Of a DNA stretch of 64,000 nucleotides, positions 1 through 64,000 are shown in pieces. Both the position numbers and the translations under genes were made by a program. The DNA is taken from contig JAGFNK010000030.1 in NCBI GenBank assembly GCA_025769875.1, positions 124,001-188,000 on the forward strand, in the 5' to 3' direction. The stretch is from Russula earlei (lineage: Eukaryota > Basidiomycota > Agaricomycetes > Russulales > Russulaceae). Within the stretch, counting starts at the first letter, position 1. Every line of letters starts with the position of its first letter. The notes beneath the pieces are model-generated. The model did not search any database. It saw nothing but the letters and a program-made list of their open reading frames with translations, and was not told where the DNA came from.

Positions 1-777
1 TGTGGTTTTCCCTTACCTGATGCTCCAGGCCTTCTCTTTATTTTCCCGGCACGTCCCGTGTCCCGAGTGCCACCTCCGTCTCACTACCACCGCATGGAAT
101 AATGGAATATCATATTTCCGCTGCGGCTTACAGCCGGCTTGGGCAGATAAGTGCCACCGCGCCCGCGTAAAGGCCTTCTTAGCCGCGGACGGCTCGGCAT
201 TTCCTGCAGTGATACGGGCAACGCTGGTGGAGACTATCGAAGCCACAGCCGACAGCTTTGCCTGGTGCCCCTTCACGATCTGTTTTTGCTTGTCGCTTTC
301 ATTGATGTTCCCTTGTCAGTCACAATGAATTACAGTTTGAATCGATCGCTCTTCTGATGTGCGCACCATCCTCCCGTGCAACTGTTACAACACTTTTGGG
401 TACCTCGTGAAAAGCCGAAGGTGTTGATTAGATGGTCCAAGGCATAGAGCGCCGGTAGGTTCGACTGAAAGGCCGCGAGGTCAGTGCATGCAGGGGATCC
501 GTTGGCATCTGCTACGCTTTGAGAATACAACTTGGCGGAAAGTCAGCCACCACCGATATGGCAAGGTAATCGAGAAAACGAGAAGCTCAAAAAACTTCAC
601 TTGTAGTGGCGTCAGCAGGTTGTGACGTGGTACGCACACTTTCGAACACGCGGATTCGCGCCTTGCGGCCAATAGGATAGGACGAATACGAATCAACATG
701 ACCGGCGAAGATACATACGCGCAGAGCATCATGAAAAGGCTGACGGGAGCAAGGACAAAAACGCTAGAGAGGAACTA
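1..777. other. unresolved segment, possible minus-strand exon at 13-300
   Basis: No gene is firmly supported here. On the minus strand between about 300 and 13 there is an open stretch with coding-like composition (it reads ..KQKQIVKGHQAKLSAVAS..) that could be an internal exon of a gene whose 5' or 3' part lies in the flanking sequence. I do not recognise it. The rest (about 330-777) holds only short overlapping frames and probably the 3' flank of the gene that ends at 778. Confidence 0.3.
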
Positions 778-3700
778 TCATCTGCCGCTCTTCTTCTCTA
801 CCTTCCATTCCTTAAAAATGCCGTCCAAGCTCTTATACAGTAAGTGTGAAGGTAGGCACCGGATGATCTCTCCCAGGCGCCCTTCTGCCTCCGTGCGACC
901 CTTTTCCTGAAGCGCCTTCAGGGCGTATTCTAGCGTCATACGCCACACTGCAAGCACTGCAAGGGATACGTGGGTCTGCTGCGGACCGTGTGCTGAGCCG
1001 GGAGACAGGGCAGCGAGAAGGGGACCAGCAACGCTCGGTGCCGAAATGGCGGGTGCTGCCTGCGTGAAGGGGGTTGCACGTTCTCCACGGACCAGACGAA
1101 GGAGGATCTCGAGGATGTGATCTGTCTCTGCCATATGAGTACGTACGAATCGCTGGCGCTCCGTCTGCAGCCCAACGGTGGAATTCGCCGCCCAACCATC
1201 TAGCACGGTCCAGATTGTGGGCGCCTGGATAAGGTTATGTCAGTCAGAGGACCGCGCTTCTTTTGAGGGGATGAAGGTAGGTAAAAGCTTACTGGATCCG
1301 GATCAACCACCTCAATCTTCTTTTCCCAGCCACCAGCCACATCTCCAGAAAACAAGAACATGCGACCGAACATGCTTTTCAGCCACTCCCGCACATCACC
1401 TGACTTGACCCATTTCGGCTCGGACAGAGGGCGTGCCCTATCCAAGTAAACAAGCAACGTCACCTCACAGGGGATATTTGCCTTTGAGAAGGGGGGAACC
1501 GTGGGATCCGTTTCCAACGAGGGGGAAAGAGTTTCCAGTGAAGAGTACGATTTAGTTGCTTCGGATAAGCTCTCGATCTGTCCTCACTACAAGTCAGCTC
1601 ACAGAAGTACTACTGTGAAAGCGAGAGAACGTACGATGATGCCGTTCAGTTCATTCACCTCGTCCTTCTCTACCCGCAGCAGAATCTCCACTCGACCGTC
1701 GCTCCTATGTATCTTTAGCTTCCCGACAATTTCGGCGCTGATGACAAGACGCTTTGTTCCCGCAGCGTACGAGATGGAGAGACGGTTGGCAGAGGGCGTG
1801 CGGATGCCTGGTGGGGGTTCAGATTTCACGGGCAACCGACGAGGTGGCTCGCCATATATAGGGGCGGTAGACTCCGAGATGAGTGTGCTCGTGTCCGAGG
1901 ACGCATGGCCATCAAAATGCACTTCAGGTTGCGTTGCTGAGTCACCTTGAAGGTCATCCGCGCCGCTGGCACGTGGATCACCAGGATTGCCTCGAATGTG
2001 TGAGTTCTCAACGACAGAGGCAGAGGGAGCCGTGCTCTCCTCAGCTGTACTTGGCACTGGTACGTCGGGGCTGTGTGCGTGATCAGCTGGCTGTTCTTCA
2101 TCGGGGGCAGCCGACTCCGTGGGCGGAGCAGCGACGGACGTGTCAGAGGAAGACGATGAGGCAATGACAGAACTGTCAGGAATAGCCGGAGCAGAGGATG
2201 AAGGAGAAACAACGAACGGCCCCTCCTCATAGGGAGGTGCCGAACCGGCGAGATCATTCTGCGCCTCAATGGGACCCGAAATCTCGTATGGGCGTGATAG
2301 AGCGCCATCAAGCTCCTCCTGTTGAGGGGCGACGCCAAGCTGTTCATCCACGGCTATATCAGAGCCACCGCTCGTATCGAGCAACGACGGGTCCTGAGCC
2401 TCGGGAACATCCACAACTTGTGTGGCGGTAAACGAAGTAACGGGAGATGCCTCGCGATCATTATCCATCGTCTGTCCAACCATGAGGCTGGGGGGCTCAT
2501 CTGCCACATCACGGACGCCCTCGCTGTCATCAACCTGGGTAGCGACACCATCATCGAAACTGCCTTGATAACGTAACCCAAGTCAGTTACACGGCTGCGC
2601 CGCCGGGATGTCTGTGCTCACGGGCGCGCGGCGCATCAGGGCTATCCCAGCACGCCGCTGCCGATGCCCACACAAACTCCAACGGTAGAAAACAGAGACT
2701 TAACTCACCGTATTCACCTTCAGCAGCATAGGTACTGTCGTCTCTGTTGTTGGGATCATGTCCAGGCAGTTGAAGCTCACGACCACCATCGTCTCCATCG
2801 CCCTCGTCTTCCCCAATGGCAGCCATAAGCCAGTCACCTTCACTCGCTGTCTCAGCAACGCTTGGCTCGGCACTCGCGGCCGTACTCGCCCGTTCGAACC
2901 TATCAACACTCATCGAACGTTCGGGACGGGACCCACCAGGCGGTGGAGGCGGCACACGCCCCTCTTCTAAATCCCCATCGTCATCCTCCGATTTCTTTCG
3001 CTTCCCCCTGCGAGAAATGGTCTCATCCGATCTGGCGATCGAGAAAGATGCACCACTAGGGATCGGACGAGAGTCATCAGGAGTCACTGGCGAGTGGAAG
3101 TAGATTCGCATTCGTGAAGGTGGGGGCGGAATAACTACTGGCGCAGGCATTTCAACTTGGAGGGCCGCCTCCGGGAATGTGGCATGGCTCTTGGGAGCAG
3201 TTGGTGTAGCCTTCAGATCTGACGCAATCTCTCCCTCTACTGATGTAGAGTCTCGATCCTCCAGTGGTTTGGTAGATGACGTATGGAGATCTGCAGATTC
3301 TTCCTTAGCCATTTGGGAGGCAGGTAGACTCACTGTATCTTCAGAGCCGGCAGATGGGGACGAAGATAGCCCTTCGAAAACGGGGTCAGGCTTTTTCTGA
3401 CTATTTGACGTGGGAATTACGCCCCAAGTCCAGGCGAGTTCCAGAATCTCGAGCCCAACAATCTTGAAGTCAGTGAAATTCCTACGATTTTCATCTTTCT
3501 TCCCGCTGCCCGAGGAGCTGGCCAGAAAGCTCGAGGGAGCCGTTAAACCATCTCGAGAACCAAAGCTCCCGCTCCCGCTGTCATGCCGCCCGCCACGTGA
3601 AAAGTGAGAATGCGCGTGGCCTTGCCCACGACCGCGAAAAGACGCGCCTCCGGGGCCCTGATGGTGCCCACCACCACCAATAAAGGAACCACCACGCCGA

Positions 3701-4393
3701 TTGCCGTGATCACGATTTCCGTAGTCACGACCGCCGCCAAAGTTGCCACGCGAGCTGTGGCTTTTAAGCTGATTGCCCGTCTGAGAACCGCCACGACTGC
3801 TACCGTACATACCGCCACCGCGTCCGCGTCCAGTACCTCCACGGTTGCTTACCATGCCTCCTCCGCGACCACGGTTTCCACCCCGAGTGCCTGGGCCACC
3901 ACCACGGCCCATAGGGCCGCCACTCGGGGGGCCGCCACGGCCAGAAGTGAAGCTGCCAGAAGCCATCGGAGGCTGCTGCTGATGTTGCATCATTGAGCTT
4001 GAAACGGGCATCGAGGGCTGTGGAGGTGGCTGAAACTGCGGAGGAAGAGGAAGCGGCTGAGGCCCGCGATTATGCGAGCCTGGCCCATCAAACTTTTGCC
4101 TCTTTGCAGGCGGGAGGTGCTGAGGTGGTGTGTGGTGTATTGATTGTTGTTGTGGTGGGTGGTTGAACTGTTGACTTGGACGCTGCTGCTGTGGAAAAAA
4201 TTGTCGTGCTGGCTGTTGGGGTTGTTGACTATACATGTTCTGAATAGGAGCAGGCTGTTGAGGAATTGGCACTGCCTGGGGAATGTAAGGTTGAAATCCT
4301 GCAACAGCCTGAGGCTGGTAGGGCGTGTATGGTTGCATCGCAGGGGGTTGCGGTGGGGGTTGCGGTGGCTGAAATAGCGCCTGTTGTGTACGT

Positions 4394-4453
<60 letters not shown>

Positions 4454-4737
4454 TGCCATTGAAAGTTCTGTGGGCCACCATAACCATAATTCGCGTACAG
4501 AGCAGACTGCTCCGGGGAAGGGCGCGGTGGTAAGGATGGGGGAGCAGGGGCCGGAGCGGATGGCCACTGTGGATTGTACGCCTGCTGTGCCTGGGGCTGA
4601 CCGGCTGCTGCTGCTGTAGCCGCCGCCCAATAGGCTGAATAGTCTGGCTGGCTGGGCTGAGGTGGTGGGCCCGGGGGAAGCGGAGGTTGCGGAGGGTTGT
4701 AAGGAGGTGGTTGCGGTACAAAAGGATTTTTATGCAT
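778..4737 (-). CDS. hypothetical P/Q-rich, RGG-rich protein (1,229 aa, 4 exons)
   Basis: I do not recognise a named family. Reconstructed exons on the minus strand: 4737-2709, 2563-1635, 1577-1293 and 1224-778. Introns are 145, 57 and 68 bp, each GT..AG, and the phases close exactly. The N-terminus (about residues 1-240) is Pro/Gln-rich with a poly-Gln run near residues 94-116. Residues about 260-400 are dense in RGG/RG and GGG, as in RNA-binding proteins. A compact non-repetitive patch near 422-437 contains FKIVGLEILELAW. Another near 935-975 (LSISYAAGTKRLVIS..) looks folded, as does the C-terminal 149-residue exon with several helical stretches. A basic RRGKRKK stretch near residue 576 could be a nuclear localisation signal. 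The composition suggests a prion-like nuclear or RNP protein; this is inference. The gene borders the transposon island, with its start about 190 bp from the first repeat-like sequence. Long antisense frames across the low-complexity exon are shadows. Confidence 0.82.
4385..4456 (-). repeat. CAG/CAA trinucleotide tract encoding poly-Gln
   Basis: On the plus strand a run of TGC/TGT triplets occupies this interval. On the coding strand it is CAG with CAA interruptions, giving about 21-22 consecutive glutamines in the minus-strand RGG protein. CAA interruptions normally stabilise such tracts. Confidence 0.9.
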
Positions 4738-4929
4738 GTTGGATTAGAAGAAAATAGAAAAAATAAGGCTTTTAAGATTGAAGTGAGCAGACCGTTGGTG
4801 TTTTTTGTCGTCGACGTGGATGGGATGTCGACGAGAGGAATGGAGTGTCTGCTTACGGCATCATCACGCAAGCGTGCTTTCAAGCCAATGATTGTCTCTG
4901 ACAATGGTTGGACTGACAGACCAGGGTAG

Positions 4930-5360
4930 GTTGATACAGCTATACTTTTTTAAAACCTATTTGTATGCTGTGTCAAGGGTGCTGGCTTATCATGCCCCAC
5001 CTCAGCCCAGAAACCCTCTCATGTGTTAAAGTAGCATAGTGGTTTGTATGGGTGACCCTTAGGTATTCTATTCTTGGGCATGGGTACAGGTATGGGTTGT
5101 GCTTCATGATACCTGTTCTCTCAATCTATGCTTGTAATACCTCCATCCTGCAAAAATATGGCCTACAATTCTAGTTCTTGCATGTGACTATTGTATTGCT
5201 TGTTGGACTGCTAACTTGGCAACCTGAGCAGACAAAGTTACCTCAATTAGTCAGAAATATGACCCTGTCATCTGTTTGTACACCATGGCAAAGAAAACTG
5301 ACAATGCATTGACCAAATACAAAACTAGCACCCAGAATTTCTGTCAAGTACTTGCTGCTG
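4930..5360. other. left edge of transposon island, no gene
   Basis: AT-rich, CpG-poor sequence with degenerate GGGTAC/ACCC motifs resembling those near 11,100 and 22,930. I see no coding region and no clear element boundaries. Confidence 0.5.
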
Positions 5361-5893
5361 GGCCAATACTACAGCCTGCAGGGGCAGTTGGTGTAAGCAA
5401 GGTAGATGTGCTGGACATAGAGGATGATGAACCTGATAAGCAAAAGCTCAGTCCAGAGGATGAGCCAAATGGGAACAGGGACAGGAACCTGGAGGAGCAA
5501 GGAAGAGGCCAGAGTTTGCTGAACCTTGCAGTCACACCAGAGTACAACAGATTGGGCAGGGGGTCTGTAATGCACAGTCAGAAAGGAGTATGCAGGGAAG
5601 TGAGAGAAGTCTTTAAACTCTGCTGTCTTAAAGGAGAATGGAGGGAATGGTGGTACAGCTGCAGTTGCAATGGAGTACAGGGGGAGAATCACAAATGGAC
5701 AGTCTAAGGACTGTCATCAACAATTGGCAGGTTTATATACATGATGGGCAATGGTGCACAGACCATCTGACTGATACTTGAGGGCAGGTCTACTGTCCTC
5801 CTACAGGTGCATTCAGCAAATGATCTCCTACTCAGATGTAGAGTGGAGTTTGAACCTAAGTCCATTTACCAGTAAATGGACACCTCTGTTGAC
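5361..5893 (-). repeat. dispersed LTR-like repeat R1, copy 1
   Basis: Starts at GGGCCAATACTA and ends near CACCTCTGTTGACC. A second direct copy lies at 6598-7130 and an inverted partial copy at 14217-14617. In the sense orientation it has a TATA-like stretch, then a GACAGTC..GACTGTC inverted repeat (5698-5715), then CCATTTGTGATTCTC. LTR-A and LTR-B share this layout, so I infer R1 is a solo LTR. No target duplication could be read. A 143-codon frame overlapping it (5276-5707) is not a convincing gene. Confidence 0.65.
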
Positions 5894-6597
5894 CCAACAT
5901 CTAAAGGAGGTGCAACACTCAAGCAGTTGAAATGCAAGGCTGCTGATCTCCCTAGCCTGAAAAAGAGAGAAATGACCCAAGTGGTTGGTCACCAACCTTG
6001 ACAGTGACTTTGGTGCAACAGGCATCAAGAACCTTAATTTATGGCCCCCTTCAGAAACCTCATTGAACAATGGTCCCCACAGCAATGACAGCATTGTTGA
6101 GATCCCTGATGAGGATAATTCAGAGGATGAGCTTAGTGAGTAATAGTAAAAGCATAACAGAAATAAGTTTACTCACAAGATAATAGAATGTTTGAGCAAA
6201 GATTAGAAGTCCTCAGTCTATGCTTTCTGTCACCCAATTCTGAATGTCACAGATGTCAACAGCTGTTGATGCCACAAGTTCAAATGTGCAGCATGTGGGT
6301 GCAAGTACAAGGCATGTTGCTATATCAATACCAAGGACAAAGCATCAACCACAATTTGATCAAACACACCAAGTCATGCTGGGGTGAGGAAGCATGGGAT
6401 GCTGTGAACAACTGCAACAATGCTAACAAGGCTCCAGAGATAGTCACCAAGCCAATGACAAAAACTGGGTCAATCATAGCAATTTTTAAAAGGCTAGGTA
6501 AAGGAAAGGTCATATACTCTCATCGCATGCATACAAAGACTGAAACCAAGTATATCATATTCATCACTGGTGTATCCACATTGATCTCCAGTTCACA
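5894..6597. other. transposon-island spacer, no gene recognised
   Basis: CpG-poor unique sequence between the two direct R1 copies. A 148-codon plus frame (6188-6634) has Cys/His residues (..CSMWVQVQGM..) but no domain I recognise. It may be remnant internal sequence of the R1 element. Confidence 0.4.
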
Positions 6598-7130
6598 GGG
6601 CCAATACTATAGCCTGCAGGGGCAGTTGGTGTAAGCAAGGTAGATGGGCTAGACATCGAGGACAATGAACCCAATAAGCACAAGCTCAGTCTAAAGGATG
6701 AGCCAAATGGAAACAGGGACAGGGACCTGGAAGAGCAAGGAGAAGGCCAGGGTTTGCTGAACCTTGCAGTCATGCTGGAGCACAATGGGTTGGGCAGAGG
6801 ATCTGTAATGCACAGTCACAAAGGAGTATGCAAGGAAGCAGGGGAAGTCTTTAAACTCTATCATCTTGAAGGAGAATGGAGGGAACAATGGTACAGCTGC
6901 AGTTGTGTGGAGTACAGGGAGAGAATCACAAATGGACAGTCTAAGGACTGTCATTGACAATTGGTGGGCTTATATACATAACAGGTGATGGTGCACAGAC
7001 CATCTGACTAATACTTGAGGGCAGGTCTACTGTCCTCCTACAGGTGCATTCAGCAAATGATCTCCTACTCACATGCAGAGCAGAGTTTGAACCTAAGTCC
7101 ATTTACCAGTAAACAGACACCTCTGTTGAC
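6598..7130 (-). repeat. dispersed LTR-like repeat R1, copy 2
   Basis: Direct copy of 5361-5893 with scattered substitutions. The inverted repeat is at about 6935-6952. Homology to the inverted copy at 14217-14617 continues outward into 7131-7385 (matching 13970-14215), so this copy is also part of the larger inverted duplication. Confidence 0.65.
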
Positions 7131-7392
7131 CAAACAACAAAGTCTTGTAACCATGGACATGTTTGGCCCTGTGACCTGAGCATGCCCTGTGACTGGGGTG
7201 CTCATAACTTGTGTATTCCTGTGACTGGGATTTGGGTAGTGGTGCTGCTGTGCAGTGATGGATATGGTGGTCTGGGCAGGATAAAGTGGCCCATAGCCTT
7301 CTGATGCTTTCTCCTGATGTGCTCCTGATCACATTGGTCTTGTGGAGTGTGTCCCACCAAGAGGGAGTTGGTAACTGGGTGTTGGAGGTAGT

Positions 7393-7545
7393 GTTTTGCC
7401 CAGCCTGGCCTCAGGCCGTGAGCCAGGCCAAGCCAGGCCAAAATAGGCCAGGCCGAGCCAGGCCAAAGTGATGGCTTCATGACAGCTTTGGCCTGGCCTA
7501 TGATTTGAAAAGCCGGAGCTGGGCCATCAAGCCCCAGCTTTTTTG
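7393..7545. repeat. GGCC-rich degenerate repeat, copy 1
   Basis: A cluster of AGGCCAAGC/AGGCCAGGC-like units. A similar cluster in reverse orientation is at 10620-10745. It lies between the R1 arm and solo LTR-B1. Its nature is unknown; it could be the subterminal repeat region of a DNA transposon. Confidence 0.5.
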
Positions 7546-7630
7546 GGGTAATTATCATCTTTGTTGGCACTAACCCAGCATCAGTAGAATTCCTGCCTTT
7601 GCTCATCAACAGTTACAGCACACCCTTGCC

Positions 7631-8459
7631 TGTTACGAACCAAGGCCAAGTTCTGGCCGTAGATTGCCCTATTTCACTCAAGAGAGACCTCTCTCACTTT
7701 GCATTGCCGACTCCCTTCCATTTTCTGGGCTATCCCTCCTGCGGTTCAAGATATCGCTATTGCAAAGGCACTATAACACGACCAGGCACCCGTTTCCTAA
7801 TCGGGTAATCATCGTGTGGCAGCCACATGGCCACTCAGCCACCAAGGACCCGAAACAGCAGCACAAACTCTTAGAAACTGTTGCATAAATCATCTGACAT
7901 CATCAAGGCACCAATGACATCATGGCTGACTGAGCGACTCCACAGTGACCTCATAGGCTCACTAAGCGCTCCACAGTGACATCATAATGATGTCATCGCT
8001 CCACAATGATCAGTAATGCGCTCAGTAAGCCTGAAACTTGACACAAGCAAGTTTATGCCTCTGTAGTCCTATTGGATGGTAACAAAGAGTCTAGAATAGT
8101 CCCAGTTCTTTGTAATCGACCCTGTACACTGTATATAAGCCCCAATGAAGCATGGCAGTCGTCAGACTGTCCATTTGTGATACTCTCATCTTTCTGGGTA
8201 CTCCCCTGCAACCGCTCAGTCTAAAGATTCCCCTTGTCTCCAAGGTACTCTTCAACGACCACCTTGTTTAAAGCCCCCTCGCTACACTGGCCTCTAGCCT
8301 TTGCCTCTGTCTCTTGCAACACCTACCAGTCCCCATCTGGTACCTCCTCGTCGTTTGGCTCTTCCTTTTGTTCAACGCCGCTTACGCCGCGTATCATCTG
8401 TTCCGACCCTTGCCCACCTGCTCCTGAGTCCTTAGTGATCAGCAGTACGTGTCTTGACA
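7631..8459 (+). mobile_element. solo LTR, family LTR-B, copy 1 (829 bp)
   Basis: Begins TGTTACGAACC and ends GTCTTGACA, flanked by a perfect 5-bp target duplication TTGCC (7626-7630 and 8460-8464). A second copy of exactly the same length is at 20535-21363. It has a TATATAAG box at 8132-8139 followed by a GGCAGTC..GACTGTCC inverted repeat at 8154-8172. No internal region is present, so this is a recombination product of a full element. Confidence 0.95.
8132..8172 (+). promoter_or_regulatory. LTR-B TATA box and downstream hairpin
   Basis: TATATAAG followed 22 bp later (start to start) by an inverted repeat with arms GGCAGTC and GACTGTCC. This puts the hairpin at about the expected transcript start of the LTR. 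The equivalent in the second LTR-B copy is at 21058-21076. Confidence 0.65.
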
Positions 8460-8527
8460 TTGCCACACTCACCACCCAGTACCCTCCATCTTCCTTCAGC
8501 AACAATGAAGCTCAGGGAGGATTCTAC

Positions 8528-8934
8528 TGTAAGGTATGTGAGCCCACTGGCCCGGAAACTCACATGACTCACTTGCCCCCACCTCCCACGTGTTCCTTGC
8601 CCATGCATGTTCCTTTCCCTTTGTCTCTTGTCTCCCTTCCCCTCCTATTAGGAGCTACTATCTTGTCCAGTATCTCAGCAATTCAGTGAATGGAATCAGC
8701 TTTCTAGTATTTGCATTGACCCTCTTGTGTGGCTAAGAACACCTCGACCCTCAAGCTCTTTCTCTTCTCCTTCAAGAACATACACACACACCCACACATC
8801 CGGCCTTGTGCCCATGCTGCTTAGACATCAAGCCTCATGTTTCAAATATAAGCTTGCTCTGTGTCCCTTCCAGTTCATACCTGCCCTTGGATCATAGCAA
8901 CATGAACTCCATGTACCCATGGTGGCATGCTACA
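8528..8934 (+). mobile_element. degraded solo LTR, family LTR-C, copy 1
   Basis: Starts TGTAAGGTATGTGAGCCC, close to the start of LTR-C2 (16054). The right part (CTGCCCTTGGATCA..) matches the right part of the CpG-rich copy near 53,000. The 3' end is placed by comparison and no clean target duplication is seen. CpG sites of the 53-kb copy are mostly TpG/CpA here. Confidence 0.6.
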
Positions 8935-9224
8935 CTACCATGGTGTGCTTGGGATTGCACTTCCTTCTCTTCCACCGCCTCTACACCTTACCCTCCCAAG
9001 TGACAAATCATCTGACAGATTGACTCCACCACCCAATGTGTCATTCATGCCACCCTCACCTCTTCACTGTGGTGGCGTGTGCAAATGTGGACATGGCATG
9101 GCACAAGCTACCTCAGAGCCATGCACAGCACCATTGGCATCCTCACCCAGATTGTGCTCTCCAACCCGTCACATGCTCCCAACCTCAACCCGGACCTCAC
9201 ACACCTCCTCTCGTGCCAAATCCC

Positions 9225-9655
9225 CAATGGTGGGAACTGGTCCTCCTTGTTACCAAGTGGTTTGGGGTACGGAAGATGCTGGAACACCTGAACTATGGAC
9301 TGCACTGTTTGCATCATGCGTACATCAGATCTTGATTGTTTATGTTCATTGATATCACGTTTGGAATGCGTTGATTGTATCTTTCTGAAGATGTATTGAA
9401 GAAGCAATGAGTAGCATTGCTTCTGTCCCAGATGTTCCTGTACCACCACGTACATCGCTTCCCTGATTAGGAAAGTACTTATGACACTGAGATTGCTACT
9501 AGGGAAGCACTTAATGCTTCTAGCACTGAGATCGTTCACATAGAAGCAACCTCGCTTCTATGAGCCACCTTTTGCTTCTATAGCACCAACTGGTACTACA
9601 GTAGCACGAACCTTATCCCTGTAGGGCTATATAAAGCCCCCAGTTGTAGCAGTTG
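9225..9655. repeat. left arm (a) of large inverted repeat
   Basis: Matches the reverse complement of about 13430-13830 (for example the ACCAAGTGGTTTGGGGT block, the TTTCTGAAGATGTATT block and the TATATAAAGCCCCCAGTT block). It continues across solo LTR-G into 10147-10375, which pairs with 13200-13420. Confidence 0.75.
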
Positions 9656-10146
9656 TGTCACAAGAACCGGCTCTTCGGACCGGACCGGCAATTGGACAAG
9701 CCTACCCGGACAAGCCTCACGATTCCCGCACGTTTTATGACTCGTTTAGCCTCGCATGTACCAGCACCTTCCAGCGTGTCCTAGTTCCGATTGCCTCACC
9801 ATTACCTTGTGTCTACTATTTGATATAGGATACAAAGTCTATATAAACCTGTCTGTAGAAGAGAACAAGCCCTAAGCTTGTTCTCTTGTGAATATCACTG
9901 GATTCTAGCTTCGGGACTGTAGGCTTGCAGGGAATCAAGCAATTGACTCAGAAACTTCTCTCACTCTCCAAGTCTTCGAACGTGAAGACTTAATCGTTGT
10001 TCTTCCACTCCACGGTACACACTAGCCTCTGCTGTGTTGTCACCAAGACCCCCGACCTTTGCAAGAACTAGTCGTCTTGCTCGACTCAGTGCGCACATCT
10101 CACACATGAAATGATTTGTCAGCAACACCGCCCCCAGTCGGTGACA
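9656..10146 (+). mobile_element. young solo LTR, family LTR-G (491 bp)
   Basis: Begins TGTCAC, ends GTGACA, with a perfect 5-bp target duplication AGTTG (9651-9655 and 10147-10151). The inverted copy of the surrounding repeat (13200-13830) lacks it and keeps the unoccupied site. Unlike its surroundings it retains many CpG sites, so it is probably recent. TATA box at 9840-9847; hairpin at 9860-9886. Confidence 0.95.
9840..9886 (+). promoter_or_regulatory. LTR-G TATA box and downstream hairpin
   Basis: TATATAAA followed 20 bp later (start to start) by a perfect 10-bp stem, AGAGAACAAG and CTTGTTCTCT, around a 7-nt loop. Position matches the hairpins of other LTR families here although the sequence is unrelated. 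Confidence 0.65.
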
Positions 10147-10375
10147 AGTTGAGCCTTAAGCTCGACTTAGTTTGCCAATCCCAAACAGTTGACTCCTACC
10201 CTGTCTGCAGAGCCCCTCTCATCTTATTGCCATACTCCAGAAGGATCTAACACTCCTTCCCCTCCATGAGTATTGCTTGCTTGACTCAAGCATATCTGCA
10301 TTGGTAGGATGTGTTTATAGAGGTGACCATTGATCTTATTTAAGGCACTTTGGAGCCTTAACACTCCTCCCTCCT
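10147..10375. repeat. left arm (b) of large inverted repeat
   Basis: Matches the reverse complement of 13200-13420 (blocks such as AGCTCGACTTAGTTTGCCAA and CTTATTTAAGGCACTTTGGA). From 10376 to 10619 no gene or known element is recognised. Confidence 0.8.
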
Positions 10376-10619
10376 CCTTGCCTTGCATTGCAGCGCCAAC
10401 TGTCTTGTCCAAGTGTGCCATGGCATGCCCAGCATCATCCTCTCCCTCCAAACCTCAGGCCCCACTTCCCTGACTGGGTGAGGCAGATTGATGGCACCAT
10501 CGCCGCAGCAAGGGACGGCTGCATCCATGGGTGAGGCATGCTCACCAAGGAACCCTGCCTCTGTCACAGCATGTCCAGAAACGCACTGGTGACTGGGGAC
10601 CCCACTCATAGCCTATATA

Positions 10620-10865
10620 TATAAAAGCCGTGGCCTAGGCTTGGCCAAGCCAAAGCTGGCCAGCGTTGATGGCTTGGCCTGGCCTGGGATTTGAGAAAGC
10701 CAAAGCCACCTCAGGCCAAGCTGGGCTGGAAGAACACTAGTTGGAGGATGACTGTATGGCCTGGACAAGGCCTTGGTGTAAGAATGATGACTTGGTTGTT
10801 CCAACAAGGGTAGAGGTAATTGTTGTATGATGTCATGGTGGTAAGGCACTAAGGGGGGCAAGGAG
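10620..10865. repeat. GGCC-rich repeat copy 2 and inverted block shared with 13848-13965
   Basis: 10620-10745 carries GGCC/GCCAAGC clusters like 7393-7545 in reverse. 10740-10865 matches the reverse complement of about 13848-13965 (CCTTACCACCATGACATCAT block). This is a second, displaced copy of part of the right inverted arm. Confidence 0.6.
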
Positions 10866-11120
10866 TGGTTCATAACAGTCTTCAGCCATTCCAGATTGTC
10901 AAAGATTGTGGGTTTCTCCATTTGATGAAGACTGGAAGACCTGAATACTACAGTACATTCCTTCTGCCTTGACAGTCTCCTGTGATATGAAGTTGGGTTT
11001 TTCTTGCATATGGGACCAGATTGAAAAGTTATGACAGGTTAGTGTTTAGCACAGCCCTATTGATGTGGTAACTAATATACTGTAGGTGTGACATGGGTAA
11101 CCCACAGGTATATTTTGCTG

Positions 11121-11151
<31 letters not shown>

Positions 11152-11186
11152 GAACACTGTACCCATATGGGTAAGGGTACAGTGTT
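11121..11186. repeat. (CCCATA)n tract plus 12-bp-stem palindrome
   Basis: Five tandem CCCATA-like units (11121-11152) run directly into a perfect inverted repeat, AACACTGTACCC (11153-11164) and GGGTACAGTGTT (11175-11186). Related degenerate GGGTAC motifs occur near 5,050 and 22,930. It may be the end of a DNA transposon; not identified. Confidence 0.6.
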
Positions 11187-11299
11187 ACCCATGAAATTTA
11201 TGGGTTACTTACAATATGCATAGGTTTTCATGAAACCCACTCAAGTGCCTCTGCTTCACCAGTCACCTTCACCTTCACCCCACCTGCCATCATCAATCT

Positions 11300-11881
11300 T
11301 GTTACAGTGTTGTGGCTGTTGGAGTGTTAGCTCAGTTTGGTGGGGCCAAGTCCCTGTGACTTGGTTCAGTGTTTTGATGGGGACTGGCTCAAAGAGGGCT
11401 GGTTCAAGGGTTTAGTGTCTCAAGACTAAGTCAAAGATGACCTAATCTGCAGACAGAGTTGATCTTCTGGTTTCACAGAAGAGGAGGATGATGAGAGAGA
11501 AGCAGAGGAGGAGGAGGAACACAAAGGTCCCTTGTGAAGAGCTCAGGTCAGGCAGGGTGTAAGCCAGCACAAGCAAGTTGTGATTGAGAGATAATACAGG
11601 GCAAGGGATGTGACAGGGAATGGGACAAAGCTAAGCTTGGGGCATTCCCCAGCTTTTACAGGTGCTTAAATACTGTATCTAGCAAGGCTGTACAGTACTA
11701 TATGCAGAACAATAGATAAAATTAGACCAATAACAAAAAGGGATCAAACAATAGATGAAACACAAAAGGTGAAACAATAGGAGTCAATCAAGATCAAGGG
11801 ATAAAATGGTAACTAAGGGGACAAGGGTAGTGTGCAAAAATAGAAACAAGGGTTAGTAATGAACAAGGGGAGATTACAACA
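11300..11881 (+). mobile_element. solo LTR, family LTR-E, copy 1 (582 bp)
   Basis: Starts TGTTACAG, ends TTACAACA, with a perfect 5-bp duplication AATCT (11295-11299 and 11882-11886). It aligns along its length with 30583-31743. It contains the uninterrupted GGGTTTAGTGTCTC site into which the MITE has inserted in the other copy. TTAAATAC lies just upstream of a TACTGTA..TACAGTA inverted repeat (11671-11697). It contains no CpG by my reading. Confidence 0.93.
11671..11697. promoter_or_regulatory. LTR-E hairpin
   Basis: Seven-bp stem TACTGTA and TACAGTA around a 13-nt loop, directly after TTAAATAC. Both arms are conserved in the second copy at 31518-31544. Confidence 0.55.
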
Positions 11882-11988
11882 AATCTAGTCACTCCCACTC
11901 CCACCATCACATCTATGCCCATCACTGTTGCCTTGTCCACACCCTTAGTAGCCCCCATCTCACCCATAGTCATGCAGCATCATCTGCC

Positions 11989-13190
11989 ATGCATATCATG
12001 CCCATTGCCCCAATAGCCCCACCTGCCCTGCCTGTTCCCATCACTTCACCCTTGAATTCTTCACACCCAGTGCTGTCCATTGCCATATCCATCCAAGCTC
12101 CAGCCTTGCCTGTCTTGTCTACTGTCCCTGCATCACCTACCATCATTCCAGCCATGCCCACTGTCCTCTCTGTTCTGCATCTCTCCCTCTCAGTCTCATC
12201 CACCATTGCTGCCTTAACCTCAGTTTTGCCAACCACCATTCTAGTCTTGTCCCCTGCCACTTCAGTTTCAGTCTTGTCAGCCTCATCCACCACCACAGTA
12301 GCCTCAGTCATGCCAGCCACCAACTTAGCCTCACCTGCACTCATCAGTTCAGCCCAGTCTGCCATATCACCAGCATTGCCAGCTGCCACCATCTCTGCCC
12401 TGTCCACTGCCTCAGCCCAACCTGCTGTATCACCTCCATTGCCAGCCACCACCACTGCCTCTACATCTCCTGTGATTGCACCAGCTCTAATCTTGCTTGC
12501 CACCATTGCCTTAGCTCAGCCCACTGCTGCCCTCTTAGTTTCACCCTCAGTCTCAGTCAACATCATGCCTGTCACCAAAGTCTCAGTCATGCATGTTACC
12601 AGCCAGAAAGCATCATCATCACCTCAAGCCACCAGCACCACCCAAGAAGACCAAGGCCTCAGACCTGAGCCCAGCAACACCACCCTGCAGAAAGATCAAT
12701 AGCCACCACCACCACATCACTACAGAAGAAGTCACTAGTGCAAGGACCATGCTGCACCACACCTCCCCTTCCACCACATCCCCATCCATGCATATGACCT
12801 CATCCATGCATGCTGCCACCATCTGCAGTGGTGAAGACCTCATCACTGTGGCCACAAGATGATTACCAGAGACCTGCTCATGTCTTGTTTTTGAATGCTG
12901 ACCACACACACTCTAGCTCAATGACTATGGCAAGTATTCACAAGGCCAAGCACACCATCATCATCATTACCTTCCACCTCTGCCAACTCCACCACCACCA
13001 CCATAGTAGCAGCAGCAGCAAAAGCAACAGCAATGGTAACAACTGCAACAACACTAGCAGCACCACATCACCACTACACATTCAACTCACTGGAAGCACA
13101 CCATGCCCCCTCCCTGCTTTGCCACATCATGCCTGTGTTCAACACAATGACACCTCAGCACTTGCCATCCCCCTTCTGCAACAACATGAC
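11989..13190. repeat. low-complexity, CpG-free Pro/Ala/Ser-type imperfect repeat block
   Basis: Imperfect repeats of units like TTGCCAGCCACCACC leave both strands open (a 237-codon frame on plus, a 178-codon frame on minus). The predicted proteins are low-complexity (A/P/S/T or A/G/D/M) with no start context, introns or domain, so I do not call a gene. It sits between the inverted-repeat arms, with a CAG/CAC-rich tail near 12960-13080. Confidence 0.7.
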
Positions 13191-13199
13191 ACAACACAC

Positions 13200-13830
13200 A
13201 TGTTAAGGCTCCAAAGTGCCTTAAATAAGATCAATGGTTGTATCTATAAACGTGTCCTACCAATGCAGATATGCTTGAGTCAAGCAAGCAATACCCATGG
13301 AGGGGAAGGAGTGTTGGGTCCTTCTAGAGTATGACAACAAGATGAGAGGGGCTCTGCAGACAGGGTAGGAGTCAACTGTTTGGGATTGGCAAACTAAGTC
13401 GAGCTTAAGGCTCAACTACTATGAACTGGGGGCTTTATATAGCCCTCAGGGATAAGGTTCTTGCTACTGTAAGTACTGGTCAGTGCTATAGTAGCAAGGA
13501 CAGCGCATAGAAGCAATAGTTGCTTCTGATATAAATGATCTCAGTGCTGGAAGCATTAGTTGCTTCCATAGTGGCAATCTTGGTGTCATAAGTACTTTCC
13601 TAATCAGGAAATGACATATGTAGCAGTACAGGAACATCTGGAACAGAAGCAATGCAATTCATTGCTTCTTTAATACATCTTCAGAAAGATCTGATCAATG
13701 TGTTCCAAAGGCAATATCAAGAAACATAAATGGTCAAGATCTGATGCACACATGATGCAAATGATGCAGTCCATATAGTTCAGGTGTTCTGGCATCTTCC
13801 AGACCCCAAACCACTTGGTAACAACACACA
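13200..13830. repeat. right arm of large inverted repeat
   Basis: 13200-13420 pairs with 10147-10375 and 13430-13830 pairs with 9225-9655. The two parts abut directly here and show the unoccupied LTR-G target site (near 13420-13430). Confidence 0.8.
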
Positions 13831-13847
13831 CATGTTACAAATCACTC

Positions 13848-14216
13848 CTTGCCCCCCTTAGCACCTTACCACCATGACATCATATGATGATTACCTTTAC
13901 CCTTGATGGAATGACCAAGTTGTTGTCCTCACTCCAAGGCCTTGTCCAAACACTTTCCAGCACCTAGTCACCAACTCCCTTGCAGAGGGACATATACCAC
14001 AAGACCTACGCAACTGAGAGCACATCAGGAAACACCATTAGAAGGCTCAGGGCCATTTTACCCTGCCAGGGCCATCATACCCACCACTGCACAGCAGCAC
14101 CACTATCTGAGTCCCAGTCACAAGGAACACATGAGTCACAAGCACCCCAGTCACAGGGCATGCTCAGGTCCCAGGACAAAACACATCCATGGTCACAAGA
14201 CTCTATCATCTGGTCA
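13848..14216. repeat. right-arm continuation of inverted repeat
   Basis: 13848-13965 matches the reverse complement of 10740-10865. 13970-14215 matches the reverse complement of 7131-7385. No coding function is seen. Confidence 0.65.
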
Positions 14217-14617
14217 ACAGAGGTGTCCATTTACTAGTAAATGGACTAAGGTTCAAACTGTGCTCTGCATGTGAGTAGGAGATCATTTGCTGAATGCACC
14301 TGTAGGAGGACAGTAGACCTGCCCTCAAGTATTAGTCAGATGGTCTGTGCACCATCACCTGTTATGTATGTAAGCCCACCAATTGTCAATGACAGTCCTT
14401 AGACGGTCCATTTATGATTCTCCCCCTGTACTCCATTACAACTGCAGCTGTACCACTGTTCCCACCATTCTCCTTCAGAACAGCAGAGTTTAAAGACTTC
14501 CCTTGCTTCCCTGCATACTCCTTCATGACTGCACATTACAGATCCTCTGCCCATCCTCTTGTACTCAGCATGACTGCAAGGTTAAGCAAACCCTGGCCTT
14601 CCCCTCACTCCTCCAGG
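14217..14617 (+). repeat. dispersed LTR-like repeat R1, copy 3 (partial, inverted)
   Basis: Reverse complement of 6598-7130, truncated at CTCCTCCAG. The degenerate hairpin GACAGTC..GACGGTC is at 14391-14408 in the sense orientation. Confidence 0.65.
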
Positions 14618-14806
14618 CAATGCTGAGTGAGGCTGGTGCATATGAACTTGGCACATAGGCTGCATGTGGCATGGTGGAGTGTGTGGAACAGGCTGAGTGG
14701 GAGGGGTATGATAAAGTGAATTAGGTGTATTGGGATCTAGTGAGGTTTCCAGAGGTGCAAGATTAAGCATGCAACCTTCTGGTTCATAGGGATAAGGGAC
14801 CATGAG

Positions 14807-15766
14807 TGTCAAGACTCACTGTTGAACTATCCAGTTCAAGAGCGAGGGGTAAGCTCAAAGACGAGTCAATAGATGTCCAAGACTGCATGGGCAAGAAGTA
14901 GAGTCCAAAGCAGTACCAAATACCAAAGCAGATGGTTACTGGTAGAGCTGAGCAAGTATGCAGGGAAGAAGCCAGAATGTTCACAAGGGGACAGTCCTCA
15001 AAGGAGTATCCCAGGGATGGAGAGTGCTGTAAACAAATGGACAGTCTGGAGACTGTCTGCTACTTTATTGAGCACTTATATACTACAAGAGAACTGTTAA
15101 ATAGGGAACAAGTCTTAACCTTGTTATCAAGCACAATTGATAGATGAGTAAGAAGTTGGAGGATGCTTACTGAGCATGCTCAGTCATGCTCAGTAAGCTG
15201 CTGAGTAAGGAGGCTCCTATTGATGAGTAAGAGCCTTTACTGTCCACATGTTCACTTTAGTACATGTGCAAAGCACCTGATTCATTTACTGCTAGTTAGT
15301 TTAGGGCTGGTCATTTGAGGACTTGTGGTTTGGTTCAAGGAATAGAGTTGCCTATAAGGCCCCTTATATGGTTCTATTAGGGTCCCTAGAGTCGACCCTA
15401 ATACTTCTATTAAGGTCCTTAGTGTTGCTGTATAGTTTGTTCTATAATTATTAGAGTTAGTCTAATAATGTGTTGTAGGGTCTTTAGTATTGCGTCAGTG
15501 CCTATTATAGAGCACTTATGGTCATCCTAAAGGGTCCTTAGGGAGGCTATAATACTGTCCTTTATTGCTAAAAGGGTTGCCATTAAGTGGGGCTTGCTGT
15601 ATGTTGATTTTGCTAAGAATTGCTCATGTGACAATGCACACGTGATATTGTGGACACCTCTACTCACCCCTTTTGTTCATGTGAACAGGGTGATACCATA
15701 GAGGCTGGGTTTCCTCTCCTAAGGAAGGGTCCTTCAAGGGCCCTCTTTGGGAAATGGTTCATGACA
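14807..15766 (-). mobile_element. solo LTR, family LTR-A, copy 1 (960 bp)
   Basis: Bounded by TGTCAAGAC and CATGACA, with a perfect 5-bp duplication ATGAG (14802-14806 and 15767-15771). The sense strand is minus (TATATAAG then AATAAA then the GACAGTC hairpin read on minus). It is inserted in the old minus-strand Copia, directly after the DVIFDE motif region. The inverted repeat is at 15039-15058. Confidence 0.95.
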
Positions 15767-15771
15767 ATGAG

Positions 15772-16053
15772 CATCTCCAGTCCTATAGGGACCAAGGGTT
15801 GTGCTGGAGGAGGAGTGTCAGTAACATCTCCCCTGGCTGGCAGTATGTGCTCATCAAAGATGACATCATGCAATAAAAATAACTTTTGGGTAGATTGATT
15901 CCAGGGTCAGTAACCCTTAGACCCAGACTTGTATCCAATGAAGATTGTCTTGACCAATCTCAGATTGAGTTTCTTCTGTTTGTTAGCAGGTGTGTGCACA
16001 TACACCTTACATCCAAAGATGTGGAAATAGGAGACATCTAGAATGTGTCCATC
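15772..16053 (-). pseudogene. old Copia polyprotein fragment: integrase C-terminal region
   Basis: On the minus strand this reads HIFGCKVYVHTPANK..LNLRLVKTIFIGYKSGSKGY and then DVIFDEH. These are the hallmark Copia motifs between the integrase core and the reverse transcriptase (FGC..AYVH, FIGY, SRDVIFDE). Stop codons and flanking LTR insertions (LTR-A1 on one side, LTR-C2 on the other) cut it off. It belongs with the fragments at 18023-19166 and 21413-21777. Confidence 0.85.
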
Positions 16054-16625
16054 TGTAAGGTGGGTGAGTCCGCTGACCTGAAAACTCACATGACTTGTAT
16101 CAGCACCTTGCACCTCCCATGCTTTGCATCCCCCCTCTCTCTCTCTCTCATCTTTCATCCCTTGTCCCACTCCTTTCAACTATTGCCACTCCTTTCCCCT
16201 CTTTCTCCCTCCATCTCATGCTCCCCTTTCAACATCACCCCCTTGTGTTGCTCACTCTACACCCAGGAATGGCAACAATGGCTCAGTTTGATTGCCTCTG
16301 ATGTCACTTGCCTTGCGCTCAATGCCTCCCCTGTCAGTCTTGGAGTTGGAGCTTGGCTCCTCCAAGCACTGACCTATGGCATGACATCATCACCATTCAC
16401 CCGCATCTCACCCTCCTTTGTTCTCATTCCATCCCCTCTGCCACTAGTCTCCTCCACCTGCGTCACTCTTCCCTTCCCCTTGTCATTATGATCTCACCTC
16501 TTGTCAAACCCCTTTCATTGGGTTCTCACTCCTCTGCAAAAGGCTATGAATCCTTCTCCTCACCCCTACCTTGGTCTGTGCATGGACCAGTATGATGCAT
16601 TCATCTTTGTCATCACCACTCTACC

Positions 16626-17430
16626 TGTCATGAACCATTTCCTGGAGAGGACCCTTGAAGTACCCTTCCTTAGTAGAGGAAACCCAGCCTCTATGATGCC
16701 ACCCTGTTCACACAGACAAAAGGGGTGAGTAGAGGTGTCCACAATATCATGCACGCATTGTTGCATGAGCAATTCTTGACACAATCAACATACAGCAAGC
16801 CCCACTTAATGGCAACCCTTTTAGCAGTAAAGAACAGTATTATAGCCTCTCTAAGGACCCTAATAGAACTATATAAGGGGCCTTATAAGCAACTCTATTC
16901 CCTGAACCAAACTACAAGTCCTCAAATGACTGACTAACTAACAGTAAAGGAATCAGGTGCTTTGCATGTGTACTAAAGCAGTGAACATGTGGACAAGAAA
17001 GGCTCTTACTCATCAATAGAAGCCTTCTTACTCAGCAGCTTACTGAGCATGACTGAGCATGCTCAGTAAGCATACTCCAACTTCTTACTCATCTGTCAAT
17101 TGTGCTTGATAACAAGGTTATGACTTGTTCCTTATCTAGCAGTTCTCTTGTAGTATATAAGCACTCAATAAAGTAGTGGACAGTCTTCAGACTGTCCATT
17201 TGTTTACAGCACTCTCTACCCCTGGGATACTCCTGTAAGGACTGTCCCCTTGTGACCATTCTGGCCTCTTCTCTGTGTACCTGCTCAACTCTACCAGTAA
17301 CCATACCTCTTTGGTACTTGGTACTGCTTTGGACTCTACTTCTTGCCCACACCATCTTGGACGTCTATCAACTCATCTTTGAACTCATCCCTCACTCTTG
17401 AACTGGATTGTTCAACAGTGACTCTTGACA
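16626..17430 (+). mobile_element. solo LTR, family LTR-A, copy 2 (805 bp)
   Basis: TGTCATGAACC to CTCTTGACA, with a perfect 5-bp duplication CTACC (16621-16625 and 17431-17435). It is shorter than copy 1 through internal deletion. TATATAA at 17154-17160, AATAAAG just downstream, then the perfect palindrome GGACAGTCTTCAGACTGTCC at 17178-17197. Confidence 0.95.
17154..17197 (+). promoter_or_regulatory. LTR-A TATA box, AATAAA and 20-bp palindrome
   Basis: TATATAA followed 24 bp later (start to start) by a palindrome with 9-bp arms and a 2-nt centre, with AATAAA in between. The same arrangement is in the other three LTR-A copies (inverted repeats at 15039-15058, 20322-20341 and 22016-22035). Confidence 0.7.
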
Positions 17431-18022
17431 CTACCCAAGGGCTCGCTGCCCATAGTGTCTTGCCCCCTTTGTCATTGCCATGCTGCCCTGCGCTTGCAGA
17501 CTCACAGTCAGAGGGATAGGATCTTGGTATGCTCTAGACTGGTATACTGTACTACTATCAATTCCCATCCCGCTTCATTTACTTACTCTCCAATTTTGCT
17601 AAACATTGCCTCATTCCGGTTAGTGTAGAATGTCTTATGCCTCAATTCTGGTTCATGTTTTGTTATAATGTCATACTCACCTACTCACTCACCTTGTCTC
17701 ATGCCCTCTATCCCTCAGCTTCCTGGATTACCTGCTTTTCCTCTGCCTTTGCTAAAGTATTTAAGGACTGGTAGCTACAGTCTCGAAGGACAGTTCTGGG
17801 CAGTCCTCTGCTCTTCTTCTTGCCTCTTCATGTGCCAGAAAAAGAACAAAACTCCTTGCTCAATAGCTCTCTACTATTCCCAACTTCCCTTCTTGCACAT
17901 GGAGTATCCAGTGCTTGTGTCTGAGGGATGACTCTACTTTTGGTTGACCTCAGTTCTTTCCCACCCTCAGATCAAGTCCCAAGAAGCTTGTGTGCCCCTT
18001 GGTGGCTCACTTCACATCCATC

Positions 18023-19166
18023 CATAATGTATGAGGTGTGTGCTAATTGAGAATGCATGTTGGAGTCCTATTGTGAGTATGAACAGCTGCATCAGTAGCA
18101 AGCTCCCAGAACCCAAGACTGAGACCAGCACCATGAAGCATGGCATGCATCTCATCTTCAAGAGTCCAATTCCACTGTTCAGCAACTCTGTTCTGTTGTG
18201 GCAAACCTGGCATTGTCAATCTGTGTTTGATTCCCTGTTGATATAAGACCAATCTGAGTGTGCCTGACAAGTACTCCCCTCTGTGATCTGAGTGCAATGC
18301 TTTGATCTTATTGCTAGTCTGATTTTCCAACCACAAAAGATATTTCTTAAATGCATTGGCACCCTGATCTTTAGATTTGAGGAAGTACACTACCCTATAA
18401 CAAGAGTAGTCATCAATAGATGTTGCTCAGTAGCTAGCACCTCAGATAGACCAGATCTGCATCAGACTGGCTAGGTCAGTATGGATGATCTGCAGCTAAT
18501 GATCTGATCACTCAGAGGAAGTTGAGAAAGGAAGTTGTGTCTGCTTTCTGAGTTCACACCCCTGACAAGGGGAGTGATTGCAATCCTTGGAATTAAGCAA
18601 GATTCTATTAATGGAGTCACTGTGCTTAACACATGGCAGGACATATGTCCCATGCACTGATGCCAGATGTGGAGTGGTAAGACACCTGTTTGCATGTGAA
18701 GAGCTGGAGATGATAAATCAATGTAGAATAGATGGTGCTCCAGGTATCCTTGCATGATCTTCCAATCTTTGATGTAGATTTGACACCCATGTTGAGTGAA
18801 TGTGATGTATCCCCCCCTTTCAGAGCACATGCTGACTGAGAAGTAATGCATGTTGGCCTCCAGAACATGCATAATGTCTGTGAGGGTCAATTGAATATCT
18901 TTATTTCCTCCAGGTGGCAGGACAGACACTGATCCAGTCCCAATCTGCTGGATGATTGCATGACCTCCAAGATTGACTGATCTGGAGGCTGGAGCATAAG
19001 TGACAAAGTTGGACTGGAATGGACTAATATGATGAGTAGCTCTGGAGTCAATCATCCAGTGAGATCTAGCCACTGTGTAAAGGGAAATATGAATCTCATT
19101 TTCATCATCCAAGACCTCTATAATAGTAGAACTGGTCTCTACTATGTGCATGTGGACCTTCTGTTA
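18023..19166 (-). pseudogene. old Copia polyprotein fragment: protease, GAG-pre-integrase, integrase core
   Basis: Reading leftward from 19151: SHWMIDSRATHHISPF (aspartic protease region, where the family has DSG/DSA; here DSR), then LHIWHQCMGH (GAG-pre-integrase, family W H xx GH). After a gap and stops, from about 18390, comes the integrase core with LHSDHRGEYLSG, the NRVAEQ region and LGFWELATDAAVHTHNRTP. Several stops and frame changes break it. It is interrupted by LTR-C2 on the left and LTR-A3 on the right. Confidence 0.88.
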
Positions 19167-19430
19167 GTGCCTGTCATGAACCATTTCCCAGAGAGGGCCC
19201 TTGAAGGACCCTTCCCTATGAGAGGAAACCTAGGCTCCATGGTGCCACCCTGTTCACATAGCCAAAAGGGACATATGGCAAGCCCTACTTGGTGGCACCC
19301 TATCTAACAGTAAAGGACAATATTAGAGGTCCTCTAAGGACCCTTTAGGATGGCCCTAAGGTCCTTATATTGGATGCTGATGAAGATACTATGGGCCCTA
19401 GAATGCATTATTAGACTAACTCTAATAACC

Positions 19431-19927
19431 TGTTAAGATCTGTTAGATCTTAATACCAACTCTAGTGAAAGAGTTGCTTGATATAGTTCAAGCACTAGAC
19501 TTCAAATCCTTTGATATTATCTCAGGAAGAGTAAATGTAAGAGATGAGTAGGACCTCTTTCACTTAGAGTGATGACTTGGTTTGAGAGAGTTTGACAAGG
19601 TAGATGTTTCTTGTAAAAGAGTAAGTACCTATACTATGAGATCCCTAGGCATAGTAATCACAGCCATATCCCAATGGCATACACCTCCTAGATACCTGAT
19701 CCAAAATGTCCCCCTTGCCACTGTAACCCTGCAAGACTTGAACCCCTAAGTACCTTTGCCCTTTCCCAAGTAGGTAGTACAGCCATACCAGTTGGTGAGC
19801 AATCAATGATCAATCACTAAGGTGCATCAGTCAGTGAATCAGTAAGCAACAGTAAGCAGGAATCAGTAAGCAACAATAAGCAGGAATCAGTAAGCAAGCA
19901 GACAGGAACACAAAGTGAGTCCTAACA
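19431..19927 (+). mobile_element. solo LTR, family LTR-F (497 bp), nested in LTR-A3
   Basis: Starts TGTTAAGATC, ends GTCCTAACA, with a perfect 5-bp duplication TAACC (19426-19430 and 19928-19932). Only one copy is seen in the window. A 7-bp stem TACTATG and CATAGTA lies at 19632-19656. Strand is a guess from the hairpin position. Confidence 0.9.
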
Positions 19928-20534
19928 TAACCTTAGGACAAACTATAAGAGAACACTAGGGACCTTAGTACTGATATTAGGGTTGACTCTAAGGACCCTA
20001 ATAGAACCTTATAAAGGGCCTTATAAGAAACACCTCCTCACTGTCAAATACTCCAAGTCTCAGAAAGACTGGCCCTAAACTAACTGACAGCAAATGAATC
20101 CAATGCTTTGCACATGTACTAGACAGTGAACATGTGGACACTAGAGGCCCTTACTCATTGTCTAGGGCCTCCTTACTCAGCAGCTTACTGAGCATGACTG
20201 AGCATGCTCACTAAGCATTTCCCAATGCCTTACTCATCTCCCATTGTGCTTAATAACAAGGTTATGACTTGTTCTCTATTTAGCAGTTCCCTTGTAGTAT
20301 ATAAGCACTCAATAAAGTAATGGACAGTCTTCAGACTGTCCATTTGATTTGTGGCACTCTACTACTGAGGGTACTCCTTTGTGACCACCCTATCTAGCAC
20401 ATCCTGGCCCTCTCCTTCCATGATCATCTCTTACAACCAGTACCAGTACCTCTTTGGTACTTGGTACTTGTTTGGATCATGCTCTTTGCCAACTTTGCTC
20501 TTGAACTCAGTCAACTTGTCTCCAAGCTCCTCTC

Positions 20535-21363
20535 TGTTACGAACCAAGGCCAGGTACTGGCCATATATTGTCCTATTCCACTCAAGAGAGACCTCTCTCA
20601 CTTTGCATTACCAACTCCCTTCCGTTTCTTGGGCTATCCCTCCTGTGGTGCAAGATATCGCTATTGCAAAGGCACTATAACACGACCAGGCACCCATTTC
20701 CTAATCGGGTAATCATTGCGTGGCAGCCACATGGTCACCCAGCCACCTAGAACCCGAAACAGTGGCACAAACTCTTAGAAACTGTTGCATAACTCATCTG
20801 ACATCATCAAGGCTCCAATGACATCATGGCTGACTGAGCGACTCCACAGTGACCTCATAGGCTCACTAAGCGCTCCACAGTGACATCATAATGATGTCAT
20901 CACTCCACAATGATCAGTAATGCGCTCAGTAAGCCTGAAACTTGACACAAGCGAGTTTATGCCTCTGTAGTCCTATTGGATGGTACCAAAGGGTCTAGAA
21001 TAGTTCCAGTCCTTTGTAATCGACCCTGTACACTGTATATAAGCCCCAATGAAGTATGGCAGTCATCAGACTGTCCATTTGTGATACTCTCATCTTCCTG
21101 GGTACTCCCCCGTGAACACTCAGTTTAAAGACTCCCCTCACTTCCAAGGTACTCTTCAACGACTGCCTTGTTTAAAGTCCTCTCGCTGCACTGGCCTCCA
21201 GTCTTTGCCTCTGCCTCCAGTTACACGTACCAGTCCCTATCTGGTACATTCTAGTCATTTGGCTCGTCCTCCTGTTCAACGCTGCCTACGCCATGTACCA
21301 TCTGTTCCGACCTTTGCCCACCTGCTCCTGAGTCCACATGGATCAGCAGTACGTGTCTTGACA
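20535..21363 (+). mobile_element. solo LTR, family LTR-B, copy 2 (829 bp), nested in LTR-A3
   Basis: TGTTACGAACC to GTCTTGACA, with a perfect 5-bp duplication CTCTC (20530-20534 and 21364-21368). Same length as copy 1 at 7631-8459 and clearly homologous throughout. Confidence 0.96.
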
Positions 21364-21412
21364 CTCTCTCACTGTTGAACTGGATTGTTCAACAGTGAGT
21401 TCTGACAGTGCC

Positions 21413-21777
21413 TGTGCTAGTATCCAACTCTTTCTTTGTCTTCTCCTCATCCCTTTTCTTCTTTCTGCACTCTGGAGACTTGTGTCCAGGTTTCTGATGA
21501 TAATAGCATTTAATCTTGGACTTGTCTTTGTCCTTCTTGACTGGAGCAACTTTGTTAAGGGATGCAGAGGAGCTGGACCAGCAACTTTCCTCATTGAGGA
21601 TCCAATCTTGGATCATCTGGGGACTAAAATCTGTGGGATCACCAGCCACTAGAATAGTCTGTGCAAGACCCAAGTAAGCATTGGGTAAGGCTCAGAGAAT
21701 GATAAGGCTGTAAAGGCCATTATGAGTGATGTATTTATTGTTTTGGAGATTGATTCATGCATTGTTTAACTTCTGTA
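21413..21777 (-). pseudogene. old Copia polyprotein fragment: gag with zinc knuckle
   Basis: On the minus strand: QLQKLNNA.., then GLAQTILVAGDPTDFSP.., then the CX2CX4HX4C-type knuckle CYYHQKPGHKSPEC and a KKKRDEEKTKKEL tail. The spacing and motifs are those of Copia GAG. Broken by stops upstream and by LTR-A3 and LTR-A4 on either side. Confidence 0.85.
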
Positions 21778-21782
21778 GCTGT

Positions 21783-22746
21783 TGTCAAGACTCACTGTTG
21801 AACAATCCAGTTCAAGAGCGAGGGGTTAGTTCAAAGACAAGTCAATAAACATCCAAGACAGCGTGGGCAAGAAGTAAAGTCCAGAGCAGTAACAAATACC
21901 AGAGGGGTATGGTTACTGGTAAAGTTGAGCAGGTATGCAGAGAGGAAGCCAGAATAGTCACAAGGGGATGGTCCTTAAAGGAGTATCCCAGGAATGGAGA
22001 GTGCCATAAACAAATGGACAGTCTGAGGACTGTCCACTACTTTATTGAGCGCTTATATACTACAAGAGCGCTGCTAAATAGGGAACAAGTCATAACCTTG
22101 TTATCAAGCATAATAGAGTGATGAGTAAGACGTTGGAGTGCGCTTACCAAGCATGCTCAGTCATGCTCAGTAAGCTGCTGAGTAAGAAGGCTTCTCTTGA
22201 TGAGTAAGAGCCTTTACTGTCCACGTGTTCACTGCTTTAGTACATGTGCAAGCACCTGATTTATTTTCTGTTAGTTAGTTTAGGGCCGGTCATTTGAGGA
22301 CTTGTGGTTTGGTTTAGGGAATAGTGTTGTCTTATAAGGCCCCTTATATGGCTCTATAAGGGTCCTTAGAGTCGACCCTAATACTTCTATTAAGGTCCTT
22401 AGTATTGCCTTATAGTTCGTTCTATAGTTATTAGAGTTAGTCTAATAACACATTGTAGGATCTTTGATACTGTGTTAGTGCCTATTGTAGAGCACCTAGA
22501 GTCATCCTAAAGGGTCCTTAGGAAGGCCCTAATACTGTCCTTTACTGCTAAAAGGGTTGCCATTAAGTGGGGCTTGCTGTATGTTGATTGTGCCAAGAAT
22601 CGCTCATGCAACAATGTGCATGTGATATTGTGGACACCTCTACTCACCCCTTTTGTTTGTGTGAACAGGGTGACACCATAGAGGCTGGGTTTCCTTTCAT
22701 AAGGAAGGGTCCTTCAAGGGCCCTCTCCAGAGAATGGTTCATGACA
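21783..22746 (-). mobile_element. solo LTR, family LTR-A, copy 4
   Basis: TGTCAAGACTCAC to GGTTCATGACA, near-identical to copy 1 in order. The flanks show GCTGT at 21778-21782 and again at 22749-22753, offset by two bases from the LTR end, so the duplication is probable but not clean. The inverted repeat is at 22016-22035. It interrupts the old Copia gag upstream of QLQKL. Confidence 0.9.
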
Positions 22747-22748
22747 AT

Positions 22749-23839
22749 GCTGTAGCACATGCACACTAGATTAGGATCAATTCTAATCCACTTGACTACT
22801 CTTAATTTAGCTCTATAGGTCCCTTATCAAACATTGCATCATCAGATCCATGGGTGGTGTAGCTGAGAAGACATGCACAAATCTCTACAGCTTCTCAGTG
22901 GCCCACAAGAGCAAAACCCTTGTCCATTGGTAGGCTATATAGCACAGGTAGCTCCACAGGTACAGTACCAACCTGTTAACCCATGGGTAGATTTTGGAGT
23001 GGGTACAGGCAGGTAGTGATAGGTTAGGGTTCCTGCCCAGGTATTCACAGTAGACAAAACACATAGTAAATTTCAGCTCATATCCTTAACAGTTCCCCCA
23101 GCTTCTCTAGTTCAATTTGCCCCTGGATTTTATCCAGTGAAGTGATGGTCCTGACATTGTCATCCCTCACTAATCCCATCAAACTCCATGAACTAAGACA
23201 TAAAAGTACTCATGTTGATAAAATGAAAAGTTGGCCACACATGTGCAAAAGCACCAGACACCCCCAACTAAATAATCACTCAACATCAATTGAAGTACCT
23301 GTGGATTTTGTGAGGAGAGTAAATAGACAGGCCAAACATGGCATACCTGGTATTGTCAAATAATCAAGAGCCATTCAAGAAAGTTGAGGATAGACATACT
23401 GTCACTGACCCACAATGCAGCTTACTTAAGGTATCTAACAATTGGTCAGAACTTGTAGACACACTGAAAATGATGATTTCTATTTCTTTCAAATGGGGGG
23501 TAAAAGTAGTGATTAATGTGAATCCACCCATGTTTTTTTTTTTGTCAGAATATACCTATTTGATGTTTTCCCCTTCCTCATGTTTTTGGAGGGATGTCAT
23601 GCAGAATGGTAAAGTTCAAGTCGGTGCTTCAAATCAGCATCCTCAGCTAATCACATGTCTCTAAGCCATCCTCATCCTCTCATTAGCCTCTTTGTTGTAA
23701 CACTCTCCCACATTGCAGTGTAATAAACTGTTTCATTCATGCCACCCATCTGCACAAAGTGATCATGCCAGACAGATGATGCATATGAGGACCAAATTCA
23801 AGCAGCAATCACCAAGTGGCAGGAGGGCCACTTCAAAAG
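22749..23839. other. old Copia 5' remains and unidentified repeat sequence
   Basis: The first 100-150 bp may be the upstream gag/leader of the old minus-strand Copia. Beyond, only short frames are present. A block near 23403-23450 (GCAGCTTACTTAAGGTA..CAATTGGTCAG) recurs at 26318-26365, so part of this stretch is a dispersed repeat. No gene is supported. Confidence 0.5.
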
Positions 23840-25200
23840 TAGATGAGCAGCTGCAATTGCCCATGATGTGAGGAGCAGTCATTTCATTCTCTAACACTTA
23901 TAAATTCCCTTAGGTTCCTCTTCAGACACTCAGTGATCACATCATTGGGCGTTGTCACAAGAAGGATGCAAATTTGGCTCAGCAGCTGCTCTTGAAGGAA
24001 CAGGAGGGTGCACTTGTTTCCTGGGTAGGCCACCAGGCCTTGATTGCCAAACCCATGGACCAGAACAATGTCAAATCTCTTAGGTATGACATGTCTGGCA
24101 TCATTCCAGGCAAGAACTGGCACCACCATTTCCAGAAGCAGCACCCAGAGCTTCAGTCATCAAAGCCAAGTAATTTGGATCCCAAGCATGCTCAGAACTT
24201 CAATGTCTCAAACATCACTTGATATTTTGAGCTAGTCAAGCAGGTCTATGACAAGCACCCAAACCTCCCACCAGAGCACATCTGGAACATGGATGAGAAG
24301 GGAAGGGTTTGCAACTTGGTGGAGGCCACAAACAGTACAAAAAATATTATCACCTATGCACCCTCAAGAAAAGCAAGTTTTATTGCATGCATTCCAATTC
24401 CCTCAAACTTGTCACCATCATTGAATGTATTTTGCCTTCTGGGTTGTCTGTTCCTCCAGTGTTTGTCCTTTCAAACAGGCCTCTCCCAGTCCACTGCAAA
24501 TCTGATCTGGATGCCCCAATTGGGGGGATTGCCACATCCCAAAACAGGTGGACAGACAACAAATTGGTTTGTTGTGGTTCTGCCATGCCTTCATTCCCTT
24601 TGCTCTGGACCACAAGGTCACTGATGACCCTGTCATCCTTTTTGTTGACAGTCACAATTCTTATGAGACTGATGGATTCCAAGTGCTCACATACCAACAC
24701 AACATCATTGTCATCACCTTCCCCTCTAAGTGCACACACAAACTCCAACCACTCAACATCAAAGTTTTTTGCCACACACAGCAGAACTGGTCCATTCATT
24801 GTGACCACCACATCTGTGAAAACATTCCCATCATGCAGTACACTGTCATTGTCAAGTACATGAAGGTGCACACTCAGACAATGACCCACAAGCTCCTTGT
24901 GTCTGCATTCTCCTCCACTGGCATCCACCCATTCAACCCCTCCATCTTCACTGAGGCCAATTTTGCACCTTCCAAAGCTTACTCCACCACTCAGCACATC
25001 CCAATCTCATTTCCTGTTGATGTTCCCTCATCCTCCCCCCTTCCCTCTGAGTCCTCTGACTGGGATGGCTCAGACATCAATGAGGGCATGCAAGACAACA
25101 AGCATGTGCAAGATGGTCTTGATGTAACAGATGAAGACCCAGTCACATTTGACCAGGACACAGAGTCCAATGACTCAGACTTCATGCCTGTTAGCTGCGC
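23840..25200 (+). pseudogene. pogo/Tigger-type DDE transposase remnant
   Basis: Read across frames, the order of motifs is that of pogo-family transposases. A CENP-B-like helix-turn-helix tail contains GKNWHHHFQKQHPEL. Then come the first catalytic Asp in HIWNMDEKG, a VTIIECILPSG..GWTDN-like strand region, the second in ILFVDSHNSYETDGF, and the third motif as HKLQPLNIKVF, where the family has LQPLD. Stops and frame changes (for example after ..NVSNIT) make it non-functional. A C-terminal acidic tail runs to about 25200, where a foldback element abuts it. Confidence 0.85.
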
Positions 25201-25205
25201 TCTAT

Positions 25206-26127
25206 GCTGCGCAACAAAATCAACTTATGTGAATGACAAAACTGTAACATTTTGAATAACAAAATTTATTAGTTTGATTTTGTAGCAAACATTTTGTGAA
25301 ATTTTGTTTAAGATTTGTCACAATAGATTCCTGTAGATTCCTGTTACAAAATGATGAAATAAGTAAATAGTATTGACAAGATTTTAGAACATACATTATG
25401 TTACAAAATTGTGAATTGTTTTAAGATTTTGTGTGAAAAATTTGTGAAAAAAATGAAACTGCAAGATTTGGGCTTATGTGCTGGGTGGACAATACCCTTT
25501 TGTGATTGAAAGAAGTGTAACATTTTGAATAACAAAAGTCAATGGTATGTTACAAAATTTTGAAAAATTATTAAAATTTAGTTCACATTTTGTTATATAA
25601 AATTCTTGTGACAAAATGATGAAATAAAATCATTGCCAAGGGAGGTTTGTAAGCTTGCAGGCAAACCATGCAAATGGTATAGAGAAGGTGTTTGTTATAC
25701 CATTATTCTATCATTTTGTAACAAGGATTTTATATAACAAAATATAATCTAAATTTTAATAGTTTTTTCCCTGAAATTTTGTAACATAACATTGACTTTT
25801 GTTATTCAAGATGTTACACTTTTGTCAGTCACAAAAGGGTATTTTCCACCCAGTGCATAAACCCAACTTTTGCAGTTTTAATTTTTTCACTATTTTGTTT
25901 CACACAAAATCTTAAAATAATCTACAATTTTTGTAAAATAATGTATGTTCTAAAATCTTGTCAAAACTATTTACTTATTCTATCATTTTGTAACAGGAAT
26001 CTATTGTAACAAAATCTAAAATGAAAATTTGCAAATTGTTTGCTACAAATTTGTATCAAAATAATGACTTTGTTATTCAAAATGTTACAGTTTTGTCATT
26101 CACATAAGTTGATTTCCCAGCCAGTGT
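25206..26127. mobile_element. foldback/MITE-like palindrome (about 430-bp arms)
   Basis: 25218-25640 is a near-complete reverse complement of about 25690-26114, around a loop of roughly 50 bp. The outer ends are AAATCAACTTATGTGAATGA and its complement. Each arm holds two related sub-repeats with ACATTTTGAATAACAAA and ACAAAATGATGAAATAA. It is very AT-rich (ACAAAATTTTG-like words). The sub-repeat starts (CTGGGTGGAAAATACCC, CTGGGAAATCAACTTATG) look like terminal repeats of two related elements. No coding capacity. Confidence 0.88.
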
Positions 26128-26141
26128 GAAGTGATTTTCCA

Positions 26142-26330
26142 CCTAATGATGCTTCAGGAGTCCCAAGGAATATCTTCAACAATCTTCTGTCACTTGTCCC
26201 CCTCAAATCCACTCCAGTTGTAGATGAGATCACCCTTTATCTTACAGTCCCACCTGAAAACATCAAGGATGCAATCAAGTGGTGGCAAGAAAAGCATTAC
26301 TATCACCAACCCACCAACTGTGCAGCTTAC
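26142..26330 (+). pseudogene. hAT transposase C-terminal fragment
   Basis: The plus frame reads GVPRNIFNNL.., PVVDEITLYL and PPENIKDAIKWWQEKHYY. This corresponds to the start of the hAT dimerisation region (the family has ..WW..K...YP.LS..A.D.L). The usual continuation (VERVFS motif) is absent; from about 26318 the sequence switches to the repeat also seen at 23403-23450. Confidence 0.75.
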
Positions 26331-26558
26331 TTAAGGTACCTAGCAATTGGTCAGTCACACATAGTCCCCAGACATGTAATGAAAACCTTGAAGCACCATT
26401 TGAACCTTACATTGTTGATGGAGACAGGTAAAAACACTACAATTGGAGGTTTGGGGGGGGGGGCAAGGAAAAAAGACAATGTAATACTGTGTGCATACAG
26501 GAATTAACTAAACACTCTTGATCTGATTCTGCCTGCTTTGAAGAAAGAGCCCAGCAAA

Positions 26559-27071
26559 TCAATGCTGATCACAAAGACCTACATGTGCTTTGAGGTGGGA
26601 CTTGAGCTGACAAACCAGCTCATTGATGGTGCCTGACATCTTGAGTCCAAGTGCACCAGAGAGCACAATAAGGTTGTCTTTGCATTTATATGAGGAAAGT
26701 GGTTCTGTAAAACATGAGTGCATCATTGTGAATAGACATTGAGACTCACTGCTGAAAACCTTAGACCATATGTCCTCCAAGATTTGTGCATCGCAAGCTG
26801 CTTCATTGGTTGTCTTTTGAGCTGCCTTCTCAGCAGCCTCTCTTGTGAGCCAGGCCTTCTCTTCCTGTTCAGCAAGCCACTGTGCCTCAACTTCAGGGTG
26901 GACAACCAAACACGCACTTGTCTTCACAGAATGGTGTGTCTTGCACTTCTGATTTTCCAACTCTGTCCTGGCATCAGATGCTGCATGCTTCATGATGGTG
27001 CAGTGTGCATTACTGGAGCTGGTCACTGCCCTGGCTTGAAGGATCTCCCTTCCCATCAGCTCCACTGTCAA
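26559..27071 (-). pseudogene. pogo-type transposase C-terminal region with SAP-like motif
   Basis: Minus frame of 170 codons. It has a coiled-coil-like Glu/Ala/Arg-rich stretch (WLAEQEEKAWLTREAAEKAA) followed by YKCKDNLIVLSGALGLKMSG..ELVCQLKSHL. This resembles the SAP-like tail seen at the end of many Agaricomycete pogo transposases. No DDE domain is found upstream on this strand, so it is an orphan tail of another copy. Confidence 0.65.
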
Positions 27072-27208
27072 CCAGAGTCAAGAGAGCTCTGAACTCATCT
27101 CCTGGAATGTAGTGGGGATTGGCACATGGTGAGAACCAAATGTGATTGAGAGAGACATGTTGAGATTACCACTGCTTTGGGCAGTCTGATGTAATCACAG
27201 CCCAGTCG

Positions 27209-27646
27209 TGTTAACGTGTCAGCTCCCATGGACCAGGTGCTCCTGGCTCACGCGCATCGCTCACGCATCGGATCAGCCCGGACCGGCTCAGCTCAGATGC
27301 TGCAGCCTGCGTATGTTACAATGATAAGTTAATTGATGACAATCGGTAGCTACTAACAACTGATCCTTTATGATACAAGTTGGTAGCTATGATTACTTTG
27401 CCTAGAGACGCTTTCATGTATTTAAGAGGCACTCAATTAGCTAGATCGCTTCAGTTTTGTCTTACACAAACTGAAGTGAGTACTTACTGTTTCCTATCTT
27501 ATCTATCGCATCTAATCACACATTGTAGATATCTTTTGATAGGTATTACTGATTTACAGTTTTGTCTTACACAAACTGAAATATCTTTTGATAGATCTTA
27601 AGGATCTTATTGCTCTTATCATAATCTGCGCCCATCTGCTTCAACA
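27209..27646 (+). mobile_element. candidate solo LTR, family LTR-H
   Basis: TGTTAACGTG to GCTTCAACA; the end resembles the 139-bp Copia LTR end (GCTTCAACA). Flanking pentamers AGTCG and AGACA do not match well, so boundaries are tentative. TATTTAAG near 27419 is followed by a perfect 9-bp stem CTTCAGTTT and AAACTGAAG (27449-27476), and a second similar unit lies at about 27556-27585. It keeps more CpG than its surroundings. Confidence 0.5.
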
Positions 27647-28369
27647 AGACATTGCAGGGGAAGAACTCACTCTTTGAGAGCAAGTGAAGGGGAGGATGAA
27701 CCAGAGAGGGTCTCAGCTGGTGGACATGTCACATGGATGCTCTGACACATTTTGTATAATGGCCAAAGTGTGTTCATTGTCCATTGTGGGCAAGGAAGAG
27801 GGTGGAGCCAAATTAAGTGAGACATGCAGACATGAAGTGAGGGCAGCTGGTGAAGGGATGGAGGGGGTTGCAGAAGACATGACAGAAGGAGAACACAAAT
27901 GTGGTGGTGGTGAGTCATTCATGCAGTCTGGCAGTGGCCAAGCAACCCACCTTAGAGGTTGTGCTAATGCTCAAGTGATATTGGGGTGTAGAGCGATGTG
28001 TATACTCGTCTACAAGTATGGTATTTATACCTCTATGACCCAGGGCTGTTCCTAAGTCCAAAAGAGGTGACTACAGGTGTCCACTATATCGCGCATTAAG
28101 TGACGCATGATGTGGAAACGTTCTAGACGCAGCATAAGGCTGCATCTTGTGATAGATAGCGTAGTATGCGTAACCCTATTGCCATAAGCGCATATACTAA
28201 AGTTCTGTCTAACACGTAACATCTATGAGCGGATCTTGAACCTTGTATGAAGGTCTTCGCCTTCTTTGATCCGTTCAGGTTCCGGTTCAACAGATTTCCC
28301 AACCAGTGTCAGTAACCTGATTACACACCTCACACACTGAGTCATCAGACTCACTCCCCTGGCTCTTCC
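27647..28369. other. island spacer, mixed age
   Basis: 27,650-27,960 is CpG-poor with no recognised product. 28,050-28,290 is CpG-richer and begins with AGGTGTCCACTATATCGCGC, related to a block inside LTR-A (16,733 onward), so it is probably a piece of a related, younger LTR ending near GGTTCAACA. No boundaries could be fixed. Confidence 0.4.
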
Positions 28370-29330
28370 TGTTCAGCCTTGGCAGCTGTATAATTGACTT
28401 GGAACTGATTTTGCACAAGTTTCTCAGCTGTTTGGATCCAGTTGTCTGTCCAACTGGCAGACTTTACATATGTGAGATTATGTCAGGGATGTACAACTGA
28501 AATGAAACAATTATCAGCAATTGAGTCATCAGAAGACTCACTCATAGCAATCTGGTAAGTTTCTGAAGTGTCCATGAGTTAATAATAATGGTTAAGTGTT
28601 TTCTTTGCAATTCTCGTGGCTGCCTGGATAGCTGGGTTGTTGCTACTAGATGGCTTGATTGCATTGGTGAAGTATGTGTTGATGTGGTCCATGGCTGGAA
28701 TTATCATTGGAAGGTTGAAACCCCCACACAAGAAGGATAACATAGCATCTTTGAGAATCTGTTGAAATGTTGAAGTTGTCAAAGTGATAAGGATCTGTAA
28801 AGTGTTAAGTCATGCATACCTTCAACATGACACTCAACTCCCTGACAATCACCCACTCTCCCTCTGTCAACTCATACTGTTGGAGGTCATTCTTGCACTC
28901 AGAGGTCATTTGCTTGATTGCCCCCTAATACTTGACCACAAAACTTTATATGTCAAATGTTGAATTTCATCTGGTGGTTACTACATTGCAAGGCATGATC
29001 TTCAGCACCAATTCCAGCTCCTTGAGACATGTCTTCCAGGGCTGGCAGGAGGATTGTAAATGAGTGTACAATCTTGAAGGCTAATTTCTGAAGCTAGACA
29101 TGACTTCTTAGTGGCAGATAAGATTCATATCCTCATAACATACCTTTACAACAGGGCATATGCTATCTTTAAGCATCTCTTGTTCCTCAGGTTTCAGTGC
29201 TGCAAGCTCATCCACCCAATCCTCCAAGTCATCATCCTCATTGATCTCCTTGTCTCCTTCATCATTTTCCTAGGGTGTGATGAGTTCTTCTGCCTCCAAA
29301 TTGTCTGCCAAATCCAGTAACTCCTGTTCT
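28370..29330 (-). pseudogene. hAT transposase remnant
   Basis: Read leftward on minus: an acidic N-terminal linker (EEQELLDLADNLEAEEL), then KIMPCNVVTTR and NSTFDI (family: PRDVTTRWNSTFDML), YELTEGEWVIVRELSVMLK (family: L...EW..L..L...L), a block with LPMIIPAMDHINTYF and AIQAATRIAKKTLNHYY, then ETYQIAM. At least four in-frame stops (for example CGA/TGG positions now TGA or TAA) and one frameshift are present. Confidence 0.82.
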
Positions 29331-29334
29331 TCAA

Positions 29335-29715
29335 TCTGAGGGCTCACTGCCCACAGCACCTTGCCCATTTGTCCTTGCTGCACTGCCTTGTGCTCATGGA
29401 CTTGCAGTTGGAGTAATAGGATTCTCATGTAGTTGTCTCCTCATTCATGGCTTTGATTACCTGACTCTCTCCTACTTTTAGCTACAGAATTTAAGGCTAG
29501 TATACAATCTTAAAGAACAGTTGGCTTTTGCAGTTTCTTGTGATCTATCACACATGTTTTGTCCTCTTCTCATCCACATGCATAAACCATTCTCTCAAGA
29601 ACACACACAAACATACACACTCTCTCTCTCATGCACATTCCTCTAGAGCATCAAGTGTCATGTCTGGGGCATGACCTTGCTCTCAGCTTGTCCCTTGTCC
29701 AGTCTACACCACAGG
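29335..29715 (+). mobile_element. degraded LTR-C copy 3 (partial)
   Basis: GGGCTCACTGCCCACAGCA.. aligns with GGCTCGCTGCCCATAGCG.. at about 52,546 and with 17,440 in LTR-C2. It continues through the ATTTAAGG region to ..GCATCAAGTGTCATGTC. The 5' start is missing. Most CpGs of the 52.5-kb copy are TpG/CpA here. Confidence 0.65.
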
Positions 29716-30577
29716 GGTTGCTGGCTACTCGTGTGGTCAGGTACTGCTGTACCTGTTCTCTATGGATTACAATCTTGTGGCATGATCTACAGTATGGGTT
29801 GAGTATGAGATCTTGTGGCACTACTAACCCTGCCATGTAGTTTGGACAGGTACACTTGTTCAGACACTTGATATCTCTCCCTTGATCCAAGCTCAATCAG
29901 CATAAAAATTCTCATAGCACTTATTGTACGTATCTTAAGGTATCCAATAGATTTTTTTGCTGAATGCCTTTGTGGTTTGTTGAGATCAAAAAAATAGCAG
30001 TTAGTCATGCCTGCCAACTGATGCTGCATCAGAGTTTCTATGGCTCCAAAATAGGTTAGATACACTTGCTGGTTGGAATCATGTCCAGAACCATGATGGA
30101 TGTGATGCACCATTGCTTTCATCCTTTGCCACTGACTGCATGCCCACACTACCACCTCATGCCAAATGACAAGATCTTGACTGCCTCACCAAGCCCTCAC
30201 CACTTTGTCCAGCCCAGCCTTCACCACTGACCACACACACACACCACAGCCCACTTGATGCAATCATGTTGCAGGTCCTTCACCACCACCTCAACCACCT
30301 CAGCCACCCTCAAATTCCCTTTCATTACTTCCATTCCCTTTGTTCTTCATTCCTGTACATAAAACACTTAGCTACTCTGTAGTAAAACAGTTCAGAATAA
30401 GAATCTTTTCCTTCCCCCCTCTCATCTGTCTGCCTTTGCCTGTATTCAAATGACTGTGCACAATACCAGCTCTCTCCCTTTCTTTCTCTCACCTCTGGTC
30501 CCTTGGTTGATGTCCACTTACTGGTCCAACAGCCCCACTCTTTCTCACTCATGCATCCCTGGACAAACCAAAGTGGA
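29716..30577. other. no gene recognised
   Basis: Short overlapping frames on both strands (longest 122 codons on minus, 29787-30155) with no recognisable domain. CpG-poor; presumably repeat-derived. Confidence 0.45.
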
Positions 30578-30582
30578 GTTGG

Positions 30583-31743
30583 TGTTATGGCATTATGGCT
30601 GGTGGAGCATTAGCTCAGGGTTCAGTGGGGCCAAGTCCCTATGACTTGGTTCAGGGGTTCAATGAGGGCCAGCTCAAAAGAGACCAGTCCAGAGGTTTAG
30701 GCCCCTTTTACCAACTGAGAATTCTTGAATCTTGAACTTGAACTTGGATTTCAGGATTTTCTGGGAGTGACAGGAATGACAGGTGTGATGTAAGTGACAT
30801 AATAAACTAATATGAGTCTATTTCAAATATGAGTTATTTTTTGGTGTGATTTGCTGGGTTTACATGTGATATGTAAAATATTTTTTCTAACTCTTCCTTC
30901 CACTCCTTCCAAGTGGGGTATTGCAAGCATGTCATTAAGGCAGAATATGTGTCACCAATGTGTGGGTGCACATCTTTGTGCAAATTTTGTATGTGCAGCT
31001 CTGGTGAAAATGGGGCTGCAAGCACCCAGATGTTGAGCTCGAGTCAGACTGCTCGACCCCGAGTTTGATGCTGACACATCATGTGTAACTCCATATATGT
31101 GAATATGCAAATGACGACAGAAAAAAATGCATATTAATTTATTATATACATCATATCACTCTTATATCACTCCTGTCACTCCTGTCACTCCCAGAAAATC
31201 CTGAAATCCAAGTTCAAGTTCAAGATTCAAGAATTCTTGGTTGGTAAAAGGGGCCTTAGCATCTCAAGACCAAGTCAAACTATGGCTGGTCCACTGACAG
31301 AGTTGATCTTCTGGTTACTTCACAGAAGAGAAGGACAAGGAGAGAGAGGCAGAGGAGGAAGAGGAACATGAGGGTTCCTTGAGGAGAGCTTAGATCAAGC
31401 AGAGTATAGGCCAGCACAAGTGACTTGTGATTGAGAGAAGATACAGGGCAGTGGATGCAACAGAAAATGGGACAAAGCTAAGCTTGGGGCATTCCCCAGC
31501 TTCTACAGGCGCTTAAATACTGTATGTAGCAAGGCTGTACAGTACTATATGTGGAACAATAAGTGGAGCTCAACCAGTAGCAAAAAAGGATCAAGACAAT
31601 AGATGAAATGCAAAAGGTGAAACAATAGGTGACAATCACAATCAAGGGATCAAATGGTATCCAAGGGGATGGGGGTGAAGTGTAAAGAACAATAACAAGG
31701 GGTTAAAGGTTAGTGACAAACCAAAGAGGGCTAAATCATAACA
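30583..31743 (+). mobile_element. solo LTR, family LTR-E, copy 2 (split by a MITE)
   Basis: TGTTATGG to CATAACA, with a perfect 5-bp duplication GTTGG (30578-30582 and 31744-31748). Without the MITE and its 3-bp duplication it is about 602 bp, matching LTR-E1 (582 bp). The hairpin TACTGTA..TACAGTA is at 31518-31544. Confidence 0.95.
30700..31255. mobile_element. MITE of PIF/Harbinger type (556 bp)
   Basis: Terminal inverted repeats begin GGCCCCTTTTACCAA and run for about 75 bp (to the TCTGGGAGTGACAGG region), with only a few mismatches. A 3-bp duplication TTA flanks it (30697-30699 and 31256-31258). The empty site GGGTTTAGTGTCTC is preserved in LTR-E1 near 11,408-11,421. TTA duplication plus GGCC-type ends fit Harbinger. 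A short frame inside (30834-31025) is not convincing as a transposase. Confidence 0.92.
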
Positions 31744-31929
31744 GTTGGTGCATGGTGCAGAAGCACTTCAGTCTCATTGAGCTCAACAGGTAAAGGTGCC
31801 GCACTCCTGTGACCAGGGCTGTAGCTGTGATCATGCTCATTGCCATTGTGGGCACAATTGGAGGAAAGAAAGGTGGCTGACATCAACTCTCTGAGATAAG
31901 CACAGATTCCCCACAGTGAGATCAGGAGG
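31744..31929. other. spacer between LTR-E2 and the Copia element
   Basis: CpG-poor island sequence containing the Copia 5' target duplication GGAGG at 31925-31929. Nothing else is seen. Confidence 0.6.
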
Positions 31930-32068
31930 TGTTGGATGTGCAGCCACCCGGTGGCATGTGTACAGACAAAGCCGGACCGTACGCGTAAATATTCGAATCA
32001 GTTGTCGTTTGTTTTTTCCCTCAGTCTTTCACACACAAGACTGAGCAAAGCTTCCTTTAGCTTCAACA
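31930..32068 (+). repeat. Copia 5' LTR (139 bp)
   Basis: TGTTGGATGTGC to CTTCAACA. TAAATA near 31986 may act as TATA. The perfect 9-bp stem CTCAGTCTT and AAGACTGAG is at 32020-32045. Confidence 0.97.
32020..32045 (+). promoter_or_regulatory. Copia LTR hairpin
   Basis: Nine-bp perfect stem around the 8-nt loop TCACACAC, identical in the 3' LTR at 36456-36481. It lies about 34 bp after TAAATA. Confidence 0.65.
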
Positions 32069-32084
32069 GATTATGAGACCTGAC
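32069..32084 (+). other. Copia primer-binding site (half-tRNA Met type)
   Basis: GATTATGAGACCTGAC follows the 5' LTR directly. Its reverse complement carries CTCATAA, the anticodon loop of a methionine tRNA, with adjoining anticodon-stem-like bases. Copia-class elements are known to prime from a tRNA-Met fragment cut in the anticodon loop, so this is read as a half-tRNA primer site. Initiator versus elongator is unresolved; the flanking ..AATC favours elongator. Confidence 0.6.
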
Positions 32085-32141
32085 AGCTACTAATTACATC
32101 AACATCCCAAATAAAGCTATCTTTTCCCATAACAAAGCAGA

Positions 32142-35100
32142 ATGAGTACCTCACCATCAGTCGCACAGCCTTCAACCATAAAAGGCACAAGTGCCCCCAC
32201 AGCGGGAGCTGTGGGAAGAAATGGAAGGGGCAGAATTCAACGACCCGACGCGCCTACCCTTGAAGATGGCAAAGTCAAGTATGCTCAATGGAAAGGAGTT
32301 ATGGAAGCTATCTTCCTAGCTACGGGACTGTTGGATATAGTAAAAGGAACTGAAAACAAACCAGACAAAAATGTAGACCCTGTCGGCGCCGCAGATTGGA
32401 CGTCCAGGGATCGCAATGCCCACGCCCAAATCTTCATGACAGTCCAAGGGCACGCCCTCACCATAATACTTGGAATGGTGAACTCTAAAGAATGCTGGGA
32501 CATTCTCGCTGAACGCTTCCAAGGAATGGGCGAGCATCAGGCCGCCCAACTATTGGGTGACCTGTGCCTAAAACCATTAATGGACACAGAACCAATGGCT
32601 CCCCAACTCGCGCACAAAGTACTAACCGCACAAACACTTGTGACAATCGGATTCCCAATAAATCCGAAAGTCCTGGCTTTCATGATGATCTTAGCACTCC
32701 CGAAGACAATGCACACCTCTAAGAAGATCCTTTGTTCTACCCCTCTTGATAAGTTAAACACTACATACATATCGAGTCAAATCCTTATCGACAAGCAGGA
32801 CATGATCCGCAAGTTGGGCGATACTACCGCACTGTACTTTGCCAAAGCGTCAAATAAAGGAAAGGGAAAGGAAAAGAAAAAAGACAAGGACAAGAAAAAG
32901 TGCACACATTGCAAACTATAAGGACATGAAATAACAGAATGTTGGAAACTCCATGGGAAGCCAAATGAAAAGGCAAAAATTGCGACCATTAACGATAGTG
33001 CGCCTGGGACACCGAGGTCCCAACCAACACAAATCACTAGCGCTGCAATTGCCAATGCTCCCGTTCATGACAACGCTATCCGTTTATACCATGCATCAGG
33101 GGGTGACTATGAACCAACCACCGTCCTCACGCTTAAGACCCAGGACCTCCGGGAAGCTAATTTCTCAAATGACTGGATCATAGACTCTGGGGCATCATGC
33201 ATCATGACCTCACACTGTGAATGGTTCAGTCAATACACTGTGCTTTCACGCCCCATACAAGTCATTCTTGAGGACAACAGCTCCATCCCCGCAATTGGAG
33301 TGGGCCAGGTCAAAGTCCAAATGCGTGCCAACAGCGCGTGGACCACAGCATTGTTCCGAGACGTCCTGCATGTACCGGACTTAAATGGAAACCTGCTCTC
33401 AGTTTCACACCTAGCACGGTGTGGAGCACAAGTCCGTTTCGAAGGGCAAACATGTGGTATTTATGACCAAAACAAACTAGTCTGTGAGGGGTCCTTACAT
33501 GGCACATTGTATGTCATGTCCATTAAATCCCCCAAATCCGAGTCCATGCGCATAGCCATGCTGGACCATTTCCCCGCAGAAGGCGAACAACCACACGAGT
33601 TTGCCCTCACTGCTCGCACTACCTCCTCCAAGGCCTCACTGGACCTTTGGCACCGTCGTCTTGGTCACTTAGACCCTAACACGATAAACCGAATGCTAAA
33701 AAAGGCATGGTGAAAGGAATGGAGATTGTGGGCAAAGGACTCACCACTGGGAAATGTATCCCTTGCCTCAAAGGGAAGCAAACCCGGGATGAAATCTTGA
33801 AGACAACCAGCACATGCGCCGACGTTGTGCTTGGCTGCATCTTCTCGGACATCTGCGGAAAGATGCCCACTCAAACTCGCCAAGGTTTTGAATACTTCAT
33901 CACTTGGACAGATGATATGTCTAGGAAAGTGTTCGTCAGAGGACTGAAGTACAAGTCCGATGCTCTAGCACACCTCCAGGCATTCACCGCGCGTGCAGAA
34001 GTCGAAACTGGGCAACGCCTAAAGATCCTTCACTCAGACAGAGGGGGTGAATATACTGGAGGGGAATCTCAATCGTACCTAACCCAAAAAGGCATTCAGC
34101 TAGAACTCACCACCCCGGACACACCGGAACACAACAGCATTGCAGAACACATGAACCAGACCCTACTTGATAAGGTCCAGGCAATGCTTATTGATGCCGA
34201 CCTTCCAGAGTCATTCTGGATCGACACGCTCGAATATGCGGCCCTCATTCACAATGTCACGCCAACTCGCGCACTTGACAACATGACCCCAGAAGAGGCA
34301 TGGAGTGGGAACAAACCGAATGTCTCCTGACTCCGCATTTTTGGTGCACAAGCCTTCGTCCACATCCCTAAGGACAAACACACCAAACTTGAGGCTAGGT
34401 CACTGGTGTGTACATTCCTCGGATATGCGCACCAAAGGAAGGCCTATAAATTAGTCCACCACCCTACCCATCGCATCCTGGAGTCCCGCGATGTCGTATT
34501 CGATGAAGGGGGCCCCACACCACACATCGAGTGTGTCACTCTCGAACACGACGATGCAGACAAAAGTGTTGATGATATTGAGGGAGACAATAGTGATCCG
34601 GAGGGGGCACGAGATGCAGAACTGGTCTCCGACACCGAACCACAGGGCGCTGAGGAGCACGAGCCCCCACAACCCGCCATCAGGCAATCCACTCGTATCA
34701 TGCGCACACCCACACGCAACAATGACCCTAAATTCAGTACCACAACTTATGGACAGCGAAAGCAACGAAATGAACAAGGAAACTTGGCCCATACCGACAT
34801 GGCCACAGACCTGAAATCATACGCTGAAGCCATGTCCCATGCCGACACAGCGGAATGGGAACTCGCGTGTGAAGATGAAAGACGCACCTTCGAAAATATG
34901 GGTGTCTTCGAAATCGTCCCACGCCCAAAAAATTGAAAAGTAGTGGGCAGTAAATGGGTTTTCAAAATTAAACGAGGCCCAGACGGAAACATACTAATAT
35001 ATAAAGCTTGCCTTGTCGCACAGGGCTTCACTCAAATTGAAGGCATTGACTTCGACGAGACATTTGCGCCTGTAGCCAAAATGGCATCCTTGTGCGCGAT

Positions 35101-36358
35101 CCTTGCCATTGCCGCAGAAAATGATCTGGAGGTTCACCAGATGGATGTCAAATCAGCCTATCTAAATGGTGAACTGAAAGACGAAATATACATGGAACCA
35201 CCCCCTGGATTCCATGTACCCAACGGCATGGCACTCCGTTTGCTAAAGGCCATATACAGCACCAAGCAAGGAGGACGCGTCTGGTATGAGAATATCAGAG
35301 CGACACTCGCCCACATGGGGTACACCCACATGGACGCAGATCACGTGGTCTTCATCCGAGAAACCCCGGGGAACTTATCATTTATAGCTCTCTATGTCAA
35401 CAACATTACTATGGCATCTGAAAGCCTAACTGCAATCGAGTCAGACAAAAAGGAACTAAAAAAACACTATGAGATGACAGACCTAGGTAACATTACCTGG
35501 ATCCTAGGCATCCATGTCACGCGCGATCACCAGGAAGGCTGGATCGCACTCTCCCAAGAGAAATATGTTGAGGAAATGCTTGAGCACTTTGGGAAAGCAA
35601 ACGTCAAACCCATCAGCACCCCAACACTCGCAAACGAACATCTATTAAAGGTGCACTCACCCGAGGTGGATGTCAAGTCCTATCAACGCATGGTCAGTGC
35701 AATAATGTACCTCATGCTGGGAACACGACCTGACCTCACGTACACCATCGCTGCACTTGGACGGCACACCTCTTGCCCAGGAAATGAGCACCATCGTGCA
35801 CTTGAACGCGCAATCTGGTATATCCGGGGAATGAGTGATCACTGCCTCGTTTTCCAACGTGGACACAACACTCAGTCAACCTTGACTGGATATGTCGACG
35901 CGGACTGGGCCAGCGATGTGAACGATAGGAAGTCGACCTCGGGATTTGTCTTCATGTTGGCAGAAGGGGCCATAAGCTGGAGTTCTAAGAAACAAATGTC
36001 AGTGGCTCTCTCAAGCACAGAGGCAGAGTATATCACGGCTGCGCATGCGGCAAAGGAAGCCATATGGCTGAGACAGCTACTCACTGAACTGGGACAAAAC
36101 CTCCATCTCCCCACCACTCTCCACATCAATAACCAATCCGCCATGGCCATTGCCAAGAACCCAGAGTTTCATGATCGCACCAAGCACATTGAGGTGCGAC
36201 ACCACTTCCTGCGCCAAAAGGTCAATGCGCGAGAGATCAATCTTGCATACACCCCAACCGAGGATCAAGTTGCTGATGTCTTGACGAAGGGACTCAGCAG
36301 GGAGAAACACGAGCGTTTCATGAAGGAAATGGGAGTGAACACACACCACCAGGGCTGA
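32142..36358 (+). pseudogene. Copia gag-pol polyprotein, inactivated
   Basis: One ancestral reading frame of about 1,400 codons. Start MSTSPSVAQPSTIKG. The gag part ends in a zinc knuckle CTHCKL*GHEITEC with a TAA inside it (32919-32921). Protease WIIDSGASC; GAG-pre-integrase LWHRRLGHLDP. The frame then ends in TGA (33711) unless shifted by -1 at A-AAA-AAG (33698-33704). Integrase retains its acidic residues (FSD.., LHSDRGGEY, AEH). TGA codons interrupt at 34328-34330 (before LRIFGAQAFVH) and 34934-34936 (before KVVGSKWVF). RT has VHQMDVKSAYLNGEL, but its catalytic box is YVNN instead of YVDD. RNase H has GYVDADWA, but HINNQSA where the family has DNQ. Most of these changes are CG-to-TG or CG-to-CA in context. 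Confidence 0.95.
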
Positions 36359-36365
36359 GGGGGCG
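36350..36365 (+). other. Copia polypurine tract
   Basis: GGGCTGAGGGGGCG immediately precedes the 3' LTR. This is the expected position and composition for plus-strand priming, and it overlaps the end of the polyprotein frame. Confidence 0.7.
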
Positions 36366-36504
36366 TGTTGGACGTGCAGCCACCCGGTGGCGTGTGTACG
36401 GACAAAGCCGGACCGTACGTGTAAATATTCGAATCAGTTGTTGTTTGTTTTTTCCCTCAGTCTTTCACACACAAGACTGAGCAAAGCTTCCTTTAGCTTC
36501 AACA
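36366..36504 (+). repeat. Copia 3' LTR (139 bp)
   Basis: TGTTGGACGTGC to CTTCAACA. It keeps CpG at three positions where the 5' LTR has TpG/CpA, and has lost it at two where the 5' LTR keeps it. Hairpin at 36456-36481. Confidence 0.97.
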
Positions 36505-36509
36505 GGAGG

Positions 36510-38409
36510 ATATGTGATCACAGCAATGACTGAGTCTGCAGCAAGTATGGATGGCAAGAGAGAGCATGAGAAAAGCATGAGGGAGGCCATCTAATTGAAT
36601 ACAATTGGTACAACTGAGTAGGGGCATTGCACACATCTAGCACTTGCCGAGTGGAGTTACATCTTGGCTTGGCGGAGTTACAAACAAGCCCGTGACATGT
36701 GTGACTGTCCAAACAAGGTGCCCGTCCGAACTACATGGCAGGGTTAGTATATCTATGGTACAGGTAGATGGCCACTTTCTCACACCAGCCAAAATTTGGC
36801 ATAGCAAACCTCGTTCTCTAAAGAGAACTCGAAACTCCTTGCAAGCCCCTTCTCCCTTGATCGACCCTTGACAATTCATCAGAGAACGATAATCTTCGCC
36901 GTGGATTTTCAGCTGCCGAATGTCTATCACGTTGGTCTCGTCTTTTTGGCGGTGTGCAGGTGGCAATGTCATGATGTCCGATCGTTTATTACTGAAGCAG
37001 CACACGCCCTTGCGGACCGTCGATTTTGCGCCGACGGAATGGAAATATCTCTGAAACATTTATCAACTCCGAAGGTTCACGTATCGTTTCTGCGTCCCGA
37101 TCACCGACTTCGTGTTTTTGTTTTTCAATACCACGAGTCATTGGCGAGGTGATGGCCGTGCATCACCTGAGTCTGGCTTGAATGTTTCAGCTATGATGAC
37201 ACAAACCATCTGATTAGGAACACGATCAATCTATTGGAAGTGGTAGCGCATGACGTAGAGTGTTCACTTTTCTGGATGCTCTGTGCGCCCGAGAATCTGG
37301 CTTAGATGGGCGAGGCTGCCCCTCGAGGTTCGAGGCGGGAGTCAAGTGGGTGATCAATGTCAGGGTCCAGCTGACCCATCACGTTATTTCATTCACGCGA
37401 AGTCAAAACGTCAAATCAAAAGGTCGCCAGTCACCACACACGCCCACTGCGGTGCGGAACCCCTTAGGCTTGAAGAAAACGCCAGGAGAGGATGGCTGAT
37501 CACCTCTAGGTCGTCAAGAATTCGATCGGAGAAGCGCTAACTGAGCGGCGTGGTGTCAAACTTGATCGCCTCCGAATCTATGGAACACGGAGCACGGAAC
37601 ACGAGACACGGATTTCTCTCGTTTGGGGGGAAATCCCCAGACAGCACGCCCCGTACATCTACCTATCTTACGAAGACTGTGAGGGACAAATCAAAATGAC
37701 CCACTCATCTCCGGATTCCCTACTTTACCTGATCCCTAATCCATCAGTCAGTGATTAGGTAGCCGAGAGAGTAAGAGCCCACCAACCCCCCCCCCCTCAC
37801 CGATACCACTGTTTGACGAGACCACTGCTTTCGATTCGATCAGTTGGTGGTCCCTTGCCAGTGGCGGATTGGCCAGGGCATGGTGCCCTCAGCATGTACT
37901 GACGATCGGTGGTCCGCTTTCACCGCGATAGGATTGGTACCTGAGTGCTGGCTGTATGTTGTTTCGCTGCCGCGGCCGTGTATGTGGAAGGAGGTACGCT
38001 TCGCCATCATGTTGACGAATCACGCCAATGGATGTCCGCCACCCATAGTTTAACAGAACAGAGGCACAGTCCAATGCAAAATTCGGGTAAAGCCATTCGT
38101 AGAGCATACGAAGCAAAGCAAAAACTTTTAAGCCCTTTACTATGTCATGAGCAGCCCAAGCACCTACCTAGTGCTTAGACTCAAACACAATCAGCAGTAC
38201 CAAGAATCTGTCCCATTCCTTAATTTCCACGTTCCAATCGCCGACCGCGATGCCTCGTATTACGCTAAAAGACCAGTGAACGACATCGCCGGTATTGAAA
38301 AAAAAATGATATATGCATGACACAATTTCCGTATGCCTCTGTTCGAGTCAGACCCTGGCAACTGTTAGAAACACCCAATTCTTCCCCTTCGCAGACAGCC
38401 ATTGGTTGA
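36510..38409. other. intergenic, no gene supported
   Basis: CpG-normal sequence with many stops in all frames; longest frame 140 codons (36637-37059 minus) with no recognisable feature. Contains a poly-C run near 37,788-37,797. Confidence 0.5.
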
Positions 38410-41332
38410 TCATTCTTGCGACTCAGCCTCGCCATTAGAACCCCCATTCTGGTTCAAGTTCGGGTCCGCATCCGCATCTCTGTTCCTGTTCTGGAGTTCT
38501 CCAGACGTCTGGCCCTGAATCTGCTGCTGTTGGTTTTGTTGTTCTTCAAGGAACAGGTGGTCCGCAACGCCGACGAAGCCACTCTTGAAGCGTGTACCTT
38601 TGGGAGACGTCGGTCTGGAGGCATGATGGGCGGCTGGGCGTCGGGCACGAAGAAGTGCCTCGGAAAGCGAGGGCGCAGGCGAGGGACACTGGGGGACGGC
38701 ACTTGCCACTTGAGGCATGCGTGCAGCGTCGTTGCTCGGGCCACCAGGGACAAGCGGCGCGGCGACGGAAAGGGGCAAGTATGCTGGGGCAGGCGTGGCA
38801 CCTCCCGTTAGCACAATATCAGGAAACTTGTCGTCGGGGTGTGGGAAAGTGTCGCTCTGCTTCTGCGTCTCGCCGGATCCTCCGGAGACAGTTGGGCATA
38901 TATATGGAGAATGTTTGTTGTTATCTCGGGGGATAGGAGGCGTGGAGCGACTGCGACCTGTGAGGAACGAAAGACCCTTGAGGGCGGGAATTGTGAGAGG
39001 ACGTAGCACGGGTGTGCCGCTACCACTCGCTGAGCGCTGAGCGGGTGGAACACGCAAATGTACGGAACCAGATGGGTCGAGACGAGTGGATAGCTCTGGC
39101 GCAGAGCCTTTGCGTTTCAACGACGGTGCCACTTGAAGGTCAGAGTTACAGTGAGGAGGAACATATGACGTCACTTCGCCCTGACGTGCACCTTCCGTAT
39201 CAAACTCGTCATAGATCTCTTCACCTATCAGTTCTGTGTCGGATTATTATTCATATTGCGCCGGCCTGCGAGAACGGAAGAGCATACACACCTTCAAGGA
39301 CGTCTTCGAGCGTAATGATACCCAGGGGATTGACATTATGCTCGAAAGTGAGAAGAAACTGCAAGGACTCGGTTCTAAGCGGATTGAACCCTGGTCTTAT
39401 TTTACCCACCTCATTGGCGCCTTCCTCAGCAAGAACGGCGTCCGCAGGCATGCTCTGTTCCAAACCAGGCGCAAAGGCAAGCTGGACGAGACTTGCTCTC
39501 TTCGAGGACGGCTGGAGAACTTCAGGTCTGGTTTCCGACTCAGGTTGGGGTCCAGGCTCGACGACACCCATCTCAACATCCTCTAAGCGCACTCGCTTCT
39601 TGCCACGCTTCCGTTTCTTTCGAAACGAAAGTGAAAGCCCTCCCTCGTCTCTATCTGACGTGACTTCGCTTGGTAATGTACCCTCACGGTCACTCATCCC
39701 AATATCGTTATCCTCACTCGTGTTCGGACGGTCCAAAATTCTAAAAGTCTTCCGATGTCTACGGTGAGCAGTTTGGCGTTCTTCGTTGGAGGAACTATCG
39801 GAAGATGAGTCGGAAATTCCGACGCGATCCTTAATGCGTTGCGTGATGCTTTTCTTAACAGCTTTCTTCAATGACGAAGTCTTCTTCACTGATGTATGTG
39901 TGACGATAGCCATGTGCGAACGACCTTCTTGAAATTTATCAAGAAGACCAAGGAGAGGCTCGTTCTGCGCAACGAATGGTACTTTATGTAGCGGGAGACT
40001 GCGCACAGGTACCCCATCATCGGGATCGAGTAGAAGGAACTAGGAGGGACACACGCTTCAGAGACGCTCTTCGACGAGCCAGGGGTAAAGTGGTGTATAC
40101 CTGTTTGACAAGGAGCACGCCCAAAATCTTCTTCGCTTGGACACTCTGACCATCAGGAGCGGGCAAGTCGATCTCTTCGTAGATGGGGACACGACTGTGT
40201 CCTGTAGCACAAACCTCTCGAAGTGTTTCATAATCCAGTATAGCATCGATCGACAACATGAAAACGTTCTTTATAGGTGTCATTGCCTATAAATTGTTTC
40301 ACGATGATATGATTACATGCTTGATTGGTGGGCGAGATAAACGTACGTGGATTGTGGTTTTCTCTTGGAGATCGAGGGTAGCTCCAATTATGGTGACCGT
40401 GTCGGAACGCAAGTCGCCACCATACTCACCGACTGATGAATGCAATGCGATCAGCTCTTTCAGCTCTACGCAATCGTCGTCAGGGGTACGAAAGGTATAT
40501 AAGATAGAACATACGAACCAGCGCGGCGGTAGATGATGCCATGATGTGGGCCGAGTATGAGTTCGAGAATCTTTGCGATAGGCCATGCAATGATGCCCTG
40601 CATTTATGCATTTAACGACATGATAAAGGCGCCATACCAACGATAGACTGACTAGGGTCCACAGGAGAACATGTATGACGGGGACCATTTTCGCGCCTAT
40701 GTAGAGTCCGTGTCGAGTACAGACTGATTGGGGGATTATTTCCGCAAAACTATTGAGAGAACATGTCAGACGAATAGGTCGGTGTGATGAAGACGGTTTT
40801 CGAGGGATCACAGAGAGATACTTACATGACGATAAGTACAGTACTGACAATGACACTCTGCACGCCTCCACCAAGGATGGGGTCCGAAATGACGGGAAGG
40901 GACTCATTGACGATCATATTCGCGAGAAGAAGAGTGACGAGGAGTAGGTGTCCATTCCGACGGATGGGCATGATTTGGTTCGCATACTTGCGTTGCTGAC
41001 TGCTCGTCAAGCCAAAGGGCAGGGAGAGCATATAGTCAGGAGAAGCTACTTTAGCAGACGACGTACGGGGTGCCGCTTATGCTCAAGACGTGGAGCTGGG
41101 TTTCGTCAAGAGACATATAGCCCAATGTTAGGCCGGCAAAGATGCCCGAGAGTATAACAAGGATGGGCATGAGAACGAGGCCGACGATGAAACCACTGTC
41201 ATGCTTGGTGCTGGTACGTTTGGCAAATTGGGGAGGGTTGGAGAGATGAAGCAAGGAGGGAACATGTTGCAAAAGAGATGTGGCGAGGAGAGACAAGAAA
41301 GCGACTGAGGAAGTCAGGGGCGGGTGTACCAT
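38410..41332 (-). CDS. Mam3/CNNM-family membrane protein (DUF21 plus CBS pair), 830 aa
   Basis: Eight exons on minus: 41332-41067, 40999-40826, 40749-40653, 40597-40519, 40465-40347, 40286-40101, 40039-39292, 39233-38410. Introns are 53-76 bp and all phases close. After a hydrophobic N-terminus comes the DUF21/CNNM transmembrane domain (about 45-225; GIFAGLTLGYMSLDE.., FAEIIPQSVCTRHGL, LGIIAWPIAKILE). CBS 1 begins at AMTPIKNVFML (residue about 246). CBS 2 begins near residue 335 (GRSHMAIV) and resumes only at NPLGIITLEDVLE..ELIGEEIYDE near 545-565, with a Lys/Ser-rich insert of about 180 residues between. A Ser/Pro/Gln-rich tail of about 270 residues follows. In yeast, Mam3 acts at the vacuole in metal (Mn/Mg) homeostasis; CNNMs are linked to Mg transport. 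Location and ion here are inferred. One donor (GTCAGT after exon 3) is atypical. Confidence 0.95.
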
Positions 41333-44229
41333 AAGTTGATTGCACTGAATAAATGCGCCACCGTCCTTTTATATTCGCCCACTACCGCTCACGTCATCAT
41401 GTGCTTGGCATTCAGCTTGGCACTCCGACCAATGAATGTTTCCCAATCCACCCTCATATGGCTGAGCGAACACGGTGTGGCGGTCTTCTTGTGTCCTCCT
41501 CCCATCTCATGGAATGAGGCGGGCGAACTTAATAGCTTGAAAGCTGAGAGTGGGACCAGCTGCGAAATCGCCACAAACGGATGAATGATGACTCATGATC
41601 AGCTCAGCGCTCCGCCCACATCGCCACAAATGTACCCGTCCTGTCCCACTCAGAGCCGTTCCAGAGGCATCACACCGTTTCCCTGAATCGGTTCTGTCGA
41701 AAGCATCAGCAATATCAATATGAAAAGCAGATTCGTATGGTTCCAGCATCTCATCTTCCCTCCAAGTTGTGAAAATATAAATATTGGAGGAGCCTACAGC
41801 ATGGCCAGTGCTGACCATCGCACCAGTAGATCTTCAATCGGAAAGTCTCTCTCAAGGCAGAGCTGGAGTGCACTTACACATAATCCTCACTTATGTTCTG
41901 TCACCCCGGGCCTTTGAAGTAAGGACTGATTTTTTTCTGCTTCTGTATCAGGGTTGTACATGCTATGGTATACGTCAAGTTTCCAGTCGGAGAGCAAACC
42001 AACCAACAGAAAGGGAATGGTACATCCTCCGTGGTAGCTTCTTAGCGCCATAGATTGTGCAACGATATGGAGGAGGAGCTACAGGGTATTGAACCAAGGA
42101 GCGTGGTCGCTGTAAAAGCCAAGCTATGCTGATGCTGTGTTGGGCGTCTCATCACAGCAGTCAGACCGACCAAATAAGGATCGGTGGGAATTCGGTGCCG
42201 CTGCTAGACGCCAGTCCTCTCTCTGCGACCTTGCAAAGGGACGCGTCGCCATCACAACTTTACATCACGAAAGTACCTACAAGGATGGATCAACATCTGT
42301 AAGTGGTATTTTTTCCTCTGCGCGTCCATCCCGACCCTTTACCATTTTGATTGGTTGCGGGGGGTTGTCGCCAATGTCTGGCTGAGGGTGCTCATATCCG
42401 CGGATCGCTCGATCACAGACTGACGCGAAGCTCCAGTATCCAAGTCAATCATCATGCTCGTGGCCCTCCATCCACTCCAGCATATGGCTCACCGTCCAAG
42501 ATTCCTGACACATCGAACGTACCACAGGCTGCCAGTGGATCCCAACAGGGAAACACGACTCATCTTTCTGGGACCAATCTCGCGACAGAGGCGAGCGCCC
42601 ACAATGAACACGATGCCGCCCCTTGCAAATGCAATGTCATGTAGTGTACCATGCTCGGTTCACTAGACAGATAGCGTGAGTGTCCTTTCGCACAGACGGG
42701 TAACAGGGACGTACATCTTTAATGTAGGTTGTAGGTTTATTGACAAAAACCTGCCAAAATGAAACTTTCCGTGCTCCCGGTAGCCTGGTTGCGGCTTGTC
42801 GCTTCCATAGTCGCCATCCCATGATGTAGTTCTACCCAATCGGATATGGGCAATCGACTGGATAGCGGCATTATCTTCTGAGGTAGGACCAAGTGACCTT
42901 ACGACGAATGTTACGAAAGTGATTGAAAAGGTACAAGTGCAGCGAACAGAGCATCGAGCAGCTGCAGTGAACTTGGTCCCAATGATTAAGCGGCACCTTC
43001 TTGGTAGATCAACATCCCGGATGTATGTGGCACCCCTGCCACTGTCATGGATTCGGTGTCGCCCAAACAAATGGGCCTTCATCGCGATCGCGATGATACC
43101 CAAGATCCCAGCGACGTTACCCTCACAGTTGGGATCCCACTGTGTTGAGAACCTGTTCAAGGAAGGAGCTGCCGTTCCCGGCATTCTCCACAGGCCTTAT
43201 GGCAATGTATGCATGAACGGATACCCAAAAGTAGCGATTCCTACCAGGCGGCGCCGGTTCTTCTTGGGACAATGAGATTCTTTCTGAAGATGCTAAATAG
43301 AATTCCTTTTGCCGTCGCTTGAGAAAGATCAAGTTTGAAACAAAGAGGACAACCTCTCAGGCCAATATGCTCCTGCAGTCAACGCTTGCCAAGAAAAACC
43401 AAGAGTAAGGCGTAGCGCCATAAAGTGATCCATTAGTGATCCATTGACCAGGAGCATATCGGGGGGACAGGAATGCCATTGTACAGGACATATAAAGCCG
43501 TTCATGGTGTCCCATCAGGGTACAGGTTATAGTGAGAGCTTGGAGAGACTGGGCTGAGGTGTTTTCTGACTGAAATCGCGAGTTGATAGAATTGGGATAT
43601 GGATGTCACGTGAGGTCCGCTCGAGCACTGAATGAGGTGAAAGCCATATTGGAGCTGTAATAGCTCAGTCCTGTGTATAAAGGAGTGTATTTGTTAGTAA
43701 CCTGTAAGGATTATAACTATGTACAGTATTAGTTTTAAAAGGGTTGTAAAGGAATGTGTAGTACTGACCTCAGTCTTGTGTATGAAAGACTGGGGGAAAA
43801 ACCGAACGATAACTATGGCTCGGAGCCCTCACTTGCCGGCTGGCCAATGTCATGTAGGTACGAGTTACGTAATGTCAATGTAGCTTCCCTCCTGCACTTT
43901 AATGCCCTCCTGTGCTTCTGTTTGTTTGTTTTTTCTTTTTCCCTTTTTCATTTTTCTCTTCAGTAGAGTCGCAAGCCCCTCTTTTTTTGAGGCGACGGCG
44001 ACGTACGACATGGATATCCGGCCCAGCCTCAATGGCAAAATAAATTGTCACCGGAAATCACTCCTAGTACTTTATTCTAGTCATTTGCCGATGAATTCGT
44101 TGTTGTTGCGAAAGCTATTTTTTAAAAAAACAGGCTCATAAGGGTCACTATTCGGTTCCCGCTAGTGAATCATCAATCTGATTGGTCAGATTTGGCGAAC
44201 GGAATTATCACGGTAAAGAAGTCAACTCC
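41333..44229. other. intergenic, no gene supported
   Basis: About 2.9 kb with short frames only. A minus frame at 42663-43184 (173 codons) has hydrophobic segments but no recognisable motif and is interrupted upstream. No repeat family or RNA gene is recognised. Confidence 0.45.
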
Positions 44230-44259
44230 ATGCTTTGTTCTGTAGCGGCATGTTACTGA
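44230..44259 (+). promoter_or_regulatory. out-of-frame upstream ORF overlapping the S28 peptidase start
   Basis: ATG at 44230 opens a 9-codon frame ending in TGA at 44257-44259, overlapping the peptidase ATG at 44250. If transcribed it would lower initiation at the main start; whether the transcript begins upstream of it is unknown. Confidence 0.4.
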
Positions 44260-46486
44260 CCCTTGTCATCGCGCTCGCTGCTGCAACCGGTAGCAGTGCC
44301 CTCAGCTCTCACCTACCGAACCTCCATAATGCTCAAGGCGTCAACTTCTGGTGGCTACACCGACGTGCTGCAGGGATGCCCAGCCCCGACAAGCAGCAGC
44401 AGTACCCCGGGGCCCAGATCCCACTAGCTCCTGCCGGCGTGTCGAAATCGCCCGGCACGGAGCTGAAGTTCTACGCGGAGACGTTCACGCAGCCGCTCGA
44501 TCACTTCGACAACACCACGGATGCGACTTTCCCACAGCGGTTCTGGGTAAACGCACGGCACTACAAGCCGCGTCCTGGCGCACCGGTCATCGTCATCGAT
44601 GGGGGCGAAACGAGCGGGGAAGATCGCTTGCCATTCCTGGACACCGGTATCGCGGACATCTTGGCGCGCGCGACCGGCGGCGTTGGAGTCGTGCTCGAGC
44701 ACAGGTATTATGGTGCGTCGAATGGCATTGTATCATTATGTTCACCCTCCAGGTTGGGCCGTCGTTGCACCGTACTGAAACGACATGCAGGTGAATCCGT
44801 CGGGGTTCGGAACTTTTCGACAGATGCTCTAAGGTGCGTCCTTTCTGCTTCCCGGCCAGCGCTTCGCACAGGCGTGGGTTTGTTGCGATTGCGCCCTGAC
44901 GGAGCGCTGTAGATGGTTGAACAACGAACAAGCGCTCGAAGATTCAGCCAACTTCATGCGTAATGTCAAGTTCCAGGGTATCGATGAAGACCTCACTGCG
45001 CCAAACACGCCGTGGATATACTATGGTGTTTGTGTCCTCTCGCTGGTACCATCATACAGTCATGACGTTTCCTTCGTTCGTCATTGCAGGGCTCCTACGC
45101 AGGGGCGCGCGCGGCACACATGCGCATAATCTACCCTGACCTTGTGTTTGGTGCTATTGCGTCAAGCGGTAGGCGTGGTCACCGTCTCACTCTTCATGTG
45201 CGACCTGACTGAACGGAATTTCGTGTTTTGTCAGCAGTGACCCATGCCGTAATCACCAACTGGGAATACATGGACGTCATTCGGCTCGCCGCAGACCCAA
45301 AGTGCTCTTCCAACCTTGTGAACTCGATCAGTATCATCGACAGACTGCTCAAAGTTGGTCGTCTGCGCCGCCCGCTTAAAAAGCTCTTCGAACTCGACGG
45401 TCTGCAGTCTGATCAAGACTTTGTCTCCATGCTGACAGTATGTCTCGGTGCTGCTCTCGAGTCCGGATAGGCGGTGGGGTCGTACTGATGCATGTCGGTG
45501 GGTCAGTATCCGCTGGCTTCGTGGCAGGATCAGAACTGGGATCCCGCTGTTGGCTCGACGACATTCGATGACTTCTGCGCGACACTCAATGGCGACACCC
45601 TGACTGAGGAAGATGCGACGCGGATGGCACCCCTTCCGGCTGCACTGACGGCTAATGTTGCTCTGCTTAATTATGCCAAGTGGATTCGTGAGGTTTGTTT
45701 GATTTACGCGTATGTCGAACTCCCTTAGACGTTGAACTCGATGCGCAGAACGTCGTCACCCTCTGTCCGCAAGATGCGGGTCTGACAGTGGAAGACTGCT
45801 TCGGGACGAGCGACGATTCGAAGTATCAGGCCACGGACCTCGATCAAGATTGGCGCCTTTGGGTCTTCCAGTTTTGCACACAATGGGGCTACCTGACCGT
45901 GGGCCTTACTTCCATCCTCCCGGTCGCACCTAAGTGATTACCTTCCATTGTAGACCGCGCCTCCGATGGGCACCCCTACAATCATCTCACGTCTTTTGGA
46001 CATCGACTACGAGCACAGGATATGCACCCAATCGTTCCCGCCTGGAGAACACTACCGAGTGCCGCCACTTCCCAACGTTACGGCCGTGAACGCTTTGGGC
46101 GATTACCATATAGCTGCAGATAGGTTAGCGTTTATTGACGGCGAAGGTATGTGTGTTTGAGACTCCGCTCCTCTCTTTTCCCTTTGACTGTCTGGTGACG
46201 CCGATGGCACATGGGCCGTCAGTTGACCCGTGGCGACCGTATACGCCTCATAGCAAACTACGGCGGCGCGGTGGAACGCGATGACACTTTGTTGCGGCCA
46301 TTCAAGATTATTTCCGGTCAGTCTGGGCGGGGGACCTTTTTCGTTTCTAAAACACTTCTTTCAGGTGGCGTCCACCACTGGGACGAAAATGGGCTCAGAG
46401 ATGGTGAGCGCGAGCCGCAGGAAATTGACCAGATTCACTCCGAGATAGTCGAGTTTGTCAAAGAATGGCTGGAGGACTGGAAATGA
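44250..46486 (+). CDS. serine carboxypeptidase family S28 (Pro-X type), one frameshift near the end
   Basis: Exons: 44250-44712, 44791-44833, 44913-45027, 45090-45168, 45235-45437, 45507-45692, 45749-45898, 45954-46146, 46223-46316, 46365-46486; introns 48-81 bp. An N-terminal hydrophobic signal (MLLTLVIALAAATG) implies secretion. Family blocks in order: FTQPLDHFDNT; GGETSGEDRL; LEHRYYGES split by an intron; the nucleophile motif GGSYAG, also split (Gly|GlySer); DCFGTSDDSKY; RLAFIDGEVDPWRPYTPHS with the catalytic Asp; and VHHWDENG with the catalytic His. S28 enzymes cleave after proline in secreted or lysosomal settings. Between HS (about 46254) and ERDDTLLRPFK the reading frame is off by one base (probably one extra A in 46255-46257), separating Asp from His. 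It is either a recent loss, a strain polymorphism or a base-call error. Length (about 548 aa) and all else look intact. Confidence 0.93.
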
Positions 46487-46726
46487 CCCGTGGAAAAACA
46501 AAACAAAAGCTTTACGAGGCACCAGACATATAGTCTATCTTATCTACGTATTGAAACATGCGATTGAGATTTGTCTTCCGATTGTTCTCGTGAGTGATGC
46601 AGTGCCCCATCGCCGCCAAGTAGATCCATGTTGTCTCCACTTTCCCAAACGGGTTGTCCGCTCACCCGCGTCTCGAACGAAATGAATTCATTCATTCGTG
46701 GCACGTCAGCTCGCCGATAGTACATT
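46487..46726. other. short intergenic between S28 peptidase and U6
   Basis: 3' flank of the peptidase and 5' flank of U6. No convincing TATA box at the usual distance upstream of U6. Confidence 0.5.
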
Positions 46727-46750
46727 GCTCCCTTCGGGGATGCATACGAA

Positions 46751-46781
<31 letters not shown>

Positions 46782-46848
46782 GGCCCCTGCACAAGGATGA
46801 CACGCTGTTTCAGAGTGGTAGACCTACGGGTCTCAATATTTATTTTTA
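46727..46848 (+). ncRNA. U6 spliceosomal snRNA
   Basis: Contains the near-invariant U6 core: AATTGGAACGATACAGAG, the ACAGAGA box (46765-46771), the AGC triad (46777-46779), CCCCTGCACAAGGATGACAC and the internal stem-loop. The 5' end forms a short stem with a TTCG tetraloop (TCCC-TTCG-GGGA). The 3' end is approximate; a TTTTT run at about 46843-46847 could be the Pol III terminator. U6 base-pairs with U4, U2 and the 5' splice site in the catalytic spliceosome. Confidence 0.95.
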
Positions 46849-48258
46849 TTGCTCTTTCACTTTGCACAGTCCTTTTGTCGCGCCTTGTGCTGGTGTCTCT
46901 GCCCCTCATTAAAGCAGTATCTCAACCCTGACGATACATGTTTTTTCAATCAGACTGGCTTCGGGTGACGAATTCAACCCTAGTTGAATTGCGCCCTGCT
47001 CGCTCCTTGTTTTTCATAGCTCGGGGTCAATTCTTACTTGGACACGCTAAACCTTCAATGCGCTGCTTCTCCATTTGTAGACAATTACATGATATCACTA
47101 CACGTACTGCAAGACATCAACGAGCGTGCCCGTTCCATTTGCCGTTTCTCACAGCTGATTGTACTTGGTGGTCACTACATCTGCCTCACGCATTCTTCGC
47201 TGGTGACAGCAATGTCGGCCCAATCTTGGTTATTGCCGTTTCGCTACATCATGAGGGTATTCTATCGGACCCGGACACATTCGGGTATCCAGGCATCGTC
47301 GCTCGCAGACATCATCCAACAGGATAGAGGCTTCCAAGCGACCTGAGAAGACGCTGCCAGTGGCGCCGCCAGGGATCGACCTCCACAGAGACCTTTTAGA
47401 GTCGGTGGACAATGAGGACTGGAGGTTTGGCAGCTGACGGTTAGATGAAGGGGACGAACGACGCCAGCGAGAGGTGGGCCTGGCAAAGGTTCCGGATTTT
47501 GGTAATTCCACATCCAGGTCATTCGGTTCCGACATGGCAAGAGCGGATCGCTCCTGGTGATCGCCGATTGGGATGCCAGCTCGGTTGAGGTCCGAGGGCT
47601 CATGAGAAAGGGGCCGATATGATATGTGGAGGGAAGCGCAGTAAAAGGTACGAGGAGTTGAGGGACCTTGCAGAGAACGGCAAGGGTCAGGGCGCCCGAG
47701 TCGTGGACGCCTCTGGAAGCTCCGGGTCGTCACGCCGACGTTCGCACCCGGTGATACGCGAATGGCAAACAGCAGCAAATTGGCCGTGGTTCACAACAGT
47801 TGTGAACCGCGACGGCGCGGTAGAGACAGCGGCGCTTGTATGGGATGTGGGGACGGTTGGATGCTTCCTTCGACTCGCACGAGCCATGTACCCGTGATGC
47901 CAAGGCAAGAAAAAAAGTTGTCAAATCACTCGTTTACCCAGGCCCAGCTGCGATATCTGGGTCGCGATCTTTCGGAATGGAAGAGTCGATCACTGTTGCT
48001 CTGGGCGCCGGTTGTATACTTGTTTCGATACAAAAAACAAATGAGCCGAGTTGGTATCTTCGCACCATGCATCGTGTAACAGACTCACTATAGGAACGAA
48101 ATCTCACACAGTGAGGCTGCGGAGATACCGAATGAAAGAGGACTGATATCATCCAGTCGTTCTTCCCCAAACCCTATAGGCAAACAACAACATATGGTAT
48201 AAATGTAATCTACAAAAGAGGGATGACCCCCTCTTCCCCCCGTGGTTCTGCATCACTA
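46849..48258. other. intergenic, possible small unrecognised gene
   Basis: A minus frame at 47230-47778 (with an ATG-led part reading MSEPNDLDVELPKSG..) is Ser/Arg/Pro-rich with no recognised domain. It may be a short gene or a distal exon, but there is no support beyond being open. Confidence 0.35.
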
Positions 48259-49785
48259 CTAGTAAAAGGAGCGCTCACCCCAGAGTGAATCTCCATTGTG
48301 TGTCTCAGTGGTAGTTCGACTACGCCGTGATTGAGGTGCGAAGTTAGGGACCTCTGGATCATGCGGGAGTAGGTGGGGACGAGTAAATGAGAAAAGGAGG
48401 ACATTGAGCAGGCCATTGGAAAGATAGATGGCATCGCAAAAGCACGTTACAGCGAAGGGGACTTGATGATGCGCGAAGGTCGTATAGCGTGCAGCTGACA
48501 ACGGCAGAATCTGTCCGCAGACTAGAAACCCTGAAAAGTTGGATAGCTAAAGCGGAGTACTCACCGTCAAAATATAGACGAGTGGGTAACTGGTGGATGG
48601 GAAGAAACAGTTAAAACGATGCGACATGAAAGCGGATGCTTGCCCCACAAAAGTAGTCCATATGCTTGTCTGAGGTGTCCATGAACATGCAAAGGATCGG
48701 CATGACGTCTCACTCGTACGCGCCACCCGTCTGTTGTGATATAGCCCTTGAGATAGAGGAAAAGCATTCCGTAGACCACGATACTGCATGAAGCAGTCGT
48801 CCAAATAAATGCAAAATCGGTGGCCGTACGCTGGACTGAATACTCGGCTGAAATCCAGCACCCTATGCCGTATCAGATTTAGACCCACACAAAAAAGCAG
48901 ACGGCTTACAATACCCAGTAGGCGCGTAGAAACGGCCGTTTTTGCTGACAGCCATATTGACGCCTACCAGGACGCCGAGGGCGATCCAGAGGGAGGCGAC
49001 GACAATTACACTCCATATCAGCTTCCTTTTGTGGTCTTTTTCATCTGTATCAGTGCGACCGATTCTCCAAAAACAAACCACTCGGAGGGTAAAGAGCGAG
49101 ATGATCTTCACGGGTTGACACCTTATAAGTTAGAATGCAGATAGAGAAGGAAGTAAAGATGGGAAACTGACTAACGAGCTGTCATCATATCCGCAGGTAA
49201 GTTTCCTCAACTTACGGTTGCTCAGATATTTATTACTCACGACATCGCTGAACCGACGTCGGAGAGCTGTTTGATCGCGCCTACCCACTATGTAAATACC
49301 ATTCTTCTGACACCACTTTCAAAAGAATGCACCTTGAGCAGAGCAGTAAGTGCCTGGTTGCACAGTCTAAACCATGACCGTAAGCACAGTGACGGGCAGT
49401 GGGACGCCATCAAACATCGATACGGACTGCGTCAGTCGCCCACTTGATATTCATAAGGCCACCTAGAGAAAATTAGGAGAAATGCTCATCATTGGCAAAT
49501 GACGACTCACCGGAAGCCTGAACAAGGTCCCACACGAGCTGGTTAAGGAAATAAACCTCAACGGGTCCGCGAACTTGCCATCGTCGAGATGAACCTGGAA
49601 CAATGCAGACGGCGCTATACTTTGGGGGGAAATTGCAGTCGATCAACATCCTATAGGGACATGCAACTCACGACGATATAAGACAAAAGACAGACGACAG
49701 CACATGCCGAGACCGCTGATGTTCCAGCGAGAAGACTCAAGCCCAGACGCTCGCCGGACGTGAACGAAGAACCAGAGTGCACCAT
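48259..49785 (-). CDS. Git3/cAMP-receptor-like seven-transmembrane protein
   Basis: A multi-intron minus-strand gene. It starts MVHSGSSFTSGERLGLSLLA with helix 1 (LAGTSAVSACAVVCLLSYIV). Then come RRWQVRGPVEVYFLNQLVWD (helix 2 entry), GGLMNIKWATDA, a Cys-containing TYCSAQG piece, GAIKQLSDVGSAMS (helix 3), RKLIWSVIVVASLWIALGVLV (helix 4), YAPTGYC, VYGMLFLYLKGYITTDG (helix 5), YPLVYILT and, after a 54-bp intron (48564-48511), the last exon 48510-48259 with ILPLSAARYTTF and helix 7 plus GLLNVLLFSFTRPHLLPHD. This motif order is typical of Agaricomycete GPCRs related to Git3/cAR, which sense nutrients through cAMP/PKA. The ligand is unknown. Exon ends in the middle are approximate, and exon 1 must use a donor other than the best GTGAGT at 49671 to keep frame. 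Confidence 0.82.
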
Positions 49786-50465
49786 GTTGAGATGGGACCA
49801 TGGGACCGCAGTTGCTGGAAGGACGTGATGGTAAGAGCCTTTATAACTCAGTTGGAGCTCGGCCATTTCCAAGGTGGTCAATATGATATGATGGGCAGAG
49901 AATATGTCCTGACCACGTGGCTCGCTGCTCTGCACTGCCCTGCCCTGCCCTGCCGTCCCTCGCGAGGAATATGCAACTTTGGTACGGGTCGGCCCCAGGC
50001 ACGGACATTGCGTCAAGGATTAGGAGTTGAGATATTGGTACACATGTGGCAAAACACTTGGACAGTCTAAGCACTTTGCCACATACGTACTAATATCTCA
50101 AATCCTAAGTTCTTAGTTAGACTGTGTGGAATTGTGAACTCTGAAGAGGCTTGATTATCATCGCGTCAACGACAGGGATTTCAAGATCACGAGGTTTACC
50201 CACCAGAAACACAGCCTCGCCTTTGGGGGAGATTAGGCACTGTGATGTCGTATCCCAACTTGTGAATCCGCAACATCAACTTCGGCCCCGGCGTCCCAAA
50301 GCGTCGCTGCGCGGTTGTGCGGCCGTGTTCGCTTGCACGTGGTAAGCAGTTGAGTTGAGCTGAGCTATAACTCTGGTTGTGTTAGTCTCCCCGGGGTCGG
50401 CCACGGAATTGAGAGGAGCGCTGTTGCCGAATCCGACTTGCTTGTACCACTACTGGTCCTTCTGG
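49786..50465. other. intergenic, no gene supported
   Basis: 5' flank of the receptor gene. An inverted pair around 50,040-50,120 (TTGGACAGTCTAAG, GATATTGG/CTAATATCTC) hints at a small palindromic element. No coding sequence is recognised. Confidence 0.4.
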
Positions 50466-50920
50466 TGATACAGGTGACTGGCTAGCTAGCCTGTAGCTGC
50501 GGATCGGTGACACCTCATCGATCGTCAATGATATAGATAAATTACGATAAGGGCTAATTTCTCTCAATCGATATGCACTGCATCCTCTGTATCTTTGTAG
50601 TCTTAACAGTGAGATTACCCCCCCGTACTCCCCACTTCGGCTTGAAGCATCAAATTTGCAGACAGGGGTGGATTAGCGCTGTTATTATGAGGTTCCCGTT
50701 CGTTGCCCTGCTTCAACAGGTTCTGGCTCAAACAAAACCCACAAAGTTCATAAGCCCTTACCCAGGACGGTGGAACTGTATCTTGACGGCGGACTCCCTA
50801 TCCAACACCCTCGAACCCCACATCCGGCATCGGTGTTGAGGAGAGATTGATACTATGAGAGAGAGGTTAACAGACTCTGAGTTACACAATACGTATATCG
50901 ATCCAAACCCTCCCAGTCTG
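50466..50920 (+). repeat. dispersed repeat R2, copy 1
   Basis: Shares ordered blocks with 53176-53660: CTCATCGATCGTCAATGATA, GCGCTGTTATTATG, CTCCCTATCCAACACCCT, GTGTTGAGGAGAGATTGA and ATCGATCCAAACCCTCC. No termini or coding capacity are recognised. Confidence 0.75.
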
Positions 50921-51509
50921 CGAGGTAAGCCCGTCCTTCACGGGTGTGACGAGTCACGTAAGCACAGGTTGAAACTGTTCTCAGCCCAGCTCCCACCACT
51001 CGCTCGAAAGTTGGAAGCTCTCTCAGTCTCGTCGCAGACCAACCATCTTGTGAATGCGCCGTATCTCGTGCCTTCGTGCCTGTCGTCGAGTCTCGTGAAC
51101 GTTTTCCACCAGTGCCCAGTGGCCCGATTTCCGCCTGCGACGAAAGTCGGCGTCGCCACCAGAATCGGCACTCTTGGCCTACTCAACAAACTCAGCAATG
51201 AAAGTGAGTCGGAGGGCGAGTGGGCCGTATATCAAGGCACTGGGGTACACCCTCGTGAAAGTCGTACGACCCATAGGACCCAAAAAGCATTGCATCTAGC
51301 TTAGAGTCAGTACTGCAACAGCATCAATTTCATGTATCGTCGCCGTTGGACCGTAGAAGGTCGAATTTCATGACATCATTGATTACAGACAAAAGACATG
51401 ATGCACTGCGTCGTAGGATCCTCTGCCAGCTCCTAAGCCAAACTTATTACAGATCCTAGGCCTTGTTTGAAACAGGTTTGCCCCACTTATCTAGACCTGC
51501 AGAAGAATT
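50921..51509. other. no gene supported
   Basis: Overlapping frames of 149 codons (plus) and 86 codons (minus) cover 50,855-51,304. Neither has a recognisable motif, so I do not choose between them. Confidence 0.35.
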
Positions 51510-52448
51510 TTAGCTCCGGCTTTGAGTGCCAATAAAGCTGGACGAATACTCACTCAGGCTGGCATTCAAACCACACATCTGAAGAACGGCTGAGGCTTTC
51601 ACCATTTTGTTGGCAATGTCGGACGGCTCATAACCAAGTTCTCTGCCGACGGCGGCGGCAAAGGCGTTGCCGGTATTGAAAAAGGCGTAAGTCTGGAACA
51701 CCTTCGGGGAGCACGCCGACGTGTCGGAACTTAACCATCCAGAGACGTTTGGTCGTGGTGTCGATGAGACAGTTGTCCTTGCTGATGTCGCGATGGTAGA
51801 TGGAGAGACCCTCCGAGAACGAGGTCGAGAGCCCGTTCGAAACAGAGGCGGACAGTTGCGCGCCGTTTGGGCGGCGCCTAAACGCCTGCGGGGAGAGAAA
51901 TGGTTCAAGAACGAGCCATGAAAGTCGTCAAGGGCGAGATTCATACCTTGAGGACGTTATTAAGGAGCGCTTCGGAGTTGGCGAAAGGTACTGGTCATCC
52001 TCCTTGAAGAACGCGTGCCTCACACAAGCCTCCTCCTCGAACGAAATCCTTCCAAACACTGAGCTAGGGACCAAAGGCAGAGAAGCCACTTGACAGCAGG
52101 GGCAACGCTTTCTACGGCTTCCGCTTCTGGAATGCCGCAGGTTCTCGGTAGGCGCTTCATAACGAAGAAGCAATATCCTTCTTGGCAGAAGGCGTCGAAA
52201 ACTTTGGGAATAAGAGGAGCCGATGTGTTATCATAGGCGAGAGCGCGGAAGAAGGATTGAGGTGCTGGCCTCGGCCAGAACATCGTCGCTATGCATGATA
52301 ATTCATCAAGCGAGGCTTCTCCGGCAAACAAAAATCGAAGACATGGGTCTCCCCCACTGGCACCCCGGCTTTTAGCAGGTCTTTGAAATAGCTGACGATG
52401 ACGGGCTGGGTCAGCTCGCACGGTCTGAGAAAAGTCGGGAACATACAT
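51510..52448 (-). pseudogene. kinase/APH-like protein, decayed
   Basis: Reading leftward on minus: DELSCIATMFWPRPAPQSFF, KVFDAFCQEGYCFFVMKRL (hinge-like VMK), ESVAPAVKWLL. After a frame change, SSVFGRISFEEEACVRHAFF. Then the catalytic-loop-like SIYHRDISKDNCLID (HxDxxxxN), LWMVKFRHVGVLP where the family has a D-F/W metal site, and, in yet another frame, VFQTYAFFNTGNAFAAAVGREL. This order matches a large Agaricomycete kinase-like (APH fold) family of unknown substrate. At least two frameshifts and the loss of the metal-binding Asp (now K in MVKF) point to a pseudogene. Confidence 0.65.
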
Positions 52449-52464
52449 ACCGAGTCAGACATGG

Positions 52465-53062
52465 GTGAGAGCCCTGGCCGGGAAATTCACGTGACATGTA
52501 CGCACAGACGATAAAGCACTCGCCATCGTCATCACGCTCGACCCGAGGCTCGCTGCCCATAGCGTCTCGCTCCTTTGTCATCGTCGCGCCGCCTCGCGCT
52601 CACGGACTCTCGGTCGGAGTAGAATTCCCGGTACACTGTCTTGATAGGTTTACTGCTATGAATCCCCGCATCTCGTTTACTATACGTTCCGACTCCCTCT
52701 CTCGCTAACACTTGCCTCGTTCCGTTTAGTACAGTTTACCGTACGTGTCGGTTCTCCATGTCTATTGATCACCTGAATCTCCCCTGCCCTTGCCGAAGTA
52801 CTTAAGGTCCAGTAGCTACCGTCTCTCGAACAACAGGGTTTTGCATCCACGTTAAAATCCTCGTCTGCTGCTGATAACGCCTCTTCCCTTAAGCTCTCTT
52901 CTTCAAAGAACCCTCTTCCTCTCGCGCGCGCGTTCCTCCGAGGCATCGAGTATTACGCCTCGGGTACGACTTTGCTCTCTGTTCATCCCTATTCATCCCT
53001 GCCCTCGGATCAAGCCACACGGACTCCGCGTGCCCGTCCTGGCGCGCTACACTGGCTCGGAT
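52465..53062 (+). mobile_element. LTR-C copy 4, CpG-rich
   Basis: From GTGAGAGCCCTGGCCGGG to GGCGCGCTACACT. It aligns with LTR-C1 (8528), LTR-C2 (17,436 onward) and LTR-C3 (29,335). CpG sites that are TpG/CpA in those copies are intact here. TACTTAAGG near 52,798 corresponds to the TATA-like site. Boundaries are approximate and no duplication could be confirmed. Confidence 0.7.
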
Positions 53063-53175
53063 ACTAAGAGCGGCGCTGTAGTTAACATAAGTATGATAAG
53101 ATAACCATATTTAGTTTCTCAGCTTTCGTTGCCCAAACGCAGGTGCTTTGACTTTTTTTTAAGAGTAATTAAAGT
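53063..53175. other. short spacer
   Basis: AT-rich spacer with a poly-T run, between LTR-C4 and repeat R2 copy 2. Nothing recognised. Confidence 0.4.
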
Positions 53176-53660
53176 GACTGGCTAGTGCGCAGCAGCGCAT
53201 CGGTGCCTCATCGATCGTCAATGATATAGAATCATGATAATCTCTCAATCGATTTGTTCCTCAATCTTTGTATAGCTCTCTTTGCGGTTTTAACTGGAAG
53301 AAGCATGGGATCTTTCCTCCGTACTCCCCGCTTCTGAGTCGGCTTGAAGCGTCAGATTTACAAACAAATTAGTGCTGTTATTATGCGGTTCCGGCTCATC
53401 GCTCTGCTCCAACAGGACGTACTGCTTTTGAAGTAGACATCATCCCTGGCTCAAATACAACCCCGTATCCTGGTGAACGCGGATTTCGCGTTCATGGCCC
53501 GTTGCCTAGCACGACGATGGAAATAATCCCGGCATCAGAAAACCGCATATCATGCGGGCGGGCTCCCTATCCAACACCCTTAAACCCCGCATTGGTGTTG
53601 AGGAGAGATTGACACTATGAGGAAGAGGTTAACGGTATGTCGATCCAAACCCTCCGAGTA
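53176..53660 (+). repeat. dispersed repeat R2, copy 2
   Basis: Direct copy of 50466-50920 with insertions and deletions. The two copies flank the decayed kinase-like gene and LTR-C4 in the same orientation. Confidence 0.75.
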
Positions 53661-55627
53661 GAGATGTGTGCGGATATCGCAAGGTCGGATGGTAGCTGTC
53701 AGATATAGCAACAGCCTTCCGAACTCGAACTCCAACTCACTCTAATCAAATCCGGAACAGACCGAGATGGGGATTGTATCGATTAAAGCCGCCAATAGCA
53801 ATTTTGATGAAAACCCAAAGGCAGGGAAGTAAGTGATGATGAGTCTGCGAGTCAAACCCGCCTTCGCCTGTGGAAGACCCCGAACATCTTGTGATTATTC
53901 GTGCATGGATCCGTACTAGTGCGTTTTACCGAGACCAGACACCTGACCGAGGGATATCATGACAGCATCGATAAACCAGCTTCATACATGGGATGGTCTC
54001 GGGTAAGTGGTAAGTGGGGCACGGGCGCCAGGCAAGGATCCTACAAGACTTGGTGGCCCAATGCAAGTGAATGCTGGAGTCCTTCGGCTAAGAAAGAGGA
54101 AACCAGACGGCACCCCTGCTAGGATATTTGGCGTCAACGTGGGAAAGATTTGAGGCATTTGACAGGTCCAACAACTAGCATACACATGAGGACAATAGGA
54201 TTGCTGTTGGCCCCGATCGATTTCCGCATAGGCCATGATTTTCCTGTGTCCATGACCCGCTAGGGTAGTACGAGTGGAGGCATGGCGTGGAATTCTTATC
54301 TTTGCTCATCGCCCCGCTTGGAACCGATATCGGGGTGTGCATGCATCAGAGCGCTGCAGGGTATTTGCCTGCCCTCATGCATAGCATCGGACAGATGTCA
54401 AATACCATGCTCAGTACATGTGGCCATGCATGACGGGGGTTATTTCGTAGTTTCAAGTTCGAATCTCGTTGGCCGTACGGGGCCTCAAAAGATCCCTATA
54501 CCGTGTGAGTCACCTGGAGTGAGATTTGAGAGGGTAGATAGAGAATCAACGGCCGAAGGGTGATCCCGCTTGAATATATGAAGAACACGGTGTTTTGGCT
54601 GACACCCCTCCGAGTCAGGCTTGCACATCAGAACCAGAAAGGCTGGATGTTGGGGCTGACAGTAGCGGAAAATCATGTGCCTCGCATGATGCAGCCGAGC
54701 CGAGTGATGGAGCAGCCTAGTAGGTATACGGCCAATAAGACCGGGTTACCGTAGATCGAACTTGTCCATCCGGTGTGTCCGCAGGCCTGTGGCAGTTCAG
54801 ATCGAAGTTTCGAGTACACGAGCCCTGAAGCACTGAGAACGCCGTGAGCCCAAGGATTGCTCGACGGAGACCACAAGGCGAGTTGGGGCCACCTTTCTTT
54901 GGAAAGATCTGAAAACTGACTGACGCACGGCCTACCGGTACCGTTGATTGGAGGTGCTCCGTCGGACCCATCAGGTTTCCGCAGCGCGCCACTTGCGCCG
55001 TCGCCACCGGGTAGAGCTCCTTACAAATTTTGCACGAGGACGGGCAGGAGAAATCTTTGAAATTTGCGCAAGGATCGAAACGTTTGAAAGTGCAAGATTG
55101 TCGGCGGTGACAGTCCCCGGCTGAAGCTGAGAGTGACACAGACACGCTCCCTCGCCTCTCGCTTGCACCTCGAACGGAGCGGTGCGAAAAGGAAACCATG
55201 GCGATGGGTTTTCCACACAGGCTGTGGATTTCCACCGCCACCTCCGCAATGCTTGGCAGTCAGCGCACGGTGGTCGTCACTTCCTCAAGTGCTCTGCAGC
55301 CTCACGCTCAGCCTTACATCCGAGGTCACAGCATATGTCAGAATCCCAACGGCAGGTCTGACTAGAACCGGGGACGCAAGTTGGAGCACTTTTCATTTAT
55401 GGGCGTTCATCCACCCGACAACCCTCCAGCGGGCAGTGCAGAAACACTACGGAAACACTGCCCAGACTTGCCCCTCCCCTCGCCGAAACGCTACCGTAGA
55501 CTGACGGGAGATGGATACCCGTCTGTCGGCCTCGGAGAGATAACCCGTCCAGGATCACGCGCAGTTGAGTATATACAAGCGGTCATTCCCTCACACCAGT
55601 CCTGAACATTATATTCTAACAACAGAC
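53661..55627. other. intergenic, no gene supported
   Basis: About 2 kb with short frames. The minus frame 54717-55241 (174 codons) is Cys/Ser/Arg-rich without a recognisable domain. A TTCGAATC motif near 54,456 resembles a tRNA T-loop but its stem does not pair. Confidence 0.45.
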
Positions 55628-56388
55628 ATGAACCACACTTTGGTAAGGGTACCGATTCTATACACACGCTTCTCCGACCTTGACCTTTTACGTAGAGTCT
55701 TCTCGTTGACGGGTACATATCCCAATGTTTCGGTAGTCGTGCGACCGAGGAGCACTTCCGTCATCTACTGAAGCGCAGCTCCATCCCCCCGTACAAGGTG
55801 TTATCCTACACAGGGATTGAAAGCCGTTTCTTTGTCGTCGACTCTACTCTCGCAGATGTCCCCGTTCGACCCTCCTCCGACGTACATCGGATACTTGACC
55901 GTAGCGCGGTTTCGATGGGCACTGTCGTACCCCAGACGATGTGGTCCCCGGTTTCTGTCGAGGACAGAAGACAACTTGTAGGAGAGGCGGAATTGCAGAT
56001 GCCCATCTTCTTTGAGGGCACAGATGGGAAACTCGGTATCCCTCTCGATGTTTGCGCCGCTGGCTGGTGCGATGCCCTCGCCAACGCGCAACGATTCGCC
56101 CCACTGGGCCAAAAGTTGGTTATAAATATCCGTATCAATGTCAGTGCGATTTCCAGTCATTTTGGCCGTTCGCTCATGGAATACGTCAAGTGGTTGGGCT
56201 ACAAGGAGTTTAGGCGCCCGGTTCAGATTCGCGATGAAACGAACCCTGTCACAATTGCAAGGTTTGCGCACCTCGTTGGGCAGTCGGTGGATACCTTTCT
56301 CAAGGTCGAGCATTCCAAGCCACGATGGGACACGCGTGGTGTACTGAGACTTGTTCATCCCCCTGTAGATCTGCCAACCGGACGTTGA
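55628..56388 (+). CDS. conserved hypothetical protein (235 aa, 2 exons)
   Basis: Exon 1 is 15 nt (55628-55642, MNHTL); intron 55643-55695 (53 bp, GTAAGG..GTAG); exon 2 55696-56388. The upstream in-frame stop and the phase-0 junction fix this start. The protein has an alternating hydrophobic/charged pattern of a globular fold (YTGIESRFFVVDSTLADVPV.., LGIPLDVCAAGWCDAL, EYVKWLGYKEFRRPVQIRDE). No signal peptide or membrane helix. I do not recognise the family or its function. It lies 250 bp upstream of PRE5 in the same direction. Confidence 0.7.
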
Positions 56389-56641
56389 CCATCCCGACTC
56401 ACGATGCGGACAATGGAGGATCGGGAAAGGAGGGATCGAGAGGAGCGACATCACGATCGTCGGCGTGGTGCAGGTCTCTGCAGGGAGTTGGATGCCCATC
56501 TTACAACTCACTCGATACATATTTTGATCTCTGCTGTAGTTAACTTATATGATGAGCCACCGACGCGTTCTTAGCCGCCCAACCTTGGACGCGCGGCCCG
56601 TAACGCTTCTGCTCTGCACGTCCACCCATCCATCTGTCTGC

Positions 56642-57818
56642 ATGGTCTGCGCCCTTTCTCGTCATCGCCACGACCCGATACTCATCGCGAGAACAGTTCC
56701 GTAACACCTACGACTCGGACAACACCGTCTTCTCACCCCAAGGCCGTCTACACCAAGTCGAGTATGCTCTCGAGGCCGTCAAGCAAGGCTCGGCAGCGGT
56801 CGGCCTGCGCTCCAAAACCCATGCCATTCTTCTAGCTCTCAAGGTACGTGCGATTCTCTGCAATCAACTCCCCACGCAGCATCTCAACCCCCTCCGTCCG
56901 TGTCCAGCGCTCGAGCGGAGAGCTGGCCTCGTACCAGCAAAAGATGTTCCGTATCGATGACCACGTCGGCGTCGCGATTGCCGGCCTCACCTCTGATGCA
57001 CGCGTACTCAGGTCCGTCACCCCGATTCTGCTCCCATGAAACCGATGAGCCCTCGGACATGGACCTGAACGACCTTCTCTCTCTCCTTCTGTGCAGCAAC
57101 TTTATGCGCCAGCAGGCCATGGCCTCCAAGATGGTCTACAATCGACCCGTCCCCGTAAATCGCCTCGTGTCCGCCATCGCAGACAGTTGCGTCCTTCTTT
57201 CTCTCCCTCTTGCCTCGCGGAAGCTGACGTGCGAGGCGTCAACCCAGAGGCGCAGGTGAACACGCAGGAATATGGGCGCCGGCCATACGGTGTTGGCTTC
57301 CTTGTCATCGGGCTGGACCACACCGGCCCACATCTATACGAGTTCTCGCCGAGTGGCACCTCCTTCGAGTACTTTGCCGTCTCGATCGGTGCCCGTAGCC
57401 AAAGCGCCAAGACCTACCTCGAGAAGCACTTTGAGTCCTTTGCAGACTGTACCGTATCTTAGCTCTTCTCCCTTTCTTGACCACGTTCACCAATCCGTGT
57501 ATGTGCCATTCGCGCGCATATATCTTTACAGGCAATCTGGAAGACCTTATCCGCCACGGGTTGCACGCGCTTCGCGAGACGTTGCAGCAGGACAAGGAAC
57601 TCACAACGAACAACACCTCAATTGGCATCCTTGGCCCGAGCGGCTCGCACGAGGCCGTTGCCACGCCCGTCGACTTTCGTATACTCGAGGGTACCCCGAT
57701 CGAGGTATACCTCCAGACGATGCAGCCAAAAGAGCCACCACCTCCTGCCCCTTCTGCTCCTGGTTCGGCTCAGCCCCCGGCCGGCGCCGACGAGGATGCA
57801 CACATGTCAGAACCGTAG
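56642..57818 (+). CDS. PRE5: 20S proteasome subunit alpha6 (PSMA1/Pre5), 276 aa
   Basis: Exons: 56642-56644 (ATG only), 56697-56843, 56908-57011, 57097-57185, 57248-57448, 57532-57818; introns 52-85 bp, all phases close. Signature sequences: [20 protein letters not shown] (the alpha-subunit gate/N-terminal helix), [60 protein letters not shown], the IADKAQ junction, [27 protein letters not shown] and [20 protein letters not shown]. The acidic/Pro-rich tail ends DEDAHMSEP. Alpha subunits form the outer rings of the 20S core, control substrate entry and are not proteolytic. Essential housekeeping gene; it converges on COX15 with 129 bp between stops. Confidence 0.96.
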
Positions 57819-57947
57819 ATATGTTGTCTTTTCTCGTAAATTGAAGCATGGATGACTCGTTGGTATATTGTGAGGGGCAAAACATGAGTTGAGATGATCT
57901 ACTTGTAAAAAGGCGCGGTGGTGGTCTCCTCTCCATGTCTGTATGGA

Positions 57948-59605
57948 TCAAACGTTGATTTTGGGCTTGTCACCCGTGGTGGTCGTCTTTCGTGCCAAAT
58001 TAGCTTTTCGCCACGCCAGCGCAGCAACACCCGGCCGGCGCAGCGCAAGGAGGATGTGAAGGGCGGCGGTGAGCAATGCAACGCTGCCCGCCTGGTGCGC
58101 CGCAGCAAGGGGCACAGGTACAAGATACAGCAACGTGGAGATGCCGAGGATGACCTGCACATTGGCCATTGCAAAAGCGGCCGCGGTCGCACGGAGCGCC
58201 AGCGGAGGCAGCACTGCACGCATGGCGGCACCTCGGCTCGAAGCGAAGAGCAGAGCCGTCGCGAGGTATGTCGCCGTCGCCAACACGCGGTGGTCGAACT
58301 GTACTGTCGTCGGATTTTCGAAGAGGTTGCGCCAGAGGCCGCTACCGCCGTCGATCGGGGAGGCGGAAGCGTAGCGAAACGAGAGGAGCTCGTTCAGCGG
58401 CGGTGCAAGGCGGCCACCCATCAGCGGGAACTCGTTGTACATGAGTCCTGCGTCGAGTCCGGCGACGAACGCGCCTAAAATCCGACAAAAAAAGATGGAC
58501 GTGGGGTGAGTGGAAGGAGAAAGGGGCACGTGCGCACGCGCGTATCTCGCGTACCGGAGAGCGCCGTGAGGAGGACGAGCCCCGAGACGACAGCGACGTG
58601 AACCCTGAAGCGCCTCACGAGCGGATTGCGCAGGACCTCTTCCCAAGTGCGGCCGTCGGCGAGCCTGCTCCAAGCGCCGTCTCGCGCGAAGCGCCAGTCC
58701 GCCCTGACGGCGAGCGCGGCGGCGAACATTCCCGCGTAGAGCACGAGCGCGGCGCCGAGGTGCGCCGCGAGGCGATATTGCGACACCCGGGGCACTGCAC
58801 CTTCCGTCGTGAAGTTCTCCGGCTCGAGCCCAGACCGTACCATGTACCACCCGAGCGCTCCCTGCGCAGCGAGCAAGCCGGCCATGCCCAGGAGCGGGCC
58901 GCGCAGTGAGCGCGCAAGGCGGCGCCGGAAGGCAAAGTAGCCGAGCGGGAGGACGAAGGCGAGGCCGACGGTACGTCCGAGGATGCGGTGGCCCCATTCC
59001 ATATAGTAGATCGACTGGAAGTCCTCGAGCGAGATGCGTGAGTTGAGCCTGAGGTTCCGCGGGGGGGATGGGGATGATGAGCGAGCGGAAGCCACGCGGT
59101 GTGTAGGAGGACAGGAGAAAGAAACGGATGAAACGCACAGGCGGAATTCGGGCGTGGCCTTGTACTTGTCGAACTCGCTGTCCCATTCCGCGCGTGAGAG
59201 CGGAGGGAGGACGCCCGTGATGGGTCGCCACTCGGTGATGCTCAGCCCGGATTCGGTGAGACGCGTGACGCCTCCGACGACGACGACTGCGATGACGAGA
59301 ACGGAGGACAGCAAGAGCCAGTTCCCTACCGCAGGGGGAGAGATCACGGGGAGCTGAGCCGCCGACATCGGCAGCCTGCTATTTGAGGAGAAGAAACGCG
59401 GGTCGAAGAGAGACTTCTGGGGCGTGGGCTCGGGCAGAATCGTTCGCCATGCGAGCTGTGAGTAGAGTCGCGTCCGCAAAATAGTAGCGAAGGCGGGCGC
59501 GCGAGTTGAGAAGAGATTGGGCGACTGAGACCATCTCCGATGATGGTTGTGGACCTGCGGCCTTGTTATTCTCATCGGAAAGAGACGCAGCATTCGAGAC
59601 GACAT
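57948..59605 (-). CDS. COX15: heme A synthase COX15, mitochondrial (495 aa, 3 exons)
   Basis: Exons on minus: 59605-59139, 59048-58555, 58474-57948; introns 90 and 80 bp, phases close. The N-terminus is rich in Arg/Ser without acids (MSSRMLRLFPMRITR..), a mitochondrial presequence. First membrane helix NWLLLSSVLVIAVVVVGGVT, then RLTESGLSITEWRPITGVLP. Conserved histidines for heme coordination appear in MEWGHRILGR, RLAAHLGAALVL, QFDHRVLATATY and AAHQAGSVALL. Also SGAFVAGLDAGLMYNEFPLMG, split by intron 2. It oxidises the C8 methyl of heme O to the formyl group of heme A in the inner membrane, for cytochrome c oxidase assembly. Divergent from the BolA3-like gene. ATG at 59605 is chosen because the only upstream in-frame start is TTG. 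Confidence 0.97.
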
Positions 59606-59730
59606 TTCTGACAGCAAACACGCTCAGGGCAGCAAAGTGAGTGAGATGGAAAGACGGCGAGCGACAACGAACACGCTCGGCATGTGGTGGCAGTGCACCA
59701 ACCCATCTCTCGTCATCAACCACCACCGTT
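59606..59730. promoter_or_regulatory. shared divergent promoter of COX15 and the BolA3-like gene
   Basis: Only 125 bp separate the two start codons. No TATA box; CA/GA-rich pyrimidine/purine tracts are present (CATCTCTCGTCATCAACCAC near the BolA start). Regulation in common is inferred from the arrangement. Confidence 0.6.
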
Positions 59731-60192
59731 ATGCTCTCGACCGTCATTCGAACCGCTACTCAATCGTTGCGTCAGGCTCGCACACGCACATATACGGCCG
59801 CCACCCGCGCCCAAGCTTCGGCACCATCTTCCAAGCTGGATGAGGGTGAACAAGCAATCCGTGATAAGCTGTCGGAACATTTTCAGCCCTCCGAGTTGCT
59901 CGTGCAGGACGTCTCTGGTGCGCCACTCAGCTTCCACATCCTCGGAAGCGGTTTTGAGCATATCTCCTCCGCTACTGGTTCCGGTCCGCATAGGGGGCTG
60001 CGGGACATTCTATGCCATTACCATTGCAAGCGCAGCGTTCAAAGGCATTCCTGTCGTAAAGCAACACCGTCTTGTAAACGAGGTCCTCAAGAAGGAAATC
60101 GAGGGTATACATGGCCTTCAGGTCCACACCGTCCTCTTCCATTCACGCGTCTATGTTGATGCCTTGAATAGCTCAAAACCGTCCCTCGATGA
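59731..60192 (+). CDS. BolA-like protein, BOLA3 type, mitochondrial (111 aa, 3 exons)
   Basis: Exons: 59731-59917, 59994-60121, 60172-60192; introns 76 and 50 bp. The last intron is inferred because it gives the usual short ending HGLQ-LKTVPR; reading through would add an atypical 30-plus residue tail. An N-terminal Arg/Ser/Thr-rich presequence (MLSTVIRTATQSLRQARTRT) precedes the BolA fold: IRDKLSEHFQPSELLVQDVSG, GGCGTFYAITIASAAFKG (with the conserved Cys of BOLA3 types), VVKQHRLVNEVLKKEI and HGLQ. The His in QHRLV is the invariant BolA ligand. BOLA3/Bol3 helps pass 4Fe-4S clusters to mitochondrial targets such as lipoate synthase, with Nfu1 or Grx5. Confidence 0.9.
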
Positions 60193-63100
60193 AAGATTAT
60201 ACGTATCGATTCTTAATGACCACCTCATTATTAAAACTGTAATAATCGACCTTACTGGCCATTCATCAAATCCGTGGTCCAATTGGGCGTGACGTGGTTC
60301 TCGTCGTGCGGCTTTGATGGCAGCAGTGTACGGAATCCAGATTCGCGGTCTCATTGCTGACGCCATCATTTGATTGGGCACGAATGCTGCGGAGATTAGG
60401 GATGCACCGTACTAGCTCCCTGGAAGATATATATTGACGGTATCCCTTCTTATATGATAAGGCATGGAGTGGCGGGGAGAATGCACGCTTAGTCAATCGA
60501 CGGTGATCTATTCTGTCCGTAGCACTGTGAGTGAACCGACTCGTCGTTTCGCATACTGTGTCTGCAGTCTTCCTCTTAGAAGAACCATTCCGCGGCGTTT
60601 GCGGGCGGTCGTTTGACAGCCGCCTGGCCTTCCAGCGGACCTTCATCCTTGTGTTGTGATCGTCAGGTTCCCCATACCATTTTCCGAATTTATTTAAAGA
60701 GTTTACCTACCGTTAATTGAATCAACTGGCAAAATCAATCAGATGGTCCATCGTTCTTAGTCGTCAAGACGATCACGAATCCCTTGCCCTTGCCCTTGTG
60801 ATGCCGCATGAGTCTGCAATGAATTCTGATGAGGTACGGATGAGCAGCGTGCTATTAACAAATTTCCTTACTTGTTTTCATGGCGCTCCGGGTGTGATGG
60901 GTCGTCCTTTTTCCCGCCGGCGCAAAGTCTTCGAATGTTCCACTTCGGTAGTTTTATATTTCCGCAAAGTTGGCACCTGTGGTCGTTGTCCCGCCGTTCC
61001 ACCTGGGGATATGGGTCTAGACATCCTCAATAGGTACGTCATTTTTGGGAGGTCTTTCACTCATATTCGTCAGGTGCTGCCCATGCAATCCCACGTCCCT
61101 TTTCTGTGGCGCGGAGAATGCCCTAAGGGTATCTGTCCCCTCCCTACTGGCCCGCCAAACTCACACAGTTATCCCCATCCAGTAATAAATCAAATGAACG
61201 TAATCGCTCGCTTATTGATTGTCGCACAAGCGTGAACCTGAGCCATTGACGCGGAAAGCTCTCCTCTGATTGGACTGGTCATCACATGTGGCCCAGATGA
61301 GTAATAACTCACCCCGGCGATCGGGGAAGACGGAGGGAGAAAAAAAACCTCCCAGGTTCGACGTACTGCAAATTACCCGGATCTGGCAGTATGGTACCGT
61401 AGTTGCTGCCTCTACGGTTCACGTCTGCAGTGGCCTGTACGACAGTCGAAGATGCGAAGCAATGCGATGCCATGGGAACCTGGCGAGACTGCATTTAATA
61501 CTAGTACAATCTCCTGCTCAACTGGAATTGCATCGCCCTGCGTAGCCCGTCCTCAGGTTGGCTATGATGTCAAAGACAAGCGACAAACAATGATCTCAAT
61601 CTCATCGACATAGTCTCTAGCTCACACTCCGCAGCTTAGTCTTCCGACCACCTATTTGTCGGGTTTTTTTCGTCTGACCATGCTATATCTCTTGCGGCGC
61701 GTGGAAGAATCATTTTTCCAGGGTCCTAGCATGCGCCTAATTGTACTAGGCTTTTTGGCATACGATGATAGACATAATTCGTTTTGCCTGTTACCCGACC
61801 CTGCCCAGAGACTACTAGCAGAGCCCCCAAACGGAATTGACACGGTATGCCTCGAATCACTTGGTCCCTCAGCGTGTCTGGCTCGGAGCGGCACCGCGCG
61901 GTGTGCTTTGTATATGTGCACTCATGCTCTGAGTCTCGCTAACCAGTAGCAGCATCCCGGCCCGGCACCAGTTTTTGTTGTTCAGTGACGTCAAGCACCG
62001 CCAGATTTCTGAACGTGAAAAACTGCGCACAGCATTGATCGACGGTGGCGCGATTGGAAGCCTGAACAGGATCCACCTTTCCGAAGCACGTTTCAAAAAT
62101 CCGTGATGAAACCCATGTCGAGAACGAACGTGACAAGTTGGCACACTGTCATGGCACGAAATCATCCTTATCGATATGACCTTGGTACGCTCTCTCCGAT
62201 GCTCCGCGTGCATGGTCTTACTAACTTTAGGTCTCCATCAATCGCATGTCTGCATCATGATTCGAACCCCGTTTGCAATTACGCCCATGGTCCTGTTCGT
62301 GCTTCTAGCTAGGCGTCTGGCCAGATGGGTCGTGCGAACGTCTTTTTGTGATTTGTAAAGGCAGGCTATCCAAACCGTCTAGTTTGAGTACACGCATAAA
62401 CAATCCAGCGTGCGCAACTTGCAGCGTGGTAGACATGATAGGCAGCCTTCATGTGACGAGGGCAATGTGTCTGTTGGTATTACAGCCATTTGCAGCGACG
62501 ATAAAGTCAATTGGATCTCAGGGTCATCGGAGATGTCAAGGACTGTACCTCTTTGTCTAGACATGATTGCACTATGGGCCTGAAGAGCCATGCTGGTCCT
62601 AGAAGCTTGGACCAATATTGCGCCGACATGTCCCACGTATCGGCTGCCCTAAGATGAGTCCTGCAGTCTTCCATAGACAACCTCCCGAATGCCGCGGCTT
62701 GTGGAGCGAGTGAGCACTGCCGTACCCTGTTCCCAGTCCCACGGGCCGGGCAAAACCCATGCGTGAAGTCAGGGCGCAGGCACGAGCATCACCCAGGGCA
62801 GAACAAGAACGTCAGGGTAGACTCGGATGGGCAACAAGGACGCTTGAAAGTATCAATGTTGGAAGCCCCAAACCTGACTTCCAAACCTCGTACGGCGGTC
62901 ACAGGCGGTGTGCTGCAAGCGCTTGGTGGGAGATGAAGCCAAACGAGCAGTCCAGCCTGAGGTGAGGAGTCCGGGCAACCCGAATAAAGACTCTGGCACG
63001 CGCACCTATCCGGCAATCTCGTCGGTATTGTACGAATACAGAACAGACACAGACGGTGCTTGACCCTACTGGTATTAGGGCGCAAGTACGGCGCGACCTC

Positions 63101-64000
63101 GGACGCTCGTCCCATCATCCCACTTTCGCCGTAACGGTAACTCAAACCTGACCGGTGGGAAACCAAGCGCGCTTCACCCCAACCCATCGCAATCGGGGTC
63201 TTCCCATCTCCGCCCTGTGCTGACTTCGGACTCGCTCGGCGACTCGCATCCACGCCACGCATCACGAAGGCACGATGGCATGGGCATGAGAGCGCACGCG
63301 TGTGCATAAAGAACACCGTGTTCTACGGAACAAGGAACCGACAACGGAGACCAATGTGATGCCCTTTGCCGGCCCCTCCTCGGCACCAAACGCAAACGTG
63401 TCGCGCAGCGTCGGGCGGATGTGGATGGGAGTAGAATCTGAGAGTGGCGAGGCTGGGGCTTGAGTTCAGGTTTGCTTGTCCCCTCGAGCCCCCCCTCCGC
63501 AAGGCAGTTCTCGTCCCGATCGTTGTTTGCGTTTTTTCGCCGGAAAGTTTGGGGATGCCCATGATGGACATGTTTTGCGCCGGCGCACGCCTGTCATCCT
63601 GGGGCTCCCGAGCTTACGTATTGTACGGAGCAAAGGGCGTACGGAGGAAAGGTGAGACGAAACGAACGACGAAGCGAAACGGAGGTCCCCTCGGGTACTA
63701 AGTAGAGTCGACAACTGGGTCAAGTTCGAGTATCCGGCTCACGCGGCCGGCGCACACTTTTCCAACAGCAGTATCCCGTTCCCATTATTTTTTCTTCTCT
63801 CCCTGACATCGCATGGGCTTATCCCGTAGAGCACATGTTTTAGGTTCCTATCTATCAGTGGTGTTCCCAGGGTAGCTTCGCTTTATCTTAGAAGATAAGA
63901 GATACCGAACTTCCTCTGACAGGATTGTTTTCGAGCCCGCTCGCGCCGATGACGCCAGTTCTCGTAGCTGCCTACCCTACTATTCGAGTCTCCCACAAGC
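60193..64000. other. no gene supported
   Basis: About 3.8 kb of CpG-normal sequence with only short frames. The longest, 62789-63316 minus (175 codons) and 60717-61235 plus (172 codons), have no recognised motif and unusual composition (Cys/Arg/Ser-rich). No tRNA, rRNA or repeat family from elsewhere in the window is recognised. A gene with very short exons could be missed. Confidence 0.45.

Follow-up and report, generated by a model that had tools for sequence, protein, structure and literature searches.

Reverse transcription normally erases introns, and the absence of introns is accordingly taken as proof of retrotransposition. Lentiviruses carry the TAR and poly(A) hairpins at the start of R, with TAR intact in both RNA ends, and the deltaretroviruses HTLV-1 and BLV have a splice donor inside R, with the unspliced RNA as template for reverse transcription. 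For foamy virus, the excerpted text of PMC3694450 describes a splice donor preceding the poly(A) signal in each LTR, different folding of RNA from +1 and of RNA with upstream bases, a 3' structure proposed to block the donor, and suppression of 5' polyadenylation by U1 binding. An R of 10 bp has been reported for Sire (PMC3601003, in excerpt), and the idea of a Ty1 lariat (PMC1266399, in excerpt) is not directly relevant here. Among the literature matches listed, titles and abstract openings contained nothing on introns inside retrotransposon LTRs or on an R formed by splicing.

In a 64,000-nt stretch of Russula earlei DNA (the window; Table 1) and in loci fetched via reverse-transcriptase matches, we found copia LTRs in which a hairpin after the TATA box would serve as exon 1 of a spliced leader that the LTR itself encodes, with the introns surviving each round of copying through an R rebuilt from spliced RNA; judging from the DNA sequence, we give this reading a probability of about 0.6. 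The layout is U3 - [start]E1 - intron 1 - E2 - link - E1'E2' - tail - primer site, where E1'E2' is a copy lacking exactly intron 1, and the joined form is known here from DNA copies. These elements resemble Ty1/copia (Pseudoviridae) in their RVT_2 domain, TG...CA LTRs and short R (34-38 nt in this case, taking E1E2 as R) but differ in having introns inside the LTR, a ready-joined copy of R and, in copia-3, no U5. The putative donor inside R recalls the deltaretroviruses, with the difference that in copia the spliced RNA is proposed as the template. The original prediction had set the hairpin at the RNA 5' end, comparable in place to TAR, without seeing that the inferred copia start falls inside the 5' arm. 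A hairpin does stand at the start of R in both systems, but TAR is a whole stem-loop at the RNA 5' end to which a transactivator binds, and the inferred start argues against such an intact stem-loop for copia, where the outer arm is predicted to be missing from the 5' RNA. As in foamy virus, we propose for copia-1 a donor block in the 3' copy by start-dependent folding, in our case from predicted folding; unlike there, the copia stem straddles the inferred start, the introns are placed within the LTR or at its border, and the excerpt of PMC3694450 holds nothing on a joined E1E2 copy or an R made by splicing.

Table 1. Copia LTR features and other LTR hairpins in the window
Feature	Position	Strand	Details
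LTR-H, solo copia-1 LTR, TGTTGAGA...CTTCAACA	27158..27646	+	5-bp target duplication AGACA on both sides
LTR-H TATA-like box TATTTAAG	27419..27426	+	34 bp upstream of inferred start
LTR-H hairpin, 12-pair stem TCGCTTCAGTTT / AAACTGAAGTGA, one G-U	27446..27479	+	straddles inferred start, covers 5' splice site; 0/300 shuffles
LTR-H exon 1 (E1), from A of CAGT (inferred transcription start)	27453..27475	+	5' limit of downstream joined copy, 1 extra matching base
LTR-H intron 1, 53 nt, GTGAGT...CTAAT...TTGTAG	27476..27528	+	branch A 13 nt from end
LTR-H exon 2 (E2), 14 nt	27529..27542	+	ends AG, then GT
LTR-H putative intron 2, 52 nt, GT...AG	27543..27594	+	holds 15-nt link and E1'E2'; inferred from AG|GT boundary
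LTR-H E1'E2', E1 joined to E2 without intron 1	27558..27594	+	exact 37-nt match; proposed R at RNA 3' end
Window Copia 5' LTR, U3-E1-E2-tail without introns	31930..32068	+	hairpin 32020-32045, E1 32023-32045; pairs with 36366-36504
Window Copia 3' LTR	36366..36504	+	hairpin 36456-36481; 96% to 5' LTR
Window Copia primer-binding site GATTATGAGACC	32069..32080	+	same 12 letters after LTR in copia-3 and copia-5 (L082)
Degenerate copia-5-like LTR remnant, E1 - intron 1 - E2 - link - E1' - E2'	43649..43791	-	E1 43769-43791; read by eye
LTR-A hairpin GGACAGTC-TTCA-GACTGTCC	17178..17197	+	24 bp past TATATAAG at 17154, AATAAA in between
LTR-B hairpin, bulged relative of A	8154..8172	+	sequence, stem test
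LTR-G hairpin	9859..9887	+	inside LTR 9656-10146

The architecture of LTR-H matches the 3' LTR of the RVT_2-bearing loci L011 and L034, and window Copia contains an RVT_2 domain (34937-36358, 1.7e-59); LTR-H and window Copia probably belong to one lineage, since the core CAGT..ACTG and the layout are common to both. L011 (copia-1) and window Copia share 46% identity in their reverse transcriptases. Copia-1 loci were found by PF07727, and the RVT_2 domain was assessed in these and in window Copia; LTR-H and the copia-5 LTR L082 are lone LTRs. TG...CA ends were found in the window Copia LTR pair and in the single LTRs of L011, L034 and L082. The primer-binding site presumably looks like a complement to the anticodon region of the initiator tRNA.

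Across six representatives (L011, L076, LTR-H, L034, L073 and L082), E1 begins with the A of an initiator-like CAGT, measures 22-23 nt and precedes a GT-AG intron 1 of 50-53 nt, with GT donor, branch site and AG acceptor at proper spacing in 6/6. The branch A of CTRAY lies 12-13 nt from the intron end in all six, and the chance rate of CTRAY in shuffles of one representative is 7.8% for the wider zone 10-22. In these sequences the joined copy begins at the A of CAGT, give or take 0-2 extra bases, and ends at AG|GT in 5/6; in L073 one further base matches by flank, and the copia-3 primer-site junction also sets the limit at AG. A putative intron 2 of 52-59 nt has GT and AG with weak donors in the six, where inspection by eye found just a CTGAR 13-16 nt from the end and no CTRAY in the usual position, and loss of intron 2 only is nearly absent (at 3 mismatches, 2 places, one of which fits). 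In these representatives the hairpin is probably exon 1 ahead of a small intron inside the LTR.

A finder that took no account of family looked for pairs of blocks 35-200 bp apart that recur downstream as one uninterrupted copy. It returned 28 GT-AG cases among 47 raw ones in 27 of 89 sources, as against 0 GT-AG among 47 raw in the reversed sequences of the same sources; an earlier run, before the last loci were added, gave 27/46. Most cases are copia-1, because the loci were chosen by best RVT_2 score. With looser settings, the window and L001-L008, L069-L079, L081 and L082-L088 contained GT-AG duplicates only in the copia LTRs of H, L073, L076 and L082, and none in A, B, G or copia-2.

The two versions of the exons agree closely within copies. 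A pattern that demanded GTRAGT matched 28 copies of copia-1, copia-1b and H, in which E1 equals E1' in 22/28 and E2 equals E2' in 25/28. Between lineages E2 varies: 4/14 bases differ between H and L011, L011 and L076 share E2, and L034, L073 and L082 each have a largely unlike E2. One T separates L033 from L034, being present in or absent from E2 and E2' alike (L035 is discordant there), and the variable first base of E2 in copia-3 agrees with E2' in 17/17 pairs (12 T, 5 C), the pairs being non-independent through subfamily descent. At the DNA level, these comparisons show that E1E2 and E1'E2' evolve together. In the degenerate remnant, E2 and E2' are no longer a full match.

From the LTR end in L073 and L080 we had predicted that E1'E2' would adjoin the primer site in copia-3, and it directly abuts that site in 22 places at 0-3 mismatches (control 0). 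As read from this junction, copia-3 has no U5, which fits a model of spliced R without proving it. Under such a model, transcription would start inside the 5' arm, from the A of CAGT, and at the RNA 5' end intron 1 and a second GT-AG intron (link, E1' and E2') would be removed, giving E1E2-tail. The RNA 3' end would be left unspliced, ending near E1'E2', and at first-strand transfer the cDNA of E1E2 would pair with E1'E2'. R would be made by splicing at one RNA end and encoded ready-joined at the other, and transfer would restore the same LTR including its introns and keep E1E2 and E1'E2' alike. In copia-1 the hairpin may additionally be a switch, with the outer arm present and the donor hidden in read-through RNA (3' copy), and the arm absent and the donor exposed in RNA starting inside the hairpin (5' copy). 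We consider it an even bet that these elements represent a class of LTR retrotransposons that possess an R only once their RNA is spliced, in which the host spliceosome would join E1 and E2, the start-truncated hairpin would distinguish the RNA ends, and the introns would return each cycle. If true, such elements would achieve minus-strand transfer, and distinguish their two identical LTRs, in a new way, and splicing would become a checkpoint for replication. The model supplies a precise start-site and splice map, testable by RNA reads, and the spliced-duplicate signature is searchable in any genome.

To place the copia hairpin among other LTRs, the best gapless stem in the stretch from TATA+10 to +80 was compared with 300 dinucleotide shuffles and with 57 other 70-bp segments at most 350 bp away. 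The sample comprised twelve sequences, seven families of the window and five further LTRs from the fetched loci, with other fetched loci outside it; L073 and L082 were included because the splice-duplicate finder had flagged both, so the sample is not unbiased. Stems were strong in LTR-G (12; 0/300 shuffles, 0/57 segments), LTR-H (11.25; 0/300, 0/57), LTR-A (10.25; 1/300, 4/57) and window Copia (9; 2/300, 0/57), as well as in four of the five further LTRs: copia-1 L011 (12.5; 0/300), copia-1b L034 (12; 0/300), copia-3 L073 (10; 1/300) and copia-5 L082 (10; 1/300), the last sitting in the flank of an RVT_1 locus. The fifth, copia-2 L072, had no significant stem (6.25; 27/300, 15/57), and the bulged LTR-B stem was not significant by the gapless test (6.25; 68/300, 20/57). 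LTR-F (7; 32/300, 25/57) and LTR-E (7.25; 28/300, 5/57) lack a TATA, and their test stretch was therefore set from an anchor chosen by hand. By eye, LTR-F, a solo LTR (19431-19927, target duplication TAACC), has no TATA-like box at the right place, and LTR-E has no suitable one on the plus strand; on its minus strand a TATTTAAG box lies beyond the stem first proposed, with another, bulged stem after it, and a search for LTR-E termini found none.

All twelve stems listed in the original prediction are present at their positions, and its hairpin after a TATA box holds for A, G, H and Copia, as does the expected enrichment over shuffles for these and for four of five further LTRs. The hairpin is weak and bulged in B and at chance level in F, E has no suitable plus-strand TATA, and the enrichment is also missing from copia-2 L072. 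The independence of seven families with unrelated arms was overstated: the A and B hairpins are homologous, since LTR ends and core are identical in both, F and E are unsupported, and about three lineages remain (A/B, G and copia). The LTR-A hairpin occurs at 459 exact places in the genome, and its window copies at 15039 (with one outer mismatch) and 22016 lie on the minus strand. Conservation of position and pairing above sequence is borne out, and among nine related copia sequences some paired positions (-6/+3 of the intron, -3 and +4) differ on both sides between lineages. This supports the selected structure at the start of R that had been proposed, an account that missed the joined copy downstream and the role of the copia stem as a likely exon 1. 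In the tested LTRs strong stems start 19-34 bp past TATA, and CAGT lies inside the stem of A and copia and the weaker stem of B and is absent from G.

With the putative copia start inside the 5' arm, the 5' and 3' RNA copies would fold differently. Between copia-1 and copia-1b the -6/+3 pair is C-G in one and T-A in the other, the pre-start base and the donor differing together. In folding predictions, the mean unpaired probability of the donor was lower in the 3' copy in 5/5 sequences of copia-1, copia-1b and H (0.38 to 0.17, 0.49 to 0.05, 0.78 to 0.22, 0.79 to 0.24 and 0.42 to 0.19), and in 0/3 of copia-3, copia-5 and the remnant (0.14 to 0.29, 0.37 to 0.45 and 0.39 to 0.46), whose stem extends to the first intron base only. 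When the pre-start bases were shuffled, shuffles at least as closed made up a fraction of 0.06 (L011), 0.01 (L076), 0.01 (L034), 0.28 (L075), 0.12 (H), 0.23 (L073), 0.91 (L082) and 1.00 (remnant), so that closure is clear in only 2/8 sequences. The start-straddling stem may cover the donor only in the 3' copy in copia-1, and does not do so in copia-3 or copia-5.

The strong stems without introns in A, G and the intron-less window Copia would be accommodated by a splicing-independent RNA function in R (strand transfer by identical palindromes pairing end to end, dimerisation, packaging or poly(A) placement), to which the copia introns were added. This account also covers B, and the AATAAA between TATA and stem in A agrees with it; we regard it as a serious possibility at somewhat less than even odds, given that it leaves both the joined copy and the joint change of outer pairs and splice donor in copia-1/1b unexplained. 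The intron-free hairpins of A, B and G mean that a spliced leader is not the general explanation of the hairpin. A palindrome acting in DNA, whether as a binding site or as a promoter element around the start of transcription, would suit the placement of strong stems after TATA and the CAGT shared by A, copia and the weaker stem of B, and a DNA dyad would fit the paired differences too; the varying length and sequence of the loop and the lack of CAGT in G make it unlikely.

That the joined copy arose once, from a spliced cDNA end added to an LTR, with E1'E2' then kept by ordinary selection (R, poly(A) module) and not re-templated each cycle, is also improbable. Its presence in 6/6 representatives at similar spacing shows that it could be inherited, but E2, while varying between lineages, still matches E2' in the majority of copies, an indel of one base and a T/C change are common to both, and independent selection on two copies would hardly hold them identical. 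Chance, with stems picked by eye in a repeat-rich window, is likely for F and possible for E and B, and very unlikely for the eight sequences matched by 0-2 of 300 shuffles; as an overall explanation we discount it almost entirely.

Returning to the spliced leader, an exact loss of intron 1 alone, at 6 places in copia-1 and at C556:14930 in copia-3, speaks for it. Against it, at least 27 places among the matches listed hold copia-1 LTRs without introns, and window Copia is likewise intron-free, so the introns are not essential. Copies from which both introns are missing were rejected as proof of splicing, as a deletion between E1 and E1' yields the identical form. In the elements C364 and C1316 both introns are missing from the 5' LTR and intron 1 alone from the 3' LTR, and at C556 intron 1 is gone from the 3' LTR only; these unequal LTRs are unexplained by the spliced-R model. 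Two other splicing routes were set aside, namely a direct splice between E1 and the end of E1', for which E1' must end in AG (copia-3/5), and removal of just intron 1 during the life cycle, which would predict LTR growth or intron loss. A search of Rfam at the gathering threshold returned only a U6 gene. Finally, and in favour of the spliced leader, C161 carries a 106-bp tandem of the whole unit, the product to be expected if pairing of unspliced cDNA with E1' occurs.

The stems quoted in the original prediction are present in the sequence, but the claim that a hairpin follows the TATA box in seven LTR families held only in part. In a local test on twelve sequences in total, the stems of LTR-A, LTR-G, H and the window Copia exceeded chance, while that of LTR-B was weak, with a bulge, and those of LTR-F and LTR-E lay at or near chance. 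Among five further LTRs from fetched loci, four (L011, L034, L073 and L082) carry a strong stem 28-33 bp past the TATA box and the fifth, L072, has no strong stem after it. Paired positions also differ together across nine related copia sequences (-6/+3, C-G or T-A; -3, T-A or C-G; +4, T-A or C-G), with position +6 being a mismatch, C-G or T-A. The genome searched (66.6 Mb in 1374 contigs), of which the window is C30:124001-188000, is rich in retroelements, with 1130 RVT_2 and 1616 RVT_1 first-look candidates, of which 150 each were scored, and the set of loci is biased toward the best-scoring reverse transcriptases.

When the 3' LTRs of L011 and L034 are read beside H, the stem continues into GTRAGT, and in all three the letters of the stem region recur about 80 bp downstream minus 51-53 bp. 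This points to an intron within the copia LTR, with the layout U3, E1 (bearing the hairpin), intron 1, E2, link, E1'E2' (a downstream copy with the exons already joined), tail and primer site. A search ignorant of families, for contiguous downstream copies of two blocks split by 35-200 bp, gave 47 raw cases, of which 28, spread over 27 of 89 sources, have GT-AG borders; with the same sequences reversed, 0 of 47 raw cases had such borders. Intron 1 is 50-53 nt long and has a CTRAY branch A 12-13 nt before its end in all six representatives tested. With the exon letters fixed and the splice signals left free, 23 of 24 matches in the loci start with GTGAGT and end with TTGTAG, the remaining one being the intron-less L013. 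Among the open-access papers listed by our searches, none was seen to describe introns within the LTRs of retrotransposons or an R that splicing creates. On the minus strand of L015, two E1 hairpins (2821 and 3098) lie 277 bp apart within one LTR region, possibly a rearranged or nested copia-1 LTR.

Features located in the window and groups with the split-duplicate layout
Feature	Position in window	Description
Split-duplicate groups		copia-1 (L011 and relatives, L076); H in window; copia-1b (L033-L035, L075); copia-3 (L073, L080); copia-5 (L082)
Decayed remnant	43649-43791	split-duplicate layout
LTR-F, solo LTR	19431-19927	inserted in A-like LTR; target duplication TAACC
Repeat E	31239-31701 and 11397-11852	minus-strand TATA-like TATTTAAG box, then bulged stem AAGCTGGGG-AATG-CCCCAAGCTT (by eye)
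U6 spliceosomal RNA gene	46727-46843	Rfam RF00026, 86 bits
COX15 gene piece	inside window	89% identical to Russula earlei over 71% of the query; next named matches mostly Lactarius, Multifurca and Russula, indicating a Russula-like host

Judged from sequence, every boundary of the repeated unit coincides with a candidate transcription or splicing signal. On the 5' side it begins at the A of CAGT, with 0-2 extra bases, 34-37 bp past a TATA-like box in H and the window Copia; the joint within it falls at the intron 1 splice; and on the 3' side it stops at AG|GT in five of six representatives, the match in L073 extending one base into the flank. E2 terminates in AG with GT next and E2' runs instead into the LTR tail or primer site, which suggests a second intron of 52-59 nt made up of link, E1' and E2'. 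We regard this intron 2 as putative because its donors are weak and the sole branch-like motif in its last part, a CTGAR 13-16 nt before the acceptor end, is provided by the 3' hairpin arm (by eye).

The two copies change together. H and L011 differ in E2 at 4 of 14 bases, L076 has the E2 of L011, and the E2 of L034, L073 and L082 is largely unlike these; within copies, E1 equals E1' in 22 of 28 and E2 equals E2' in 25 of 28, counting the rearranged copy in L015. A single-T difference between L033 and L034 is found in both E2 and E2', and L035 is discordant, with the short form in E2 and the long form in E2'. For copia-3, E2 rows were matched by hand to E2' rows by position, giving 17 pairs and leaving 5 of 22 E2' rows without a partner; in these pairs, which share descent and are not independent, the first base is concordant in 17 of 17 (12 T, 5 C), and all 12 bases are identical in 12, the other five differing only at a CG/TG/CA site. 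Since, among transcripts of these LTRs, E1 is joined to E2 only in spliced RNA, spliced RNA is the likely template of E1'E2'.

In the model that we propose, the RNA would begin with E1E2-tail and end with link-E1'E2', and first-strand transfer through E1E2/E1'E2' pairing over 34-38 nt would restore exactly U3-E1-intron 1-E2-link-E1'E2'-tail; were intron 1 alone spliced, transfer would drop it or lengthen the LTR. In copia-3, L073 and L080 diverge right after E2', which would place the LTR end there and leads one to expect a junction of E1'E2' with the primer site. A search for this junction gave 22 places, against 0 for the control, and the 5' LTRs of the L073 and L080 elements are among them, showing that copia-3 has no U5; it is compatible with the model and no proof of it.

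Loss forms also occur. The intron-bearing E2-link junction of copia-1 was found at 319 places, and E1 joined to E2 behind normal pre-start bases at 37; by position, 6 of the 37 run into the link and 27 into the tail, leaving 4 assigned to neither. The 27 were counted among the matches listed out of a total of 106, the rest of which are mostly normal E1'E2'. The window Copia has lost both introns (U3-E1-E2-tail-primer site), a copia-3 copy at C556:14930 has precisely lost intron 1 alone while the other LTR of the element retains it, and at most one place fits loss of intron 2 alone. On contig C161 the unit is repeated as a 106-bp tandem. Where the donor of the putative intron 2 would lie, the intron-1-less copy L013 (C364) has AT in place of the GT that the other five places with loss of intron 1 only retain. 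Two elements have unequal LTRs (C364:25312/30011 and C1316:4985/9689 in genome G000), the 5' LTR being without both introns and the 3' without intron 1 only, and these are not accounted for by the model.

The copia-1 stem extends from about -7 to +4 relative to the intron, and RNA begun at +1 would miss its outer arm. In folding, upstream bases lowered donor accessibility in all five copia-1, copia-1b and H sequences and in none of the three from copia-3, copia-5 and the remnant, in which pairing goes no further than the first base of the intron. When the pre-start bases were shuffled for comparison, the effect was clear for L076 and L034 alone (0.01 each), with L011 at 0.06. Foamy viruses are reported to handle the splice donor in their two LTR copies likewise (PMC3694450).

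For the hairpins of LTR-A, LTR-B and LTR-G, only general mechanisms can be offered, none specific. Judged by where they lie, LTR-B would be the 3' LTR of one RVT_1 family, probably gypsy-type (L084, with L071), and LTR-G that of another (L082, L083), G copies also being paired at a spacing of about 6.9-7.9 kb. LTR-A, which has ends and core in common with LTR-B, abuts in L086 the 3' portion of a related internal sequence; its AATAAA sits between TATA box and stem, which would leave it a very short R. Repeat E has no suitable TATA box on the plus strand (by eye), and its minus-strand box precedes a different stem, which puts the quoted stem on the upstream side of the box when that strand is read; no LTR ends were found in the two window copies. 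By eye, the 3' arm and next bases of G-like LTRs (window 9860-9886; L070, L074, L082, L083, L085, L087 and L088) look better conserved in sequence than the 5' arm, and the primary sequence may therefore be of functional weight there.
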